Notes under the pieces: generated by a model | Told to the model about the DNA's origin: nothing | Database searches by the model: none | Seen by the model: only the letters and a program-made list of their open reading frames with translations | Source of the DNA: Oxalicibacterium flavum | GTDB lineage: Bacteria > Pseudomonadota > Gammaproteobacteria > Burkholderiales > Burkholderiaceae_D | DNA: 64,000 nt | Direction of reading: 5' to 3' | NCBI RefSeq assembly: GCF_014635065.1 | Contig: NZ_BMCG01000005.1 | Location: 248,001-312,000, forward strand | Shown here: positions 1-64,000 of the stretch, one piece after another | How the letters are laid out: each line of letters opens with the position of its first letter | Position numbering within the stretch: position 1 is the stretch's first letter | Translations under genes and position numbers: made by a program

Positions 1-1
1 C

Positions 2-1345
2 GGATTGGCGCCCGGTGTTCAGGCGCAGGACATGAGTGCTTCCTCTGGCAACGCGAATGCCGCACGCGTACAGCCGCGGCTGGCCGATGCGATCCTGGTG
101 GTGGTCAACAGCGATGTCATCACGCGCTACGAGTTTCTGCAGCGTTTGCAGATGGTGGAGCAACGTCTGCAAAGCCAGGGTGGACAGATGCCGCCGGTCC
201 AGCAATTGCAGCGCCAGTTGCTCGAACGCATGATCGTCGAGAAGGCGCAGCTGCAGCAGGCCAAGGAACGCGGTATCCGTGTCGACGATGCGATGCTCGA
301 CCGCGCCATCGCCAGGATCGCGGATCAGAACAACATGGGCATGAGCGAATTCCGCCAGCGTCTCGAGCAGGATGGCATGTCGTATCCGGCCTTCCGTGAG
401 GAAATTCGTAGCGAGATCACCATGCAGCGTCTGCGCGAGGTGGAGGTTGACAACAAGATTCAGGTATCGGATGCTGAGATCGATGTCTTCCTCGCCGCGC
501 ACGACAACGGCAATGCCGCCGCTGCTCCGCAGGAATTGAATATTGCGCAAATCCTGATCCGCATCCCGGAAAACCCGACACAGCAGCAACTGGCGCAGAG
601 CAAGCAGCGCGCGGACGAAGTGCTGGCGCAATTGCAGGCGGGTGGAGATTTCGCCAAGCTGGCGGCCGCCTATTCGGATGCGCCGGACGGGTTGAACGGC
701 GGTGAGCTCGGCTGGCGCGCGCAGGATCGTCTGCCGCAACTGTTCGTCGATGCCACAGCCAATCTGCAGCAGGGTCAGATCGCACCGCTGGTGCGCAGCG
801 CCAACGGCTTCCACATCCTCAAACTGGTTGGCCGCCGTACGCAGAGCGTGATGCGCGGCGGCGCGGATGGCGGCCAGCAGGCAGCGGCGACGCCGAGCGT
901 GCAGCAGACGCACGCAAGCCACATTCTCATCAAGGTGAACCAGGTGGTGACGGCGGCCGAGGCGCGCCGCAAGCTGACCGAACTCAAGCAGCGCCTGGAC
1001 AACAATGCGGCGACCTTCGAGGAACTGGCACGCCTGTATTCCAACGATTTCTCGGCATCCAAGGGCGGCGATCTGGGCTGGATCTATCCGGGCGACACGG
1101 TGCCGGAATTCGAGCGCGCGATGGACGAACTGGCGGTCGGCCAGGTCAGCGAACCGATCGAATCGCCTTTCGGTTACCACCTGATTCTGGTCAAGGAACG
1201 CAAGATCGACGACGTCTCGCAGGAACGCAAGCGGATGGCGGCACGCCAGGCAATCCGCGAGCAGAAGCTCGAGGAGGCGACCCAGGACTGGCTGCGCCAG
1301 GTGCGCGATCAGGCTTACGTCGAATACCGCATCGACGAGCAGTAA
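2..1345 (+). CDS. surA: Periplasmic chaperone / peptidyl-prolyl isomerase SurA (5' end outside window)
   Basis: SurA escorts unfolded outer-membrane proteins through the periplasm to the BAM complex. The reading frame is open from the first bases. The visible start (LAPGVQA-QD) looks like the end of a signal peptide with its cleavage site, so the true start lies upstream. A SurA N-terminal helical domain covers about residues 20-170, followed by two parvulin-type PPIase domains near residues 175-275 and 300-400 (QELNIAQILIRI and QTHASHILIKVN openings, each ending in GFHILKL or GYHLILV) and a short C-terminal helix. Only 15 bases separate it from pdxA, the classic surA-pdxA-rsmA order. Normally lptD lies just upstream. 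Confidence 0.96.
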   Translation, partial: GLAPGVQAQDMSASSGNANAARVQPRLADAILVVVNSDVITRYEFLQRLQMVEQRLQSQGGQMPPVQQLQRQLLERMIVEKAQLQQAKERGIRVDDAMLDRAIARIADQNNMGMSEFRQRLEQDGMSYPAFREEIRSEITMQRLREVEVDNKIQVSDAEIDVFLAAHDNGNAAAAPQELNIAQILIRIPENPTQQQLAQSKQRADEVLAQLQAGGDFAKLAAAYSDAPDGLNGGELGWRAQDRLPQLFVDATANLQQGQIAPLVRSANGFHILKLVGRRTQSVMRGGADGGQQAAATPSVQQTHASHILIKVNQVVTAAEARRKLTELKQRLDNNAATFEELARLYSNDFSASKGGDLGWIYPGDTVPEFERAMDELAVGQVSEPIESPFGYHLILVKERKIDDVSQERKRMAARQAIREQKLEEATQDWLRQVRDQAYVEYRIDEQ

Positions 1346-1360
1346 GACGTTTCTCCGAGC

Positions 1361-2395
1361 ATGAGCAAGCGCCCGATCATTGCCATCACCTGCGGCGAGC
1401 CGGCAGGAATCGGGCCGGAGATCTCGCTGCGTGCAGCGTGGGAATTGCGGGCCGATGCATGCAGCGTATTGATCGGCGATATCGCGCTGCTGTCGCGCAT
1501 CGCGCAGGCGATCAATCCCGCCATCGAACTGGTGCAGCTGTCGGCGCATGAGGTGGCGTTTCCCTCCGCTGCACGCGACCAGTTGATGGTCATCGACTGC
1601 CCGTTGGCGGCGCCGGTGACGGCAGGTCAACTGGATGCGCACAACGGCCATGCCGTGCTGCAGACGCTCGACGTCGCCATCGACGGCGCCATGCAGAAGC
1701 GTTTCGATGCCATCGTCACCGCGCCGCTGCAGAAATCCACGATCAACGATGCCGGCGTGCCGTTCACCGGCCATACCGAATACCTGGCCGAACGCACCGG
1801 CACGCCGCAGGTCGTGATGATGCTGGCGACCAATGCGACGCCGCAACCGCTGCGCGTGGCGCTGGCGACCACGCACCTGGCGCTGAAGGACATCGCGGCG
1901 GCCATCACGGTCGAACGCCTGTCGGCTATCCTCGACATCGTGCATGCCGATCTGCGCAACAAGTTCGGCATCGCGCAGCCGCGCATCCTGGTCACCGGCC
2001 TCAATCCGCATGCGGGCGAGGACGGCTACCTGGGGCGCGAGGAGATCGACGTGATCAAGCCGACATTGCAGGCGGCAGCGGCGAGGGGAATGGAGGTGCG
2101 CGGTCCGTATCCGGCCGACACGCTGTTCCAGCAGCGCCATCTCGCGCATGCCGACTGCGTGCTGGCGATGTATCACGATCAGGGTTTGCCGGTGCTCAAG
2201 TACGCGAGTTTCGGCCTCGGCGTCAACATCACGCTCGGCCTGCCGATCATCCGCACTTCGGTGGACCACGGCACCGCGCTCGACCTCGCTGCCGCCGGGC
2301 TGGGGCAGGCGGACTACGGCAGCATGGTCGAGGCGATCCGCGTTGCGGCGCAGATGGCGCAGGCCGTGCGCGCCTCGTCCGGCGCTTCCTCTTAA
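1361..2395 (+). CDS. pdxA: 4-hydroxythreonine-4-phosphate dehydrogenase
   Basis: This enzyme carries out the NAD-dependent oxidation of 4-hydroxy-L-threonine phosphate in the DXP-dependent route to pyridoxal phosphate; it is a cytosolic, metal-dependent homodimer. At 344 residues it has the expected family length. Visible family motifs are [10 protein letters not shown] near the start, [18 protein letters not shown], and [12 protein letters not shown], which carries a metal-binding histidine. It follows surA closely and precedes rsmA by 38 bases, so the three are probably co-transcribed. The start ATG at 1361 is preceded by a weak purine stretch. Codon use is like its neighbours. Confidence 0.96.
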
Positions 2396-2433
2396 CCTGA
2401 TGGCCGGCGGCATGCCGGCCTTGGCATTCCTTC

Positions 2434-3207
2434 ATGAAACACATTCCACGCAAGCGCTTCGGCCAGAACTTCCTGAAGGACGACGCGGTTCTGCACAACA
2501 TCATCGATGTCATCGCACCGCAGCCGCAGGACACCATGGTCGAGATCGGTCCCGGTCTGGCAGCCATGACGCGCCTGCTCGTCGATCGCGTCGGCGACAT
2601 GCACGTGGTCGAACTCGACCGCGACCTGGTCGTCTATCTGAAAAAGAATTTTGGCGCGGACCGGCTGACCGTGCACTCGGCCGACGCGCTGCAGTTCGAT
2701 TTCGCCAGCATTCCCGTGCCGCCGGAGCGCAAGCTGCGCGTGGTCGGCAACCTGCCGTACAACATCTCGAGCCCGCTGCTGTTCCATCTGGCGTCGATCG
2801 CGCCACGCGTGCAGGACCAGCATTTCATGCTGCAGAAGGAAGTCGTCGAACGCATGGTGGCGGAACCGGGCAGCAAGGCCTTCGGCCGCCTGTCGGTGAT
2901 GCTGCAATGGCGCTACCACATGGAGCTCATGTTCGTGGTGCCGCCCGACGCCTTCGACCCGCCGCCGCGCGTCGATTCGGCCATCGTGCGCATGATCCCG
3001 CTCGCGCAGCCCTTGCCCTGCGACGGCGAAAAGCTCGAGCAGGTGGTACAGAAGGCGTTCTCGCAGCGCCGCAAGGTGATCCGCAATTGTCTGGCCGGCA
3101 TGGCCGACGAGCAGCAGCTGATCGCCGCCGGCATCGACCCGCAACTGCGTCCCGAAGCCATCGCCATGGAACAGTACGTGGCGCTGACCAATCTGCTGCA
3201 CGCCTAG
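2434..3207 (+). CDS. rsmA: 16S rRNA (adenine1518/1519-N6)-dimethyltransferase
   Basis: RsmA (KsgA) dimethylates two adjacent adenosines in helix 45 of 16S rRNA late in 30S assembly. The 257-residue product has the Rossmann SAM-binding motif VEIGPGLAAMT near residue 35, an acidic LDRDL motif following it, and the catalytic NLPYNISSPLLF motif near residue 108. The N-terminal KRFGQNFL is typical. Its place after surA and pdxA matches E. coli and other proteobacteria. Loss usually gives kasugamycin resistance in the family. Confidence 0.97.
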   Translation: MKHIPRKRFGQNFLKDDAVLHNIIDVIAPQPQDTMVEIGPGLAAMTRLLVDRVGDMHVVELDRDLVVYLKKNFGADRLTVHSADALQFDFASIPVPPERKLRVVGNLPYNISSPLLFHLASIAPRVQDQHFMLQKEVVERMVAEPGSKAFGRLSVMLQWRYHMELMFVVPPDAFDPPPRVDSAIVRMIPLAQPLPCDGEKLEQVVQKAFSQRRKVIRNCLAGMADEQQLIAAGIDPQLRPEAIAMEQYVALTNLLHA

Positions 3208-3294
3208 CCGCTCCTGCCGCAGGGCCGTCGGCAGAAAATGCCGCGCGGGCATACAATCTCGTCTTCGAATAACCCTGCTTTCAAGAGGACTATC

Positions 3295-3702
3295 ATGCGT
3301 ATCCTGCATACCATGCTGCGCGTCGGCGATCTGCAACGCTCCGTCGATTTCTACACCCGCCTGCTTGGCATGACGCTGCTGCGGAAAGTGGAAAACACCG
3401 AATACAACTACACGCTGGCTTACCTCGGGTACGGCAGCAATCCCGAACACGCGGAACTCGAGCTGACCTACAACCATGGCGTCACTCAGTACGAGATGGG
3501 CACCGCCTACGGTCACATCGCGATCGCCGTGCCCGATGCCTACAAGGCCTGCGCCGACGTCAAGGCCGGTGGCGGCAACGTCACGCGCGAAGCAGGTCCG
3601 GTGAAGGGCGGCAGTACCGTGATCGCCTTCGTCGCCGATCCGGACGGCTACAAGGTCGAGCTCATCGAACGCAAGGATTGGGAGGGAACCGAGAAGTTCT
3701 GA
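3295..3702 (+). CDS. gloA: Lactoylglutathione lyase (glyoxalase I)
   Basis: This enzyme isomerises the methylglyoxal-glutathione hemithioacetal to S-lactoylglutathione, the first step of methylglyoxal detoxification in the cytosol. The product is 135 residues, the usual size for a bacterial Ni-type GloA. It opens [13 protein letters not shown] with the metal-ligand His at residue 5, continues with [10 protein letters not shown] and GHIAIAV, and ends with KVELIER; these supply the expected His/Glu ligands. An ATG 19 codons upstream is in frame, but the start at 3295 is preceded by AAGAGGA and matches family N-termini. About 90 bases separate it from rsmA, so it may have its own promoter. Confidence 0.96.
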
Positions 3703-3784
3703 AGCGCGTGCTTCAGGACCGTGTTCCGAATATCTGAAGCTGAACAGCCATCTCTGCGATGGCGGATTGAAGCGGGTACGCCGA

Positions 3785-4678
3785 TCAGAAGATCGGCAGC
3801 GTCTCCGGCGCATGATCGCGCAGCGCCTTGCGCGCCGCCGCGAATTCCGGGAACACCGATTGCACCGTGGCCCAGAAGCGCGGGCTGTGGTTCATCTCGC
3901 GCAGGTGCGAGAGTTCGTGCGCGATCACGTAGTCGATCAGCGGCAGCGCAAAATGGATCAGCCGCCAGTTGAGGCGGATGCGGCCGTCGGCGGTGCACGA
4001 ACCCCATTGCGTGGTCGCTGACGACAAGGCGAACGACTGGTAGCTGACGCCGAGTTTTTCCGCATAGATCGGCAACCGCTCGCCGAACAGGCGCTTGGCC
4101 TCGAGCTGCAGCCAGCCCTGCACGCGATCCTTCAACTGCTGCTCGGCCGCGTCCTGCGGCAGGGCGATCGTCAATTCGCGCGTCGTTTCGTCGTAGGCGA
4201 TGCCGGTCGCCAGGCTGGTGCGCAGGCGCAGCACGATGTCCTCGCCCAGGTAGGGCAGCTTGCCGCCGTCGCGCCATTCCATCTGCGGCTGCAGGCGGCG
4301 TGCCGAGCGCTCGCGGCGTTCGTTGAGCTTGTTGAAGATCCAGCGCCGCTTCTCGTGGATCGCATTGTCAATTTCGCTCTGCGTGACCCACTTGGGTGCC
4401 GTGATGCGCAGGCCGTCGTCGTCGATCATGAAGCCGATCGAGCGGCGCTTGGAGCGCACCAACGCATAGTCGAGCGCGTGTTCACCGATCTGGATGCGAC
4501 GCTTGCCCTGTGCCAGCGGCCGCGACGGCTCGACCGGCGCAATGCCGCCCTGCAGCGGTGCCGATTGCGGCGGCGCCGGTTGATCCACCTTCGGCTGCGC
4601 GGCGTGATCGTTCGCGAAGAAGTCGAGCTGCAGCGCGAGCTGTTGCGGATCGGGAGCAGTGTGACGGAGCAGCTTCAA
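3785..4678 (-). CDS. YgjP-like (DUF45) zinc metallopeptidase-fold protein
   Basis: This is a 297-residue cytosolic protein of the DUF45/YgjP family, annotated as an M48-like metal-dependent hydrolase. The C-terminal half holds the zinc-binding helix HELSHLREMNHSPRFW, with the HExxH-type signature in the form HELSH and a downstream His. Upstream are a conserved beta-rich segment and an SxTTQWGSC-type motif (SATTQWGSC). The first ~90 residues are low-complexity and proline-rich and probably variable. It ends 82 bases from the convergent gloA. The 33 bases between it and plsC suggest it is the last gene of the plsC operon. The cellular substrate is unknown. Confidence 0.82.
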   Translation of the reverse strand: MKLLRHTAPDPQQLALQLDFFANDHAAQPKVDQPAPPQSAPLQGGIAPVEPSRPLAQGKRRIQIGEHALDYALVRSKRRSIGFMIDDDGLRITAPKWVTQSEIDNAIHEKRRWIFNKLNERRERSARRLQPQMEWRDGGKLPYLGEDIVLRLRTSLATGIAYDETTRELTIALPQDAAEQQLKDRVQGWLQLEAKRLFGERLPIYAEKLGVSYQSFALSSATTQWGSCTADGRIRLNWRLIHFALPLIDYVIAHELSHLREMNHSPRFWATVQSVFPEFAAARKALRDHAPETLPIF

Positions 4679-4711
4679 GGGCGGTTGGTCGTTATATGTG
4701 GTCGGAGCGGA

Positions 4712-5458
4712 TCAATCGGTTGCGCGGCGCTGTTCGCCGGCATAGGCGTGCGGCGAGATCACGCGCATTTCCGATTCTATCCAATTTTCGACCTGTGCCA
4801 TCAGATCGACCGCGTTCATGCCTTCCGGCGAGATCGGCGTGCCGATGGATACCGTGATCAGGCCCGGCTTCTTGATGAAGGAATTGCGCGGCCAGCATTC
4901 GCCGGCGTTGAGCGCGATCGGCACCACCGGCGTGTTCGTCTCGACCGCGAGACGCGCGCCGCCGCCCTTGTAGCGGCCCTGGCTGCCGACCGGCGTGCGC
5001 GTGCCTTCGGGGAACATGATGATCCACTGGCCGTCCGCCAGCCGCATGCGGCCGAACTTGGCGACCTGCGCGAACGCATCCTTGCCGTTGCTGCGGTCGA
5101 TCGGAATCATGCGCAACAGCGCCAGCGCCCAGCCGAACAGCGGGATGTACATCAGTTCCTTCTTGAGCACATAGACCAGCGGGCGCGGCATGATGTAGAA
5201 CAGGAAGATCGTCTCCCATGCCGACTGGTGCTTGGACAGCAGGATCACCGGCTGGTCGGGCAGGTTCTCGTAGCCGACGACGCGATAGCGGATGCCGCAC
5301 ACGACCTTCGCCAGCCAGACGATGAAGACGTTCCAGCGCGAGGTGATGTAGTAGCGCGTGCGGTACGGCAGCGGCAGCGCGAGGAAGCAGACGAAGGCCC
5401 AGACGGTGGTGGCAAGCACCATGCCGATGGCGAAGACGAGGGAACGCAGGAACAGCAT
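4712..5458 (-). CDS. plsC: 1-acyl-sn-glycerol-3-phosphate acyltransferase
   Basis: PlsC adds the second acyl chain to lysophosphatidic acid to make phosphatidic acid at the inner membrane. The 248-residue protein starts with a hydrophobic segment (residues 1-35). It carries the acyltransferase block I as KHQSAWET, with Glu in place of the usual Asp of the HX4D motif (a variant seen in PlsC-like proteins of this group), and block III as FPEGTR. Its ATG shares one base with the gmhB stop (TGATG), indicating translational coupling. It could act on another lysophospholipid, but PlsC is the simplest reading. Confidence 0.9.
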   Translation of the reverse strand: MLFLRSLVFAIGMVLATTVWAFVCFLALPLPYRTRYYITSRWNVFIVWLAKVVCGIRYRVVGYENLPDQPVILLSKHQSAWETIFLFYIMPRPLVYVLKKELMYIPLFGWALALLRMIPIDRSNGKDAFAQVAKFGRMRLADGQWIIMFPEGTRTPVGSQGRYKGGGARLAVETNTPVVPIALNAGECWPRNSFIKKPGLITVSIGTPISPEGMNAVDLMAQVENWIESEMRVISPHAYAGEQRRATD

Positions 5459-6039
5459 CAGGAATCACCCGGACGGTTGGCGGCCGGGCGCGCGGAAACC
5501 GCCGGCAGCGAAAGAATATGGTCGGCCACGGCGGCCAGGTCGGGCAGGAACTCGGTGCCCGGCGGCAGCCCGCCCTTCGCGAAGGTGCGCTCGCCTTTGC
5601 CTGTGCCGACCAGATACGGCTTGCAGCCGACCACGAAGCCGGCCTGCAGGTCGCGCAGCGAATCGCCGACGTGCGGCACGCCCTTCAGGCCGATCTCGAA
5701 ACGTTGCGCGATCGCATTGAGCATGCCCGGTTGCGGCTTGCGGCAGTCGCAATGATCGTCGGCCGAATGTGGACAGAAGAATACGGCGTCGATCTCGGCG
5801 CCGACCGCCTGCGCGGCCGTGTGCATCTTCTGGTGGATCGCATTGAGCGTCATCATGTCGAGCAGGCCGCGCGCGATGCCCGACTGGTTGCTTGCGACCA
5901 CCACACGATAGCCGGCCTGGTTCAGGCGCGCGATGGCTTCCAGCGAACCGGGAATCGGCACCCATTCGGCCGGCGACCTGACCGGCGTTTCCTGATCGCG
6001 GTTGATGACGCCGTCGCGGTCGAGAATGATCAGTTTCAT
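5458..6039 (-). CDS. gmhB: D-glycero-beta-D-manno-heptose-1,7-bisphosphate 7-phosphatase
   Basis: This HAD-superfamily phosphatase removes the 7-phosphate in the ADP-heptose pathway for lipopolysaccharide inner core. At 193 residues it has the family length. Visible signatures are DRDGVIN (nucleophile Asp and general acid Asp) at residues 7-13, SNQSGIARG, the zinc-binding cluster CPHSADDHCDC, the RKPQPGM lysine motif, and VGDSLRDLQA near the end. It sits between glyS and plsC; this glyQ-glyS-gmhB-plsC order is common in betaproteobacteria. Only 37 bases separate it from glyS, so co-transcription is likely. Confidence 0.95.
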   Translation of the reverse strand: MKLIILDRDGVINRDQETPVRSPAEWVPIPGSLEAIARLNQAGYRVVVASNQSGIARGLLDMMTLNAIHQKMHTAAQAVGAEIDAVFFCPHSADDHCDCRKPQPGMLNAIAQRFEIGLKGVPHVGDSLRDLQAGFVVGCKPYLVGTGKGERTFAKGGLPPGTEFLPDLAAVADHILSLPAVSARPAANRPGDS

Positions 6040-6076
6040 CGCAGCGCCTTTCTGAACGGAGACTCGGGTCGATGGA

Positions 6077-8175
6077 TCAGGACGCTAGGCGCGAAATGTC
6101 GGCCACCTGGTTCATCGCCGCATGCAGCGTTGCCAGCAGGCCCTGGCGGTTGGCGCGCAGAGCCGCATCGTCGGCATTGACCATCACGCTGTCGAAGAAG
6201 GCATCGACCGGCGTCTTCAGCGCGGCCAGCGCCTGCAGCGAAGCGGTGTAGTCGCCGCGCGCGAAGGCAGCGTCGGCATCCGGCTTGACCTGTGCCAGCG
6301 TCGCGTTGAGCGCGCGCTCGGCGTCTTCCTTCAGCAGCGCGGCATCCACCGTGGCCGGCACGTCGCCGTCGATCTTCTTCAGGATGTTGCCGACGCGCTT
6401 GTTGGCGGCAGCCAGGCTTGCCGCTTCCGGCAGCGCGGCAAAGGCGCGCACGGCCGCGAGACGGCTGGTGACGTCGGCCAGGCGCTGCGGTTGCAGGGCG
6501 AGCACGGCATCGATTTCCTGCGCGCTGTAGCCCTGTTCGCGCAACGCGTTGGCGAGGCGGTCGAAGAAGAAGCCGAGCAGCGCGGCGCGATGTTCGGCCG
6601 ACAGTCCGCCGAACGGTGCTTCGGCCGCGGCGATCAGTTCGTCGATGCCGATCGCGAGTTTGCCTTCGGTCAGCATGCGGATCACGCCGAGCGCATGGCG
6701 GCGCAGCGCGAACGGGTCCTTGTCGCCGCTCGGCACCTGGCCGATGGAAAACAGGCCGACCAGCGTTTCGAGCTTGTCTGCCAGCGCGGTCACGGTGCCG
6801 ACCGCATTGCGCGGCAGTTCGTCGCCGGCGAAGCGCGGCTTGTAATGGTCCTCGATGGCGTCGGCCACTGCGGCCGGCAGGCCGTCGTGCCGGGCGTAGT
6901 AGCGGCCCATGATGCCCTGCAGTTCGGGGAATTCGCCGACCATGTCGGTCAGCAGATCGGTCTTGGCCAGGCGCGCGGCGGTATCGACCTGCTGCGCGTC
7001 TGTGCCGAGCTTGGCGGCAATTGCCTTGGCAATCGCGCGCACGCGTTCGACGCGTTCGCCCTGGGTGCCGAGCTTGTTGTGATAGACGACCTTGTCGAGG
7101 CCGGGCAGGCGCGATTCGAGCGTCTTCTTGCGGTCCTGGTCGAAGAAGAACTTGGCATCGGCCAGGCGCGGACGCACCACGCGCTCGTTGCCGCCGATGA
7201 CCAGGCTGGCATCGGCCGGGCGGATGTTGGAGACGATCAGGAACTTGTTGCTCAGATTGCCGTTGGCGTCGAGCAGCGGGAAGTACTTCTGGTTCGCCTT
7301 CATGGTCAGGATCAGGCATTCCTGCGGCACGTCGAGGAAGGTTTCCTCGAACTGGCCGACCAGCACGTTGGGACGTTCGACCAGACCCGTGACCTCGTCG
7401 AGCAGCGCATCGTCCTCGATCGGCGTCAGGTTGTCACCGGCCTGCGCGGCGGCGTCGGCCAATTGGCGCGCGATCTCGGCGCGACGCTCGGCAAAGCCGG
7501 CGATCACCGCGCCTTCGGTGGCGAGTTGCTTGGCGTAGCTGTCTGCGTCGCGCACATAGACCGGATCGAGACCGGCTTCGAAGCGATGGCCGTGCGTGGT
7601 GTTGCCGGCGCGCAGGCCGAGCACCGAGACCGGCAGCACGTCGGCGCCATGCAGCACGACCAGGCCGTGCGCCGGGCGCACGAAGTTGACCGATTCCCAG
7701 CCGTCGGCCAGTTGATAGGTCATGACCTTGGGGATCGGCAGCTTGTTCAGCGTGTCGTCGAGCGCCTTCTGCACCGCTTCCGGCAGCGTGGCGCCGGTGA
7801 CGGTGCTGTTGAAGTAGAGCGCCTCGGCCTTGCCGTCGGATTCGCGCGTGAGCGAGGCGACCGCCGATTCGCCGGCGCCGAGCGCTGCCAGTTTTTTCAG
7901 CAACGCTGGCGTGGCCTTGCCGTTGGCGTCCAGGCCGACCGCGACCGGCATCAGTTTCTGCGAAACCTGCTTGTCGTCGGCCTGTTCGCTGACGTCGGTC
8001 AGGTGAATGCCGAGGCGGCGCGGCGAGGCGAAGGCCGTCAGCACGCTGTCGGCGCCGAGCACGCCCTGCGCCTGCAGCGATGCCTGCAGGTTCTGCGCGA
8101 AGGCGTCGCCGATTTTCCTGAGGGCCTTGGGCGGCAGTTCCTCGACGAAGAGTTCGATCAGTAAATTCTTGTTGC

Positions 8176-8179
<4 letters not shown>
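6077..8179 (-). CDS. glyS: Glycine--tRNA ligase beta subunit
   Basis: GlyS is the beta subunit of the bacterial alpha2beta2 glycyl-tRNA synthetase and carries most of the tRNA recognition. At 700 residues it has typical length. The N-terminus ([15 protein letters not shown]) and the internal block [12 protein letters not shown] with [12 protein letters not shown] are characteristic. Its start ATG overlaps the glyQ stop by four bases (ATGA), as expected for two subunits needed in equal amounts. Charging depends on complex formation with GlyQ. Confidence 0.97.
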
Positions 8180-9111
<932 letters not shown>

Positions 9112-9241
9112 CTTGTTGTTGATTTCCTGGTCTCGGCCGGAACGGCGAGCGGGCGGGTTTGCCGGAACCCAGCATTTTAACGGGTTTTGGTGGCGCCCAG
9201 CGTGCAGGTGGGCGCGGCAGGTGGAGTCGGTGTTGCGGCGT

Positions 9242-10825
9242 TCAGCGCGGGCGATGCGGCTTGCCTGTGCCGCCCAGCAGCCAGGCGGCGGCCAGCATGG
9301 CGAGCGCGGCGCAGACGATCAGGCCGTTGCCCCAGCGGATGTAGGGCGTGATGCCGCGGTAGCCCTGCACCGAGGTGGTCAGCACGCCGAGCGTGAACGG
9401 CGGCAGGCGTTCGCTGACCGCGCCGCGCGGGTCGATGACGGCGGTGGCGCCGGTGTTGGTGGCGCGCAGCATTGGGCGGCCGGTCTCGATCGCACGCAGT
9501 TGCGAAATCTGCAGGTGCTGCGGCAGCGCGATCGAATCGCCGAACCACGCGATGTTGGACACGTTCAGCAACAGGCTGGCTTCGGGCGTTCCCCCGGCGT
9601 GGCTGGCGCGCAGCTGGCCGGCGATCTCCTCGCCGAACAGATCCTCGTAGCAGATGTTGGGCAGCACCCACTGGTCCTTGACGGCGAACGGCGCCGGCGT
9701 CTCGGTACCGCGCGTGAAGTCGCCAAGCGGGATGTGCATCATATCGACGAACCAGCGGAAGCCGAGCGGGATGAACTCGCCGAACGGCACCAGGTGGTGC
9801 TTGTCGTAGCGGTACAGCGCGGGAGCGGACGCGCTGGCCGTGGCGGGAGCAATGCCGACCACGCTGTTGGCGTAGGAGGTGGGGCTGTCGCTGACGGGCA
9901 CGCCGAGCGCGATGTGGCTCTGCGAAGCGCTCGCGTATTCGGCCAGGCGCGGCAGGTAGTCGGGCGGCAACTGGTGCAGCAGCAGCGGCAGCGCGGTTTC
10001 CGGCGTGGCGATCAGGTCGGCCGGCGCGGCGCGGATCATGTCCTCGTACTGGCGCAGCGTGAGGTTGGCCTGGCTGGCGTCGAACTTGAGTTCCTGCGGC
10101 ACGTTGCCTTGCAGCAGGCGTACCGAGATCGGCTTGCCATGCGGTGCGGTCCACTCGACGGACTTCAGCGCGAAGCCGCCCAGCAGGATCGCCAGCGGCA
10201 GCATGACGATCATCCTGTTCGTATGCAGAGTCAGCAGCGAACCCGCGAGCAGCGCTGCCAGCCAGCCGAGGCCGTAGGCACCGATCAGCGGCGCAAAGCC
10301 GGCAAGCGGACTGGCGGTGTGAGCATAGCCGGAACCGATCCACGGGAAACCGGTGAAGATCCAGCCGCGTGTCCATTCCGCCAGCATCCACACGGCTGGC
10401 AGTACCAGCAACAGCATGGTGCGATCCGACAATTGTCTTCGTGTGCGCAGCCAGGCAGCCGCGCCGGCGCCGAACGCAAACAGCAGCGCCAGCGCCGCCG
10501 CCAGCAGGGCAACCGCCAGCGCGGCCATGGGCGACGGCATGCCGCCATAGACATGCATGCTGATGTAGAGCCAGTGCACGCCGACACCGAGCCAGCCGAA
10601 ACCGAAGGCCCAGGCGATCAGCATGCCGTGGCGCAGCGTACGTGCTGCGAGCAGCAGATGAAACAGCAGCGCGAGCGTGGCGATCTGCAGCGGCCACAGG
10701 CCGAAGGGGGCGAATGCGAAGACATTCAGCGCGCCGGCCGCCATGGCGACGAAGAAAGCTGGCAGAAACGCCGACAAAAACGCCGGCTGCAGCAGGCGCG
10801 CGATCACGCGGGCGAGCCGGAGCAA
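9242..10825 (-). CDS. lnt: Apolipoprotein N-acyltransferase
   Basis: Lnt adds the third acyl chain to the N-terminal cysteine of lipoproteins in the inner membrane, needed for Lol sorting to the outer membrane. At 527 residues it has about eight hydrophobic segments, most in the first 220 residues, then a periplasmic nitrilase domain. The catalytic triad is visible: Glu in [10 protein letters not shown], Lys in [14 protein letters not shown], and Cys in NICYEDLFG. The gene lies 30 bases downstream of corC, a pairing conserved across proteobacteria. A late hydrophobic segment ([16 protein letters not shown]) forms the final membrane helix. Confidence 0.97.
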
Positions 10826-10855
10826 AGGGAAGAGGGAGCGCGGCAGGAGGCGCGC

Positions 10856-11740
10856 TCAGCTTTCAACCGCTTCCTCACTGGAGGGAAGTTTTTCCACCAG
10901 CAGCATGTGGATGTGGCGCGCGTCGGCACGCACCACGCGGAATCGCAGGTTGTCGATCTCGACTTCCTCGTCCTTGCGCGGCACGCGTGCCAGGTGATCG
11001 GTGATGAAGCCGCCGATGGTTTCGACGTTGGGATTGACGAGCGCGGTACCGAGTTCGTCGTTGAATTGCGCGATCTCGGTCAGTGCGCGCACGCGCCAGC
11101 GCGGACCGTCCTTGCCGTCGGGAATGGCGAGGATGTTGTCCTCTTCCTCGTCGAAGTCGTACTCGTCCTCGATGTCGCCGACGATCTGCTCGAGTACGTC
11201 CTCGATCGTGACCAGGCCGGCCACGCCGCCGTATTCGTCCACCACGATCGCCATGTGGTTGTGCTTGGAGCGGAAGTCCGCCAGCAGCACGTTGAGGCGC
11301 TTGGATTCGGGAATGAAGACCGCCTTGCGCAGCGTCTGCCGCACGTCGAAGGATTCCTCGGCGTAGTAGCGCAGCAGGTCCTTGGCGAGTAGGATGCCGA
11401 CCACGTTGTCGCGTTCGCCGTCAACGGCGGGGAAGCGCGAGTGCGCGGTTTCCAGCACCATCGGCAGCCATTCCTCGATCGGCTTGGAAATGTCGATCAC
11501 GTCCATCTGCGCGCGCGTGACCATGATGTCGCGCGCCGACAGTTCGGAGACCTGGAACACGCCTTCGATCATCGACATGGCGTCGGCGTCGATCAGCTTG
11601 CGTTCGTGGGCGTCCTGCAGGATGGCGAGGAGTTCGGTGCGGCTTTCGGGTTCGGGCGCCATCAGCGCCGTGAGACGTTCGAACAGCGAGCGGTGCGGCT
11701 TGGCATCGCCCGTTTTTTCTGAGGGTGAATGGTCTTGCAT
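10856..11740 (-). CDS. corC: HlyC/CorC-family CBS-domain protein
   Basis: This is a cytosolic protein with two CBS domains (about residues 65-185) followed by a CorC/HlyC C-terminal domain, linked in the family to magnesium and cobalt efflux. The conserved motif ISKPIEEWLPMVLETAHSRFPAV and the LLAKDLLRY and VVDEYGGVAGLVTIEDVLEQIVGDIEDEYD blocks are typical. The start chosen (MQDHSPSEK) gives 294 residues. An in-frame ATG 20 codons upstream adds an unrelated hydrophobic stretch and is less likely. It has no DUF21 membrane domain, as usual for the form next to lnt. Confidence 0.92.
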   Translation of the reverse strand: MQDHSPSEKTGDAKPHRSLFERLTALMAPEPESRTELLAILQDAHERKLIDADAMSMIEGVFQVSELSARDIMVTRAQMDVIDISKPIEEWLPMVLETAHSRFPAVDGERDNVVGILLAKDLLRYYAEESFDVRQTLRKAVFIPESKRLNVLLADFRSKHNHMAIVVDEYGGVAGLVTIEDVLEQIVGDIEDEYDFDEEEDNILAIPDGKDGPRWRVRALTEIAQFNDELGTALVNPNVETIGGFITDHLARVPRKDEEVEIDNLRFRVVRADARHIHMLLVEKLPSSEEAVES

Positions 11741-11876
11741 AAGGCGAAATGCCGGTGCGGAAGGTAGTTCAAGGACAGTCAGGATACAACAAAACCCCAT
11801 CCGGTCTCAAAACACCGGCCTGCAGGATCGTTTGCAGCAAGGCAAGCTGCCCCCGATTTTGCCTTGTGCGTAACGC

Positions 11877-12005
11877 TCAGGCGTCGTCTTCCTGCTCGAC
11901 GCGTTGCGCGCGGAAATATTCGCGGAATTCCAGCACGATATGCAGGCCCCAGAAGACCCACAACGGAAGAGCGAACACACAGAGGGCATACAGCAGCGCG
12001 TTCAT
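11877..12005 (-). CDS. 42-residue predicted single-pass membrane protein
   Basis: This unrecognised small gene sits between ybeY and corC. Reading the minus strand gives MNALLYALCVFALPLWVFWG at the start, then a His-Ile-Val-Leu-Glu segment, and a charged tail ending VEQEDDA. Residues 3-25 form one hydrophobic helix rich in Trp and Phe. The remainder is amphipathic and charged, so the C-terminal tail is probably cytosolic or interfacial. A good ribosome binding site (GAGGT, spacer about five bases) precedes the ATG. It is 13 bases downstream of the ybeY stop, in an otherwise tight operon. No function can be assigned; neighbours act in rRNA processing and lipoprotein maturation. Confidence 0.62.
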   Translation of the reverse strand: MNALLYALCVFALPLWVFWGLHIVLEFREYFRAQRVEQEDDA

Positions 12006-12018
12006 GGCTACCTCGGCA

Positions 12019-12474
12019 TCAAAGTTGGTTTTGATACGGATTGGGAAAACCCAGTGTTGCCAGAATTTCTACTTCGAGGGCTTCCATCTCGTCGGCTTCC
12101 TCGTCCGATTCATGATCGTAGCCCTGTGCATGAAGCATGCCATGAATTACCAGGTGTGCGGCATGTGCCGCCAATGTTTTTTTCTGTTCGGCCGCTTCGC
12201 GTTCCAGTACCTCGGTGCAGAAGATGATGTCGGCCTGCGTCTCGTCTTCCTCGTTCTCGGTATAGGCGAAGGTCAGCACGTTGGTCGCGTAGTCCTTGCC
12301 GCGGTAGGCGCGGTTCAGCTCGCGCCCTTCCTGTGCATCGACGAAGCGCAGCGTGATCTGTGCCGGTGCAAACAGCGCCGCCTTGGCCCAGCGCCGCAAT
12401 GTGGGGCGCGGCAGGGCGTCCTGCAGGCGCGGGTCGGCGTACTGGACCGACAGCGAAAGTTTATTTTCCGACAT
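12019..12474 (-). CDS. ybeY: Endoribonuclease / rRNA maturation factor YbeY
   Basis: YbeY is a zinc-dependent single-strand endoribonuclease involved in 16S rRNA 3'-end maturation and 70S quality control. The 151-residue product (start MSENKL) carries the metal-binding motif [12 protein letters not shown] near the C-terminus. The [26 protein letters not shown] block is also diagnostic. The start overlaps the end of phoH by 14 bases, the usual arrangement of this gene pair. A longer in-frame extension of 33 residues upstream is arginine- and proline-rich and is only the phoH shadow. Confidence 0.95.
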
Positions 12475-13570
12475 GTTTGTTAGCGCCGCGGGTGGCAGTG
12501 GTCTTCGTGGCCGATTTGGCAGCGGGTCCGGACGCGGGTGTCGCCATCCCCTTGGCCTGCTCGTAGGCGTCAACGATGCGGCCGACCAGCGGATGGCGCA
12601 CCACGTCGGCGCTCGAGAAATGCGTGAAGGCCAGGCCGCGCACCTTGGCGAGCACGTCGATCGCCTCGACCAGTCCGCTCTTCTGGTTGTGCTGCAGGTC
12701 GATCTGCGTGACGTCGCCGGTGACCACGGCCTTGCTGCCGAAGCCGATGCGCGTCAGGAACATCTTCATCTGCTCGGGCGTGGTGTTCTGCGCCTCGTCG
12801 AGGATCACGAAGGCGTGGTTCAGCGTGCGGCCGCGCATGTAGGCCAGCGGCGCGATCTCGATCGCCTGCTTCTCGAACATCTTCTGCGTGCGGTCGAAGC
12901 CGAGCAGGTCGTACAGCGCGTCGTACAGCGGCCGCAGATAGGGGTCAACTTTCTGCGACAGGTCGCCCGGCAGGAAGCCCAGGCGTTCGCCGGCTTCCAC
13001 CGCCGGCCGCGTCAGGATGATGCGCTTGACGGCATCGCGCTCGAGCGCATCGACCGCGCAGGCCACCGCCAGATAGGTCTTGCCGGTGCCGGCTGGACCG
13101 ACGCCGAAGGTGATGTCGTGCTCCATGATCGCGCGCAGGTATTGCAGCTGGTGCGGCGTGCGGCCGCGCAGGTCGTGACGGCGCGTCTTGAGCGTGATGG
13201 GCGCGGCATCGGCGACCGATTCGACCTCCTTGCCTTTGCTTGCGCCCTTGCCGCCGCTCTTTGCCACCGGCGTGGAGATCGGTGCCGGTTCGGCCAGGCT
13301 GGCGCGCTGTTCGACCAGCGCGAGCTGCACTTCCTCCAGCGGGATGACGCGGTCGGCTTCCTGATAGAACTGGTCGAGGATGGCGACTGCGCGTTCGGCA
13401 TTGCTGCCGCTGACGATGAAGCGGTCGCCGCGGCGGAACACGGTGACGTCGAGCGCGGCCGAAATCTGGCGCAGGTTCTCGTCCATCGGCCCGCACAGAT
13501 GGGCGAGCCGCTTGTTGTCGAGCGGCTCGGGGATGAAGTACGAAGGCTGGACGGCGGTCTTTGTTTTCAA
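12461..13570 (-). CDS. PhoH-family P-loop ATPase (YbeZ type)
   Basis: This cytosolic ATPase is commonly encoded with YbeY and thought to act with it in RNA metabolism. The 369-residue protein has an N-terminal KH-like region (about residues 30-120), a low-complexity linker rich in Gly, Lys and Ser, and the PhoH ATPase core with Walker [12 protein letters not shown] and Walker [12 protein letters not shown]. Further core motifs are [17 protein letters not shown] and [14 protein letters not shown]. It lies 33 bases downstream of miaB and overlaps ybeY. The tail after residue ~345 is Ala/Thr/Lys rich. Confidence 0.94.
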
Positions 13571-13603
13571 GATGGGGTCGTGGAAGAGGGCTGACTGTCG
13601 GAT

Positions 13604-14944
13604 TTACTGTTTGACGACGATCTCGCCGCGCAGCGTATAGCCGTGCGACTGCGTGATGTTCAGATCGACCATGCTGCCGATCAGGCGGTTGCCCTGCGGC
13701 CCGCCGGCGAAGTTGACGACGCGGTTGTTCTCGGTGCGGCCCTGCAGATCGCCGTCTTCCTTCTTGGAGACGCTTTCGACCAGTACGCGCTGAATCGTGC
13801 CGACCATGTCGTCGCTGTAGCGGCGCGTGTTGGCGTCGATCGCGGCTTGCAGCCGCTGCAGGCGCTTGAGCTTGACCTCGTGCGGCGTGTCGTCTTCCAG
13901 ATTGGCGGCGGGCGTGCCGGGGCGCGGGCTGAAGATGAAGCTGAAGCTGTTGTCGTAGCCGATGTCGGCGATGAGTTTCATCATCGCCTCGAAGTCGGCA
14001 TCGGTCTCGCCGGGGAAGCCGACGATGAAGTCGGACGAAATCGCGATGTTCGGTCGCACCGCGCGCAGGCGGCGGATCACCGACTTGTATTCGAGCGAGG
14101 TGTAGCCGCGCTTCATCGCCGCCAGCACGCGGTCGGAACCGTGTTGCGCCGGCAGGTACAGGTGATCGACGAGCTTTGGCACCTTGGCGTAGGTGTCGAT
14201 CAGGCGCTGCGTGAATTCCTTGGGATGGCTGGTGACGAAGCGGATGCGTTCGATACCCGGCAGTTCGGCGATGTACTCGATCAGCAGCGCAAAGTCGGCG
14301 ATCTCGCCATCTTCCATTTTGCCGCGATAGGCATTGACGTTCTGTCCGAGCAGCGTGATTTCCTTGACGCCCTGCGCCTCGAGACCGACGACCTCGGCCA
14401 GCACGTCCTCGAAGCGGCGCGAGACTTCCTCGCCGCGCGTGTAGGGCACCACGCAATAGCTGCAATACTTGCTGCAGCCTTCCATGATGGAGACGAAGGC
14501 GGTCGGTCCTTCGACCTTCGCTGGCGGCAGGTGATCGAATTTCTCGATTTCCGGGAAGCTGATGTCAACCTGCGAGCGGCCGGTCGAGCGGCGCTGCTTG
14601 AGCATGTCCGGCAGGCGGTGCAGGGTTTGCGGACCGAACACCAGATCGACGTAGGGCGCGCGCTTGACGATGGCATCGCCTTCCTGCGAGGCCACGCAGC
14701 CGCCGACGCCGATCAGCAGATCGGGATTGCCGCGCTTGAGTTCGCGCAGGCGGCCGAGGTCGGAGAACACTTTTTCCTGCGCCTTCTCGCGCACCGAGCA
14801 GGTGTTGAGCAGGATGACGTCGGCTTCCTCCGGACGATCGGTCTTGACCAATCCGTCGGAAGCGCCCAGCACGTCCGCCATCTTGTCCGAGTCGTACTCG
14901 TTCATCTGGCAGCCGAAGGTTTTGATGTATATCTTTTTCTGCAT
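13604..14944 (-). CDS. miaB: tRNA-2-methylthio-N6-dimethylallyladenosine synthase
   Basis: MiaB is a radical-SAM methylthiotransferase that converts i6A37 to ms2i6A37 in tRNAs reading UNN codons. The 446-residue product has the N-terminal UPF0004 domain with cysteines in [21 protein letters not shown] and [10 protein letters not shown], then the radical-SAM cluster motif [17 protein letters not shown], and a C-terminal TRAM domain (from ~residue 375). Its substrate modification is made by MiaA, encoded at 44.6-45.6 kb in this window. It heads the miaB-phoH-ybeY operon on the minus strand. Confidence 0.97.
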
Positions 14945-14976
14945 GAAATCTTCTGTGTTGAAACGGCCCGCGCCGG

Positions 14977-15351
14977 TTACGGCCGGTCCTGCTCGAGCGG
15001 CGCCGGCAGCGGCATTGCTTCGACCTCATCCTTCGCCGGCGGACGCTTGATTTCGTCGTCCGTCAGCAGCCAGATGCGATCGACCTCGCCGTTCATGTCT
15101 TCCGTGTAGCGCACCGCCAGATCGCTGCCGCGCAGCGCGGCCGGCATCTCGATCATGTTGTCCTGGTTCCAGATGCGCGCGCCGGCCGATAGCGTGCGCT
15201 GCTTGCCGTTGATCGTCACGTGCGGGTGCAGGTCCGGCGTCATGGTGCCGCGCTTGGCGATCTGAGGAAACGGCCGTTCGAAAGCATGCGCAGGCAGGGA
15301 AAGCGATGCAATGAGCAGCATGCAAACCATCACGGGGCGGAGTATCGACAT
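14977..15351 (-). CDS. Uncharacterised small periplasmic protein
   Basis: A 124-residue protein I do not recognise. It opens with a clear Sec signal peptide ([20 protein letters not shown], likely cleaved after AHA), so the mature protein of about 100 residues is periplasmic. The mature part contains [39 protein letters not shown] in pieces that suggest a small beta-rich fold, and ends in a Pro- and Glu-rich tail. It lacks cysteines in the mature part. It sits 32 bases upstream of miaB on the same strand, so it may share that transcript, or miaB may have its own promoter inside or after it. Confidence 0.7.
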
Positions 15352-15579
15352 GTCATTTCCGTTCTGAGGACGGGGACGTTGCGGGATCGAAATCGATGGC
15401 GGAACGCGTTCGCGGTGACATGCAAGTCACTGAAAATACAATGAAAATGCGCGTCCTAGGCGACCCGTAATGATATCACGCGGTACCGATTGTTTGCCGG
15501 GCAATGTCATTTGATCCGACGTTGTGCCTGTGTCAAGAAATGGCGCTATCATCATGGTTCCACTTTGAAGGGGACCACC

Positions 15580-16074
15580 ATGGCAACCAGGAAAACCAAC
15601 CCAACCAAAATCGATATCGGTATTTCGGAAAAAGACCGCGCCAAGATCGCGGAAGGCCTGTCCGGCTTCCTGGCCGACAGCTACACCCTGTATCTGATGA
15701 CCCACAATTTCCACTGGAACGTGACCGGCCCGATGTTCACGAGCCTGCACACCATGTTCATGACGCAATACACCGAACTGTGGGGCGCGCTCGACGAAAT
15801 CGCCGAACGTATCCGCGCGCTGGGCTACCCGGCGCCCGGTACTTATTCCCAATTCGCCAAGCTCGCCTCGATCAAGGAAGTCACCGGCGTGCCCGCCGCG
15901 CTCGACATGGTCGCGCACCTGGTGACCGCGCACGAAGCCACCGCACGCACCGGCCGCAACATCTTCCCTCTTGTTGACAAGGCCAACGACCAGCCGACCG
16001 CCGACCTGCTGACACGCCGTCTGGAAGTGCATGAAAAGACCGCGTGGATGCTGCGCAGCCTGCTGGAAGGCTGA
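15580..16074 (+). CDS. dps: Dps-family DNA-binding / ferritin-like protein
   Basis: Dps forms a dodecameric cage that oxidises and stores iron and protects DNA under starvation and oxidative stress. The 164-residue product has the ferroxidase motif HNFHWNVTGPMF and the partner acidic residues in LWGALDEIAERIRALG. The start (MATRKTNPTKI) is preceded by AAGGGGA at 15568-15574; an in-frame ATG 30 codons earlier lacks this. The Lys/Arg/Thr-rich N-terminus could serve DNA binding. The gene is monocistronic, bounded by a strong terminator at 16123. Confidence 0.94.
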   Translation: MATRKTNPTKIDIGISEKDRAKIAEGLSGFLADSYTLYLMTHNFHWNVTGPMFTSLHTMFMTQYTELWGALDEIAERIRALGYPAPGTYSQFAKLASIKEVTGVPAALDMVAHLVTAHEATARTGRNIFPLVDKANDQPTADLLTRRLEVHEKTAWMLRSLLEG

Positions 16075-16406
16075 GCGACAGTACAAGCATCCGCTCCGCC
16101 TCTTCACAGGAGGCCGACCAAGAAAGCCGTAGCAGTTCGTCTGCTACGGCTTTTTTGTTTTCCGTTGCCGGCGGCATCGCCGGTTCCTCTGTGCCGTGCG
16201 GACATGCACAAAACAGTTGAGCAATTTCAGATTCGCAGATTTGGATATGAGGAATCGTTGATAAAGAAATGAAATTTTGTTGGTATTGAATCGGAAAACG
16301 CGGTGCTATTCTGACTTTCCAAATTGCCCCAGATGGCTTGCAAAGCCTTTGTTTTAAAGGGTTTGCGAGGGGTGGTGGATTGCCGGCGACGAACGTGCGC
16401 GGGCGG
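16075..16406. other. Intergenic region dps-tonB
   Basis: This 330-base gap holds the dps terminator (16123-16157). The following stretch is relatively AT-rich (about 16200-16320) and presumably contains the tonB promoter. I could not pick out a convincing sigma-70 hexamer pair or a clear Fur box, so none is called. No small gene with a good ribosome binding site was found. Confidence 0.5.
16123..16157 (+). terminator. Rho-independent terminator after dps
   Basis: A 13-bp perfect stem (AAAGCCGTAGCAG pairing with CTGCTACGGCTTT) with loop TTCGT is followed by a T-rich run (TTTTTTGTTTT in total from the end of the stem). It lies about 50 bases after the dps stop. Confidence 0.93.
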
Positions 16407-17051
16407 ATGTCGGAGAAGAAAGTGGATTTTACGTTAGAACAACAGCCGCAGTTTTCCAGGAAATCGCTGACCAGTATCGGTGTCGCGGTACTGGTCCATC
16501 TGCTGATCGGATATGCCCTGGTCACGGGTCTGGCGCGCGACATGATCAGCGTCATTTCCAAGCCGATCGAGACGCGGATCATCGAGGAGGTCAAGACGGC
16601 GCCGCCGCCTCCGCCGCCCAAGGCGCCACCTCCGCCCAAGGTAAAACCGCCGCCGGCCTACGTGCCGCCGCCCGAAGTGCCGGTCAATGTGCAGCCGCCG
16701 CAGAACACGATTGCGGCAGTCGCCGAGACGCCTCCCGAGCCTTACGTGCCGCCGGCACCGCCAGCGCCGCCGGCTCCGGCCGTGGCAAAGGTCGGCGTTG
16801 CCTGTCCGAATTCGACCCGCATCCGCCAGTTGCTCGAGTATCCGCGCCAGGCACTGCAGAACAACATCACGGGCAACGTACTGGTGCAGTTCGTGGTGGG
16901 AACGGATGGCACGTCACGCGACTTCACCCTGTTGCGCTCTGCCCATCCGCTGCTGAACCGCGCCGCCCTGGATGCGGCCCGCCGTTTCGGCTGTAACGGC
17001 CAGGGGCAGGATGTCGTGGTCCAGGTTCCTTTCGAATTCCAGGTGGAGTGA
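16407..17051 (+). CDS. tonB: TonB-like energy transducer
   Basis: TonB couples the proton motive force, harvested by ExbB-ExbD, to outer-membrane receptors. The 214-residue product (start MSEKKVDF) has one N-terminal membrane helix (about residues 20-45, LTSIGVAVLVHLLIGYAL). A long Pro/Lys/Val-rich periplasm-spanning region follows (PPPPPPKAPPPPKVKPP, then more PP repeats), and then a compact C-terminal TonB domain with YPRQALQNNITGNVLVQF. An in-frame ATG 23 codons upstream is possible, but its extension is not TonB-like. The gene begins tonB-exbB-exbD1-exbD2, the probable power supply for the two TonB-dependent receptors at 34-36 and 42-44 kb. Confidence 0.92.
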   Translation: MSEKKVDFTLEQQPQFSRKSLTSIGVAVLVHLLIGYALVTGLARDMISVISKPIETRIIEEVKTAPPPPPPKAPPPPKVKPPPAYVPPPEVPVNVQPPQNTIAAVAETPPEPYVPPAPPAPPAPAVAKVGVACPNSTRIRQLLEYPRQALQNNITGNVLVQFVVGTDGTSRDFTLLRSAHPLLNRAALDAARRFGCNGQGQDVVVQVPFEFQVE

Positions 17052-17118
17052 CGCGGCAGCGGGAAACAACGTCGTCGCCAATTTGTATCAGCATCAAATT
17101 CTTATTGTGGAGAAAGTC

Positions 17119-17982
17119 ATGTTAAGTCGTTATCGTTTGTCCATTCTGGCCGTTACGTTTTTCCTATCGCTGGCTGGCGCCGTTCAGGCATCGCCAGCGG
17201 CTCCTGCCGGTACGGCCGCTTCCGTGCCGACGGAAGCGGCGCCTGCTGCTGTCAAGGCGGCATCTGCCGATGCAGCATCGGTTGAAGTGCCGGCGGTCGA
17301 GAACCCCTATGGCCTGAGCGCACTGTGGAACGGCAGCGATGCCGTGGCGAAGGGAACCCTGTTGATCCTGTTGCTGTTCTCGATCGGCAGCTGGTACATC
17401 ATCGTCGCCAAGCTGCTGGCACAACGTAAATTGCACAAGCAGGCGCGCGATACGCAACGCACGTTCTGGGATGCCGGTTCCGTTCGCCAGGGTCTGGATA
17501 CGCTGGAAAGCGGTACGCCCTTCCATTTCATCGGTTCCGTTGCACTGAAGGCGACCGAGCATCACAGCGGCTTGCTCGAGCACGTCGATCTCAACACCTG
17601 GGTGGTGCAGGCCCTGCACAGCTCGGTCGATACCGTGAAAAGCCGCCTGCAGGATGGCCTGGCCTTTCTGGCGACGGTGGGTTCGACGGCACCCTTCATC
17701 GGACTGTTCGGTACGGTTTGGGGGATTTACCACGCGCTGACCGCGATTGGCCTTTCCGGCCAGGCCTCGATCGACAAGGTGGCCGGTCCGGTTGGCGAGG
17801 CGCTGATCATGACGGCCATCGGCCTGGCGGTGGCCGTACCTGCCGTGCTCGGCTACAACCTGCTGGTTCGCCGCAACAAGGCGGCGCTCGAGCGCGTACA
17901 GGATTTCAGCACCACGCTGCATGCCGTTCTGCTGAGCACGACCACGACGTCTTCGCCTGCCGCTGCGCTCAAGGCGGCATGA
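17119..17982 (+). CDS. exbB: Biopolymer transport protein ExbB (MotA/TolQ/ExbB family)
   Basis: ExbB forms the pentameric inner-membrane proton channel with ExbD that energises TonB. The 287-residue product begins with a signal-peptide-like segment (MLSRYRLSILAVTFFLSLAG) and an Ala/Pro-rich linker. Three membrane helices follow, the last two in the conserved block LATVGSTAPFIGLFGTVWGIYHAL and EALIMTAIGLAVAVPAVLGYN. The start at 17119 is preceded by GGAGAAAG; longer readings run into tonB. It is 67 bases after tonB and is followed one base later by exbD1. Confidence 0.95.
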   Translation: MLSRYRLSILAVTFFLSLAGAVQASPAAPAGTAASVPTEAAPAAVKAASADAASVEVPAVENPYGLSALWNGSDAVAKGTLLILLLFSIGSWYIIVAKLLAQRKLHKQARDTQRTFWDAGSVRQGLDTLESGTPFHFIGSVALKATEHHSGLLEHVDLNTWVVQALHSSVDTVKSRLQDGLAFLATVGSTAPFIGLFGTVWGIYHALTAIGLSGQASIDKVAGPVGEALIMTAIGLAVAVPAVLGYNLLVRRNKAALERVQDFSTTLHAVLLSTTTTSSPAAALKAA

Positions 17983-17983
17983 C

Positions 17984-18415
<432 letters not shown>

Positions 18416-18456
18416 GCGCCGCCAGGTACGCATACTGAATTGAAGGAGCCGAAACA

Positions 18457-18888
18457 ATGGGCATGAATGTAGGAACCGAGGGCGGTTCCGGCGAGCCTGA
18501 CGTCATGGTCGATATGAACACCACGCCGCTGATCGATGTGATGCTGGTGCTGCTGATCATGCTGATCATCACCATTCCGATCCAGCTGCACAACGTGAAT
18601 CTCAACATGCCGGTCGGCAATCCGCCGCCACCGGCCGTGCTGCCCGACGTGGTGGAGGTGAACGTCGATGCCGGCGGTATCGTCAGCTGGAACGGCGAAG
18701 AGATTATCGACAAGCACGTGCTGGACGAAAAGCTCGCGGCCGCCGCTGCGCAGCCCAACCAGCCCGAGCTGCATCTGCGGGCCGACAAGGATGCACCTTA
18801 CCGCGCCGTGGCATCGGTGCTGGCATCTGCACAACGTCTGGGCGCCAACAAGCTGGGGCTGGTGGGCAACGAGCAGTTCGCGCAATGA
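18457..18888 (+). CDS. exbD: Biopolymer transport protein ExbD, copy 2
   Basis: A second ExbD paralogue of exactly the same length (143 residues) lies 41 bases after the first. The key transmembrane Asp is kept (NTTPLIDVMLVLLIMLIITI). The short cytosolic N-terminus differs (MGMNVGTEGGSGEPDVMV), as does the periplasmic domain. An exbB-exbD1-exbD2 arrangement is known from xanthomonads and some Burkholderiales, where the second ExbD can be needed for particular receptors. It may form mixed ExbD dimers or serve separate substrates. Confidence 0.92.
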   Translation: MGMNVGTEGGSGEPDVMVDMNTTPLIDVMLVLLIMLIITIPIQLHNVNLNMPVGNPPPPAVLPDVVEVNVDAGGIVSWNGEEIIDKHVLDEKLAAAAAQPNQPELHLRADKDAPYRAVASVLASAQRLGANKLGLVGNEQFAQ

Positions 18889-18912
18889 GATTCGATCGCC
18901 GGAGCCATCGCC

Positions 18913-19389
18913 ATGGCTGAATCCCTGCGCATCGTGCCGTCTGCGACCAGGGTATCGGCCTACGCGCAATTGCTGCCGCAGCTACGCGCCCTGATAGCGG
19001 ACGAGTCTGACCTGACCGCCAATCAGGCCAATGTATCGGCGGCGCTGTCCGCGCAGTTCGGCTTCCACTGGATCGGCTTCTATCGCGTGCAGGGCGAAGA
19101 ACTGGTGCTCGGGCCTTTCCAGGGACCGGTCGCCTGCACCCGCATTGGCAAGGGGCGTGGCGTGTGCGGAACGGCGTGGGAACGTGGAGCGACCGTCATC
19201 GTGCCTGACGTCGATCTGTTTCCCGGTCATATCGCATGCAGCGCGCGCTCGCGCTCGGAGATCGTGGTGCCTTACTTCGACAGCAATGGTGCCGTGGCGG
19301 GCGTGCTCGATATCGACAGCGAGCGGCTCGATGATTTTTCCGAGGTGGACCGTGTCTGGCTCGAAGAGGTGGTGGCCCTGCTTGTCTGA
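18913..19389 (+). CDS. msrC: Free methionine-(R)-sulfoxide reductase (GAF domain)
   Basis: This cytosolic GAF-domain enzyme (YebR/fRMsr type) reduces free L-methionine-(R)-sulfoxide with thioredoxin. The 158-residue protein holds the three conserved cysteines of the family in ACTRIGKGRGVCGTAWERG and HIACSARSRSEIVVP, plus the acidic DIDSERLDDF motif. It follows exbD2 by 24 bases, so it may be read from the same transcript. A small hairpin with four T's at 19455-19472 lies downstream. Its sulfur-related role fits the neighbouring island, though the gene is common elsewhere too. Confidence 0.9.
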   Translation: MAESLRIVPSATRVSAYAQLLPQLRALIADESDLTANQANVSAALSAQFGFHWIGFYRVQGEELVLGPFQGPVACTRIGKGRGVCGTAWERGATVIVPDVDLFPGHIACSARSRSEIVVPYFDSNGAVAGVLDIDSERLDDFSEVDRVWLEEVVALLV

Positions 19390-19454
19390 TCCTGCCCGGC
19401 TTTTTCAACACCGTTGCGCCATCTTTCGCAGATTTCCCCTGTTTTATCTTTCCC

Positions 19455-19474
19455 CGGCCTAGCGGCCGTTTTCC
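19455..19474 (+). terminator. Weak candidate terminator after msrC
   Basis: A short stem CGGCC/GGCCG with loop TAGC is followed by TTTTCC. It is only 5 bp, but lies in the right place, between msrC and the first island gene. It could end the tonB-exb-msrC transcript or only weaken it. Confidence 0.4.
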
Positions 19475-19522
19475 TTTGCGTGATGACCTCTTGGCCGCCA
19501 CGCGATCCATTTCTTTGAAACC

Positions 19523-20536
19523 ATGACAATCAACGATTACCGCAATTTCGGACGCACCGGCGTCAAGGTCTCGCCGCTCACGCTGGGCTGCATGATGTTC
19601 GGCAACAAGACGGAACTGGACGAATCCATCCGCATCATCGACCGTGCCATCGATGCCGGCATCAATTTCATCGACACTGCCAACGTCTATGCACGCGGCC
19701 GCAGCGAGGAATTCACCGGCGAGGCCCTCAAGCGCAACGGCAAGCGGCACGACATCTTCCTCGCGTCCAAGGTGCATCTGCCAATGCACGACAGCGATCC
19801 CAACCTGCGCGGCAGTTCGCGACGCCACATCATCCAGCAGGTCGAAAACAGCCTGCGCCGGCTGCAGACCGATTACCTCGATCTGTACCAGATCCATCGC
19901 CCGGAGCCGGGCACCGCGATCGACGAAACCCTGCGCGCGCTCGACGACCTGGTGCGCTCGGGCAAGGTGCGCTACATCGGTTCGACCACCTTCGCCGGCT
20001 GGCAGGTGGTGGAAGCGCTGTGGGCCAGCAAGGAGCTGGGGCTGAACCGCTTCGTCTCCGAACAGCCGCCCTACAACCTGCTGGACCGTCGTATCGAACG
20101 CGAACTGCTGCCGGTGGCGCAGACCTACGGGCTGGCGGTGATTCCGTGGAGCCCGATCGGCGGCGGCATCCTGTCCGGCAAATATCGCAAGGGCCAGCCG
20201 CTGCCGCCGGATTCGCGCTACACCAATCCGAATCCGATGCAGGCCAGGCGTTTCGTCGCCACCGTGTTCGACGTGATCGAGCCGCTGGCCGAACTGGCAG
20301 CCGAGAAGAACGTGCCGTTGTCGCAACTGGCGCTGGCATGGACCGCTTCGCGTCCCGGCATCACGAGCGCGATCACGGGGCCGCGCACACTGGCGCAACT
20401 GGAAGATGCGCTGGCCGCCATCGATCTGGTGTTGACCGACGAGGACGTGAAGCGCATCGACCAGATCATTGCACCCGGCACGCACGTGGCGCCGTTCTAC
20501 GAAGCCAACTTCGGTGCCAGCCAGTACCGCTGGTGA
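19523..20536 (+). CDS. Aldo/keto reductase, island copy 1
   Basis: This is a cytosolic NADPH-dependent oxidoreductase of the aldo/keto reductase superfamily, 337 residues. The TIM-barrel core shows the active-site Asp and Tyr in FIDTANVYARGRSEE, the Lys in FLASKVHLP, and the His in YLDLYQIHRPEPGT. The C-terminal cofactor region reads PGITSAITGPRTLAQLEDAL. It opens the plus-strand gene run leading to the flavin monooxygenase. Reduction of an aldehyde or ketone released by oxidative desulfurisation is a sensible but unproven role. No strong ribosome binding site precedes the ATG. It is clearly related to the second copy at 22.3 kb. Confidence 0.9.
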   Translation: MTINDYRNFGRTGVKVSPLTLGCMMFGNKTELDESIRIIDRAIDAGINFIDTANVYARGRSEEFTGEALKRNGKRHDIFLASKVHLPMHDSDPNLRGSSRRHIIQQVENSLRRLQTDYLDLYQIHRPEPGTAIDETLRALDDLVRSGKVRYIGSTTFAGWQVVEALWASKELGLNRFVSEQPPYNLLDRRIERELLPVAQTYGLAVIPWSPIGGGILSGKYRKGQPLPPDSRYTNPNPMQARRFVATVFDVIEPLAELAAEKNVPLSQLALAWTASRPGITSAITGPRTLAQLEDALAAIDLVLTDEDVKRIDQIIAPGTHVAPFYEANFGASQYRW

Positions 20537-20841
20537 TTGCCTAAGCACAGGGCGAGCTAAGCATTCCACGGTGGCGCATATGAAGATTGGTCCACCGTGG
20601 AATATGAAAATGAAATTTGCTTGGTTCTTTCTTTGAACCGCCATTGCTATCTTGTCCGATTCGGACAAGTCGCGACGGAAGGATTGTCGCGATCTCCCCG
20701 CAGTTGCAGTCATCCAGCATTCAGAAGCCGGTTTCCGTCCCGACCCATTGCGCCGTATCGGCAATGCCTCGGGCGAATCCGCTATTGCCGCGCCGCTTGT
20801 ATCTGTGTCCCATCGTTTGTCGCCAAAAGAGAAAAAAGGGA
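20537..20841. promoter_or_regulatory. Intergenic region with two strong inverted repeats upstream of the first monooxygenase
   Basis: This 305-base gap between the first aldo/keto reductase and the DszA-like gene is notably structured. A 12-bp perfect inverted repeat (ATTCCACGGTGG ... CCACCGTGGAAT) lies at 20563-20603 with a 17-base loop and no T-run. A 19-base palindrome, CTTGTCCGATTCGGACAAG, lies at 20651-20669. Directly after it a TCGCGAC/GTCGCGA pair occupies 20670-20692. The first could be a processing or weak termination hairpin. The palindrome has the form of a dimeric-repressor operator. No good small gene was found. Confidence 0.55.
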
Positions 20842-22218
20842 ATGACCAAGAAGATTCGATTGAACGCATTCAACATGAACTGCGTGGGCCATATTCACCA
20901 CGGCCTGTGGAAACATCCCCGCGACAACTCGATTGACTACAACGATGCCGATTACTGGATCGAACTGGCGAAGCTGCTGGAGAAAGGGCTGTTCGATGCC
21001 GTTTTCCTGGCCGATATCGTCGGCGTCTATGACGTGCTGGGCGACGGCATCCGCGCGACCGCGCGCGAGGCGGTGCAATTGCCGGTCAACGACCCGCTGT
21101 ACGTGGTGCCGCTGATGGCGCATGTGACGAAGAACATCGGCTTCGGCGTGACCTGCAACCTGACTTACGAGCAGCCTTATCTGTTCGCACGGCGCATGGC
21201 AACGCTCGATCACCTGAGCAAGGGGCGTGTCGGCTGGAACATCGTGACCGGCTATCTCGACAGTGCGGCGCGCGCGATGGGGCTCAAGCAGCAGATCGAT
21301 CATGACGATCGTTACGACCGCGGCGACGATTTCATGGACGTGTTCTACAAGCTTCTCGAGGGAAGCTGGGAGGATGGCGCGGTCCTGCGCGACAGGCAGC
21401 GCGGCATCTATGCCGACCACGAGAAGATCCATCGCATCACGCACGAGGGGCCGTATTACAAGGTCGATGGCGTCTATAACCTGACCGAGCCGTCGCGGCA
21501 GCGCACGCCGGTGCTCTACCAGGCAGGTGCCTCGCAGCGCGGCAACCAGTTCGCCGCACGCCACGCGGAGTGCGTGTTCACCGGCGGGCCGTCGCGCGAG
21601 GCGCTGGCGAAGATCGTCGGCAACATCCGCAAGCTGGCAGTGGATGCGGGGCGGCAGGCCGATGATATCAAGGTGTTCTCGGGCCTGACGGTGGTGGTCG
21701 ATACCAGCGAAAAAGCTGCGCAGGAAAAGTACGAGGACTACAAGCAGTACGCAAGCGCGGAAGGATCGCTGGCGCACATGTGCAGCGGCGCGGCGATCGA
21801 CCTCGAACGCTTCGGGCTGGACGAGGAAATCACGTCGGAGAAGCTCGAGGCCATGTATCCGGGCCGCCTCAAGCGTACCGGCAATGCGCGCGGCGGTCGT
21901 TTCCTGGAAGGCACCACACGGCGACAACTGCTGGAGACGCGCGGCTTCGGCTCCGGCAACGGTGCCATCGTCGGCACGCCTTCGCAGGTCGTCGATGAAA
22001 TCGCGAAGTACGTGGAAGAAACCGACATCGACGGCTTCAACCTGACGCGCACGGTGGCACCGGAGAGCTATCGCGATTTCATCGATCTCGTGATTCCGGA
22101 ACTGCAGAACCGCAGCCTGTACAAGGAAGCATACGAAGAAGGAAGCCTGCGACACAAGTTGTTCGGTCGTGGCGACAAGCTTCCCGCCAGCCACATTGGA
22201 TCGCGTTACCGGGCGTGA
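20842..22218 (+). CDS. FMNH2-dependent monooxygenase, DszA/NtaA/SnaA family (copy 1)
   Basis: A 458-residue flavin-dependent monooxygenase of the luciferase-like (LLM) superfamily, subfamily of DszA (dibenzothiophene sulfone), NtaA (nitrilotriacetate) and SnaA. Family blocks visible are ELAKLLEKGLFDAVFLAD, YLFARRMATLDHLSKGRVGWNIVTGYLDSAARAMG, HDDRYDRGDDFMDV, LYQAGASQRGNQFAARHAE and GTPSQVVDEIAKYVEETDIDGFNL. Such enzymes need reduced FMN from a separate reductase, which is not in this window. The start MTKKIR is preceded by an A/G-rich stretch (AAAAAAGGGA). Given the CysB-type regulator nearby, oxidation of a C-S bond is the favoured job, but C-N cleavage is possible. Confidence 0.85.
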   Translation: MTKKIRLNAFNMNCVGHIHHGLWKHPRDNSIDYNDADYWIELAKLLEKGLFDAVFLADIVGVYDVLGDGIRATAREAVQLPVNDPLYVVPLMAHVTKNIGFGVTCNLTYEQPYLFARRMATLDHLSKGRVGWNIVTGYLDSAARAMGLKQQIDHDDRYDRGDDFMDVFYKLLEGSWEDGAVLRDRQRGIYADHEKIHRITHEGPYYKVDGVYNLTEPSRQRTPVLYQAGASQRGNQFAARHAECVFTGGPSREALAKIVGNIRKLAVDAGRQADDIKVFSGLTVVVDTSEKAAQEKYEDYKQYASAEGSLAHMCSGAAIDLERFGLDEEITSEKLEAMYPGRLKRTGNARGGRFLEGTTRRQLLETRGFGSGNGAIVGTPSQVVDEIAKYVEETDIDGFNLTRTVAPESYRDFIDLVIPELQNRSLYKEAYEEGSLRHKLFGRGDKLPASHIGSRYRA

Positions 22219-22335
22219 ACCAGGCGCGCGTTTGGCATGTCGTAACGAAGATGCGGCATGCAAGGTGAATGCGCCGCTTGTCATTCGGACATTTCGCGGT
22301 CGGGTCGGCGGAAGCGATCAGAAAAGGATAAAGGA

Positions 22336-23361
22336 ATGCAATACGAAAAACTCGGACATAGCGGCCTGTTCGTCTCTCGTCTGTGTCTTGGCACGATGAT
22401 GTTCGGCGGTACCGCTGACGAAACCGTTTCCAAAGCGATCATCGACCATGCGCTTGATCAGGGAATCAACTTCATCGATACGGCCGACATCTATAACGCG
22501 GGCGAATCCGAACGCATCGTCGGCAGGGCAATCGCCGCCAATCGCGACAAATGGGTACTGGCAACCAAGGTCGGCAACGGCAGCGATGCGTGGCCGAACC
22601 AGAAGGGTCTGTCGCGCCGGCGGCTCATACAGGCCGTCGAGCAGAGCCTGCAAAGACTGGGAACGGACTACATCGACATCTATTACCTGCACCGGCCCGA
22701 CCCGGCCACGCCGCTGGTCGAGACCGTGCGTACGCTGGGCGACCTCGTTGCGCAGGGCAAGATCCGCTACTACGGGCTGTCGAACTTCAGTGCCTGGCAG
22801 GTGGGCGAGATCGTCAACATCGCCAAGGCGCTCGGCATCGACGGTCCCATCGTTTCCCAGCCTTACTACAACGCCGCCAATCGCATGCCCGAAGTCGAGC
22901 ATCTGCCGGCATGCGCCTATCACGGCCTTGGCGTGGTGCCGTACAGCCCGCTGGCAAGGGGCGTGCTGACCGCCAAGTATCTGCCGGGCAGCCAGCCGGA
23001 AGAAGGCAGCAGGATCGGTCGTGGCGACAAGCGTGCACTGCAGACCGAGTGGCGGGAGGAGTCGCTGCAGCTGGCGCAGGCACTGCAGGAACATGCGAAG
23101 AAGAACGGCGCGAGCAGCATCGAGCTGGCGATCGGCTGGGTGCTGAACAACCGCATCGTGACCTCGGTCATCGGCGGGCCGCGCACGCTCGAGCAATGGC
23201 AGGGCTATTTGAAGGGACTGGCCTATCGCTTCACGGCCGAGGACGAGGCGCTGTTCGACCGCCTGGTGCCGCCGGGCCACCCGAGCACGCCCGGTTATAC
23301 CGATCCCTCCTATCCGGTGACGGGACGCGTGCCGCGTGTGGCGCCCCATGCCGCCGGCTGA
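22336..23361 (+). CDS. Aldo/keto reductase, island copy 2
   Basis: A 341-residue aldo/keto reductase related to the one at 19.5 kb. Active-site motifs are FIDTADIYNAGESE (Asp, Tyr), VLATKVGNGS (Lys) and YIDIYYLHRPDPAT (His), with the cofactor segment RIVTSVIGGPRTLEQW near the C-terminus. The start (MQYEKLGHSGL) follows AAAGGA closely; a longer in-frame reading gives a Cys/Arg-rich extension unlike the family. Lying between the monooxygenase and the ABC exporters on one strand, it is probably co-transcribed. An aldehyde product is the most likely substrate. Confidence 0.9.
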   Translation: MQYEKLGHSGLFVSRLCLGTMMFGGTADETVSKAIIDHALDQGINFIDTADIYNAGESERIVGRAIAANRDKWVLATKVGNGSDAWPNQKGLSRRRLIQAVEQSLQRLGTDYIDIYYLHRPDPATPLVETVRTLGDLVAQGKIRYYGLSNFSAWQVGEIVNIAKALGIDGPIVSQPYYNAANRMPEVEHLPACAYHGLGVVPYSPLARGVLTAKYLPGSQPEEGSRIGRGDKRALQTEWREESLQLAQALQEHAKKNGASSIELAIGWVLNNRIVTSVIGGPRTLEQWQGYLKGLAYRFTAEDEALFDRLVPPGHPSTPGYTDPSYPVTGRVPRVAPHAAG

Positions 23362-23404
23362 TCGCGGGGACGGAACATCAATAACATTTGGAACTGGACA
23401 AGAC

Positions 23405-25372
23405 ATGAGTATTTCTTCCACTGCCGCGACGGGTGAGCCCGAAGACGCGGCCGCCACCGATTCCGCAGTCAAACCGGATCGGACGAAAAGAACCAAGGTG
23501 CTGCCACACCACTCGGAGCACATCGACGTGCAGGCCATGCCCGAAGTGCTGGGCCGTCTGACACGGCTGGCGATCCGCTATCCGTGGCATTGCACGTTCG
23601 CGATCATGGCGGCGCTGGGTGCCGCCGTGTTCAACCTGCTGATGCCGCTGCTGCTCGGCAATGCGGTCGATCAGGCCGGCCATCTGGTGGCCGAGGCGCA
23701 GGGCGATTTCAGTGCCGTCAAGGTGTCGCTGCTTGTCAGCGGCGCATTGATCGTCGGTGTGTGCGCGGTACGCGGCATCATGACGGGATTGCAGGGCTAC
23801 CTGGGAGAGACGCTGGCGCAGAAGGTCGGCTATGACCTGCGCATGGCCTTCTTCGAAAAACTGCAGCGCCTGAGCTTCAGCTACCACGACAAGATTCACA
23901 CCGGCGACCTGATCGCGCGCGGCATGCTTGATCTCGAAGGTGTACGCGCTTTTCTGGAGTTCGGCGTGCTGCGTGTCATTACGCTGACCCTGCTGCTCGG
24001 TGTCGGCTCGTGGCGCCTGCTCAGCATCGACGTCACGCTGGGCCTGCTGGCCCTGAGCTTCGTGCCGTTTGTGGCATGGAATGCCGTGACCACGGGACTC
24101 AAGCTGCGCGTGAGCTGGCAGCGTCTGCAGAAGATGATGGCGGAGCTGACGCTGAACATGGAAGAGAACCTGCAGGGTGTGCGCGTGGTGCGTGCCTTTA
24201 CCACCGGCGCATTCGAGATGGCCAAGTTCGATCGCATTTCGGACGCTGCATTGCGGCTGTCCAATCATCGCATCACGCAGCGCATGAGTTCGCTGAGCGC
24301 GATGACGCTCGCCTATTACATTTCCATGGCGCTGGTGCTGTGGGTGGGCGGTCAGCAGATCGCAGCCGGCACGCTGACGGTGGGGTTGCTGACGGAGTTC
24401 CTGACCTTCATCACCATTCTCCAGCAACCGCTGCGCCAGGTGGGCATGATCATCAATGCCAGTGCGCGCGCAACCGGGTCCGGCGCTCGTCTGTTCGACG
24501 TGCTGGATTCCGTGCCGGATATTCAGGATGCGCCCGAGGCGAAACCGCTGGTCGTCACGCAAGGATTGCTGCGGTTCGACTCGGTTGGCTTTTCGTATGC
24601 AAAAGGCGAGGCCGCCAAGAAAGTGCTGTCCGACGTCAGCTTCACGGTACGCAAGGGCGAGGTGCTCGGCATCGTCGGTCCGCCGGGCAGCGGCAAATCC
24701 ACGATCGCGCATCTGATCCCGCGCTTCTACGATCCGGCTGCCGGCAGCATCTCCATCGATGGCCAGGACCTGCGCACCCTGCAACTGGCATCGCTGCGCA
24801 AGGCGGTGCGGCTGGTGCAGCAGGAGAACTTCCTGTTCGATACCTCGGTGCACAACAACGTCGCCTATGCCGAACCGCAGGCCGAGGAAGAGCGCGTGAT
24901 CGAGGCGGCCGACACCGCGCAGATCCACGAGCATGTGGCACAACTGCCGCAGGGCTACACCACGCGCGTCGGCGAACGAGGCGTGGCGCTGTCGGGCGGC
25001 CAGCGCCAGCGCATGACGATCGCGCGCGCCCTGCTTGACAATCCGGCGCTGCTGATCCTCGACGATTCCACCGCCGCCATCGATCCGGCCACCGAGCAGC
25101 GCGTGCGCGCCGCACTGAAGGAAACGCTGAAGAACACCGCCACCATCATCATCGCGCATCGCCTGAGCTCGCTGCGCCACGCCGATCACATCATCGTGCT
25201 CGATGAAGGCCGCATCGTCGAACGTGGCACGCACGACGAACTGGTCGCAGCAGATGGCCATTACGCGGAGTTGTGGGCGCTGCAGAATCGCGGAGAACAG
25301 CCGCACGCACCAGCTCACCAGGAAACCACTTCTGCCAAGGACGGCACACACCAAGCGGAGTTGACATTTTGA
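23405..25372 (+). CDS. ABC exporter half-transporter, degenerate-site subunit
   Basis: A 655-residue half-transporter: six membrane helices in about residues 55-340, then a nucleotide-binding domain. Walker A is GPPGSGKST (near residue 425) and the signature is a canonical LSGGQRQR (near 528). The Walker B, however, reads LLILDDSTAAID, with Asp where the catalytic Glu belongs. That is the pattern of the degenerate-site subunit of heterodimeric exporters such as TM287/288 and BmrCD. The partner is the next gene. The start MSISST is chosen over an in-frame ATG 23 codons upstream. The exported substrate is unknown; it could be a toxic intermediate or an unrelated drug. Confidence 0.9.
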   Translation: MSISSTAATGEPEDAAATDSAVKPDRTKRTKVLPHHSEHIDVQAMPEVLGRLTRLAIRYPWHCTFAIMAALGAAVFNLLMPLLLGNAVDQAGHLVAEAQGDFSAVKVSLLVSGALIVGVCAVRGIMTGLQGYLGETLAQKVGYDLRMAFFEKLQRLSFSYHDKIHTGDLIARGMLDLEGVRAFLEFGVLRVITLTLLLGVGSWRLLSIDVTLGLLALSFVPFVAWNAVTTGLKLRVSWQRLQKMMAELTLNMEENLQGVRVVRAFTTGAFEMAKFDRISDAALRLSNHRITQRMSSLSAMTLAYYISMALVLWVGGQQIAAGTLTVGLLTEFLTFITILQQPLRQVGMIINASARATGSGARLFDVLDSVPDIQDAPEAKPLVVTQGLLRFDSVGFSYAKGEAAKKVLSDVSFTVRKGEVLGIVGPPGSGKSTIAHLIPRFYDPAAGSISIDGQDLRTLQLASLRKAVRLVQQENFLFDTSVHNNVAYAEPQAEEERVIEAADTAQIHEHVAQLPQGYTTRVGERGVALSGGQRQRMTIARALLDNPALLILDDSTAAIDPATEQRVRAALKETLKNTATIIIAHRLSSLRHADHIIVLDEGRIVERGTHDELVAADGHYAELWALQNRGEQPHAPAHQETTSAKDGTHQAELTF

Positions 25373-27210
25373 GCAGCAAGCAAGCACAGCCGAAAGGCCA
25401 GCCAGCCGCCATCGAGCGCGGCGAGGAAATTTTTGCGCGATACGACAGCCGTGTCATGTCGCGCCTGTGGAAGTACATCAGTCCGCACAAGGGCGCACTG
25501 GCGGCGACGGTCCTGACCGTGGCGGTGTTCACGCTGGCGCAGGTATCGATCCCGGTCACGGTGCGGTACGCGGTTGACAGCGCGGTTGGCAATGCCACCT
25601 ATCCGTTCAATGCGGTGCTGGCGGTATTCGTGGCGCTGATCGTGCTGAACGCGGTGTCCAATTTCTTCCAGGAATGGGTGGCGGCGCGCCTGGCGCAGCG
25701 CGTGATCTTCGATCTGCGGCGCGCCATGTTCAACCATCTGCAGCAGGTCTCGCTGTCCATCCTTGATCGGACTCAGGTTGGGCGGCTCATGTCGCGCCTG
25801 CAGGGCGACGTGAACTCGCTGCAGGAATTCATGGAAACCTCGGTCTCGGCCGTCGGCGATTTCTTCCTGCTGCTGGGCATCATCGGCGTGCTGCTGACGA
25901 TGGATACCAAGCTCGGCCTGCTGACGCTGGCGGTGTTGCCGCTGCTGTTCGTCATCCGGCGCGTCTGGCTGCCGTGGGCGCGCAAGGCGTTCACGCGTGC
26001 ACGCGAGGCATCGTCCAGCGTCAATGCGGCACTGGCGGAGAACATCAACGGCATCCGCACGGTCCAGGAAAACCGCCGCGAGGCAGTCAACCTCGAACGC
26101 TACGACGTGCGCGCCACCGAGAACCTGCAGGCACAGATCGGTTCCTCGCGCGCCTCACAGGTCATGATGCCGACCGTGGATACGCTGACCGGGATCGCGA
26201 TGGCGATCGTGGTCGTGGTCGGCGGCTCTTCCGTCGTCTCCGGCGAGCTCGACGTCGGCGTCATGGTCGCCTTCATCTTTTGCGTGCAGCGCTTCTTCGA
26301 TCCGATCCGCACGCTGACCATGCAATATACGGTCATGCAGCGCGCGATGGCTTCGGGCAATCGCATCTTCGAGGTGCTCGACATTCCGGTTGACCTGAGC
26401 GACAAGCCGGATGCCGTGCAATTGCAGGACGTGCCGCCCTCGGTGGATTTCAACCGCGTCACCTTCGGCTACCGGCCGGGGCAGCCCGTGCTGCACGAGC
26501 TAGATCTGCACATCGCGCCGTATCAGACCGTGGCGCTGGTCGGTCCCACCGGATCGGGCAAGACCAGCATCGCCGCGCTCATCCATCGTTTCTACGATGT
26601 GTGGGAGGGCGAAGTGAAAGTCGGCGGGCAGGACGTGCGCGACCTTACGCTGGATTCGCTGGGCCGCTGCGTCGGCATGGTGCTGCAGGAGCCGTTCCTG
26701 TTCAGCGGCACGGTGATCGACAATCTGCGTTACGGGATTCCCGACGCCAGCATGGAAGACGTGATCGAAGCAGCCAAGGCCGTGCGCGCACACGACTTCA
26801 TCGTGCGTCTTCCCGACGGCTACGACACCGTGCTCGGCCAGCGCGGTCGCAACCTGTCGATCGGCCAGCGCCAGTTGTTGAGCTTCGCACGCGCGCTGCT
26901 TGCCAAGCCGAAGATTCTGATCCTCGACGAGGCGACCGCCAACATCGACAGCTTCACCGAACTGGAGATCCAGCGCGCGCTCAACGTGCTGCGCAAGGGA
27001 CGCACCACGATCATCATCGCCCACCGTTTGGCGACCATTCGCGACGCAGACGTCATCGTCGTGCTGCAGAAGGGCCGCATCCTCGAGAAGGGAACACACG
27101 AACAGCTGCTGGAAAACGATGGGCTGTATGCCAAGCTGCATGCTAGCAGCAACGAGTCGTTCGACGACGTGGTGGCGGAAGACGAGGCGGAGCACGTTCC
27201 GCATACCTGA
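25369..27210 (+). CDS. ABC exporter half-transporter, catalytic-site subunit
   Basis: The 613-residue partner of the preceding exporter. It begins at a TTG overlapping the upstream stop by four bases (TTGA), with GGAG eight bases before; no better start exists. Six membrane helices lie in about residues 35-310. The nucleotide-binding domain has Walker A GPTGSGKTS (near 392) and a full catalytic Walker B LILDEATANID, but a non-canonical signature LSIGQRQL. Paired with the Asp Walker B of the other subunit, this leaves one working and one degenerate ATP site. That complementary asymmetry strongly supports an obligate heterodimer. Confidence 0.91.
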   Translation: MSSKQAQPKGQPAAIERGEEIFARYDSRVMSRLWKYISPHKGALAATVLTVAVFTLAQVSIPVTVRYAVDSAVGNATYPFNAVLAVFVALIVLNAVSNFFQEWVAARLAQRVIFDLRRAMFNHLQQVSLSILDRTQVGRLMSRLQGDVNSLQEFMETSVSAVGDFFLLLGIIGVLLTMDTKLGLLTLAVLPLLFVIRRVWLPWARKAFTRAREASSSVNAALAENINGIRTVQENRREAVNLERYDVRATENLQAQIGSSRASQVMMPTVDTLTGIAMAIVVVVGGSSVVSGELDVGVMVAFIFCVQRFFDPIRTLTMQYTVMQRAMASGNRIFEVLDIPVDLSDKPDAVQLQDVPPSVDFNRVTFGYRPGQPVLHELDLHIAPYQTVALVGPTGSGKTSIAALIHRFYDVWEGEVKVGGQDVRDLTLDSLGRCVGMVLQEPFLFSGTVIDNLRYGIPDASMEDVIEAAKAVRAHDFIVRLPDGYDTVLGQRGRNLSIGQRQLLSFARALLAKPKILILDEATANIDSFTELEIQRALNVLRKGRTTIIIAHRLATIRDADVIVVLQKGRILEKGTHEQLLENDGLYAKLHASSNESFDDVVAEDEAEHVPHT

Positions 27211-27233
27211 ATACCGACAAGAAAAGCGCGGAG

Positions 27234-27965
27234 ATGACGCAGAACATCTACGATGACGCCAGTTTCTTCGAGGCCTACAGCGGACTCGAACGGTCTTTGA
27301 AAGGGCTGGACGGCGCGCCGGAGTGGCCGGCCCTGCGGGCGAGGATTCAAGATCTGCGCGGTGCGCGTGTACTCGATCTCGGTTGCGGTTTCGGCTGGTT
27401 CTGCCGCTGGGCTGCGGAGCAGGGTGCGGATACGGTGCTCGGCCTGGACGTATCGGAAAACATGCTGACCCGCGCCCGCGCCAGTACAACGGACAGGCGT
27501 ATCGCATACCGCCATGCCGATCTCGAGCATGTACGTCTGGGCAGAAGCGGCTTCGATCTCGTCTACAGTTCCCTGGTCCTGCATTACCTGGAAAACTTGC
27601 CGCGGCTGTTCGGGGAAATCCATGGAGCGCTGGAGGAGGGGGGCGATTTTCTGTTTTCCGTCGAGCATCCGCTGGTGACGGCACCGGATCGTCAGGGATG
27701 GGAGGAGCGACATGGCGGGCCGGTCTGGCCGGTCAACGATTATCTGCAGGAAGGAGCGCGCACGACGGATTGGCTTGCGCCGGGTGTCGTCAAACAGCAC
27801 CGCACGATTGCCGGTTACCTGAATCCCTTGCTTGCCGCCGGCTTTGCGCTCGTGCACCTGGATGAATGGGGGCCGGATACGCAGCAGGTGGCACAGCGGC
27901 CCGAATGGGAAAGGGAGCGGCACAGGCCGCCTTTTCTGCTGGTGCATGCGCGCCGTATCGGCTGA
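27234..27965 (+). CDS. Class I SAM-dependent methyltransferase
   Basis: A 243-residue cytosolic methyltransferase of the UbiE/COQ5-like Methyltransf_11 type. Motif I is VLDLGCGFGWFCRWA near residue 43, followed by the acidic LGLDVSENML and the LVYSSLVLHYLENLPRLFGEI block. It starts 23 bases after the exporter and ends 36 bases from the convergent GNAT gene, closing this plus-strand run. The substrate is not predictable. S- or O-methylation of a small molecule linked to the island is a guess only. Confidence 0.85.
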   Translation: MTQNIYDDASFFEAYSGLERSLKGLDGAPEWPALRARIQDLRGARVLDLGCGFGWFCRWAAEQGADTVLGLDVSENMLTRARASTTDRRIAYRHADLEHVRLGRSGFDLVYSSLVLHYLENLPRLFGEIHGALEEGGDFLFSVEHPLVTAPDRQGWEERHGGPVWPVNDYLQEGARTTDWLAPGVVKQHRTIAGYLNPLLAAGFALVHLDEWGPDTQQVAQRPEWERERHRPPFLLVHARRIG

Positions 27966-28001
27966 ACGGCATCGGCGTCTTCGCGGCCGGTCGAAGGATG
28001 A

Positions 28002-28574
28002 TCAGTATTCCACGCCGCGTACTCTGGAAAACAAGAGCGTGTTCCTCAGCGTGCCGTCCATGCCGCGCTTTTCATTGCGCAGGATACCCTCGAACGTGAA
28101 GCCACTGCGGCGCGCGACGTTCTCGCTGCGTATATTGCGTGCATCGCAGCGAATCTCGATCCGATTCGCCCCCAGCTCATCAATGGCATATCGGGCGATG
28201 CCGCGGACCGCTTCCGTGATATAGCCATGTCTCGCCTCGGTGCTGCGGACCCAGTAGCCAATCTCGAATGCACGCACGGTCCAGTCGATCCGATGCAGCC
28301 CGCTGCTGCCGATCAATTGGCCCGTTTCCTTGCGGATCAGCAGCAGGCGCAAGTCGGTCCTGTCCAGGAATTTTTGCCGTGCCTGCAGTATGTTTTCTTC
28401 CGACTGTTCCACGCTGGGTACGGCCTGTGCCCATGGCATCCAGGGGCGAAGTTCATCGATACTGTCCCGGATGGCATGGTTGACCGCTGCTCCGTCACCC
28501 GGCAGCGGCGCCCGAATCAGCAGGCGTTCGGTTTCGAAGCTTTCCGGAATGACGGACAGGAGCGGGGCACTCAT
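28002..28574 (-). CDS. GNAT acetyltransferase, RimJ/RimL type
   Basis: A 190-residue N-acetyltransferase of the RimJ/RimL/SpeG branch. Visible are the N-terminal ETERLLIRAPLPGDGAAV, the acetyl-CoA strand region QLIGSSGLHRIDW and FEIGYWVRSTEARHGYITEA, and the late CDARNIRSENVARRSGFTFEG motif. Its ATG overlaps the stop of the LysR gene by four bases (ATGA), so the two are translationally coupled and probably share a function. It may acetylate a thiol- or amine-bearing small molecule or a protein N-terminus; the sequence does not say which. Confidence 0.88.
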   Translation of the reverse strand: MSAPLLSVIPESFETERLLIRAPLPGDGAAVNHAIRDSIDELRPWMPWAQAVPSVEQSEENILQARQKFLDRTDLRLLLIRKETGQLIGSSGLHRIDWTVRAFEIGYWVRSTEARHGYITEAVRGIARYAIDELGANRIEIRCDARNIRSENVARRSGFTFEGILRNEKRGMDGTLRNTLLFSRVRGVEY

Positions 28575-29485
28575 GCCGCCTTGAGGTCTTCGAGCTTGAG
28601 CTTGGGCGCAAAGGTTTCGATGAAGCGATAGGCGAACGAGGGCAGGAAGACGCCGCTGCGCACCGCCACCAGCGTGGTGCACGAACCGAACAACGGTCCT
28701 TGTGTCGGCAACACCACAAGGCCTTCGTTTTCGATGCCGTCGAGCGCCATTTCGGCAACGATGCCGATGCCCAGGCCACGCTTGACGTAGGTCTTGATGA
28801 CGTCGGCGTCCATGGCGGTCAGGCGGAAATCCGGCTCCAGGCCGGCACTGCTGAAGGCGGCGTCGACGCATTTGCGGCCGGTGAACTGCGGGTTGTAGGT
28901 GATCAGCGGGAAATGCGACAGGTCTTCCAGCGAGACCGGCGCCTTCTTCAGGAGCGGGTGATCCTTCGGCACGATGACCTGGTGACTCCATGAAAAGCAT
29001 GGGAAGGCCTGAATCTCCGGCGACTGGTCAAGCACTTCGCTGGCAATGCCGATGTCGGCCTCGCCGCTGTTGATCATCGTCGCCACCTGATTCGGCGTGC
29101 CCTGGTGCAGCTCCAGCTTCACCTTCGGGAATTCGGTTGTGAAGGCCTCGATGACCTTGGGCAGCGTGTAGCGCGCCTGCGTGTGGGTGGCGGCGATGAT
29201 CAGGCGCCCGGAATCCACGCCGGAGTAATGGCTCGCGTAGCGGCGCAGGTTTTCGGTTTCCATCAGGATGCGCTGCACGATCTCGACCGCGCCGGTACCG
29301 GCGCGCGTCAGCGAAGTGAGACGTTTGCCGGAGCGTACGAACAGATCGATGCCGAGTTCGTCCTCCAGATCCTTGATCTGTTTGCTGACGCCGGATTGCG
29401 AGGTGTAGAGCACGGCGGCAACCTCGGTCAGGTTGAGATTGTTGCGGACGGCCTCACGCACAAACCTTAGCTGCTGAAAATTCAT
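28571..29485 (-). CDS. CysB/Cbl-type LysR transcriptional regulator
   Basis: A 304-residue LysR-family regulator of the CysB/Cbl branch, which activates sulfur assimilation genes with N-acetylserine or O-acetylserine and sulfate-type ligands. The winged helix is MNFQQLRFVREAVRNNLNLT followed by LYTSQSGVSKQIKDLEDELG. The effector domain keeps CysB-specific blocks: ATHTQARYTLP, LHQGTPNQVATMI, PLITYNPQFTGR and MDADVIKTYVKRGLGIGI. It sits between the two island operons, divergent from the second monooxygenase. It is slightly shorter than E. coli CysB (324), so it is more likely an island-specific regulator than the housekeeping CysB. Confidence 0.9.
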   Translation of the reverse strand: MNFQQLRFVREAVRNNLNLTEVAAVLYTSQSGVSKQIKDLEDELGIDLFVRSGKRLTSLTRAGTGAVEIVQRILMETENLRRYASHYSGVDSGRLIIAATHTQARYTLPKVIEAFTTEFPKVKLELHQGTPNQVATMINSGEADIGIASEVLDQSPEIQAFPCFSWSHQVIVPKDHPLLKKAPVSLEDLSHFPLITYNPQFTGRKCVDAAFSSAGLEPDFRLTAMDADVIKTYVKRGLGIGIVAEMALDGIENEGLVVLPTQGPLFGSCTTLVAVRSGVFLPSFAYRFIETFAPKLKLEDLKAA

Positions 29486-30021
29486 GACACCTCTTGTATT
29501 GATTCAATGCAATGTGAAAACGATGTCCCGTTCGGCGCAGGGGTTTCAACCTGCGGTACTGCTTTGCATCCGAACATGGACTGCGATCCTCTTGCGAGGG
29601 ATGCGGGTAATCATAGAAACGGTTCGATTCCAATGACAACGAATTTGTCTGAATATGCTTATAAAGGAGGCGCTCATAACCTTGCTCAAGAAATGTGCAT
29701 CCGGCAGCGATGCCTTTGCCATATTCGTATTTCGCATGTGCTACTGCGAAATGATTCGTCGCCATCATGGATGGTTGAGCATATAGTCAAGTCGTCTCTT
29801 GAACGTCCTCTGTATTGAAGACCTTGGCCCGCATTTAGATGCGGGCTTTTTTTTGCGTGTCGATTTCTGCAGCGGATTCATCAATGACATATTTCGCTGA
29901 ACGATATTCGACTTTGCGTGCTATGGATCGCATTTTTTATTGTTTGTGACGCGCGTTCGCTGCCTGTAAGTTTCGTCCTCTAATCAGCAATGCGGCAATG
30001 CCGCAGAACAGGAAAAGGGTG
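29486..30021. promoter_or_regulatory. Divergent regulatory region with an orphan terminator
   Basis: This 536-base AT-richer region separates the CysB-type gene from the second monooxygenase. It holds a strong plus-strand terminator (29827-29854) with no obvious gene before it. Upstream of it lie a perfect Shine-Dalgarno-like AAAGGAGG (29663-29670) and two short overlapping frames containing Cys codons: ATG 29633 to 29818, and TTG 29682 to about 29786. ATGCGGG at 29601 could pair with the left arm of the terminator. A leader or attenuator, or a small RNA, fits. The promoter of the monooxygenase operon itself could lie on either side of the terminator. Confidence 0.55.
29827..29854 (+). terminator. 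Orphan rho-independent terminator upstream of the second monooxygenase
   Basis: An 8-bp perfect stem GCCCGCAT/ATGCGGGC with loop TTAG is followed by eight T's. It reads on the plus strand, 168 bases before the monooxygenase start, and no established gene precedes it on that strand. Confidence 0.88.
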
Positions 30022-31374
30022 ATGGCAGCGTCTCAACGTCAAATGAGCATCGGCATGAACATTCTCGGCCTGGGCGGCCACGCATCCGCATGGCGGCTGG
30101 CGGAGGTGCCTTCCAGTTCGCTGCTCGATGTCGATTACTTCGTCAACATCGCGAAGATTTCCGAGCGCGGTACGCTGGATGCGATCTTCCTGGCCGACGG
30201 TCCGGCGCTGGGCGGGGATGTGTCGCATCATCCTGGCGGTCGGCTGGAACCGACCGTGCTGCTGACGGCGGTGGCGCTGGCGACCAAGCATATCGGCGTG
30301 ATCGCCACGGCGTCCACCACCTACAACGATCCCTACAACCTCGCGCGGCGTCTCGCCTCCATCGACCACATCAGTGGCGGTCGCGCGGCGTGGAATATCG
30401 TGACCACGGCGGGTGACATCGCAGCGCAGAACTTCGGCCTGACCGGTGCGCCGCTGCATGCGGATCGCTACGGCCGCGCCGCCGAGTTCGTCGACATCGC
30501 GCGCCGGCTGTGGGACAGCTGGGAAGACGACGCCATCATCAACGACTGGCAGAACGGCGTGTTTGCCGACAAATCCAAGATCCACGAAATCAACCATGCG
30601 GGCGCGCATTTTTCGGTCAGAGGTCCGCTCAACGTGCCGCGTTCGCCGCAGGGGCGTCCGGTACTGGTGCAGGCAGGCTCGTCCGAAGGCGGCAAGTCGC
30701 TCGGCTCGCGTTATGCCGATGCCATCTTCACCACGCAGACCACGCTGCCCGACGGCCAGGCCTTTTACAAGGAAATGAAGCAGCGCGCGCAGCAGTGGGG
30801 GCGCGATCCGGATTCGCTGAAGATCATGCCAGGCCTGTCGACGGTCATCGGCAGCACCGAGGAAGAGGCGCATCGCCGTTGCGACGAACTCGATTCCTAT
30901 CAGGGCGAGCTGGGACTGGCGGGACAGATTGCGGCGCGCATCGGCATCGCCGTGTCGGAGCTCGATCTGGATGCACCGCTGCCGTGGCACAAGATCGGCG
31001 ATGTGCGCGATGTCACCAAGAGTTCGCACGGTTTCTTCGAGGCGCAAATCAATCTGGCGCGGCGCGAGAATCTGACGGTGCGCCAGCTCTCGCGCCGCAT
31101 CCGCAGCGGTCATCGGCTGTCGGTCGGCACGCCCGAGCAGATCGCGGACACCCTGACCGAATGGTTCCTGTCCGGTGCGGCCGACGGCTTCAACATCATG
31201 CCGGACATGTTTCCGTCGGGCGCGCAGATCTTCGTCGATGAGGTGGTGCCATTGCTGCGCAAGCGCGGCATCTTCCGTACCGAATACACGGGCACGACAC
31301 TGCGCGATCACCTGGGCCTGACTCGCCCGCGCAGCCAGTACGAAGAAGAACGCAACGCCTTGCTGGCGGGCTGA
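30022..31374 (+). CDS. FMNH2-dependent monooxygenase, DszA/NtaA/SnaA family (copy 2)
   Basis: A 450-residue luciferase-like flavin monooxygenase, closer to DszA/NtaA than copy 1. Family blocks include KISERGTLDAIFLADGPA, DPYNLARRLASIDHISGGRAAWNIVTT, HADRYGRAAEFVDIARRLWDSWEDDA, VLVQAGSSEGGKSL, and the very typical tail FRTEYTGTTLRDHLGL. The start ATG at 30022 follows AGGAAAAGGG; an ATG eight codons earlier and a GTG one codon earlier are alternatives. It heads the second island operon, directly before the importer genes, so its substrate is probably what that importer brings in. A flavin reductase partner is not encoded here. Confidence 0.9.
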   Translation: MAASQRQMSIGMNILGLGGHASAWRLAEVPSSSLLDVDYFVNIAKISERGTLDAIFLADGPALGGDVSHHPGGRLEPTVLLTAVALATKHIGVIATASTTYNDPYNLARRLASIDHISGGRAAWNIVTTAGDIAAQNFGLTGAPLHADRYGRAAEFVDIARRLWDSWEDDAIINDWQNGVFADKSKIHEINHAGAHFSVRGPLNVPRSPQGRPVLVQAGSSEGGKSLGSRYADAIFTTQTTLPDGQAFYKEMKQRAQQWGRDPDSLKIMPGLSTVIGSTEEEAHRRCDELDSYQGELGLAGQIAARIGIAVSELDLDAPLPWHKIGDVRDVTKSSHGFFEAQINLARRENLTVRQLSRRIRSGHRLSVGTPEQIADTLTEWFLSGAADGFNIMPDMFPSGAQIFVDEVVPLLRKRGIFRTEYTGTTLRDHLGLTRPRSQYEEERNALLAG

Positions 31375-31391
31375 GGGAAGGCGGGATTCTC

Positions 31392-32297
31392 ATGCAAACC
31401 GGAACCACGCTTCAACTCGAAGGCAGGGAATTTGTCGGCGGCGCCGACTTCGCGGCCGGCAAGGTTCGCTGGCGTTTCCCCGCAGCGCTCCGTACGTTGC
31501 GGCCGGGACTTCTGCTGGCAGGCCTGTTTGTCTCGTTCCTGATCGTGGCCGCATTGTGGCCAAGTCTGCTTGTATCGGGCGATCCGCTGGCCGCTTCGGC
31601 ACGCGATGCCTTCCGCGCGCCGAGTGCCGCGCACTGGCTGGGTACCGACGAGAACGGGCGCGACATCCTGACACGTCTCATCTACGGCGTGCGTCCGTCG
31701 CTGCTGATGGGTATCGCGGCGACCGTGATCGGTCTCATGCTCGGCGTGGCGATCGGGTTGCTCGCCGGGCTTGGTCATCGTCTTGTCGACAGTACGCTGA
31801 TGCGCGGCATCGATGTGCTGCTGGCATTCCCCGATCTGCTGCTGGCGCTGGTGATCATCACTTTCTGGGGGCAGGGCATGTTCAATGCGGTGGTCGCGAT
31901 CGGCATTGCCAGCGTGCCGCGCTATGCACGACTGATCCGTGCGCAGACGCATGCGATCCGGCACGCGCAATACGTCGAGGCGGCGACCACGTTGGGCTTG
32001 CGGCCCATAACGCTGATTTTCCGTCACATCCTGCCCAATTCGATCAAGCCGGTTCTGATCCTTGCCGCGATCGGCGTTGGCGGCAAGATCGCAGCGGGCG
32101 CGGCGCTGAGCTTCCTTGGCTTCGGTGCGCCGCCGCCTTCGCCGGAATGGGGCGCGATGCTGTCGGTCGGCCGCAATTTCATTTCCAACGCATGGTGGAT
32201 CGTTACCGCACCCGCACTGGCGATTACCTTGACGGTCATCTCCATCACGGCACTGGGAAGACAACTGTTGTTGCGCAGCGAGGGCAAGGCCGAATGA
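31392..32297 (+). CDS. Peptide/nickel-type ABC importer permease, DppC/GsiD-like
   Basis: A 301-residue inner-membrane permease of the DppC/OppC/GsiD family, with an N-terminal helix near residues 38-60 and five more after residue 95. The segment APSAAHWLGTDENGRDILTRLIYG is the family hallmark. The coupling loop EAATTLGLRPITLIFRHILPN contacts the ATPase. The gene is 17 bases after the monooxygenase and overlaps the ATPase gene by four bases (ATGA). Its usual partner, a DppB-like permease, lies 7.5 kb downstream at 39.8 kb rather than adjacent. Confidence 0.92.
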   Translation: MQTGTTLQLEGREFVGGADFAAGKVRWRFPAALRTLRPGLLLAGLFVSFLIVAALWPSLLVSGDPLAASARDAFRAPSAAHWLGTDENGRDILTRLIYGVRPSLLMGIAATVIGLMLGVAIGLLAGLGHRLVDSTLMRGIDVLLAFPDLLLALVIITFWGQGMFNAVVAIGIASVPRYARLIRAQTHAIRHAQYVEAATTLGLRPITLIFRHILPNSIKPVLILAAIGVGGKIAAGAALSFLGFGAPPPSPEWGAMLSVGRNFISNAWWIVTAPALAITLTVISITALGRQLLLRSEGKAE

Positions 32298-34033
32298 ATG
32301 GTTTTGTGAGCAGCAAGGCGTCTCCGTTGGTGGAAGTGGTCGACCTGAGAGTGCGATTCGGCGAGAGCGGAAAGGAGGTCGTCAAGGGCATCTCCTTCTC
32401 GATCCGACGTGGCGAATGCCTGGCGCTGGTCGGCGAATCCGGTTCCGGCAAGAGCGTGACCGCCAGAACGCTGGTCGGCCTGACGGGACGGCGCAGCCAG
32501 GTGACGGCCGAGCGTCTTCAATTCGACGGTGCCGATCTGCGCTCCTTCCGCGAGGCCGACTGGCGCTCGATTCGTGGCAGTCAAATTGGCTTCGTCATGC
32601 AGGATGCGCTGGGTTCGCTCGATCCTCTGCGTACCGTGGGCGAGGAAGTGGCCGAACCATTGCGCCTGCATACCAAACTCGACAAGAGGCAGCGTGCAGA
32701 GCGCGCGATCGACCTGCTGCGTTCGGTCGGCATGCCGGAACCCGAGACGCGTCTGCACCAGTATCCGCACCAGTTGTCGGGCGGTCTGCGCCAGCGCGCG
32801 CTGATCGCGTCCGCACTGGCCTGCCATCCCGACCTGCTGCTGGCCGACGAGCCGACCACCGCGCTCGATGCCGCCGTTCAGGCGCAGGTGCTCGATCTGC
32901 TGGAATCGCTGCAGACGCCGCAGAGATCGATGCTGCTGGTCAGCCACGATTTTGCGGTGGTCTCGCGCCTGGCGGACCGCGTGGCCGTCATGCATCACGG
33001 CGAGATCGTCGAGCAGGGACCGCTCGAGCAGATTCTGCACGATCCGCAGCATCCTTATACCAAGTCCTTGCTCGGTGCCGTGCTCTCGATCCAGAAGCGC
33101 GACCAGGGCCGGCAGCGCGTGGCGCAGACCGCGGACGGCCACTTTGCCTTGCGGCCGAGCGAGATGACGCCGGCGCTGGCGCGGCAGGCTCCGGTGGTGG
33201 TGGAAGCCAACAATCTCATCAAGAGTTTCGTATTGCCGAACGGCGAGCGCCGCAAGGCGGTGTCCGAGGTGTCCTTTGCGCTGCGCAAGGGCGAGACGCT
33301 CGGCATCGTCGGTGAATCGGGGTCCGGCAAGACCACGCTGATGCGCATGATCCTTGGACTGGAAAAGCCCGATGCCGGCGACGTGCGCCTGAACGACAGG
33401 TTGTGGGCGGGCATGACGCCGGCCGAGCAGCGCGCCGAGCGCAGGCGTATCCAGGTGGTGTTCCAGGACCCGCTGGCCTCCTTCGATCCGCGCTACACGG
33501 TGGCGCGCGTATTGGCAGAACCGCTGGAAATTGCCGGCTACCGCACGGCTGCCGCCGCACGTGCGAGGTCGGCCGAGCTGCTGCAGATGGTGCGGCTCGA
33601 TCCGCAGCTGCTTGACCGCCGCCCGATCGAGCTGTCGGGCGGACAGCGCCAGCGTGTCGCCATCGCGCGTGCGCTGGCGCCGCAGCCGGACATCCTGATC
33701 TGCGACGAGCCGGTATCGGCGCTCGACGTCTCGGTGCAGGCGCAGATCCTCGACCTGCTGGTCGATCTGAAGGACCGGCTTGGCCTGTCCTGCCTCTTCA
33801 TCTCGCACGATCTTGGTGTCATCCATCGCGTCAGCGATCGCATCATGGTCATGAAGGATGGCGTGGTGGTCGAGTCGGGCGGCGTACATGAAGTCTTCGA
33901 TAATCCTCAGCACGTTTATACGCAGGCGTTGCTGAGTGCAGTGCCGCAGTTGGGTGTCAGAAAACGCGTAGCCAATTCAATTGTCGTGGGGAGTGGTCAG
34001 AATGAAGAAGAAGGTGAACGGGATGCTGCCTGA
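32294..34033 (+). CDS. Tandem ABC importer ATPase (DppD-DppF fusion, GsiA-like)
   Basis: A 579-residue cytosolic protein containing two full ABC domains, as in GsiA (glutathione) and YejF. Domain 1 has Walker [11 protein letters not shown] (near residue 46), signature LSGGLRQR and Walker [13 protein letters not shown]. Domain 2 has Walker [11 protein letters not shown] (near 340), signature LSGGQRQR and Walker [13 protein letters not shown]. Both sites look complete. Each domain ends in the oligopeptide-type extension ([11 protein letters not shown] and [11 protein letters not shown]). It powers the DppC- and DppB-like permeases of the island. Its end overlaps the TonB receptor start by 32 bases. 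Confidence 0.93.
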
Positions 34034-36155
34034 GCCCGTGCTGGTGAAGTCGTCGTCGTTGCGATATGCGATGGCATGGAGAACTCTGAGCGTCGGCGCC
34101 GTGCTGTGCCTGGCGAGCGGCGCAGTGGCCGCACAGGACACGGCAACCCAGGTCGAGGAAACCGTGGTCGTCAAGGCCAAGGCGCTGAAGGATGCGGAGC
34201 GTGCCAAGGAGCGTCTCAAGAACGTGACGGGCACCGCCAGCGTGGTCAACAATGCGGAAGTCGAACGCGGCCGCGCCGCCAATGCCGAAGACGTGCTGGC
34301 CTATCAGCCGGGCGTGTTTGCCGCCGCCACCAGCGGCACCGGCGCCAACAAGATCTCGATTCGCGGCTCCGGCCTGAATACCTTCTACCAGGGTTACTCG
34401 CTGGGCATCAAGTATCTGTACGACGGCCTGCCGATCACGGGGCCGGGCGGCACGCAGGAAGACCTGCTGACGCTGGACGGCGTGGACTATACGGAGATTC
34501 TCAACGGCGCCAATGCCTTCGCCTACTCGGCACTGTCGCTGGGCGGTGCAATCAACTTCGTCACGCATACAGGACGTTCGTCGCCCGGCAGCCTCGTCAG
34601 CCTCGAGGCCGGCAGCTACGGTTACCGCAAGTACCAGGTCAGCCACGGCGGCGTTTCCGCCTCGGGCGACACCGACTATTACTTTGCCTATGTGCACAAC
34701 GAGCGCGACGGCTTCCAGCGCGATACGCCGAACTCGGGTGAAAGCTACGTCGTGAACCTCGGGCATCGCTTCAACGACCGCGTCGAGACGCGTTTCGTGA
34801 TCCGCCATCGCGGCGAGGAATTGCAGAACGGCAGCACGCTGACGCTGGCGCAGATCCGCAACGATCCGCGTGCCAACAATGCCGTGTCCGGCCGCCGCAA
34901 GCCAGGCACCACGCTGATCACCAACAAGACCACCTTCACGCTGGATGACAAGTCCAAGCTCGAAGCCGGCTTTGCCTACAACGACTATCCGCTGGATAAC
35001 GGCTGGGTCTATTCGGCGCAGCCGCAGGACTGGCGCTCCAAGGATGCGAGCATTTCGCTGCGCTACTTGCGCACTGGCGACACGCTGTTCGGGAAGCCTA
35101 GCGACACCACCGTCAGCTTCAGCGATACGCGTCTGCTGGACGGTGACGTGACCGCCTACAACCAGGCCAACGGCGTGCGTTCCAACGAGCGCCAATACAC
35201 CAAGTACAGTGGCTCGCGCGATACGGTGCTGGCGGTCGGCAATGAACTGCAGCTGACCGACAAGTATGCGCTGTCGACCGGCCTGTCGCTGATCGAGGTG
35301 GACCGCGCCGTGCGCATCGAGCGCACCATCCTGACCACGACCGAAACTTTCCCGCGCGAGGTACGTTATGTTGATCGTACAGTGGCGCCGCGCGTGGGCC
35401 TGCGTTATCAGGCATCCGACAACCTGCAGGTGTTCGGCAACGTCACGCGTTCGGTCGACCCGCCGGTGACCTGGCAGATGGGCAGCACCGGCGTTCCCTA
35501 TGTGCGTCCGCTGCAGCCGCAAAAGGCCACCACCGCGGAGATCGGACTGCGCGCCAGCAACGACACGCATGAGGGCAGCCTATCTTTCTATCGCTCCAAC
35601 GTCAGCAATGAGCTGTTGACCATCGTGATCCGCCAGGCATCCGGTTCCGATCCGGGACTGACCGCCAATGCCAACGCCAGCAAGACCATCCACCAGGGTA
35701 TCGAAGCGGCACTGGCTTCCAAATTGTGGAAGGGCGCCGATGGCGATCGCCTGACCTATCGCCAGGCTTATACCTTCAACGATTTCTACTACCGCGACGA
35801 TCCAACCTTCGGCAAGAACGAGTTGCCGAGCTTGCCCAAGCATGTCTATCAGGGCGAGTTGCTGTTCCAGCAGGCCGGCGGTTTCTATGCGGGGCTGAAC
35901 GTGCGCGCACTGTCCAGCTACTACGTGGATTACGCCAATACGCTGAAGGCGCCGTCGGCCACGATCTGGGGTGCCAAGTTCGGTTACGAGAGTCCCGACC
36001 GCAAATGGAAAGCCTTCCTCGATTTCCGCAATCTCGGCGACAAGAAATACGCCACCGCTGCCAACACCACCTATAACGCAGGCGGCAACGACTCGGCCAA
36101 CTTCTATCCGGGTGATGGGTTTTCCATCTACAGCGGTGTTGCATTCCGGTTCTAG
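34002..36155 (+). CDS. TonB-dependent outer-membrane receptor, island copy 1
   Basis: A 717-residue gated outer-membrane channel. The signal peptide ends near GAVAAQD; a TonB box (EETVVV) follows, then the plug domain (LAYQPGVFAA, NKISIRGSG, GGAINFVTHTG) and a 22-strand-type barrel ending in the aromatic VAFRF. Its plug and C-terminus resemble the second receptor at 42.2 kb (for example LDFRNLGDKKYATAANTTYNAGG against LDFKNLADRKYVATSSTIYDAAG). The start MKKKVNG is preceded by GGGGAG. Being inside the importer operon, it very probably takes up the same substrate rather than a siderophore. There is no N-terminal signalling extension. Confidence 0.92.
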   Translation: MKKKVNGMLPEPVLVKSSSLRYAMAWRTLSVGAVLCLASGAVAAQDTATQVEETVVVKAKALKDAERAKERLKNVTGTASVVNNAEVERGRAANAEDVLAYQPGVFAAATSGTGANKISIRGSGLNTFYQGYSLGIKYLYDGLPITGPGGTQEDLLTLDGVDYTEILNGANAFAYSALSLGGAINFVTHTGRSSPGSLVSLEAGSYGYRKYQVSHGGVSASGDTDYYFAYVHNERDGFQRDTPNSGESYVVNLGHRFNDRVETRFVIRHRGEELQNGSTLTLAQIRNDPRANNAVSGRRKPGTTLITNKTTFTLDDKSKLEAGFAYNDYPLDNGWVYSAQPQDWRSKDASISLRYLRTGDTLFGKPSDTTVSFSDTRLLDGDVTAYNQANGVRSNERQYTKYSGSRDTVLAVGNELQLTDKYALSTGLSLIEVDRAVRIERTILTTTETFPREVRYVDRTVAPRVGLRYQASDNLQVFGNVTRSVDPPVTWQMGSTGVPYVRPLQPQKATTAEIGLRASNDTHEGSLSFYRSNVSNELLTIVIRQASGSDPGLTANANASKTIHQGIEAALASKLWKGADGDRLTYRQAYTFNDFYYRDDPTFGKNELPSLPKHVYQGELLFQQAGGFYAGLNVRALSSYYVDYANTLKAPSATIWGAKFGYESPDRKWKAFLDFRNLGDKKYATAANTTYNAGGNDSANFYPGDGFSIYSGVAFRF

Positions 36156-36158
36156 GAA

Positions 36159-37904
36159 ATGGCGGATAGCAGGATGATTCAGAAAAAAGCGAGCGTGGCT
36201 GGCTGGATGGGTGCCTGGTCTGCGGCGGTGATCAGATTGATTGCCGCAGGCCTACTCCTGACCGGCTGCCAGGGCGACTCGGGCAGTGGTGCAGCGTCGG
36301 GCCCGCAGGATGGGGCGGCGAAAAGTTTCCAGTATCCGGCCAGCGATTACTTCGAGGCCGGACCTGGAAAGCGGGGCGGCGTGCTGCGGGTCTCGGTGTC
36401 CTCCGATACCAACTCGCTTGACATGCATGCGATCTCGCACACCAACGCCCAGTGGCTGGGGCGGCTGATGTACGACAACCTCGTCTATCTGAACGACAAG
36501 GGGGAGCCGACACCGTGGTTGGCGAGATCGTGGGAAATCTCGCCGGATGGCAAGACCTACACCTTTCATCTGCGCGACGACGTGACGTTCAGCGACGGCG
36601 CGAAATTCAATGCCGAAGCGGTGCGCCTCAATCTCGAGCACATGCGCGATCCGGCCACCAAGTCGCCTCTGGCGGCGGCTTACATCGCGCCTTACATCAA
36701 TGGCGAAGTGCTCGACGACTATACGTTCCGCGCGCACCTGCGCGAACCGTATGCACCATTTCTCGACGTGCTGGCGCAGTCCTGGCTGGCCATGCTGTCG
36801 CCCAGACAGATCAAGGAAAATCCTCGCCAGATCGCCGAATTGCCGGCCGGGTCCGGGCCATTCGTTGTGCAAAGTTATACGCGCCAGCAGGGTATTCGCC
36901 TGGTGCGTCGCGACGACTATGCATGGGCGCCGGATTTTCTGCGGCATGAAGGGGCGGCCTATCTGGAACGCATCGACATCGATTTCGTTCCCGATGCGGT
37001 GATCCGCTACACCTCGCTGTCGGCCGGTCAGTACGACCTGACCATCGATGCGCCGACCCAGAATGCAGCAGCCATTCGCAACGACGCACGTCTGCTGTTC
37101 GACAGCCGCATTCGCAAGGGCAATCCGAATCGGGGAATAACCTTCAATACGGAAAAATTTCCGTTCGACGACGTGAACGTGCGCAGGGCGTTCGCGCTGG
37201 CGGTGGATCGCGAAGGCATCGTCAGGATCAGCGGCTTCGGCGAGTACCAGCCGAAAAGCGACTACCTTGCCGCAAATACGCGCTACTACGACGCATCGTT
37301 CGTCAAGGCGCTGCAGTTCGCTCCGGACGAGGCCAACCGTCTCCTTGACGAGGCCGGCTGGAAAGAGCGCGACGCGCAAGGATATCGCGTGAAGAACGGG
37401 CAACGGCTGGCGGCCGACGTGCTGGTCTCGGGCGCCGGTTCGCTCGCGGACATCGTCGCCATCCAGTCCGATGTGAAGAAGGTCGGCTTCGATCTGAACA
37501 TCGTTCAGCTGCCGCTCGCACAGATATCGGATCGCCGGCGGGACAACGACTATCAGGCGCTTGGCGCCGGCGTCTGGCATACCAACACGGCGGACGGGCT
37601 CTACATCCTCTATCACAGCAACGAGATCATCTCGCCCCGGCGCATCGGCCAGAACACCGCGCGCCTGCGCGACGACAGGCTGGACGCCCTGCTGGCCGAA
37701 GCGCGCCGTTCACACGATCCGGCCACGGCCACGGCGCTCTATAGCCAGGCACAGCAGCGCCTGACGGAGCTGGTGCCCGCCGTGCCACTGTATGAAAACT
37801 ACAGCCTGACCGCGCGCGACAAGAAGGTGCATGGCGTGGTTTTCGATACCTCGCACAACACGGTGGTGTTTACCAGCCTGTGGCTGGAGCAGGGCGGATC
37901 GTGA
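36159..37904 (+). CDS. ABC importer substrate-binding lipoprotein (family 5), copy 1
   Basis: A 581-residue extracytoplasmic solute-binding protein of the DppA/OppA/GsiB family (SBP_bac_5). An N-terminal signal ends in the lipobox LLLTGC, so the mature protein is membrane-anchored by lipid. Family blocks are YDNLVYLNDKGEPTPWLARSWEISPDGKTYTFHLRDDVTF (shown here only as landmarks), GSGPFVVQSYTR, and DVNVRRAFALAVDREGI. It begins three bases after the receptor stop, consistent with handing over the receptor's cargo. It is strongly similar along its whole length to the next gene and arose by tandem duplication. A start at the internal ATG 36174 is possible. Confidence 0.9.
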   Translation: MADSRMIQKKASVAGWMGAWSAAVIRLIAAGLLLTGCQGDSGSGAASGPQDGAAKSFQYPASDYFEAGPGKRGGVLRVSVSSDTNSLDMHAISHTNAQWLGRLMYDNLVYLNDKGEPTPWLARSWEISPDGKTYTFHLRDDVTFSDGAKFNAEAVRLNLEHMRDPATKSPLAAAYIAPYINGEVLDDYTFRAHLREPYAPFLDVLAQSWLAMLSPRQIKENPRQIAELPAGSGPFVVQSYTRQQGIRLVRRDDYAWAPDFLRHEGAAYLERIDIDFVPDAVIRYTSLSAGQYDLTIDAPTQNAAAIRNDARLLFDSRIRKGNPNRGITFNTEKFPFDDVNVRRAFALAVDREGIVRISGFGEYQPKSDYLAANTRYYDASFVKALQFAPDEANRLLDEAGWKERDAQGYRVKNGQRLAADVLVSGAGSLADIVAIQSDVKKVGFDLNIVQLPLAQISDRRRDNDYQALGAGVWHTNTADGLYILYHSNEIISPRRIGQNTARLRDDRLDALLAEARRSHDPATATALYSQAQQRLTELVPAVPLYENYSLTARDKKVHGVVFDTSHNTVVFTSLWLEQGGS

Positions 37905-38033
37905 GCGGGGATGCCACAGCGATCAGTGTCCGGGACAACGCCGGCGACGTGAAACACACCTGGCCTGTACATGCCGGGCACGGCTTTGGTGCGTTTGCCG
38001 GTCCCGTTTCGTTTTAAAGAAGAAAAGGTTGTG

Positions 38034-39782
38034 ATGAAAGTATCGACAGGGAGTCTCAAGTCAGACCGCCCGGTATGGCGGGCGGTGTGCGGGGCACTTG
38101 TTGCTGCGGCGCTGGGCCTGGCCGGTTGTTCCTCTGGCGACGCGGACAAGGGCGCGCAGGAAAACGGCCCGCTTGGGACCGGTGTCGTCAAGGATGGCCA
38201 CCTCGGCTATTCGCCCGGCGATTACTGGCAGAAGGAAGAAGGCCGTCCCGGCGGTACGCTGCGCGCGACGGTGGCATTGGACACCAATACCTTCGACGTG
38301 CATGCCATCTCGCACGGCAACGTGCAGTGGCTGGGGCGCATCCTCTATGACGGCCTGGTCTATCAGGACGAGCAGGGCAACATTTCGCCGTGGCTGGCGA
38401 AGTCCTGGGAGGTATCGGCGGACGGCAAGGTCTATACCTTCCACCTGCGCGACGACGTGAGCTTCAGCGACGGCACGCCGTTCAACGCGGAAGCGGTGCG
38501 CGTCAACCTCGAGCACATGCGCGATCCGGCCACCAAGTCGCCGCTGGCTGCTGCCTACATCAAGCCCTACAAGAGCGGGCGCATCGTGGACGAGTATACG
38601 TTCGAGGCCACGTTGAGCGAGCCGTATTCGCCATTCCTCGACGTGCTGGCGCAGTCGTGGCTGGGCATGATTTCGCCGAAACAGATTCGCGAGAATCCGA
38701 GGTCCATCGCCGAGCGGCCGATCGGTTCCGGCCCCTTCGTGCTGGAGAGTTACACGCGCAGCCAGGGTGCCAACTTCGTCAAGCGCAAGGATTACAACTG
38801 GGCACCGCCGGTGACGCGTCACAAGGGGCCGGCCTACCTGGATCGCATCGAACTGCGCTTCGTGCCGGAAGCGGTGATCCGCTACTCGTCGCTGCAAAGC
38901 GGACAGTCGGATTTCACGCTCGATGCGCCGCCGCAGAACGCCAGGGCGATCCGCGCCGATCCCGGCCTGCGCTTTTCGAGCCGCGTGCGCAAGGGCAATC
39001 CGACCCGCAGCGTGACCTTCAATGTCGAGCGTGCGCCGTTCGACGATGTCCGGGTACGCAGAGCACTGGCGCTGGGGATCGATCGTGACGGCATTGCCTG
39101 GCTCAACGGCTTTGGCGAATATCTGCCCAAGACGGATTACCTGGCGGCCAATACCCGCTATTACGATCCATCGTTTGCGGATGCGCTGGCCTACAACGCG
39201 CCGGAGGCCAATCGCTTGCTGGACGAAGCCGGCTGGCCAGAGCGCGATGCCGAGGGCTTCCGGCTCAAGGACGGCAAGCGGCTGGCGGCTTCATTGCTGA
39301 TCAGCGACAGCTCCGCCGCGTCGAGCAGCGTGGCGGTGGCGATGCAATCGGATCTGCGCAAGCTCGGATTCGACCTTGCGATCGAAGTCGTGCCGACCGC
39401 CATCGCCACCGACAGGCGATATGCGGGCGACTATCAGGCGCTGGGCGGCGGCTACTGGCATACCAATACGCCGGATGGCCTCTACATCCTCTATCACAGC
39501 CACTCGATTACGACGCCGAAGTTGATCGGGCAGAACAGTTCGCGCCTGCGCGATGCCGAACTCGACGATGTGCTGGAACGCGCGCGTCACTCCACCGATC
39601 CGGCCGAGCTGCAGCGACTCTACAGCCAGGCACAGCGCCGGCTGACGGAACTGGTGCCGGCCGTTCCCTCCTATGAAAGCCATCACATGATTGCCTACCG
39701 CAGCAATGTACGCGGCGTGTTCTTCGATACCTCTCACAACACGCCGTCCTTCCTCGGCATCTGGCTGGAGGACAGCAAATGA
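38034..39782 (+). CDS. ABC importer substrate-binding lipoprotein (family 5), copy 2
   Basis: A 582-residue paralogue of the preceding lipoprotein, with its own signal and lipobox (LGLAGCSSG). Shared blocks include LDTNTFDVHAISHGNVQWLGR, LEHMRDPATKSPLAAAYIKPY, DVLAQSWLGMISPKQIREN, and YQALGGGYWHTNTPDGLYILYHS. The start MKVSTG is chosen because the signal peptide begins there; the in-frame upstream extension lacks a signal. Its stop overlaps the DppB-like permease start by four bases (ATGA). Two receptors for one translocator suggest two related ligands. Confidence 0.92.
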   Translation: MKVSTGSLKSDRPVWRAVCGALVAAALGLAGCSSGDADKGAQENGPLGTGVVKDGHLGYSPGDYWQKEEGRPGGTLRATVALDTNTFDVHAISHGNVQWLGRILYDGLVYQDEQGNISPWLAKSWEVSADGKVYTFHLRDDVSFSDGTPFNAEAVRVNLEHMRDPATKSPLAAAYIKPYKSGRIVDEYTFEATLSEPYSPFLDVLAQSWLGMISPKQIRENPRSIAERPIGSGPFVLESYTRSQGANFVKRKDYNWAPPVTRHKGPAYLDRIELRFVPEAVIRYSSLQSGQSDFTLDAPPQNARAIRADPGLRFSSRVRKGNPTRSVTFNVERAPFDDVRVRRALALGIDRDGIAWLNGFGEYLPKTDYLAANTRYYDPSFADALAYNAPEANRLLDEAGWPERDAEGFRLKDGKRLAASLLISDSSAASSSVAVAMQSDLRKLGFDLAIEVVPTAIATDRRYAGDYQALGGGYWHTNTPDGLYILYHSHSITTPKLIGQNSSRLRDAELDDVLERARHSTDPAELQRLYSQAQRRLTELVPAVPSYESHHMIAYRSNVRGVFFDTSHNTPSFLGIWLEDSK

Positions 39783-40714
39783 CCTATCACCTCAAGAAAA
39801 TCCTGCTGCGCCTGCTGGCCGGCATCGGTGTGCTGTGGGGCGCGGCGACGCTGACCTTTGCCGCCATCAACCTGACCGGCGGCGATACCGCGCTGGCGAT
39901 TCTCGGCGGCCCGGAGGCAATGCCGACGCCGGAAGTGATGGCGCAGGTACGCAAGGAATACGGGCTCGACGATCCGCTGCCGGTGCAGTACGCCAACTAT
40001 CTGCTGAAACTAGCGAAGGGCGATCTGGGCGAGTCCTATCAGTTGCGCATTCCGGTGGCGGACGCCATTACGCAGCAGTTGTCGGCCACCATCCAGTTAG
40101 CGCTGTGCGCCGGCGTGCTGGCGGTCAGTCTGTCCGTGCTGCTGGCGATCCTGACGGCCGGACGCGCGCAATGGATACGCTCGCTGACTTCCGGCCTGGA
40201 ACTGACGATCACCTCGGCGCCTTCGTTCGTGGTCGGGCTGTTGCTGCTGCTGGTGTTTTCATTCCATTTCCACTGGCTGCCGGCCGCCGGTTCGCAGGGA
40301 TGGAAAGCGCTGGTGCTGCCGACGCTGTCGCTCGCGCTGCCGATTGTCGGCGTGTTGACGCAAGTGCTGCGGCAGGAACTGGAAGACATCCTTGAGCAGC
40401 CCTTCATCGTGATGGCGCGCGCACGCGGCATGTCGGAAGCCGGCGTGCGGCTGCGTCATGCGCTCAAGCACGCAATGGTGCCGCTGGCCACGCTGTCGGG
40501 CTTCATCTTCGCCAGCCTGCTGGGCGGCGCGGTAGTGGTCGAGATGCTGTTCGCGCGGCAGGGCGTGGGCCGGCTGATGCTCGATGCCGCCAACACCAAG
40601 GACATTCCCATCGTGCTCGGCATCACGCTGCTGGCCGCCCTGATCTATGTGGTCGTCAACCTGCTGGTCGATCTGCTCAACGCACTCATCGATCCGCGTC
40701 GCGTGGCCTGGTAA
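39779..40714 (+). CDS. Peptide/nickel-type ABC importer permease, DppB/GsiC-like
   Basis: A 311-residue inner-membrane permease of the DppB/OppB/GsiC family with six predicted helices. The first is at residues 8-33; conserved segments are KEYGLDDPLPVQYANYLLKLAKGDLGES and the coupling loop ARARGMSEAGVRLRHALKHAM, and the C-terminus DLLNALIDPRR is typical. It is translationally coupled to the second binding protein. Together with the DppC-like permease and the tandem ATPase upstream it completes one ABC importer whose genes are unusually separated by a TonB receptor. Confidence 0.93.
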   Translation: MTYHLKKILLRLLAGIGVLWGAATLTFAAINLTGGDTALAILGGPEAMPTPEVMAQVRKEYGLDDPLPVQYANYLLKLAKGDLGESYQLRIPVADAITQQLSATIQLALCAGVLAVSLSVLLAILTAGRAQWIRSLTSGLELTITSAPSFVVGLLLLLVFSFHFHWLPAAGSQGWKALVLPTLSLALPIVGVLTQVLRQELEDILEQPFIVMARARGMSEAGVRLRHALKHAMVPLATLSGFIFASLLGGAVVVEMLFARQGVGRLMLDAANTKDIPIVLGITLLAALIYVVVNLLVDLLNALIDPRRVAW

Positions 40715-40762
40715 GCAATTTCATCCCCTTTGCGGGGCAACCCAAAGCAGAAGAGTAATCCC

Positions 40763-42064
40763 ATGACATCAACAGCAACCGTTCATCACCTCGACAAGCG
40801 CTACACGGCGGAAACGCCGCCGACCTACGAGGAACTGGCCCAGCGCTTCCGCCCCATCTTTGCGCGCATCGCCGAAGGCGCCGTCAAACGCGAGCAGGAG
40901 CGTGAGCTGCCTTACGAAGCGGTACGCTGGCTGCGCGAAGCCGGCTTCGGCCGCGTGCGCATTCCGCAATGCTACGGCGGCTTCGGCGCCACCATTCCGC
41001 AATTCTTCCGTCTGCTGGTCGAGCTGGCGGAAGCCGATTCCAATGTCTCGCACCTGCTGCGCGGCCATTTCGCCTTCCTCGAAAGCCGGCTCAACCATAC
41101 GGAAGAAGCCGGCCGCGCATTCTGGTTTCCGAAGGTGGTTGACGGCGCGCTGATCGGCTATGCGATGGCCGAGCTGACGGAAGTCACGGGCACCAGCGCC
41201 ACGGTCACGCAGAAGGACGGCAAATGGTTCCTGAACGGCCGTAAGTACTACAGCACCGGCACCATCTTTGCCGACTGGATCGTGGCTGCGGTGGCCGATG
41301 GCGAAGAGCGCGTTAGCGTCACCCTGCGTGCCGATTCGCCGGGCGTGACGCGACTCGACGACTGGGACGGCTTCGGCCAGCGCATGACCGGCAGTGGCAC
41401 CACCATCTTCGAGAACGTCGAAGTCGAGGCGGAAAACATCACGCGTCGTGGCGAAGGCAAGGACAGCTACCGACAGTCGTACCAGAAGGCCTTCCTGCAA
41501 CTGATCCTGCTGTCGTCGATCACCGGCGTTGGCCGCGCCGTCAAGCGCGACGGCATCGCCTTCGTCCAGCGCAAGACGCGCACCTTCGGCGTCATGGGCG
41601 CGTCAAGCCCGAAGGACGATCCGCTGGTGCAACGCGTGGTCGGTCGTCTGGCCAGCCTGTCGTATGCAGCGGAATCCATCGTCAACAACCTCGCGCGTAC
41701 GCTGGAAGACGTGTATCAGGCACGGCTGGCCGACAAGGCAGACGAGGCACTGTACGTTGACGCCGAGATACAGGCTTTCCAGGCCCAGCAGATCGTCATC
41801 GATCTCGTGCTGCAGGCAAGCACCTTGCTGTTCGAAGTCGGCGGCGCTTCCGCCACCAGCGAAACGCGTCGCTTCGACCGCCACTGGCGCAATGCGCGCA
41901 CGGCAGCATCGCACAACCCGGCGATCCTGCGCGAACGTGCGATCGGCGACTACTACCTGAACGGCACCCTGCCGGATGCCGCCTGGATCGCCGCCGAGAA
42001 GGAACGCGAGGAAGGCGAGAAGGAAAAACAGGCTGCCATTCGTGCCGAGGCAAACACGGCATGA
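40763..42064 (+). CDS. SfnB/DszC-type acyl-CoA-dehydrogenase-fold flavin oxidoreductase
   Basis: A 433-residue flavoprotein with the acyl-CoA dehydrogenase fold, most like the SfnB/DszC group, which uses reduced flavin to oxygenate organosulfur compounds rather than dehydrogenate CoA thioesters. The N-terminal helical domain (LPYEAVRWLREAGFGRVRIP), the beta domain (GYAMAELTEVTGTSATVT, NGRKYYSTGTIFADWIVA) and a C-terminal RFDRHWRNARTAASHNP motif are visible. The last is characteristic of this group. The start is MTSTATVHH. It has a highly charged Glu/Lys tail. Next to two DszA-like enzymes it suggests a two-step oxidative desulfurisation. Confidence 0.86.
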   Translation: MTSTATVHHLDKRYTAETPPTYEELAQRFRPIFARIAEGAVKREQERELPYEAVRWLREAGFGRVRIPQCYGGFGATIPQFFRLLVELAEADSNVSHLLRGHFAFLESRLNHTEEAGRAFWFPKVVDGALIGYAMAELTEVTGTSATVTQKDGKWFLNGRKYYSTGTIFADWIVAAVADGEERVSVTLRADSPGVTRLDDWDGFGQRMTGSGTTIFENVEVEAENITRRGEGKDSYRQSYQKAFLQLILLSSITGVGRAVKRDGIAFVQRKTRTFGVMGASSPKDDPLVQRVVGRLASLSYAAESIVNNLARTLEDVYQARLADKADEALYVDAEIQAFQAQQIVIDLVLQASTLLFEVGGASATSETRRFDRHWRNARTAASHNPAILRERAIGDYYLNGTLPDAAWIAAEKEREEGEKEKQAAIRAEANTA

Positions 42065-42165
42065 CGGAAGCGGCTGAACAACGTCGTTCTGAAGACAGCG
42101 GGAAACTGGATATTCGCCTGGCGGTGCCGTCGGATGCGCAAGCCATGACCTTCAGGGAATCATAG
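42061..42165 (+). pseudogene. Remnant of a GNAT-like gene coupled to the SfnB-type gene
   Basis: A 34-codon frame starts at an ATG overlapping the previous stop by four bases (ATGA) and ends at TAG. The product ends LDIRLAVPSDAQAMTFRES, and the part LDIRLAVPSDAQAM resembles the first strand and helix of GNAT acetyltransferases, then stops abruptly. It may be the start of a deleted acetyltransferase gene that once sat between the SfnB-type gene and the TonB receptor. It might instead be a real short peptide that only helps coupling. Too short to be sure. Confidence 0.4.
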
Positions 42166-42173
42166 AAAGAAAA

Positions 42174-44336
42174 ATGATGCACTCATTATTTGAACGAAAT
42201 CAGCGCAATCAAAACCGTTCTTATCACTACACGCCCATCGCTCGTGCCGTCGGCCTGTCCATGTTGCTGGCTGCGGCGTGCGCAAACGCCGAGGATGCCG
42301 GCGGCGGAGCCGAGACTGACGCAGCACTGGAAGTCGTTGACACGGTGGTCGTGTCCGGCAGCCGCAGCAAGGCGGCCAAGAGCCGGGTCAAGGACGTTCC
42401 TGGCAACATCAGTGTGATTACCAGCGATGAATTGGAGCGCGGGCGCAAGTCCACGCTCGGCGACGTGCTGGCCTACCAGCCGGGCGTGTTTGCGGAATCG
42501 GTCGGCGGCAACGACGCGATCAAGATATCGATCCGCGGCTCGGGCATCATCAGTGGCGTGGGCGTATTCCGCGAGGGCATCAAGTTCCTGTTCGACGGCA
42601 TGCCGATCAGCGGCCCCGGTGGCACGAGCTACGAGTTTCTCAACGCTCAGGGCACGGCGTACACCGAAGTCCTGCGCGGCGGCAATGCCTTCAGCTATGG
42701 TGCGTTGGCGATTGGCGGCGCCGTCAATTTCGTCACCCATACCGGCTATACCGCGCCTGGTACACGCGTGCGTTTCGAAGCTGGCAGTTGGGGCCTGCAG
42801 AAGACCACCATCAGCCACGGCGGCGTGAGCGGCGACTGGGACTACTACTTCAACCTCGACAACTACGAAAGCGATGGCTACCGCGAGCGCTGGAGCCGCT
42901 CCGAGAGCAAGGGCCTGGTCGCCAACGTCGGCTACCGCTTCAGTCCCAAGCTGAGTGCGCGTGCGCTGCTGCGCTATCGCGAGGAGTACCACCAGGACCC
43001 AGGCTACCTGACGTTGACCCAGCTGTATCAGGACCCGCGCCAGCCTGCGGCGGCCAACATCAATGCGTCCAGCGGCACGCGTCCCGGCAGTTACTGGGGC
43101 GGTTTCAAGATCAGCTACATCTTCGACGATGATGCGACACTCGAGGTCGGCCTGAACACGTACAAGTATCCTCACATCAACAGCCGCGAGACCAGGACCG
43201 GTCAGCCGGGCTACTGGCGCTGGATCGACAACAGCCAGTCGATCCGCTATTCCCGCACCGACCAGTGGGCCGGCCATGAAAGCCGGACCGAGGTCTCCTA
43301 CAACGGCACGGAAGAGAATGTCGGTCAGGCGAGAGCGGTGCAGGGCAGCGACAACAGCATCGTGGTCTCCAAGCGGACCTTCAAGAAATCGCACGACCGT
43401 TCGCTGGCAGTCGGCAACGACTTCGCGATCACGCCGGACCTCTGGCTGACCAGCGGCCTGGCATTTACCAGCCTGCGGCGCACTACCGAATATAGCTACC
43501 ATGCGACCAATGCCAATCCGCCAAGCGCGGACTATCAGAGCTACAACTGGGTACCCCGCCTCGGACTGCGCTATTCGGTGACGCCGGATGTGCAGGTATT
43601 CGGCAACATCACGCGCCAGATCGACCCGCCGCTGAACTGGCGCTACAGCATTGTCAACAGGACCAACACCCTGCTCGACCTGAAGGAGCAGAAGGCCAAT
43701 ACCTTCGAAATCGGGGTCCGGGGCCAGGTCGGCATCGCCAGCGGCAGCCTGGTGCTGTTCCGCACGAACGTCAAGCGCGACCTGCTGACCGTGGTGGACG
43801 AGGAAGAAACCGCCCTGCAAGGCGGCGTCATCCAGACCCGCACCTTCAACTCGGAGTCGCCGACGCGGCGCCAGGGCGTGGAACTGGCACTGGACCTGCG
43901 CCTGTGGAGCGGGGATGACGGCAGCCAGGTCGTATGGCGCAACTCCTACACCTGGAACGACTTCCGCTTCGTCCGCGATCCGCGCCTGGGCAACAACCGA
44001 CTGCCCGGTCTGCCTAGCCAGGTTTACGACGGCAAGGTGCAGTACGACCATCCCTCCGGTTTCTACGGCAACCTGAACGTACGGGCCAGAACCCACGTGC
44101 CGATCGATTACACCAATTCGGCCCACGCCCCCGGTTACGCGGTATGGGGAGCGACCTTCGGCTACGAAGCACCTGACCGGAGCTGGAACGCCTACCTCGA
44201 CTTCAAGAACCTGGCCGACCGCAAGTACGTCGCCACGTCGAGCACGATCTACGACGCTGCAGGCAACCGCGATCGGCAGAACTACGCCCCAGGCGATGGT
44301 TTCGGCATGTTCGCTGGTGTCGAGTACAGGTTCTGA
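42174..44336 (+). CDS. TonB-dependent outer-membrane receptor, island copy 2
   Basis: A 720-residue receptor, paralogue of the one at 34.0 kb. The signal peptide ends near ACANAED; the TonB box is DTVVV; plug motifs are LAYQPGVFAESV, IKISIRGSGI and GGAVNFVTHTG; the barrel closes with GVEYRF. Between the plug and last strands the two receptors diverge in loop regions, as expected for different ligands. A doubled ATG (42174/42177) makes the exact start uncertain. It is the last gene of the second island operon, followed by a strong terminator at 44396. No iron-type signalling domain is present. Confidence 0.93.
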   Translation: MMHSLFERNQRNQNRSYHYTPIARAVGLSMLLAAACANAEDAGGGAETDAALEVVDTVVVSGSRSKAAKSRVKDVPGNISVITSDELERGRKSTLGDVLAYQPGVFAESVGGNDAIKISIRGSGIISGVGVFREGIKFLFDGMPISGPGGTSYEFLNAQGTAYTEVLRGGNAFSYGALAIGGAVNFVTHTGYTAPGTRVRFEAGSWGLQKTTISHGGVSGDWDYYFNLDNYESDGYRERWSRSESKGLVANVGYRFSPKLSARALLRYREEYHQDPGYLTLTQLYQDPRQPAAANINASSGTRPGSYWGGFKISYIFDDDATLEVGLNTYKYPHINSRETRTGQPGYWRWIDNSQSIRYSRTDQWAGHESRTEVSYNGTEENVGQARAVQGSDNSIVVSKRTFKKSHDRSLAVGNDFAITPDLWLTSGLAFTSLRRTTEYSYHATNANPPSADYQSYNWVPRLGLRYSVTPDVQVFGNITRQIDPPLNWRYSIVNRTNTLLDLKEQKANTFEIGVRGQVGIASGSLVLFRTNVKRDLLTVVDEEETALQGGVIQTRTFNSESPTRRQGVELALDLRLWSGDDGSQVVWRNSYTWNDFRFVRDPRLGNNRLPGLPSQVYDGKVQYDHPSGFYGNLNVRARTHVPIDYTNSAHAPGYAVWGATFGYEAPDRSWNAYLDFKNLADRKYVATSSTIYDAAGNRDRQNYAPGDGFGMFAGVEYRF

Positions 44337-44395
44337 GGCAGGCTATCCAGCAGGCAAAGTGCAGTTCCGGTTCTCTTTTGCAGGGCCGGTTGTTC

Positions 44396-44434
44396 AAAAA
44401 AAAAACCGCACAGCGCGAACTGTGCGGTTTTTTT
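44396..44434 (+). terminator. Strong terminator closing the island
   Basis: An 8-bp GC-rich stem CCGCACAG/CTGTGCGG with loop CGCGAA is flanked by a run of ten A's before and seven T's after. It should work on both strands, ending the receptor transcript and also transcription from the minus-strand tRNA side. Confidence 0.93.
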
Positions 44435-44456
44435 ATCGACGAATCGATGATGTTCC

Positions 44457-44533
44457 TGGTGGTGATAGGTGGACTTGAACCACCGACCCCAGCATTATGA
44501 GTGCTGTGCTCTAACCAACTGAGCTATATCACC
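44457..44533 (-). tRNA. tRNA-Met (anticodon CAT), CCA encoded
   Basis: On the minus strand the sequence folds as a full cloverleaf: acceptor GGTGATA/TATCACC, D arm AGCTCAGTTGGTTAGAGC, anticodon stem CAGCA/TGCTG with loop CTCATAA, variable GGGGTC, and T loop TTCAAGT; discriminator A and CCA are encoded. The anticodon CAT could mean elongator Met or the lysidine-modified Ile2. The segment GAGCACAGCACTCATAATGCTGGGGTC closely follows the elongator tRNA-Met pattern, so Met is preferred. It is 104 bases downstream of the miaA stop on the same strand. Confidence 0.93.
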
Positions 44534-44637
44534 AGATAGCCGGCGATTATGTCTTTTTTTGTGTGGGCTGTCAACACGCGCATGCGCAGTTGTTTTCTCT
44601 GCAATACGTCTGCCTGAAGCAAGGCCGGGCGGTGTTT

Positions 44638-45588
44638 TCAGCCGTTCTGTCGCTGTGCGATCAGTGCAAGGATGGCTTGTGGCGCGTCCGGTACCAGGCA
44701 GTCGATGACGTGGCGATCCGGCATGCTGCGCAGCCAGGTGATCTGGCGCTTGGCGAGCTGACGTGTGGCGGCGATGCCTTTTTCGCGCAGTTCGGCCATG
44801 CCGTACAGGCCGTCGAGGTATTCCCAGGTCTGCCGGTAGCCGACGCAGCGCATAGACGGCAGGCCGAGGTGCAGGTCCCCGCGCCGGCGCAATGTTTCCA
44901 CTTCATCGATCAGCCCGCCATCCTTCAGCATGGCGTGGAAGCGGTCGGCGATGCGCTGGTGCAGGACGCTGCGGTCCGATGGTTCGAGCGCGAGCGGCAA
45001 CAGGTCGAACGGCAATGCGGGTTTGGGTGCCTGCGCCAGAAGCGCGGACATCGGCTGCCCTGTCAGCAGGTGAATTTCGAGCGCGCGCTGGATGCGTTGC
45101 GAATCGTTGGGTTTGAGGCGGGCGGCAGTGGCCGGATCGACTTTTGCAAGCCGCGCATGCATGGCCGGCGTGCCGAGCTGCACTTCTTCCGCATCGAGCG
45201 CGGCGCGAATCTCGGGATCGGCCTGCGGCAGCTCGTCGAGCCCGTCGCGCAATCCCTTGAAGTAGAGCATGGTGCCGCCGACCAGCAGCGGCAGTTTGCC
45301 GCGCGCCTGTATCTCGGCCACCAGTTTCAGCGCATCGTGCCGGAACTGCATGACCGAATACGCATCGAGCGGGTCGAGGATGTCGATCAGGTGGTGCGGC
45401 GCCTGCGCGCGTTCGGCCGGCGTCGGCTTGGCGGTACCGATGTCCATGCCGCGATAGACGAGGGCGGAGTCAACCGAGATGATTTCCGACGGAATACGGC
45501 TGGCGATCTCGAGCGCGGCGGCGGTCTTGCCGGACGCGGTCGGACCCATGAGGGCGACGGCCAGCGGCTTGCGTGCGGCGGCGGTCAT
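44638..45588 (-). CDS. miaA: tRNA dimethylallyltransferase
   Basis: MiaA transfers a dimethylallyl group to A37 of UNN-reading tRNAs, giving i6A, the substrate of MiaB (13.6 kb). The 316-residue product has the P-loop [16 protein letters not shown] near residue 14, the [16 protein letters not shown] motif, [16 protein letters not shown], and the [12 protein letters not shown] block near the C-terminus. The start MTAAARKP is chosen; 35 upstream in-frame residues are a mutL-side shadow. It follows mutL by 29 bases, matching the mutL-miaA pair of many proteobacteria. Confidence 0.96.
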
Positions 45589-45617
45589 GCGGGCCGGCGA
45601 GTGTAAAGCGGCATCGC

Positions 45618-47477
45618 CTATTGCCCGCGCTGAAACAGCTTGTCCAGATCGGACAGGCCGAGCTGCACCCAGGTCGGACGGCCGTGATTGCACTGGTCGG
45701 CGCGTTCGGTCGCTTCCATCTGGCGCAGCAGCGCATTCATCTCGGGCACGGTCAGGATGCGGTTGGCGCGCACGGCGGTGTGGCAGGCCAGCGTGCCGAG
45801 CATTTCGTTGCGGCGCTCGATCAGCACGCGCGAGCCGCCGAATTCGCGCACGTCGCGCAGGACGTCGCGCGCCAGCGTCTGTGCATCGGCGTTCTTGAGC
45901 AGCGCGGGCACGGCGCGCACCGCGAGCGTGGTCGGCGACAGCGCGGTGATGTCGAAGCCCAGCGATTGCAGCACATCCTGGTTTTCCTCGGCGGTGCCGA
46001 CTTCCACGCCGTCGGCATAGAAAGTGACCGGGATCAGCAGCGGCTGCACCTGCATGGCGTCGCTGTCGAGCGCGTTCTTCAACTGTTCGTAGAGGATGCG
46101 TTCGTGCGCGGCGTGCATGTCGATCAGTACCAGTCCCTTGCGGTTCTGCGCGAGCACGAAGATGCCGTGCAGTTGCGCGAGCGCGAAGCCGAGCGGGTAT
46201 TCTTCGTCGGCATCCATCTGCGTGCTGGCGGCAGGCGCGATGGAAGGCGATGCCTGGTCATCGCCGCCTGCGTCAAGAGACGATGGCGCGTTGACCGAAG
46301 GCGCAAACAGCGCGCCATAGTTGTCCGTGCTCTGCGCCACGCCGAAGCCGCCGCCGTTGGCCGCGAACGGACTGCCGAGCTGGCTGCCGAAGGAAGCCTG
46401 CTGCTGTTCGCGCAGCCACGGCAGCACGCTGGAAGGCGCGGGCGTCGGAGCCGGTGCGGCGCCATGCGCGGTGGCCGAGGTGCGCGCCAGCGCGCGCTGC
46501 ACGGCGTGGAACACGAACTGGTGCACGGCGCGGCTGTCGCGGAAGCGCACTTCGATCTTGGATGGATGCACGTTGACGTCAACCAGCGCCGGATCGAGTT
46601 CGAGGCTGATCGCATACGACGGATAGCGGTCGCCGTGCAGTACGTCCTGATAGGCCGCACGCACCGCGTGCGTGAGCAGCTTGTCGCGCACGAAGCGGCC
46701 GTTGACGTAGAAATACTGCGCATCGGCGCGCGCCTTGGAAGCGGTCGGCAGGCCGATGAAGCCGGACAGGTGCAGCGGCCCGGCGTTTTCCTCGAGCGGC
46801 AGGCGCGCGCCGGCGAATTCGCTGCCGAGAATCTGCGCGCTGCGCTTGTCGATGTCGTTGACCGTCCAGTGGTCAACGGTCTTGCCGTTGTGCGTGAGCG
46901 AGAAGGCGACGTCCGGACGCGACAGCGCGATGCGGCGCACGACCTCGGCGCAATGGCCGAATTCGGTCTGCTCGGTCTTCAGGAACTTGCGGCGCGCCGG
47001 CGTATTGAAATAGAGGTCCTGCACGTCAATCGTGGTGCCGACCGCGCCCGACGAGGGGCGCACCTCGGCCGCATGACTGCCGACGATTTCCCATGCATGC
47101 GCGCCATCGGCGGTACGCGAGGTCAGCGTCAATTGCGCGACCGAAGCGATGGACGCCAGCGCCTCGCCGCGAAAGCCGAGCGTGGCGACGTTCTCGAGTT
47201 CGGTCAGCGAGGCGATCTTGGACGTCGCGTGGCGCGCCAGCGCCAGCGGCATCTGCTCGGGCGGAATGCCGCGGCCGTTGTCGGTGATGGCGATGCGCTT
47301 GACGCCGCCCTGTTCGAGCCGCACCGTGATCTGCGTGGCGCCGGCGTCGAGCGCGTTTTCCAGCAGTTCCTTGACCACCGCGGACGGGCGTTCGACCACT
47401 TCGCCAGCGGCGATCTGCGAGATGAGCTGGTCGGAAAGCGGCTGGATCGGCCGCGGAGAAGACGGGGATGCGTGCAT
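45618..47477 (-). CDS. mutL: DNA mismatch repair protein MutL
   Basis: MutL links mismatch recognition by MutS to downstream excision. The 619-residue product has the GHKL ATPase domain: [46 protein letters not shown] and HATSKI with GFRGEAL. A variable linker with Pro/Ala/Ser (about residues 340-430) and a C-terminal dimerisation domain follow. The C-terminus contains [20 protein letters not shown] and the [11 protein letters not shown] motif. No DQHA-type metal motif of endonuclease MutL is obvious in the corresponding place; [14 protein letters not shown] is close (DMHAAHE), so endonuclease activity cannot be decided by eye. It starts MHASPSS. Confidence 0.95.
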
Positions 47478-47614
47478 CTGCGCATTATAGCGGGTGGTGC
47501 TCGCGGTCCGATAGGCGCCGTGCGGCCTGTCCCTGTCGCCGGCAGGGCTTTGCCGCGCCTGCCGATGCCGGTCGCGTGCCTCGGTTATCATGTCGCAGCA
47601 ACCGAAGGAGTGTT

Positions 47615-48259
47615 ATGGAATTCATGCAGTTTTTCGACATGATCTTGCATGTCGACAAGTATCTCGGGGTCTTCATCGCCCAGTACGGCCCGCTGATCTA
47701 TCTGGTCTTGTTCACCATCATCTTCAGCGAAACCGGTCTCGTCATTTTCCCCTTCCTGCCCGGCGACACGCTGCTGTTCATTGCCGGTGCCTTCTGCGCC
47801 ACCGGCAGCATGCACATCGGCCTGCTGATGTTCCTGCTGGTGACGGCGGCCGTGCTTGGCAATACCGTCAACTACTGGATCGGCTCGGCCATCGGCGACA
47901 AGGTCTATACGCACGACTACCGCTGGCTGGACCGCGCGGCGCTGCAACGCACGCATGCGTTCTATGAAAACCACGGCGGCAAGTTCCTGGTGCTGGCGCG
48001 ATTCCTGCCGATCGTGCGCACCTTCGCGCCCTTCGTGGCCGGCGTATCGAAGATGACCTTCGCCAAGTTCCAGCTCTTCAACTGCACGGGTGCCTTGCTG
48101 TGGATCTGTGGGCTGGTGGTGGCCGGCTACCTGTTCGGCAACATCCCGATCATCCGCGACCATCTGAGCACCATCGTGCTGATCGGCGTCGGTGCGGCGG
48201 CGATTCCGGTGCTGCTGGGGGCCTTGTGGAAGGTGGGCAAGCGCTTCTCTGCCCGTTGA
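47615..48259 (+). CDS. DedA-family inner-membrane protein
   Basis: A 214-residue polytopic protein of the DedA (SNARE-associated, VTT) family, implicated in undecaprenyl phosphate or phospholipid scrambling and envelope homeostasis. Landmarks are FSETGLVIFPFLPGDTLLFIAGAF, NTVNYWIGSAIGD, and the family signature ARFLPIVRTFAPFVAGVSKM with its conserved Arg and Pro. The ATG at 47615 has AAGGAG nine bases before. It is oriented opposite to its neighbours and sits between mutL and amiC, which are commonly adjacent in one operon. Confidence 0.93.
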   Translation: MEFMQFFDMILHVDKYLGVFIAQYGPLIYLVLFTIIFSETGLVIFPFLPGDTLLFIAGAFCATGSMHIGLLMFLLVTAAVLGNTVNYWIGSAIGDKVYTHDYRWLDRAALQRTHAFYENHGGKFLVLARFLPIVRTFAPFVAGVSKMTFAKFQLFNCTGALLWICGLVVAGYLFGNIPIIRDHLSTIVLIGVGAAAIPVLLGALWKVGKRFSAR

Positions 48260-48283
48260 AGCAGGCGGCGCGAGCCGCCTGTT

Positions 48284-49600
48284 CTACATCATGCGCGACT
48301 TGGACAGCGGCGGATTCTTCGCAAAGTAGCGCTTGATGCCCTGCGCGATGGCTTCGGCCATCTGTTCCTGGTAGGCGGGGTCGCGCAGACGGACTTCTTC
48401 CTGCGGATTGGAAATGAAGGCGGTCTCGATCAGGATGCTCGGGATGTCCGGTGCCTTGAGCACCGCAAAGCCGGCCTGTTCCACCGCATTCTTGTGCAGG
48501 CGGTTGATGCCGCCGATTTCCTGCAGCACGGTCTTGCCGAGCTTGAGGCTGTCGTTGATCTGCGCCGTGGTTGACAGGTCGAACAGCACGCTGGCGAGCT
48601 GCTTGTCGGCGCCGCCCCTGACGTTGGTGCCGCCGATCAGATCGGCTGCGTTCTCCTTGTTGGCCAGCCAACGCGCGGCCGTCGAGCTCGCTCCCTTTTC
48701 CGACAGGGCAAATACCGAGGAGCCATTGGCGGTCGGCTTGACGAAGGCATCGGCGTGGATGGAGACGAACAGGTCGGCATTGACGCGGCGCGCCTTTTGC
48801 ACGCGCGTGCCGAGCGGCACGAAGAAGTCGGCGTCGCGCGTCAGCATCACGCGCATATTGGGTTCGCGTTCGAGCTTGGTCTTGAGCCGCTTGGCGATGG
48901 CCAGCACGATATCCTTTTCGCGCGTGCCGCGCGGTCCGATCGCACCGGGGTCCTCGCCGCCGTGGCCGGGATCGAGCGTGATCGTCAGCATGCGCGAGAC
49001 TTGCGGCTGCGGTGTCTTGCCCGGTTCGCGGGGAGGCGTGGTTTCCGCCAAAGGCGGCGTGCCGGGTGAGGGCAGCGATTCGGTGACCGGATCGTCGATC
49101 GACCACTTGCCTTCGCGGATCAGCGCCGCGATCGGATCGGGCGGATTGACCGGGTAGAGGTCGAACACAAGCCGGTGCTGGTATTCGCCGACCGGCGCCA
49201 GCGTGAAGACCTGCGGATTGATCTTTTCCTTGAGGTCGAACACCAGCCGCACGATGTGGGGTTTGTTCTGGCCGACCCGGATCTGGCTCACGTAGGGATC
49301 GTTGGGCTGGACCTTGGCGACCAGGCTTTTCAGGGTCGGATTGAGATCGATGCCCTCGATGTCGATGACCAGCCGGTCCGGATTCTCGAGCGTGAAATGC
49401 TGGGTTTTGAGGTCGCTGTCGTTCTCCAGCGTGACCCGCGTGTAGTCTTCGGCCGGCCACATGCGCACCGCGAGAATCTGCGCTGCCCGCGCCGTCAGCG
49501 GCGTCAGGAGGGAAATCAGCAGCGTGCCGCCGGCCTTGAGGACCGTGCGGCGTCTTCTTGCAACTACAGGTTGGGTGCGAATTTCAGTCGGTTCAGACAT
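48284..49600 (-). CDS. amiC: N-acetylmuramoyl-L-alanine amidase (AmiC-like)
   Basis: A periplasmic zinc amidase that cleaves the stem peptide from N-acetylmuramic acid during daughter-cell separation. The 438-residue product begins with a twin-arginine-like signal (RRRRTVLKAGGTLLISLL). An AMIN domain (about residues 40-140) for septal peptidoglycan targeting comes next, then a Pro/Thr linker and the amidase_3 domain. In that domain LDPGHGGEDPGAIGPRGTREKD (zinc His), VSIHADAF and SILIETAFISNPQEE (catalytic Glu) are clear. Its start overlaps the tsaE end by 37 bases. AmiC-type enzymes are activated by NlpD. Confidence 0.94.
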   Translation of the reverse strand: MSEPTEIRTQPVVARRRRTVLKAGGTLLISLLTPLTARAAQILAVRMWPAEDYTRVTLENDSDLKTQHFTLENPDRLVIDIEGIDLNPTLKSLVAKVQPNDPYVSQIRVGQNKPHIVRLVFDLKEKINPQVFTLAPVGEYQHRLVFDLYPVNPPDPIAALIREGKWSIDDPVTESLPSPGTPPLAETTPPREPGKTPQPQVSRMLTITLDPGHGGEDPGAIGPRGTREKDIVLAIAKRLKTKLEREPNMRVMLTRDADFFVPLGTRVQKARRVNADLFVSIHADAFVKPTANGSSVFALSEKGASSTAARWLANKENAADLIGGTNVRGGADKQLASVLFDLSTTAQINDSLKLGKTVLQEIGGINRLHKNAVEQAGFAVLKAPDIPSILIETAFISNPQEEVRLRDPAYQEQMAEAIAQGIKRYFAKNPPLSKSRMM

Positions 49601-50052
49601 GCAATACCTTGATCGGACAACGCCAGCAATTCTACATCACGCCCTTCGCCCGCCACAGAGAGGGAAATACGCAGGTCGGGTGCGGGCAATACGCCATCGG
49701 CCTTTTCGGGCCATTCGATGATGCAGACGGTTTCCGCGTTGAAATGTTCCCGAAAACCCGCATCCAGGAATTCCTCGGGGCTGCTCATGCGGTACAGGTC
49801 GAAGTGCACGACCTGCAGCATGCCGTGTTCGGTTTCGATCAGATAGGGTTCCGCCAGCGTGTAGGTCGGGCTTTTCACATGGCCGTCATGACCCAGCGCA
49901 TGCAGCATGGACCGCGTGAGCGCGGTCTTGCCGGCTCCGAGGTCGCCGTGCAGATAGATGGTCAGGCCGGGCGCGATCGCATGCGCGAGCGCGGCACCGA
50001 GTGCCAGGGTGCCGGCTTCTTCATGCAGATGAGCGTTGAGGTGGCTGGGCAT
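49564..50052 (-). CDS. tsaE: tRNA threonylcarbamoyladenosine biosynthesis ATPase TsaE
   Basis: TsaE is the small ATPase that supports the TsaBD complex in making t6A37 of tRNA. The 162-residue product has the P-loop HGDLGAGKTALTRS near residue 35, then VKSPTYTLAEPY, HFDLYRMSSPEEF and IIEWPEKADG. It overlaps amiC, as in the E. coli tsaE-amiB pair. The start MPSHLN fits family N-termini. An ATG at 50088, overlapping the AEC carrier stop (TAATG), would add 12 residues and could serve as a coupled start instead. Confidence 0.94.
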   Translation of the reverse strand: MPSHLNAHLHEEAGTLALGAALAHAIAPGLTIYLHGDLGAGKTALTRSMLHALGHDGHVKSPTYTLAEPYLIETEHGMLQVVHFDLYRMSSPEEFLDAGFREHFNAETVCIIEWPEKADGVLPAPDLRISLSVAGEGRDVELLALSDQGIACLNRLKFAPNL

Positions 50053-50087
50053 GTTGTTGTTTCGGAAAAGGCGAGTCGTGGCAGGCA

Positions 50088-50978
50088 TTACTGTAGCAGC
50101 GCCAGCCAGACCGGCAAGGTGCCCATCGACAGCAGGGTCCCGGCCGAGATCAGGAAAGCGGTGAGCGGACCGTTGCCGCCCATGCGCACCGCCAGCACGT
50201 AGCAGCTCGAGGCGGTCGGCAGCGCGGCGAACATCACGACCAGCGTCAGTTGTTCGGGCGGCAGCTGCGCCCAGATGCCGAGCGCATAGGTGATGGCCGG
50301 CACCGCGACCAGTTTGACCGCGAGGAACCAGGCGGCGATGCCCTTGGCGGCCTGCAGCCCGGTCATGCGCAGGCCGGCGCCGACCATGATCAGCCCGAGC
50401 GCGATCGAGGCATTGCCGAGGCGCGACAGGAAGGCGCCCGCCAGCTCCGGCAGGTGGAAGCCGGCGAGATTGAACGACACGCCGCACAGCGTGGCGATCA
50501 GCAGCGGATTCTTCAGCAGTTCGAGCAGCAGGCCGCCCTTGTTCCTGACCAGCGCATGTACCGCCGCCATGTTGCACAGCGGGACCGCGAAACCGATGAT
50601 CAGGCCCATCAGCGAGGTGCCTTCGGGGCCGCCGAGGCGGCTTGCGATCGCCAGCGCGATATAGGAATTGAAACGGAAGGCGGTCTGCACGCCCGACTCG
50701 AACACCATCGGCTCGACCTTGAACAGCGGCTTGGCGAGCCAGCCCAGCACGATGCCGCTGAGGCAGGCCGCCATCGCGATCTGCAGGAATACGCCGGTCC
50801 TGGAAAAATCGATCGGCGAGCGCGCGGTCGAATAGAACAGCAGGGCGGGGAACAGGATGTAATAGATCAGCCGTTCCATGCCTTCCCAGAACGGCGCGCC
50901 CCATTTGGTCACGCGAATCAGCACCGCGCCGAACAGGATCAGCAGGAAATCGGGCAGCAGGATATTGACGATGTGCAT
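50088..50978 (-). CDS. AEC-family transporter
   Basis: A 296-residue inner-membrane protein of the auxin efflux carrier (AEC/BART) family with about ten hydrophobic helices in a 5+5 pseudo-repeat. Conserved features include LLPDFLLILFGAVLIRVTKWG, the FRFNSYIALAI segment, an LCNMAAVHAL motif, and a late FAALPTASSCYVLAVRMGGN block typical of the family. Bacterial AEC proteins carry malate, malonate or other carboxylates. The nearby DctSR-like system and tctCBA make a carboxylate a reasonable guess. It lies directly upstream of tsaE and is probably read with it. Confidence 0.88.
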   Translation of the reverse strand: MHIVNILLPDFLLILFGAVLIRVTKWGAPFWEGMERLIYYILFPALLFYSTARSPIDFSRTGVFLQIAMAACLSGIVLGWLAKPLFKVEPMVFESGVQTAFRFNSYIALAIASRLGGPEGTSLMGLIIGFAVPLCNMAAVHALVRNKGGLLLELLKNPLLIATLCGVSFNLAGFHLPELAGAFLSRLGNASIALGLIMVGAGLRMTGLQAAKGIAAWFLAVKLVAVPAITYALGIWAQLPPEQLTLVVMFAALPTASSCYVLAVRMGGNGPLTAFLISAGTLLSMGTLPVWLALLQ

Positions 50979-51069
50979 GAAAGATCAGCGCTCGACGATT
51001 GGTCGCCAGTGGAACATGAAGAGCGGCGGCGCAGGCCAACCGCGGTGCGTATCCTGTTGCCGTTGCCTG

Positions 51070-51660
51070 TTACTTCAGAAGACGCGCCAGTTCGACGGCG
51101 GTCTTGACATTCATCTTGTCGAAAATGTGCGCGCGGTGCACTTCCACCGTGCGCATGCTGATGCCGAGCTTGTCGGCGATGACCTTGTTCATCTTGCCTT
51201 CGAGGATCAGGTCCAGCACTTCGCGCTCGCGGCTCGACAGGGCGGCCAGGCGCGTGTGGATGGCGGCGCTCTCGATGGCCTGCTCGGAGGCGATCAGCGC
51301 TTCCTGCACGCGATCCATCAGCTTGTTGTCGTTGAACGGTTTTTCGAAGAAGTCGAAGGCGCCGCGCTTGAGTGCATCGACCGCCATCGGCACGTCGCCG
51401 TGGCCGGTCAGGAAGATCACCGGGAAGGTCTGCGTCAGGCCGCGCGTGGCCAGCAGATCGAACAGCGCAATGCCGCTCAGGTCCGGCATGCGCACGTCGA
51501 GCAGCACGGCATGGCCCTGGGTGCCGGTGCGGACCATGTTGTCCAGCATGGAGAGAAAGGCCTTGCCGCTTTCGTGCGGGATGGCCGTGATGCCGCGCGA
51601 CTTGGCCAGCCACATCAGCGAATCGCGGATTACTTCTTCGTCGTCAATAATGTGCAGCAT
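51070..51660 (-). CDS. FixJ/DctR-type response regulator
   Basis: A 196-residue two-component response regulator. The receiver domain has the acidic pocket LHIIDDEEVI, the phospho-acceptor Asp in AVLLDVRMPDLSG, the Thr in FLTGHGDVPMAV, and the Lys in FFEKPF. The C-terminal LuxR/FixJ helix-turn-helix reads LSSREREVLDLILEGKMNKVIADKLGISMRTVEVHRAHIF across residues ~135-180. It lies 130 bases after the kinase gene on the same strand. It probably activates the divergent dctP-like gene, and maybe tctCBA. Confidence 0.92.
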   Translation of the reverse strand: MLHIIDDEEVIRDSLMWLAKSRGITAIPHESGKAFLSMLDNMVRTGTQGHAVLLDVRMPDLSGIALFDLLATRGLTQTFPVIFLTGHGDVPMAVDALKRGAFDFFEKPFNDNKLMDRVQEALIASEQAIESAAIHTRLAALSSREREVLDLILEGKMNKVIADKLGISMRTVEVHRAHIFDKMNVKTAVELARLLK

Positions 51661-51790
51661 TCAAAATCCTGTGAGTCAGCCATGCCGGAAACGGTCATGC
51701 CATGGCGTATCGGGGATGCGGAGAAGAGTGTGCCATCGCCCGATGAAAAACGCGGGATGCAAATCGGATTTGCGCCGGAAAACCGCTATT

Positions 51791-53857
51791 TTAGCCGTTT
51801 CGGGTTGCTCGCATTGTCGATGCGATTGGCCTATTTTGCAACGCCGGCACATAGGCCGGCAGCGAGAAGCGGAAAATCGTGCCGCCCTGCGGATTGTTCT
51901 CGTGCGTTAGCGCGCCGCCATGGAACTCGATGGCGGTGCGGCAGATCGAAAGCCCCATGCCCATGCCGTCGGCCTTGGTCGAGAAGAACGGCGAGAACAG
52001 GCGCGCCGCGACTTCCGGCGGGATACCATGGCCCTGGTCGATGATGGACACCACCACGCTGGTCGGGCGGCGGCTGTCGAGCGCGGCGGTGATGCGCAGT
52101 ACCTGGCGCGCAGGCGGAACGTTCTGCATGGACTCGATGGCGTTGCGTGTCAGGTTCAGCAGCACCTGTTCCAGCAGCACGCGGTCGGCATTGACCGGCG
52201 GCAGGTCTTCCGGCACGTCGATTTCGATCGAGACAAAGTACTTCTGCGCCTGCAGTTCGACCAGTGGCGCAACCGCCTCGATCAGTTCGGCAATGGTGAT
52301 GGCGGAGCGCATGGGTTCGCGTTTCTTGACGAAGGTGTGCACGCTGCGAATGATCTGGCCTGCGCGCTGCGCCTGCGCGCCGGTCTTTTCCAGCGCTTCC
52401 TGCAGCATGTCGCGATCCAGCGCCTTGGCGTCGGCATGCTCGAGCATGTTGAGCACGCCGGTGGTGTAGCTGGAAATCGCCGCCAGCGGCTGATTGAGTT
52501 CGTGCGCCAGCGTCGAGGCGATCTCGCCCATGGTCGCCAGGCGCGCGCTGGCCTGCAGTTTTTCCTGTTGCTGGCGGTTCAGGTCCTCCACGCGCTTGCG
52601 GTCGGAAATGTCGAGGATCGATCCCATCCAGCCGGTCTGGCGGCCGGTGTCGTCGACGAGCGGCGATTCGAAGAACAGCACCGGGATGCGCGTGCCGTCG
52701 GCGTGGCGCAGCACCGTCTCGAAACCCTGCGGCGGCAGGTTGCCGGCCACTACCTGCGCAAAGCGGCGCTGGTATTCGTTCATCGCCTCCGGCGCCCAGT
52801 AGGGCATGGGCGGGTGCTTGCCGACGATCTCCTCGGCCGGCATGCCGACCATTTCGCAGAAGGCCGGGTTGACGTAGGTTACGCGGCCTTCGAGGTCGCG
52901 CGCGCGCAGGCCCGTGATCAGCGAATTCTCCATCGCCACGCGGAAGGTGACCTGCTCGCGCAGCGCCGCCTCGGCGGCATTGCGTCGGTTGATGTCGCGC
53001 CACAGCGCGATCAGGCTCCACATCAGGCCGACCGAGAGCAGGATGATGGCATCCACCAGCAGGCTCGGCAGCAGCTTGGGCGCACCCTTGATGCTGTCGG
53101 TCGCCAGCTGCAGCGAGACGCCGGCCAGATTGAGCGCGCGATGATGCGTATAGATGCCGCGTCCGGCGCCGCCCGAGGCACGCTTGTGGATCACGCTGCC
53201 GTTGATGTCGGTCAGTGCGATCTCGTTGTCCTGCGCGAACCACCACGGCACCATGTCGTCGAGGATGCTGGAGGCCAGGTAGCTGGCGATGATGCTGCCG
53301 ACGTAGCGTTCGCCGACGAAGATCGGTACGTGGTAGTCGAGCATGACGGGACCGGTCTTGTCGGCCGCCGGCTGGCTGTATAGCGGCGAGCGCGTCATGC
53401 GGGCGCGCTGGTCGGCCGTGCGCGACGGCTCCGACAGCACGTCGAGCGACATCAGCGTCTCGTCGGTCGAGGTCAGCAATTTGCCGTTGGCGTCCAGATA
53501 AATGATGCGATGGATTTCATGATTGTTGCGGATCAGGTTTTCCATGCGGTCCTGCAGGCGCGACCCTTCGAGATAGCCGGCGGCGATCTCGGCTGCCATC
53601 AGGCTCAGGCTTTCCTCGTTGCGCTGCAGCTGGAAGCGGATGGTCTGTTCGACCCACAGCGAATCGGCCACCAGTTGTTCCTGGCGTTCGGCGGTTTCCT
53701 GTTCCTTCTCGTGGATCGGCAGCCAGATCAGCGTGGTGATGAACAGCAGTCCCAGAAACAGCGGCAGCAGCCAGCGCCAGGCCTGCTTGCGGCTTGGAAA
53801 GCTGAAGTTGGAGAAGCGTGGCTGTTTTGGCATCATGAAAACGTTCGGATAATGCAA
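51791..53857 (-). CDS. PAS-containing sensor histidine kinase, DctS-like
   Basis: A 688-residue membrane sensor. One helix at about residues 28-50 and one near 265-285 enclose a large periplasmic double-Cache/PDC-like domain. A PAS domain (AFCEMVGMPAEEIVG) with PAC follows, then a HisKA domain with phospho-acceptor STLAHELNQPLAAISSY, and an HATPase domain with N box LLNLTRNAIESM, and G boxes IIDQGHGIP and GMGMGLSICRTAIEFHGG. This layout matches DctS/DctB carboxylate sensors. The start may be MHYPNVF (used) or the later MMPKQPR. The adjacent lone DctP may present the ligand to it. Confidence 0.9.
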   Translation of the reverse strand: MHYPNVFMMPKQPRFSNFSFPSRKQAWRWLLPLFLGLLFITTLIWLPIHEKEQETAERQEQLVADSLWVEQTIRFQLQRNEESLSLMAAEIAAGYLEGSRLQDRMENLIRNNHEIHRIIYLDANGKLLTSTDETLMSLDVLSEPSRTADQRARMTRSPLYSQPAADKTGPVMLDYHVPIFVGERYVGSIIASYLASSILDDMVPWWFAQDNEIALTDINGSVIHKRASGGAGRGIYTHHRALNLAGVSLQLATDSIKGAPKLLPSLLVDAIILLSVGLMWSLIALWRDINRRNAAEAALREQVTFRVAMENSLITGLRARDLEGRVTYVNPAFCEMVGMPAEEIVGKHPPMPYWAPEAMNEYQRRFAQVVAGNLPPQGFETVLRHADGTRIPVLFFESPLVDDTGRQTGWMGSILDISDRKRVEDLNRQQQEKLQASARLATMGEIASTLAHELNQPLAAISSYTTGVLNMLEHADAKALDRDMLQEALEKTGAQAQRAGQIIRSVHTFVKKREPMRSAITIAELIEAVAPLVELQAQKYFVSIEIDVPEDLPPVNADRVLLEQVLLNLTRNAIESMQNVPPARQVLRITAALDSRRPTSVVVSIIDQGHGIPPEVAARLFSPFFSTKADGMGMGLSICRTAIEFHGGALTHENNPQGGTIFRFSLPAYVPALQNRPIASTMRATRNG

Positions 53858-54024
53858 TGCGGAGGAAGCGGCGGCACATCACTTGCCGACAGGCATTGCA
53901 CGAGCTTGCACATCGCGGTATGGTTCATGCAGGTGTCACGATAATGCGTGATGGCGGTCGGCTGGCGGCTGCGGTTATCCACACTTGTGACCCGGCAGGC
54001 GACTGCGCATAGTACCAACAAAAC

Positions 54025-54030
54025 TATAAT
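54025..54030 (+). promoter_or_regulatory. Candidate -10 element of the dctP-like gene
   Basis: A perfect TATAAT lies 20 bases before the dctP-like ATG. At the correct distance upstream I see no TTGACA-like -35. That is the look of an activator-dependent promoter, which would suit control by the adjacent response regulator. Confidence 0.45.
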
Positions 54031-54050
54031 TCGAGACTCCTGATTCGCGC

Positions 54051-55067
54051 ATGAAAAAAGCAAGGAACCTGCATTTGCTTTTGCTTGGCCTGATGTTTTT
54101 CATGGTCAGCGCAATTGTATCCGCGCAAACCACCACCGTAATCAAGTTCAGTCTGGTCGCCGAGAGCGACACGCCCAAGGGCAAGGCCGCGCAGCGCTTC
54201 AAGGAACTGGTCGAACAGGCCAGCCAGCGCCGCATGCGGGTCGACGTCTATCCCAACAATCTGCTCTACAAGGAAGCCGACGAACTCGAGGCATTGCAAC
54301 TGGGTGCGATCCAGATGCTGGCGCCGACCCTGTCGCGTCTGTCGCAGTTCGGACTGCAGGAGTTCGAAGTGTTCGATCTGCCGTTTCTGTTTCGCGATCG
54401 CGCCGATGTGGCGCGCGTGATCGAAGGGCCGATCGGCAAGGCTTTGCTGAAGAAGGTCGAAAGCAAGGGCATGGTCGGGCTCGGCTACTGGGACAACGGT
54501 TTCAAGGTCATGACCGGCAACCGTCCGCTGCGCATGCCGGCGGACTTCAGCGGCATGAAGATGCGCATCTATCCGTCGCGCGTGCTCGACAAGCAGATGG
54601 ATCTGCTCGGCGCGCAGCCGCAGATCATCGATGCGCAGCAAATCTATCTCGCCATGAAAGCCAAGCTCATCGACGGCAGCGAAGGCATTCCGCTCAGCAT
54701 CCAGACGCGCCGGCTGTATGAAGTGCAAAGCAACCTGACCATCTCCAACCATGGCTACATGGGCAGCGCGGTGGTCGTCAACAAGAAGTTCTGGGACGGT
54801 CTGCCCTCTGCCTCGCGTGCCATTATCGAAAGGGCACTGCGTGAGGCGACCGCCTACGGCAATGATCTGGCCGAGCGGGAGAATGCCGCCGCGCTGGTGC
54901 TGCTGAAGAAAAATCCTGCCCTCAAGGTTCATGTGCTGACGCCGGTGGAAGAGCAGGCCTGGCGCGAAGCCCTGCAACCCGTGCGTGCCGATTTCGAGGG
55001 TCGCCTCGGACGCGCCATCGTTTCTGCCGTGACCTCCGAGCTCAATCGCGGCAAGCTGGCTCCCTGA
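54051..55067 (+). CDS. TRAP-type solute-binding protein DctP, without DctQM partners
   Basis: A 338-residue periplasmic receptor of the DctP/TRAP family. The signal peptide (MKKARNLHLLLLGLMFFMVS) is cleaved near SAQ. Family blocks are GKAAQRFKELVEQAS, EALQLGAIQMLAP, FDLPFLFRD, and MKMRIYPSRVLDKQMDLLGA with the conserved carboxylate-binding Arg. A QIYLAMKAKLIDGSEG motif follows. No dctQ or dctM gene lies near it in this window. It is divergent from the DctS-like kinase gene, so it may be a co-sensor for that kinase, or serve a remote TRAP permease. Confidence 0.93.
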   Translation: MKKARNLHLLLLGLMFFMVSAIVSAQTTTVIKFSLVAESDTPKGKAAQRFKELVEQASQRRMRVDVYPNNLLYKEADELEALQLGAIQMLAPTLSRLSQFGLQEFEVFDLPFLFRDRADVARVIEGPIGKALLKKVESKGMVGLGYWDNGFKVMTGNRPLRMPADFSGMKMRIYPSRVLDKQMDLLGAQPQIIDAQQIYLAMKAKLIDGSEGIPLSIQTRRLYEVQSNLTISNHGYMGSAVVVNKKFWDGLPSASRAIIERALREATAYGNDLAERENAAALVLLKKNPALKVHVLTPVEEQAWREALQPVRADFEGRLGRAIVSAVTSELNRGKLAP

Positions 55068-55418
55068 CGGATCGGTTTCCTGCCGTTTCCCGTTCGCCTT
55101 GCACGGTGTGAAGAAAACGTTACGGCGCGCCGCTTTCCCGCATTCCCCGTTTTTGTGCAAGTCATGTCTGCATGGCTGCAAGATGCCTGTCGGCAGCATT
55201 CCTTGTTGCGGCCGGCAAATAAAATCGTTAGTCTTCACACGCAAGCCTCGTGAAAGGTTGGATTCATACAATGCGAGGCCGGAGACGCTGTCGATGAGGC
55301 GTCTGCCGAAAGAGACCCCGTTTCATGCCATGCCGCAGAGGGCGTGAAACGGATAAAAGCGGAATGCCGCTTGTCTGCGGGCACGGTCGTTCCGGGATAA
55401 CAACATCAGGAGACACGC
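55068..55418. promoter_or_regulatory. Intergenic region dctP-tctC with a long hairpin
   Basis: This 351-base gap holds the leader of tctC. A 12-bp stem (one G-U pair) lies at 55318-55352, arms CCGTTTCATGCC and GGCGTGAAACGG, loop of 11 bases. It is followed by ATAAAAGC rather than a T-run, so it is a leader structure or weak terminator rather than a classical terminator. A possible ribosome binding site for tctC (AGGAGA) lies at about 55410. No small gene or riboswitch class was recognised. Confidence 0.5.
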
Positions 55419-56396
55419 ATGCGTACCAAACTGTTCAAGACGTTGGCAGGGCTGACCCTGCTGGCCAGTGCCGCCTTCGCACACGCCCAGGCCTATCCGA
55501 ACAAGCCGATCACGATGATCGTGCCGTTCGCGGCCGGCGGCCCGACCGACACGGTGGCCCGTCTGGTCGCGCAGTCGATGGGCAATACCTACAAGCAGAC
55601 CGTCATCGTCGAGAACGTCGGCGGCGCCGGCGGCACCATCGGCGCGGCACGCGTGGCCAAGTCGCCCAACGATGGCTATACCATCTTCCTGCACCATATC
55701 GGCATGTCGACCGCGCCCACGCTGTACCGCAAGCTCAGCTACAACGCGATCAACGATTTCGAGCCGATCGGCCTGATCACCGACGTGCCGATGACCTTCA
55801 TCGCGCGCGGCGACTTCCCGGCCAAGGACTTCAAGGAACTGCTGGCCTACGTCAAGGCCAACAAGACCAAGGTTGCCTATGCCAACGCCGGCATCGGCTC
55901 CGCCTCGCACCTGTGCGGCATGCTGTTCATGACCGCCATCGATACCGAGCTGACCACGGTGCCGTACAAGGGCACCGGCCCGGCGATGAACGACATCCTC
56001 GGCGGCCAGGTCGATTTCATGTGCGACCAGACTACCAACACCACCAGCCAGATCAAGAGCGGCAAGGTCAAGGCCTATGCCGTGACCACCAAGACCCGCG
56101 TGCCGTCGCTGCCGAACCTGCCGACCATGGACGAAGCCGGCCTGCCCGGCTTTGAAGTGGCGGTCTGGCACGGCCTGTACGCTCCCAAGGGCACGCCCAA
56201 GCCGGTGATCGATTCCCTCGCGTCCGCCCTGCAGGTGGCGCTCAAGGACCCGACCGTCAAGCAGCGTTTTGCCGATCTGGGTACCGAACCCGTGGCTGCC
56301 GACAAGGCGACGCCCGATGCCCTGCGTCAGCATCTGAAGTCCGAGATCGACAAATGGGCACCGATCATCAAGAAGGCCGGCATCTATGCCGACTGA
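55419..56396 (+). CDS. tctC: Tripartite tricarboxylate transporter substrate-binding protein (Bug family)
   Basis: A 325-residue periplasmic binding protein of the Bug/TctC family, very abundant in Burkholderiales. The signal peptide ends at AHAQA. Typical blocks are YPNKPITMIVPFAAGGPTD, VENVGGAGGTIGAARVAKS, ANAGIGSASHLCG, VPYKGTGPAMNDILGGQVDFMCD and LPTMDEAGLPGFEVAVWHGLY. The ligand is usually a carboxylic acid bound through its carboxylate by two conserved loops. Here the membrane genes tctB and tctA follow directly, so it is the cognate receptor and not one of the many orphan Bug proteins. Confidence 0.95.
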   Translation: MRTKLFKTLAGLTLLASAAFAHAQAYPNKPITMIVPFAAGGPTDTVARLVAQSMGNTYKQTVIVENVGGAGGTIGAARVAKSPNDGYTIFLHHIGMSTAPTLYRKLSYNAINDFEPIGLITDVPMTFIARGDFPAKDFKELLAYVKANKTKVAYANAGIGSASHLCGMLFMTAIDTELTTVPYKGTGPAMNDILGGQVDFMCDQTTNTTSQIKSGKVKAYAVTTKTRVPSLPNLPTMDEAGLPGFEVAVWHGLYAPKGTPKPVIDSLASALQVALKDPTVKQRFADLGTEPVAADKATPDALRQHLKSEIDKWAPIIKKAGIYAD

Positions 56397-56524
56397 TGCG
56401 GGGCTGATGTAATACCTGTCGTTCAGGCGGCACGGCATGCGTGATTGGCGCGTGTCGTGCCGCAAGCCTGGCTGCTCGTCCGTGCCGATGCAGCAGGCAA
56501 AGAGTTTCAAACAAGGAGGCGCAC

Positions 56525-56989
56525 GTGCCCGCATTCATCAAACATCACAAGGACTTCTGGACCGGAGTCATCTTCGTGTTCTTCGGCCTCGCGGCCATCA
56601 TCATCGGTCTCGATTATCCGATGGGAACCGCCGGCCGCATGGGCCCTGCCTATTTCCCTTCCGTGCTTGGCGGTCTGCTGGCCCTGGTCGGTCTGGCCGG
56701 CATCGTTCGTTCCTTCTTCCGTGAAGAGGAGGAGCGCATGGGACGTTTCGCCTTCAAGGAGGCGTTCTTCGTGCTGTTCGCAGTCGTCCTGTTCGCCTTC
56801 ACGGTGCGCGGTGCCGGACTGGTCGTGGCAGTCATGCTGATCATGATGGTCAGCGCATTTGCCAGCAGTAAATTCAAACTGGCCAGCAGCCTGGCGGTTT
56901 CCGTCGGCATGACGATCTTTGCGGTCGTGGTCTTCATCAAGGCGCTCGGCCTGCCGCTTGCCATCTTCGGCCCCTGGTTCGGCGGATAA
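56525..56989 (+). CDS. tctB: Tripartite tricarboxylate transporter small membrane subunit
   Basis: A 154-residue inner-membrane protein with four hydrophobic helices (about residues 9-25, 35-55, 75-95 and 108-150). It matches TctB in size and in the YPMGTAGRMGPAYFPSVLGG segment. The start is GTG at 56525, preceded by a near-perfect AAGGAGG six bases before; in-frame upstream codons give a Cys/Arg-rich extension and are rejected. It partners TctA in proton- or sodium-driven carboxylate import. Confidence 0.92.
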   Translation: MPAFIKHHKDFWTGVIFVFFGLAAIIIGLDYPMGTAGRMGPAYFPSVLGGLLALVGLAGIVRSFFREEEERMGRFAFKEAFFVLFAVVLFAFTVRGAGLVVAVMLIMMVSAFASSKFKLASSLAVSVGMTIFAVVVFIKALGLPLAIFGPWFGG

Positions 56990-57001
56990 GAAAGAACACA
57001 T

Positions 57002-58504
57002 ATGGAATTATTCTCGAATCTGGCGCTGGGTTTCGACACCGCCTTCACGCTTGCCAACCTCGGCTACTGTCTGTTCGGCGTCTTCATCGGCACCGCTGTC
57101 GGCGTGCTGCCGGGTCTCGGTCCGATCGCCACCATCGCCATGCTGCTTCCGGCGACCTTTGCCTTGCCGCCGATCTCGGCGCTGATCATGCTGGCCGGTA
57201 TTTATTACGGTGCACAGTATGGCGGTTCGACCACGGCGATCCTGGTCAACCTGCCGGGCGAATCGTCATCGGTGGTGACTGCCATCGACGGCTATCAGAT
57301 GGCGCGTAACGGGAATGCCGGCAAGGCGCTGGCAACGGCGGCCATCGGCTCCTTCTTCGCGGGCACGGTGGCAACCGTGCTGCTGGCGGTGTTCGCGCCG
57401 CCGCTGGCCGATCTGGCGCTGAAGTTCGGTCCGGCCGAATACTTTTCGCTGATGGTGCTGGGTCTGGTCGCTTCGGTGGTGCTGGCGAGCGGCTCGCTGC
57501 TCAATGCGATAGGCATGGTGATCCTGGGCCTGCTGCTGGGTCTGGTCGGCTCCGACGTCAACACCGGTGCCGCGCGCTACACCTTCGACATGCCGGAGCT
57601 GGCCGATGGTATCAACTTCGTGATCGTCGCCATGGGCATGTTCGGCATCGGCGAGATCATCCGCAACCTCGAGCATGAAGAGACGCGCACGCTGGTGATG
57701 AAGAAGGTCTCCGGCCTGATGCTGAGCAAGTCCGATTTGAAGCGCATCATCGCGCCGGTATTGCGCGGTACGGGTCTTGGCTCGGCGCTCGGCATCCTGC
57801 CCGGCGGCGGCGCCATGCTGGCCTCGTTCGCAGCCTATTCGATCGAGAAGAAGGTGTCGAAGAATTCCAAGGAATTCGGCAAGGGTGCCATTGAAGGTGT
57901 GGCTGCTCCGGAGTCGGCCAACAATGCCGGCGCGCAGACCTCGTTCATTCCGATGCTGACGCTCGGCATTCCGTCCAACCCGGTGATGGCGCTGATGATC
58001 GGCGCCATGATCATCCAGGGCATTCAGCCGGGACCGGCCGTGATGACCGAACAGCCGACGTTGTTCTGGGGCCTGATCGCCTCGATGTGGATCGGCAACT
58101 TCTTCCTGATCGTGCTGAACCTGCCGATGATCGGCCTGTGGGTGCGCATGATCATGGTGCCTTACCATCATCTGTTCCCGGCCATCCTGATGTTCTGCGC
58201 GATTGGCGTGTTCAGTCTGAATAATAGCGATTTCGACGTTTACCTGATGGCATTGTTCGGTTTGTTCGGTTATATTTGTGCCAAACTGCAAGCCGAACCG
58301 GCACCCATGCTGCTCGGTTTCATCATCGGACCGATGATGGAGGAATACCTGCGGCGCGCACTGCTGTTGTCGCGCAGCGATCCGATGGTGTTCTTCGAGC
58401 GTCCGATCAGTGCGACCATGCTGGCAATGGCAGCGCTGGCGATGATCGTGGTGCTGCTGCCGTCGCTGCGCAAGAAACGTGAGGAGGCATTCAAAGAAGA
58501 ATAA
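57002..58504 (+). CDS. tctA: Tripartite tricarboxylate transporter large membrane subunit
   Basis: A 500-residue polytopic transporter with about eleven helices. Diagnostic TctA blocks are [65 protein letters not shown], and [24 protein letters not shown]. The gene starts 12 bases after tctB. It is closed by a terminator at 58626. The C-terminus is charged ([10 protein letters not shown]). It completes a standard tctCBA operon, probably induced by a carboxylate sensed by the nearby two-component system, although a link is not shown by the sequence. Confidence 0.95.
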
Positions 58505-58516
58505 AGGCTTGATGCG

Positions 58517-58539
58517 GCATCCGTTCCCGAAACGGATGC
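58517..58539 (+). repeat. Short hairpin after tctA
   Basis: A 9-bp perfect stem GCATCCGTT/AACGGATGC with loop CCCGA lies 12 bases after the tctA stop. There is no T-run, so it is more likely a 3'-end protecting structure than a terminator. Confidence 0.6.
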
Positions 58540-58625
58540 AAGTGTCGATGGGCCGAGGAGACAACGTTCGATGAAGTTGGCGGGGAGGCGACTCCTACAG
58601 ACAACCGGGGACGTACAGGGAAATT

Positions 58626-58660
58626 AAAGGCATGTCCGCAAGGTCATGCCTTTTTATTTT
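58626..58660 (+). terminator. Rho-independent terminator of the tctCBA operon
   Basis: A 9-bp stem AAAGGCATG/CATGCCTTT with a 10-base loop is followed by a T-rich tract (TTATTTT). It lies 120 bases after the tctA stop and before ogt. Confidence 0.85.
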
Positions 58661-58756
58661 GTGCGGTGCGTTCCATGCGCACTGTGGACGGCGATGGACG
58701 CAGCCGGCTGTCCGCCTTTTGTTTTATGCTGTCGTTTTTGCCGGCCTTCATTCCTC

Positions 58757-59257
58757 ATGCGCACCATCAATCAAGGGCAGCTGTTTTCCGCCATCGTCGA
58801 AAGTACCTTTGGCGCAGTTGGTGTGCGCAGCGACGGACAGGTCGTGCAGGAGCTTGTCTATCTGCCGCCGACCTTCGACGAAAAGGCACCGACCGACGCG
58901 GTGGCCGAGCGCGCCGCCGTCCAGCTCGAACGCTACCTGTCCGATCCCGACTACCGCTTCGACCTGCCGCTGGCAACGGTAGGCACCGCCTTCCAGCAGC
59001 GCGTGTGGCAGGCGATCGCCGCCATTCCGCGCGGCGAGGTCCTGACCTACGGCGACATCGCGCGCGCCATCCGTTCGGCACCGCGTGCGGTCGGCCAGGC
59101 CTGCGGCGCCAACTGGTTCCCGCTCGTGATTCCGTGCCATCGCGTCACCGCGACCGGCGGCCTCGGCGGCTTTGCGCATTCCGATGACGACACGGGCTTC
59201 CACCTCGGCGTCAAGCGCTGGCTGCTGGCACACGAGAAAGTGCCGGGCTACCGATGA
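58757..59257 (+). CDS. ogt: Methylated-DNA--protein-cysteine methyltransferase
   Basis: A 166-residue suicide DNA-repair protein that moves methyl groups from O6-methylguanine to its own cysteine. The active-site motif IPCHRV and the preceding helix-turn-helix region (GEVLTYGDIARAIRSAPRAVGQACGANWFPLV in part) are clear; the C-terminus GVKRWLLAHE is typical. Start MRTINQ is preferred over a long Cys-rich in-frame extension. Its stop overlaps the xerD start by four bases (ATGA). It is Ogt-like, without an Ada domain. Confidence 0.93.
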   Translation: MRTINQGQLFSAIVESTFGAVGVRSDGQVVQELVYLPPTFDEKAPTDAVAERAAVQLERYLSDPDYRFDLPLATVGTAFQQRVWQAIAAIPRGEVLTYGDIARAIRSAPRAVGQACGANWFPLVIPCHRVTATGGLGGFAHSDDDTGFHLGVKRWLLAHEKVPGYR

Positions 59258-60162
59258 GCGATACCGCATTGCAGGCCAGCCAGGCGCAGATCGACGAATT
59301 CTGCGATGCGCTGTGGCTGGAGGATGGATTGTCGAAGAACACGCTGGACGCCTACCGGCGCGACCTGCGCCTGCTGGCCGACTGGCTTGCGCGCGAGCAG
59401 GGCAAGCCGCTGATTGCGGCGCAGGCCGAAGACCTCAACGCCTATTTCTTCGCGCGTCATGCTGACACCAAGGCCACCACGTCCAACCGCCGGCTGGCGA
59501 CCTTCAAGCGCTTTTACCAGATGGCGATCCGGGAGCGCCGCATCACGGCCGATCCCTGTGTGACCATGCGTTCGGCCAAGCAGCCGCCGCGCATTCCCAA
59601 GGTATTGTCGGAAGCGCAGGTCGAAGCCCTGCTGGCTGCGCCGGACCTGAGCACGCCGCTCGGCCTGCGCGACCGCACCATGCTCGAACTCATGTATGCG
59701 AGCGGCCTGCGCGTGTCCGAGCTTGTGCTGCTGAAGACGGTGGAGGTCGGCATGAACGAAGGCGTGTTGCGCATCACCGGCAAGGGCAGCAAGACGCGTC
59801 TGGTGCCGTTCGGCGAAGAGGCGCGCGCGTGGATCGAGCGCTATCTGAAGGAAGCGCGGCCGGCTATCCTCGAAGGGCAGATCGCCGATGCCCTGTTCGT
59901 TACCGCGCGCGGCGGGCCGATGACGCGCCAGATGTTCTGGACCCTCATCAAGAAGCATGCGCGAGCCGCCGGCATTCATGCGCCGCTGTCGCCGCACACG
60001 TTGCGCCATGCATTTGCCACCCATCTGCTCAACCACGGTGCCGATCTGCGCGTGGTGCAACTGCTGCTCGGCCACGCGGACATCTCGACCACCCAAGTCT
60101 ATACGCACGTGGCGCGCGAGCGGCTCAAGGCGCTGCACAAGCAGCATCATCCACGCGGATAG
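59254..60162 (+). CDS. xerD: Site-specific tyrosine recombinase XerD
   Basis: XerD works with XerC at dif to resolve chromosome dimers under FtsK control. The 302-residue product has an N-terminal SAM-like core-binding domain (residues ~10-95) and a catalytic domain. Active-site residues appear in YASGLRVSELVLLK (Arg), GKGSKTRLVPF (Lys), HTLRHAFATHLL (His, Arg), LLLGHADISTTQVYTHV (His, and the nucleophile Tyr). It is translationally coupled to ogt. Full length and normal composition argue for the housekeeping recombinase rather than a phage integrase. Confidence 0.95.
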   Translation: MSDTALQASQAQIDEFCDALWLEDGLSKNTLDAYRRDLRLLADWLAREQGKPLIAAQAEDLNAYFFARHADTKATTSNRRLATFKRFYQMAIRERRITADPCVTMRSAKQPPRIPKVLSEAQVEALLAAPDLSTPLGLRDRTMLELMYASGLRVSELVLLKTVEVGMNEGVLRITGKGSKTRLVPFGEEARAWIERYLKEARPAILEGQIADALFVTARGGPMTRQMFWTLIKKHARAAGIHAPLSPHTLRHAFATHLLNHGADLRVVQLLLGHADISTTQVYTHVARERLKALHKQHHPRG

Positions 60163-60285
60163 AAGCTGCCCTTTCATTCCTGTTATCCCTGTCAGAAAAG
60201 AGGTTATATTGTGACGGCATGTCCCATGCCGTGCGGACCTCGGGACACGTCAGTCGTGCAGGCTGAGTTATCCCTCTTCTCCAAT

Positions 60286-60307
60286 ATCCCGCGCCGGTTC
60301 GCGGGAT
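60286..60307 (+). repeat. Hairpin downstream of xerD
   Basis: An 8-bp perfect stem ATCCCGCG/CGCGGGAT with a six-base loop lies between xerD and katG. It is not followed by a T-run, so at best it is a weak terminator. The AT-rich stretch after it (60310-60370) probably contains the katG promoter. Confidence 0.5.
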
Positions 60308-60368
60308 TCGTATTGCGCCATAGATTTAACGGATTGAATTATTAGATACATTTAATTTTAACTATTGA

Positions 60369-62729
<2,361 letters not shown>

Positions 62730-62764
62730 GAAGAGGCGGAGCAGGGTTCCGCTTTCCTGACGTT

Positions 62765-62804
62765 CAGCCCGGTTTCGAACGGAAGTTCGGCCGGGCTGTT
62801 TTCC
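62765..62804 (+). terminator. Terminator after katG
   Basis: A long hairpin, outer stem CAGCCCGG/CCGGGCTG and inner stem CGAAC/GTTCG with loop GGAA, is followed by TTTTCC. It lies 35 bases after the katG stop. Confidence 0.85.
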
Positions 62805-62905
62805 TGATGCGCAGACATTACATCTTTGGATGCATAGGCTATCGCTGCATTGGGATTAAGCTCATAAACGTAGATGTTGAATCCATGTCGTGAATGCCAT
62901 CACAT

Positions 62906-63352
62906 TTATGCTTTGACTGGAACTGGCATGCGAAACGGAGCACCAAGTCGGTTGAAGGCGTTCATCGCGGCAATAGCAATCGTGAGATCTACTAGATCTT
63001 GGTCCCCAAAAGCACCTGAGGCAGCTGTGTATGCAGCGTCGGAAGCATGTGTTTCACTAACTAGCGTTACTTCTTCCGCCCAAGCTAGCGCGGCACATTC
63101 TTGATCAGAAAACAAATGAGATACTTCGTGCCAAACAGGAACCAACGCGACCTTTTCAACGGACATTGTTTTTCTGAGATCACGACTATGTAGGTCGATG
63201 CAATGAGCGCAGCCGTTGATTTGGGACACGCGAAGAAATACGAGATGGATCAGCTGTTCTGGCAAATTGGTATTTTTGGTGACGTAGTGATGTACGCCCA
63301 TCAATGCTTTTGCACCATTCGGCGAGACCTCAAACCAATTTAATCGGTTCAT
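62906..63352 (-). CDS. AhpD-like carboxymuconolactone decarboxylase-family protein
   Basis: A 148-residue all-helical cytosolic protein of the CMD/AhpD family. The redox motif CAHCIDLH (CxxC...H) sits near residue 50 in NGCAHCIDLHSRDLRK, typical of alkylhydroperoxidase-like members. The start MNRLNWF at 63352 has GAGGA nine bases before; two upstream in-frame ATGs are less well placed. The gene is markedly lower in GC than the rest of the window and is divergent from a MocR-type regulator, a pairing often seen. It may reduce peroxides or act as a stress protein; the partner reductase is unknown. Confidence 0.88.
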   Translation of the reverse strand: MNRLNWFEVSPNGAKALMGVHHYVTKNTNLPEQLIHLVFLRVSQINGCAHCIDLHSRDLRKTMSVEKVALVPVWHEVSHLFSDQECAALAWAEEVTLVSETHASDAAYTAASGAFGDQDLVDLTIAIAAMNAFNRLGAPFRMPVPVKA

Positions 63353-63500
63353 TTCTTTCATTCCTCTAGTAAAGATAATATTCAAAGTAACGGCTGTATT
63401 TCATAACCACGGCTCGCTCAGTGTTTCAACAATCTGGCTGCGCGCGATACCTAACGTTACTATCGCGGAGTTAGAAGAAAAAGACCCAAAAAATAGCGCA

Positions 63501-64000
63501 ATGACTGATCCAAAAATCACTCCTTCGGTTTTAGTTCAGGTTGAGCCAGATAACCCCGCGCCAATTGGAGACCAAATCTATGCAAATCTAAGAAGCTCGA
63601 TTCTCGAAGGAGTACTTACGGGAGGGAGTCGATTACCATCAGGTCGGGCGTTGGCTGCACAACTTGGTGTTGCTCGCGGAACGATTCGAGTTGCTTATGA
63701 TCGTTTGGCTGCTGAAGGCTTGATTTTTGGCGCTGGCTCTGCGGGTACCAAGGTTAGCTCAAAGCTACCACCTCAGCCTCTTGAGCATGAGGAGCTTTGG
63801 GACCGCCCATTGGCGGGCTTCACCCGACCTTATTCAAGCTTCCCACTTCCATTTCAGGTTGGCGTCCCCGCACATGATGCGTTTCCGACTAAGGTATGGG
63901 AGCGTATGCGATCTCGGGCAGTACGTACCGATGCTCTGTCCTACACCACCTATGCAGATCCCCGTGGTGAACCTGAACTAAGAAAACAAATCGCAAGTCA
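63501..64000 (+). CDS. MocR/PdxR-type GntR regulator with aminotransferase-like domain (3' end outside window)
   Basis: About 166 codons are visible. A GntR winged helix (PIGDQIYANLRSSILEGVL, then SRLPSGRALAAQLGVARGTIRVAYDRLAAEGLI) is followed by a linker and the start of a PLP-dependent aminotransferase-like domain (VWERMRSRAVRT, YADPRGEPELRKQIA). MocR regulators use PLP-linked ligands. It is divergent from the AhpD-like gene across 148 bases and probably controls it. The frame is open to the last base. GC content is well below the window average. The start ATG at 63501 fits the family, though no strong ribosome binding site precedes it. Confidence 0.9.
   Translation, partial: MTDPKITPSVLVQVEPDNPAPIGDQIYANLRSSILEGVLTGGSRLPSGRALAAQLGVARGTIRVAYDRLAAEGLIFGAGSAGTKVSSKLPPQPLEHEELWDRPLAGFTRPYSSFPLPFQVGVPAHDAFPTKVWERMRSRAVRTDALSYTTYADPRGEPELRKQIAS

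What the first reader, a model, noticed from the sequence alone, without database searches (positions are those of the whole stretch)
19523..44336. A 25-kb organosulfur acquisition island combining outer-membrane uptake, ABC import and oxidative desulfurisation
Seen: two DszA/NtaA-type flavin monooxygenases, an SfnB/DszC-type oxidoreductase, two aldo/keto reductases, a full peptide-type ABC importer, two TonB-dependent receptors, a heterodimeric exporter and a CysB-type regulator. Known: DszA/DszC and SfnB act on organosulfur compounds, CysB controls sulfur-starvation genes, GsiA-like tandem ATPases import glutathione, and TonB receptors for sulfate esters exist in pseudomonads. Inferred: the genes form one pathway for a bulky sulfur source too large for porins. 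This exact combination is not one I recognise.
Basis: partly seen in the sequence, partly recalled or inferred. Interest (0 to 1): 0.78.

Follow-up and report, generated by a model that had tools for sequence, protein, structure and literature searches.

The report
Mobile organosulfur scavenging island with TonB
A 28-kb block of bacterial genes looks like a complete kit for pulling an unusual sulfur-containing compound through both membranes and stripping out its sulfur, apparently inherited as one unit together with a power supply for the outer-membrane gate.

Summary
The unit is larger than reported: in two congeners the dps to tRNA-Met gap is 0.1-0.3 kb, but here it holds 28.4 kb (about 16,075-44,450), which also carries tonB, an ExbB/TolQ-family gene, two exbD and a free methionine-R-sulfoxide reductase. 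Three other congeners carry the same block at another chromosomal site. A sulfur role is well supported by context. The island's CysB-family regulator is a third paralog; in 4 of 4 congeners with an ortholog a rhodanese and a YeeE/YedE-family transporter lie in the same cluster. Of 12 Burkholderiales loci of the SfnB-like gene, 11 have an NtaA/DmoA-type monooxygenase, 10 a further SfnB-like gene and 9 MetN/MetQ-like genes nearby; one has none. Labels need correcting: LLM1 is nearest LadA/DmoA, LLM2 nearest YtnJ, not DszA; the importer misses the GsiABCD cut-offs. Most likely mechanism: TonB-driven uptake and Opp-type import of a thioether, sulfoxide or S-substituted amino acid or peptide, then flavin-dependent C-S cleavage, with aldo/keto reductases removing the aldehyde. 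Substrate, its size and the exporter's role are not shown. New variant of a known kind.

The parts
16407..17051 (+). tonB (energy transducer); start codon chosen by eye
   Evidence: TonB_C PF03544 46 bits; at the head of the cluster in G002, G005, G011
17119..17982 (+). exbB (ExbB/TolQ family proton channel; ExbB rather than TolQ is read from its place beside tonB)
   Evidence: MotA_ExbB PF01618 111 bits; TolQ model 164 bits (cut-off 221), ExbB model 115 bits (cut-off 206.2), neither met; 80-82% orthologs only in the same 4 of 13 genus genomes, other copies at most 54%
17984..18415 (+). exbD copy 1 (ExbD/TolR family)
   Evidence: PF02472 106 bits
18457..18888 (+). exbD copy 2 (ExbD/TolR family)
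   Evidence: PF02472 88 bits
18913..19389 (+). GAF-domain free methionine-R-sulfoxide reductase (fRMsr)
   Evidence: 169 bits to PDB 3MMH, methionine-R-sulfoxide reductase, with three cysteines aligned; a match in 4 of 13 genus genomes, the same four with the island; no NCBIfam model at E 1e-20
19523..20536 (+). aldo/keto reductase 1
   Evidence: PF00248 266 bits
20842..22218 (+). LLM1, NtaA/DmoA-family FMN monooxygenase, closest to LadA/DmoA
   Evidence: TIGR03860 514 bits; PDB 3b9n alkane monooxygenase 476 bits, 6ak1 DmoA 438 bits, 5tlc DszA 239 bits
22258..23361 (+). aldo/keto reductase 2
   Evidence: PF00248 242 bits
23405..25372 (+). ABC exporter half-transporter A (start approximate)
   Evidence: ABC_membrane and ABC_tran; closest solved chains are ABCB1/ABCB19-type exporters
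25360..27210 (+). ABC exporter half-transporter B (start approximate)
   Evidence: ABC_membrane and ABC_tran; 37% identical to half A
27234..27965 (+). SAM-dependent methyltransferase (no match in the three congener islands)
   Evidence: Methyltransf_11 78 bits
28002..28574 (-). GNAT N-acetyltransferase (RimL-like), overlaps the end of cysB; no match in the three congener islands
   Evidence: Acetyltransf_3 94 bits
28571..29485 (-). CysB-family LysR regulator, one of three paralogs in the genome
   Evidence: PRK12684 405.8 bits, cut-off 402; 85-86% orthologs in G002, G005, G011 and G001
29486..29997 (.). divergent promoter region with blocks conserved across congeners
   Evidence: alignment of G000, G002, G005, G011 and, for the cysB side, G001
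29998..31374 (+). LLM2, NtaA/DmoA-family FMN monooxygenase, closest to YtnJ
   Evidence: TIGR03860 514.6 bits; PDB YtnJ 344 bits, NTA monooxygenase 313, DszA 298, EDTA monooxygenase 275
31392..32297 (+). Opp-type permease C
   Evidence: BPD_transp_1; Opp2C 242 bits, cut-off 300; 75-77% orthologs only in the same 4 of 13 genomes, others at most 40%
32294..34033 (+). fused double ATPase of the Opp-type importer
   Evidence: two ABC_tran and two oligo_HPY stretches
34002..36155 (+). TonB-dependent receptor 1
   Evidence: barrel 125 bits and Plug 55 bits
36159..37904 (+). family-5 solute-binding lipoprotein 1
   Evidence: SBP_bac_5 272 bits; lipobox-like LTGC read from the sequence
37971..39782 (+). 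family-5 solute-binding lipoprotein 2
   Evidence: SBP_bac_5 284 bits; 62% identical to copy 1
39779..40714 (+). Opp-type permease B
   Evidence: BPD_transp_1 110 bits
40730..42064 (+). SfnB/DszC-like flavin oxidoreductase (ATG at 40763 also possible as start)
   Evidence: TIGR04022 265.8 bits, below 430.9 cut-off; PDB DszC-type 119 bits, methanesulfinate monooxygenase 108 bits
42174..44336 (+). TonB-dependent receptor 2
   Evidence: barrel 106 bits and Plug 67 bits; 42% identical to receptor 1

Best explanation
This is an organosulfur-scavenging island that has moved between chromosomal sites or lineages (or been lost repeatedly). Under sulfur limitation the island's own CysB-family regulator switches on the divergent operon llm2-oppC-oppDF-tbdr1-sbp1-sbp2-oppB-sfnB-tbdr2. 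The two TonB receptors, powered by the island's TonB-ExbB-ExbD-ExbD, bring the sulfur compound into the periplasm. The two lipoprotein binding proteins hand it to the Opp-type importer. Inside, the SfnB/DszC-like flavoenzyme and the two FMN monooxygenases oxidise the sulfur and cut the C-S bond (DmoA-like and CmoJ-like chemistry), releasing reduced sulfur or sulfite plus an aldehyde, which the two aldo/keto reductases reduce. The fRMsr recovers methionine sulfoxide. The exporter pair may expel the desulfurised remainder or a toxic intermediate. Shown here: gene families, unity of the block, its sulfur-type neighbourhood and the regulator's family. Inferred: induction by sulfur limitation, that this TonB set serves these receptors, the order of steps, the substrate class (thioether, sulfoxide or sulfone, possibly an S-substituted cysteine or methionine or a small peptide) and the exporter's role.
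For: Unit: dps to tRNA-Met is about 0.34 kb in G006 and 0.10 kb in G008 but 28.4 kb here; the block from tonB to sfnB is syntenic at another site (UspA/TerC to glycerol kinase) in G002, G005 and G011. Co-occurrence: close orthologs of sfnB (81-83%), fRMsr, exbB and oppC lie in exactly the same 4 of 13 genus genomes, own genome included. Operon: nine genes llm2 to tbdr2 on one strand with gaps from -53 to 109 bases for the starts used. Sulfur context: the cysB ortholog of G001 lies with a nitrate/taurine/sulfonate-type ABC transporter, a DsbA-like protein, a rhodanese and a YeeE/YedE transporter (Sulf_transp 208 bits); in G002, G005 and G011 rhodanese and YeeE follow cysB inside the island. Of the 12 order-level loci of the sfnB ortholog outside the family, 11 have an NtaA/DmoA-type gene, 10 a further SfnB-like gene (30% identity or more) and 9 MetN- or MetQ-like genes within about 15 kb; in 11 control stretches the counts were 1, 0 and 1. 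Of 5 named plasmid loci opened through sfnB or sbp2 hits, 5 contain SsuD, SfnB, MetNIQ or MsuE as annotated. MAG L005 has an SfnB over its cut-off (479 of 430.9 bits) and MetN- and MetQ-like genes beside orthologs of sfnB, LLM2 and the importer. Chemistry precedent: CmoJ cuts alkylcysteine sulfoxides to a sulfenic acid and an aldehyde, and DmoA is listed among C-S-cleaving flavoenzymes (PMC10863075, part 1 of 3).
Against: No expression data and no substrate. One of 12 order-level loci (G382, 42% identity) has none of the sulfur neighbours. The SfnB-like protein is below the SfnB cut-off. The window's own copy lacks the rhodanese-YeeE pair, which sits on another contig (C6), and lacks the second SfnB-like gene of the congeners. 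The G001 ABC proteins and rhodanese miss their equivalog cut-offs, and the best NCBIfam model for the G002 YeeE protein is a selenium-linked YedE/FdhT, far below its cut-off (110 of 350 bits). ExbB scores nearer the TolQ than the ExbB model, meeting neither. No flavin reductase was recognised in the island; four PF01613 proteins lie elsewhere in the genome. Linkage to TonB-ExbBD is shown only inside the genus; in G030 and Pseudoduganella lurida the best ExbB (59%) is on another contig or over 1 Mb away. In MAG L005 an exbD fragment (67%) abuts akr1 at the contig end, but the best ExbB of that genome is only 38% identical. PMC13352529 (passage) describes DmoA as oxidising DMS to DMSO rather than cutting a C-S bond.
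Confidence: 0.74

Rival explanations
1. The island takes up and oxidises a metal chelate or aminopolycarboxylate (EDTA/NTA-like or opine-like metallophore): TonB receptor plus Opp/Nik-type importer plus NtaA-family monooxygenase, used for nitrogen, carbon or metals.
For: LLM2 scores 313 bits to NTA monooxygenase and 275 to EDTA monooxygenase; the binding proteins resemble NikA and CntA. That EDTA degraders pair an NtaA-type enzyme with an Opp-type importer is recalled.
Against: LLM1 is nearest LadA/DmoA; the SfnB/DszC-like gene, CysB paralog, rhodanese/YeeE, MetNQ-like and SsuD neighbours point to sulfur.
Confidence: 0.1
2. Two modules travel together: a sulfur module (cysB, llm2, importer, receptors, sfnB) and an unrelated module (tonB-exbBD, fRMsr, aldo/keto reductases, ABC exporter, methyltransferase) for detoxification or another nutrient.
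For: The halves lie on either side of the cysB-llm2 divergent promoter; outside the genus they are found apart or partial (G030, L007).
Against: Both halves occur together at two chromosomal sites; the left half carries LLM1 and, in congeners, a second SfnB-like gene; in Pseudoduganella lurida the exporter pair lies on the same 21-kb stretch as cysB, a receptor and sfnB, with about 3 kb of other genes between.
Confidence: 0.12
3. An iron/siderophore uptake and processing locus.
For: TonB receptors with weak siderophore-receptor similarity (receptor 2, TIGR01783 128 bits, cut-off 223.5) and exporter-type ABC proteins; dps next door.
Against: No Fur-box-like match (0 at up to 3 mismatches in 64 kb, also 0 expected by chance; an E. 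coli consensus, so weak evidence); CysB-family regulator and sulfur-type enzymes; dps is outside the insertion and present at the empty sites.
Confidence: 0.04

Closest known systems
ats-sft sulfate-ester cluster of Pseudomonas (atsACBR-sftR-atsK-sftP)
   Same: TonB-dependent receptor, ABC importer, LysR-type regulator and sulfur-releasing enzymes in one cluster (PMC3596284, passages)
   Different: Sulfonate-type ABC importer and sulfatases there; here an Opp-type importer, FMN monooxygenases, an SfnB-like enzyme, TonB-ExbBD genes and no recognised sulfatase
CmoJ and YxeK S-substituted cysteine salvage of Bacillus subtilis
   Same: LLM2 is closest to YtnJ among solved structures (that YtnJ is CmoJ is recalled); oxidative C-S cleavage; a GNAT gene is present
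   Different: The known pathways acetylate, cleave and deacetylate (PMC10863075, part 1 of 3; PMC9706529, passages); no deacetylase was recognised in the island and the GNAT is RimL-like and untested
DMS/DMSO2 and alkanesulfonate pathways (DmoA, SfnG/SfnB, MsuC/MsuD, SsuD)
   Same: LLM1 closest to LadA and DmoA; SfnB-like enzyme; SsuD, MsuE and SfnB are neighbours of orthologs elsewhere
   Different: Known substrates are small (recalled); here TonB receptors, an Opp-type importer and TonB-ExbBD are joined to the enzymes
SfnB-LLM-MetNIQ sulfur clusters of Burkholderiales and Rhizobiales
   Same: Same enzyme families around the sfnB ortholog
   Different: Mostly MetNIQ or sulfonate-type importers; Rhizobium gallicum has an Opp-type set beside them, Komagataeibacter a TonB receptor

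Membership tests
NtaA/DmoA family FMN monooxygenases (TIGR03860) | score above 279.7 bits | tested here: met
   514.4 and 514.6 bits
CysB family regulators (PRK12684) | score above 402 bits | tested here: met
   405.8 bits, only just
CysB or Cbl proper (PRK12681, PRK12679) | equivalog cut-offs 436 and 491 | tested here: not met
   354.8 and 365.6 bits; one of three paralogs
SfnB (TIGR04022) | equivalog cut-off 430.9 bits | tested here: not met
   265.8 bits; a homolog, not an SfnB by this test
DszABC 4S pathway | DszC cut-off 850 bits; DszA as closest relative | tested here: not met
   DszC 115 bits; LLM1 and LLM2 closer to LadA/DmoA and YtnJ
GsiABCD glutathione importer | equivalog cut-offs of GsiA, GsiB, GsiC, GsiD | tested here: not met
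   488 of 1077; 149 and 153 of 594; 211 of 463; 211 of 484 bits
TonB-ExbB-ExbD energiser | ExbB equivalog cut-off 206.2 bits | tested here: not met
   115 bits; TolQ model 164 of 221 bits. TonB C-terminal domain and two ExbD/TolR domains are present
free methionine-R-sulfoxide reductase | GAF fold with the conserved cysteines | tested here: met
   alignment to 3MMH keeps three cysteines; that they are catalytic is recalled
ats-sft sulfate-ester cluster | arylsulfatase or alkylsulfatase in the cluster | tested here: not met
   no sulfatase match among the island genes scanned
CmoJ/YxeK-type S-alkylcysteine salvage | activity on N-acetyl-S-substituted cysteine or its sulfoxide, with acetylase and deacetylase | not testable with these tools
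   sequence nearest YtnJ; GNAT present, no deacetylase recognised in the island
sulfur-starvation regulon | induction when sulfate is absent | not testable with these tools
   needs expression data

The most novel reading that the evidence does not exclude
A self-contained, transferable outer-membrane-to-cytosol line for one class of large or scarce organosulfur compound (for example thioether or sulfoxide peptides), with a TonB-ExbB-ExbD-ExbD energiser of its own under sulfur control, so that TonB transport has evolved a dedicated sulfur branch comparable to its iron branch.
Probability: 0.28. Interest if true: 0.68.

Novelty: new variant of a known kind. Interest (0 to 1): 0.5.

Why it matters
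Organic sulfur can exceed 95% of total sulfur in aerobic soils (PMC3596284, passage), yet the routes I know of concern mostly small sulfonates, sulfones or sulfate esters (recalled). A conserved block that joins TonB receptors and a TonB energiser to an Opp-type importer and C-S-cleaving flavoenzymes would point to a class of sulfur nutrients not yet identified, and gives a concrete operon and regulator with which to find it.

Tried and rejected
Glutathione import: rejected on Gsi cut-offs. DszABC-type desulfurisation: rejected on scores. Iron control: no Fur-box-like site, weak evidence. tRNA-mediated integration: the island ends next to tRNA-Met, but no integrase was recognised among the genes scanned and no attachment duplication was sought beyond reading the junctions by eye. 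A shared operator across the island's promoters: blocks are conserved upstream of cysB (also in G001), llm2 and llm1, but no single motif was demonstrated. TonB linkage outside the genus: looked for and not found in G030 or Pseudoduganella lurida. A class-wide sample found no ortholog beyond the own genome among 369 genomes at E 1e-90, although a Pseudomonas genome has one at 54%. score at most four candidates per genome, so their counts are lower bounds. The one scan of named genomes used six exact peptide patterns and gave four loci, one of them a distant relative (24%, L008) that was not used.

Rows dropped before counts: G026 (L050) and G059 (L051) were fetched and mapped but not counted, because their best sfnB matches are only 34% and 31% identical. 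G026 does hold an LLM1 homolog (60%), an Opp-type set and two SfnB-like genes; G059 holds three SfnB-like genes. G030 (same family) was left out of the 12 order-level loci. The five plasmid loci were chosen by me, for having annotation, out of 241 records (sfnB query) and 34 records (sbp2 query). Control stretches were picked by me on the same contigs, not drawn at random; one (G315) begins 1 kb from its target stretch; two were 15 kb, the other nine 30 kb.

Literature: listings (20 of 29 shown; 17 of 17; 10 of 96; 12 of 29; 8 of 8; 6 of 6) showed no title or start of abstract describing this combination; only the open library was searched.


Full report
Observation. The window is 64 kb of a 3.2-Mb genome in 9 contigs, 55-67% G+C by 2-kb step. 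LLM1 and LLM2 each score about 514 bits to TIGR03860 (cut-off 279.7). The regulator is CysB family (405.8 bits, cut-off 402) but neither CysB nor Cbl by their own cut-offs. The oxidoreductase is an SfnB/DszC homolog below both cut-offs. The importer is Opp-type and misses all Gsi cut-offs. The two binding proteins are 62% identical and read as lipoproteins.

Boundaries. In congeners G006 and G008 the order miaB, dps, tRNA-Met, miaA, mutL is kept, with about 0.34 and 0.10 kb between dps and tRNA-Met. G012 has about 4.1 kb of other sequence there. In G010 and G002 tRNA-Met, miaA and mutL were found in the stretch fetched but not dps. In the window the same gap is 28.4 kb (16,075 to about 44,450). 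The inserted block therefore begins before tonB, 3 kb left of the reported start. It includes tonB, an ExbB/TolQ-family gene, two exbD and a GAF-domain protein that aligns to a solved free methionine-R-sulfoxide reductase with three cysteines kept. The ExbB protein scores nearer the TolQ model than the ExbB model and meets neither cut-off; I call it ExbB from its place after tonB.

Unit. Congeners G002, G005 and G011 hold tonB-exbB-exbD-exbD-fRMsr-akr1-llm1-(second sfnB-like)-akr2-abcA-abcB-(yeeE, rhodanese)-cysB-llm2-oppC-oppDF-receptors-sbp-oppB-sfnB at a different site, between UspA/TerC and glycerol kinase (G002). Close orthologs of sfnB (81-83%), fRMsr (65-67%), exbB (80-82%) and oppC (75-77%) occur in exactly these three and the window's genome, 4 of 13 in the genus. 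The three are alike in site and sequence and probably close kin, so these are not four independent events. By MiaA the window's genome is closer (81-83%) to three species without the block (G006, G008, G012) than to the three carriers (77-78%), so transfer or repeated loss is likely; no tree was built.

Sulfur context. The island's cysB is one of three CysB-family paralogs at E 1e-60; genomes without the block have two, save G001 with three. In G001, which has the flanks of the congener site but none of the other island genes in the stretch fetched, the 85% ortholog stands with a nitrate/taurine/sulfonate-type ABC transporter, a DsbA-like protein, a rhodanese and a YeeE/YedE transporter. In the three congener islands rhodanese and YeeE follow cysB. 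In the window genome that pair is on another contig and a GNAT gene follows cysB. A sample of 399 genomes of the order gave 14 with an sfnB ortholog at E 1e-90, the own genome and G030 among them. The other 12 loci were all opened. In 11, an NtaA/DmoA-type gene lies within about 15 kb; 10 of these have a further SfnB-like gene and 9 a MetN- or MetQ-like gene (thresholds 30% identity, MetN 40%). The twelfth, G382, has none of them. Eleven control stretches from the same genomes gave 1 with an LLM2-like gene, 0 with SfnB and 1 with MetN (both in G315, 1 kb from its target), and a sigma-54 activator in G285. Five named plasmid loci opened through sfnB or sbp2 carry annotated SsuD, SfnB, MetNIQ or MsuE, 5 of 5, and a sixth opened through LLM2 carries SfnB and a rhodanese-like protein. 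In Rhizobium gallicum an Opp-type set with a 38% binding protein lies beside two SfnB, an LLM enzyme, MetNIQ and MsuE. In Komagataeibacter a TonB receptor lies with the sfnB ortholog, an LLM enzyme, SsuD and a flavin reductase.

Mechanism. Nine genes from llm2 to tbdr2 are packed on one strand, which ties receptors, importer and two flavoenzymes together. The CysB-family gene faces them across 512 bases that hold blocks conserved in congeners. LLM1 is nearest LadA and DmoA, LLM2 nearest YtnJ. CmoJ cuts alkylcysteine sulfoxides to a sulfenic acid and an aldehyde (PMC10863075, part 1 of 3; that CmoJ is YtnJ is recalled), which would give the aldo/keto reductases a job. This step and the roles of exporter and fRMsr are inference. 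A flavin reductase would have to come from elsewhere in the genome (four PF01613 proteins).

Known relatives. The closest architecture in print that I saw is atsACBR-sftR-atsK-sftP (PMC3596284, passages). YxeL/YxeK/YxeP salvage (PMC9706529, passages) and CmoJ are the closest enzymology. A Gordonia study suggests that a TetR-LLM-SfnG-SfnB region serves dibenzothiophene use (PMC9861168, passages). Other papers consulted for passages only: PMC12581299, PMC13352529, PMC12892962.

Verdict. The sulfur reading is well supported by context, the unit is larger and better delimited than reported, several labels were off, and the substrate, its size and the exporter remain open. New variant of a known kind.

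Noticed in passing
L099 (G001 C1 2132000-2151000), 9703-16519: In G001 the site that holds the roughly 31-kb island in G002 carries instead cysB, a nitrate/taurine/sulfonate-type ABC transporter, a DsbA-like protein, a rhodanese and YeeE: two alternative sulfur-type cassettes at one chromosomal site.
   Followed up: partly
L127 (G000 C6 40000-58000), 9134-11224: The window genome keeps a rhodanese-YeeE pair (85% and 75% identical to G001) on another contig than its island cysB, so regulator and pair have been separated.
   Followed up: partly
L040 7876-14604 (G002): Three TonB-dependent receptor genes in a row in the congener island against one at that position in the window, suggesting receptor turnover around a fixed importer.
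   Followed up: no
window 27234-28574: Methyltransferase and GNAT genes lie where the congener islands have YeeE and rhodanese; whether the GNAT acetylates an imported amino acid, as YxeL does, is untested.
   Followed up: no
L133 (Komagataeibacter saccharivorans plasmid), 8965-18733: A compact cassette of sfnB ortholog, LLM enzyme, SsuD, FAD oxidoreductase, MFS transporter, flavin reductase and TonB receptor: a separate link of a TonB receptor to sulfur monooxygenases.
   Followed up: no
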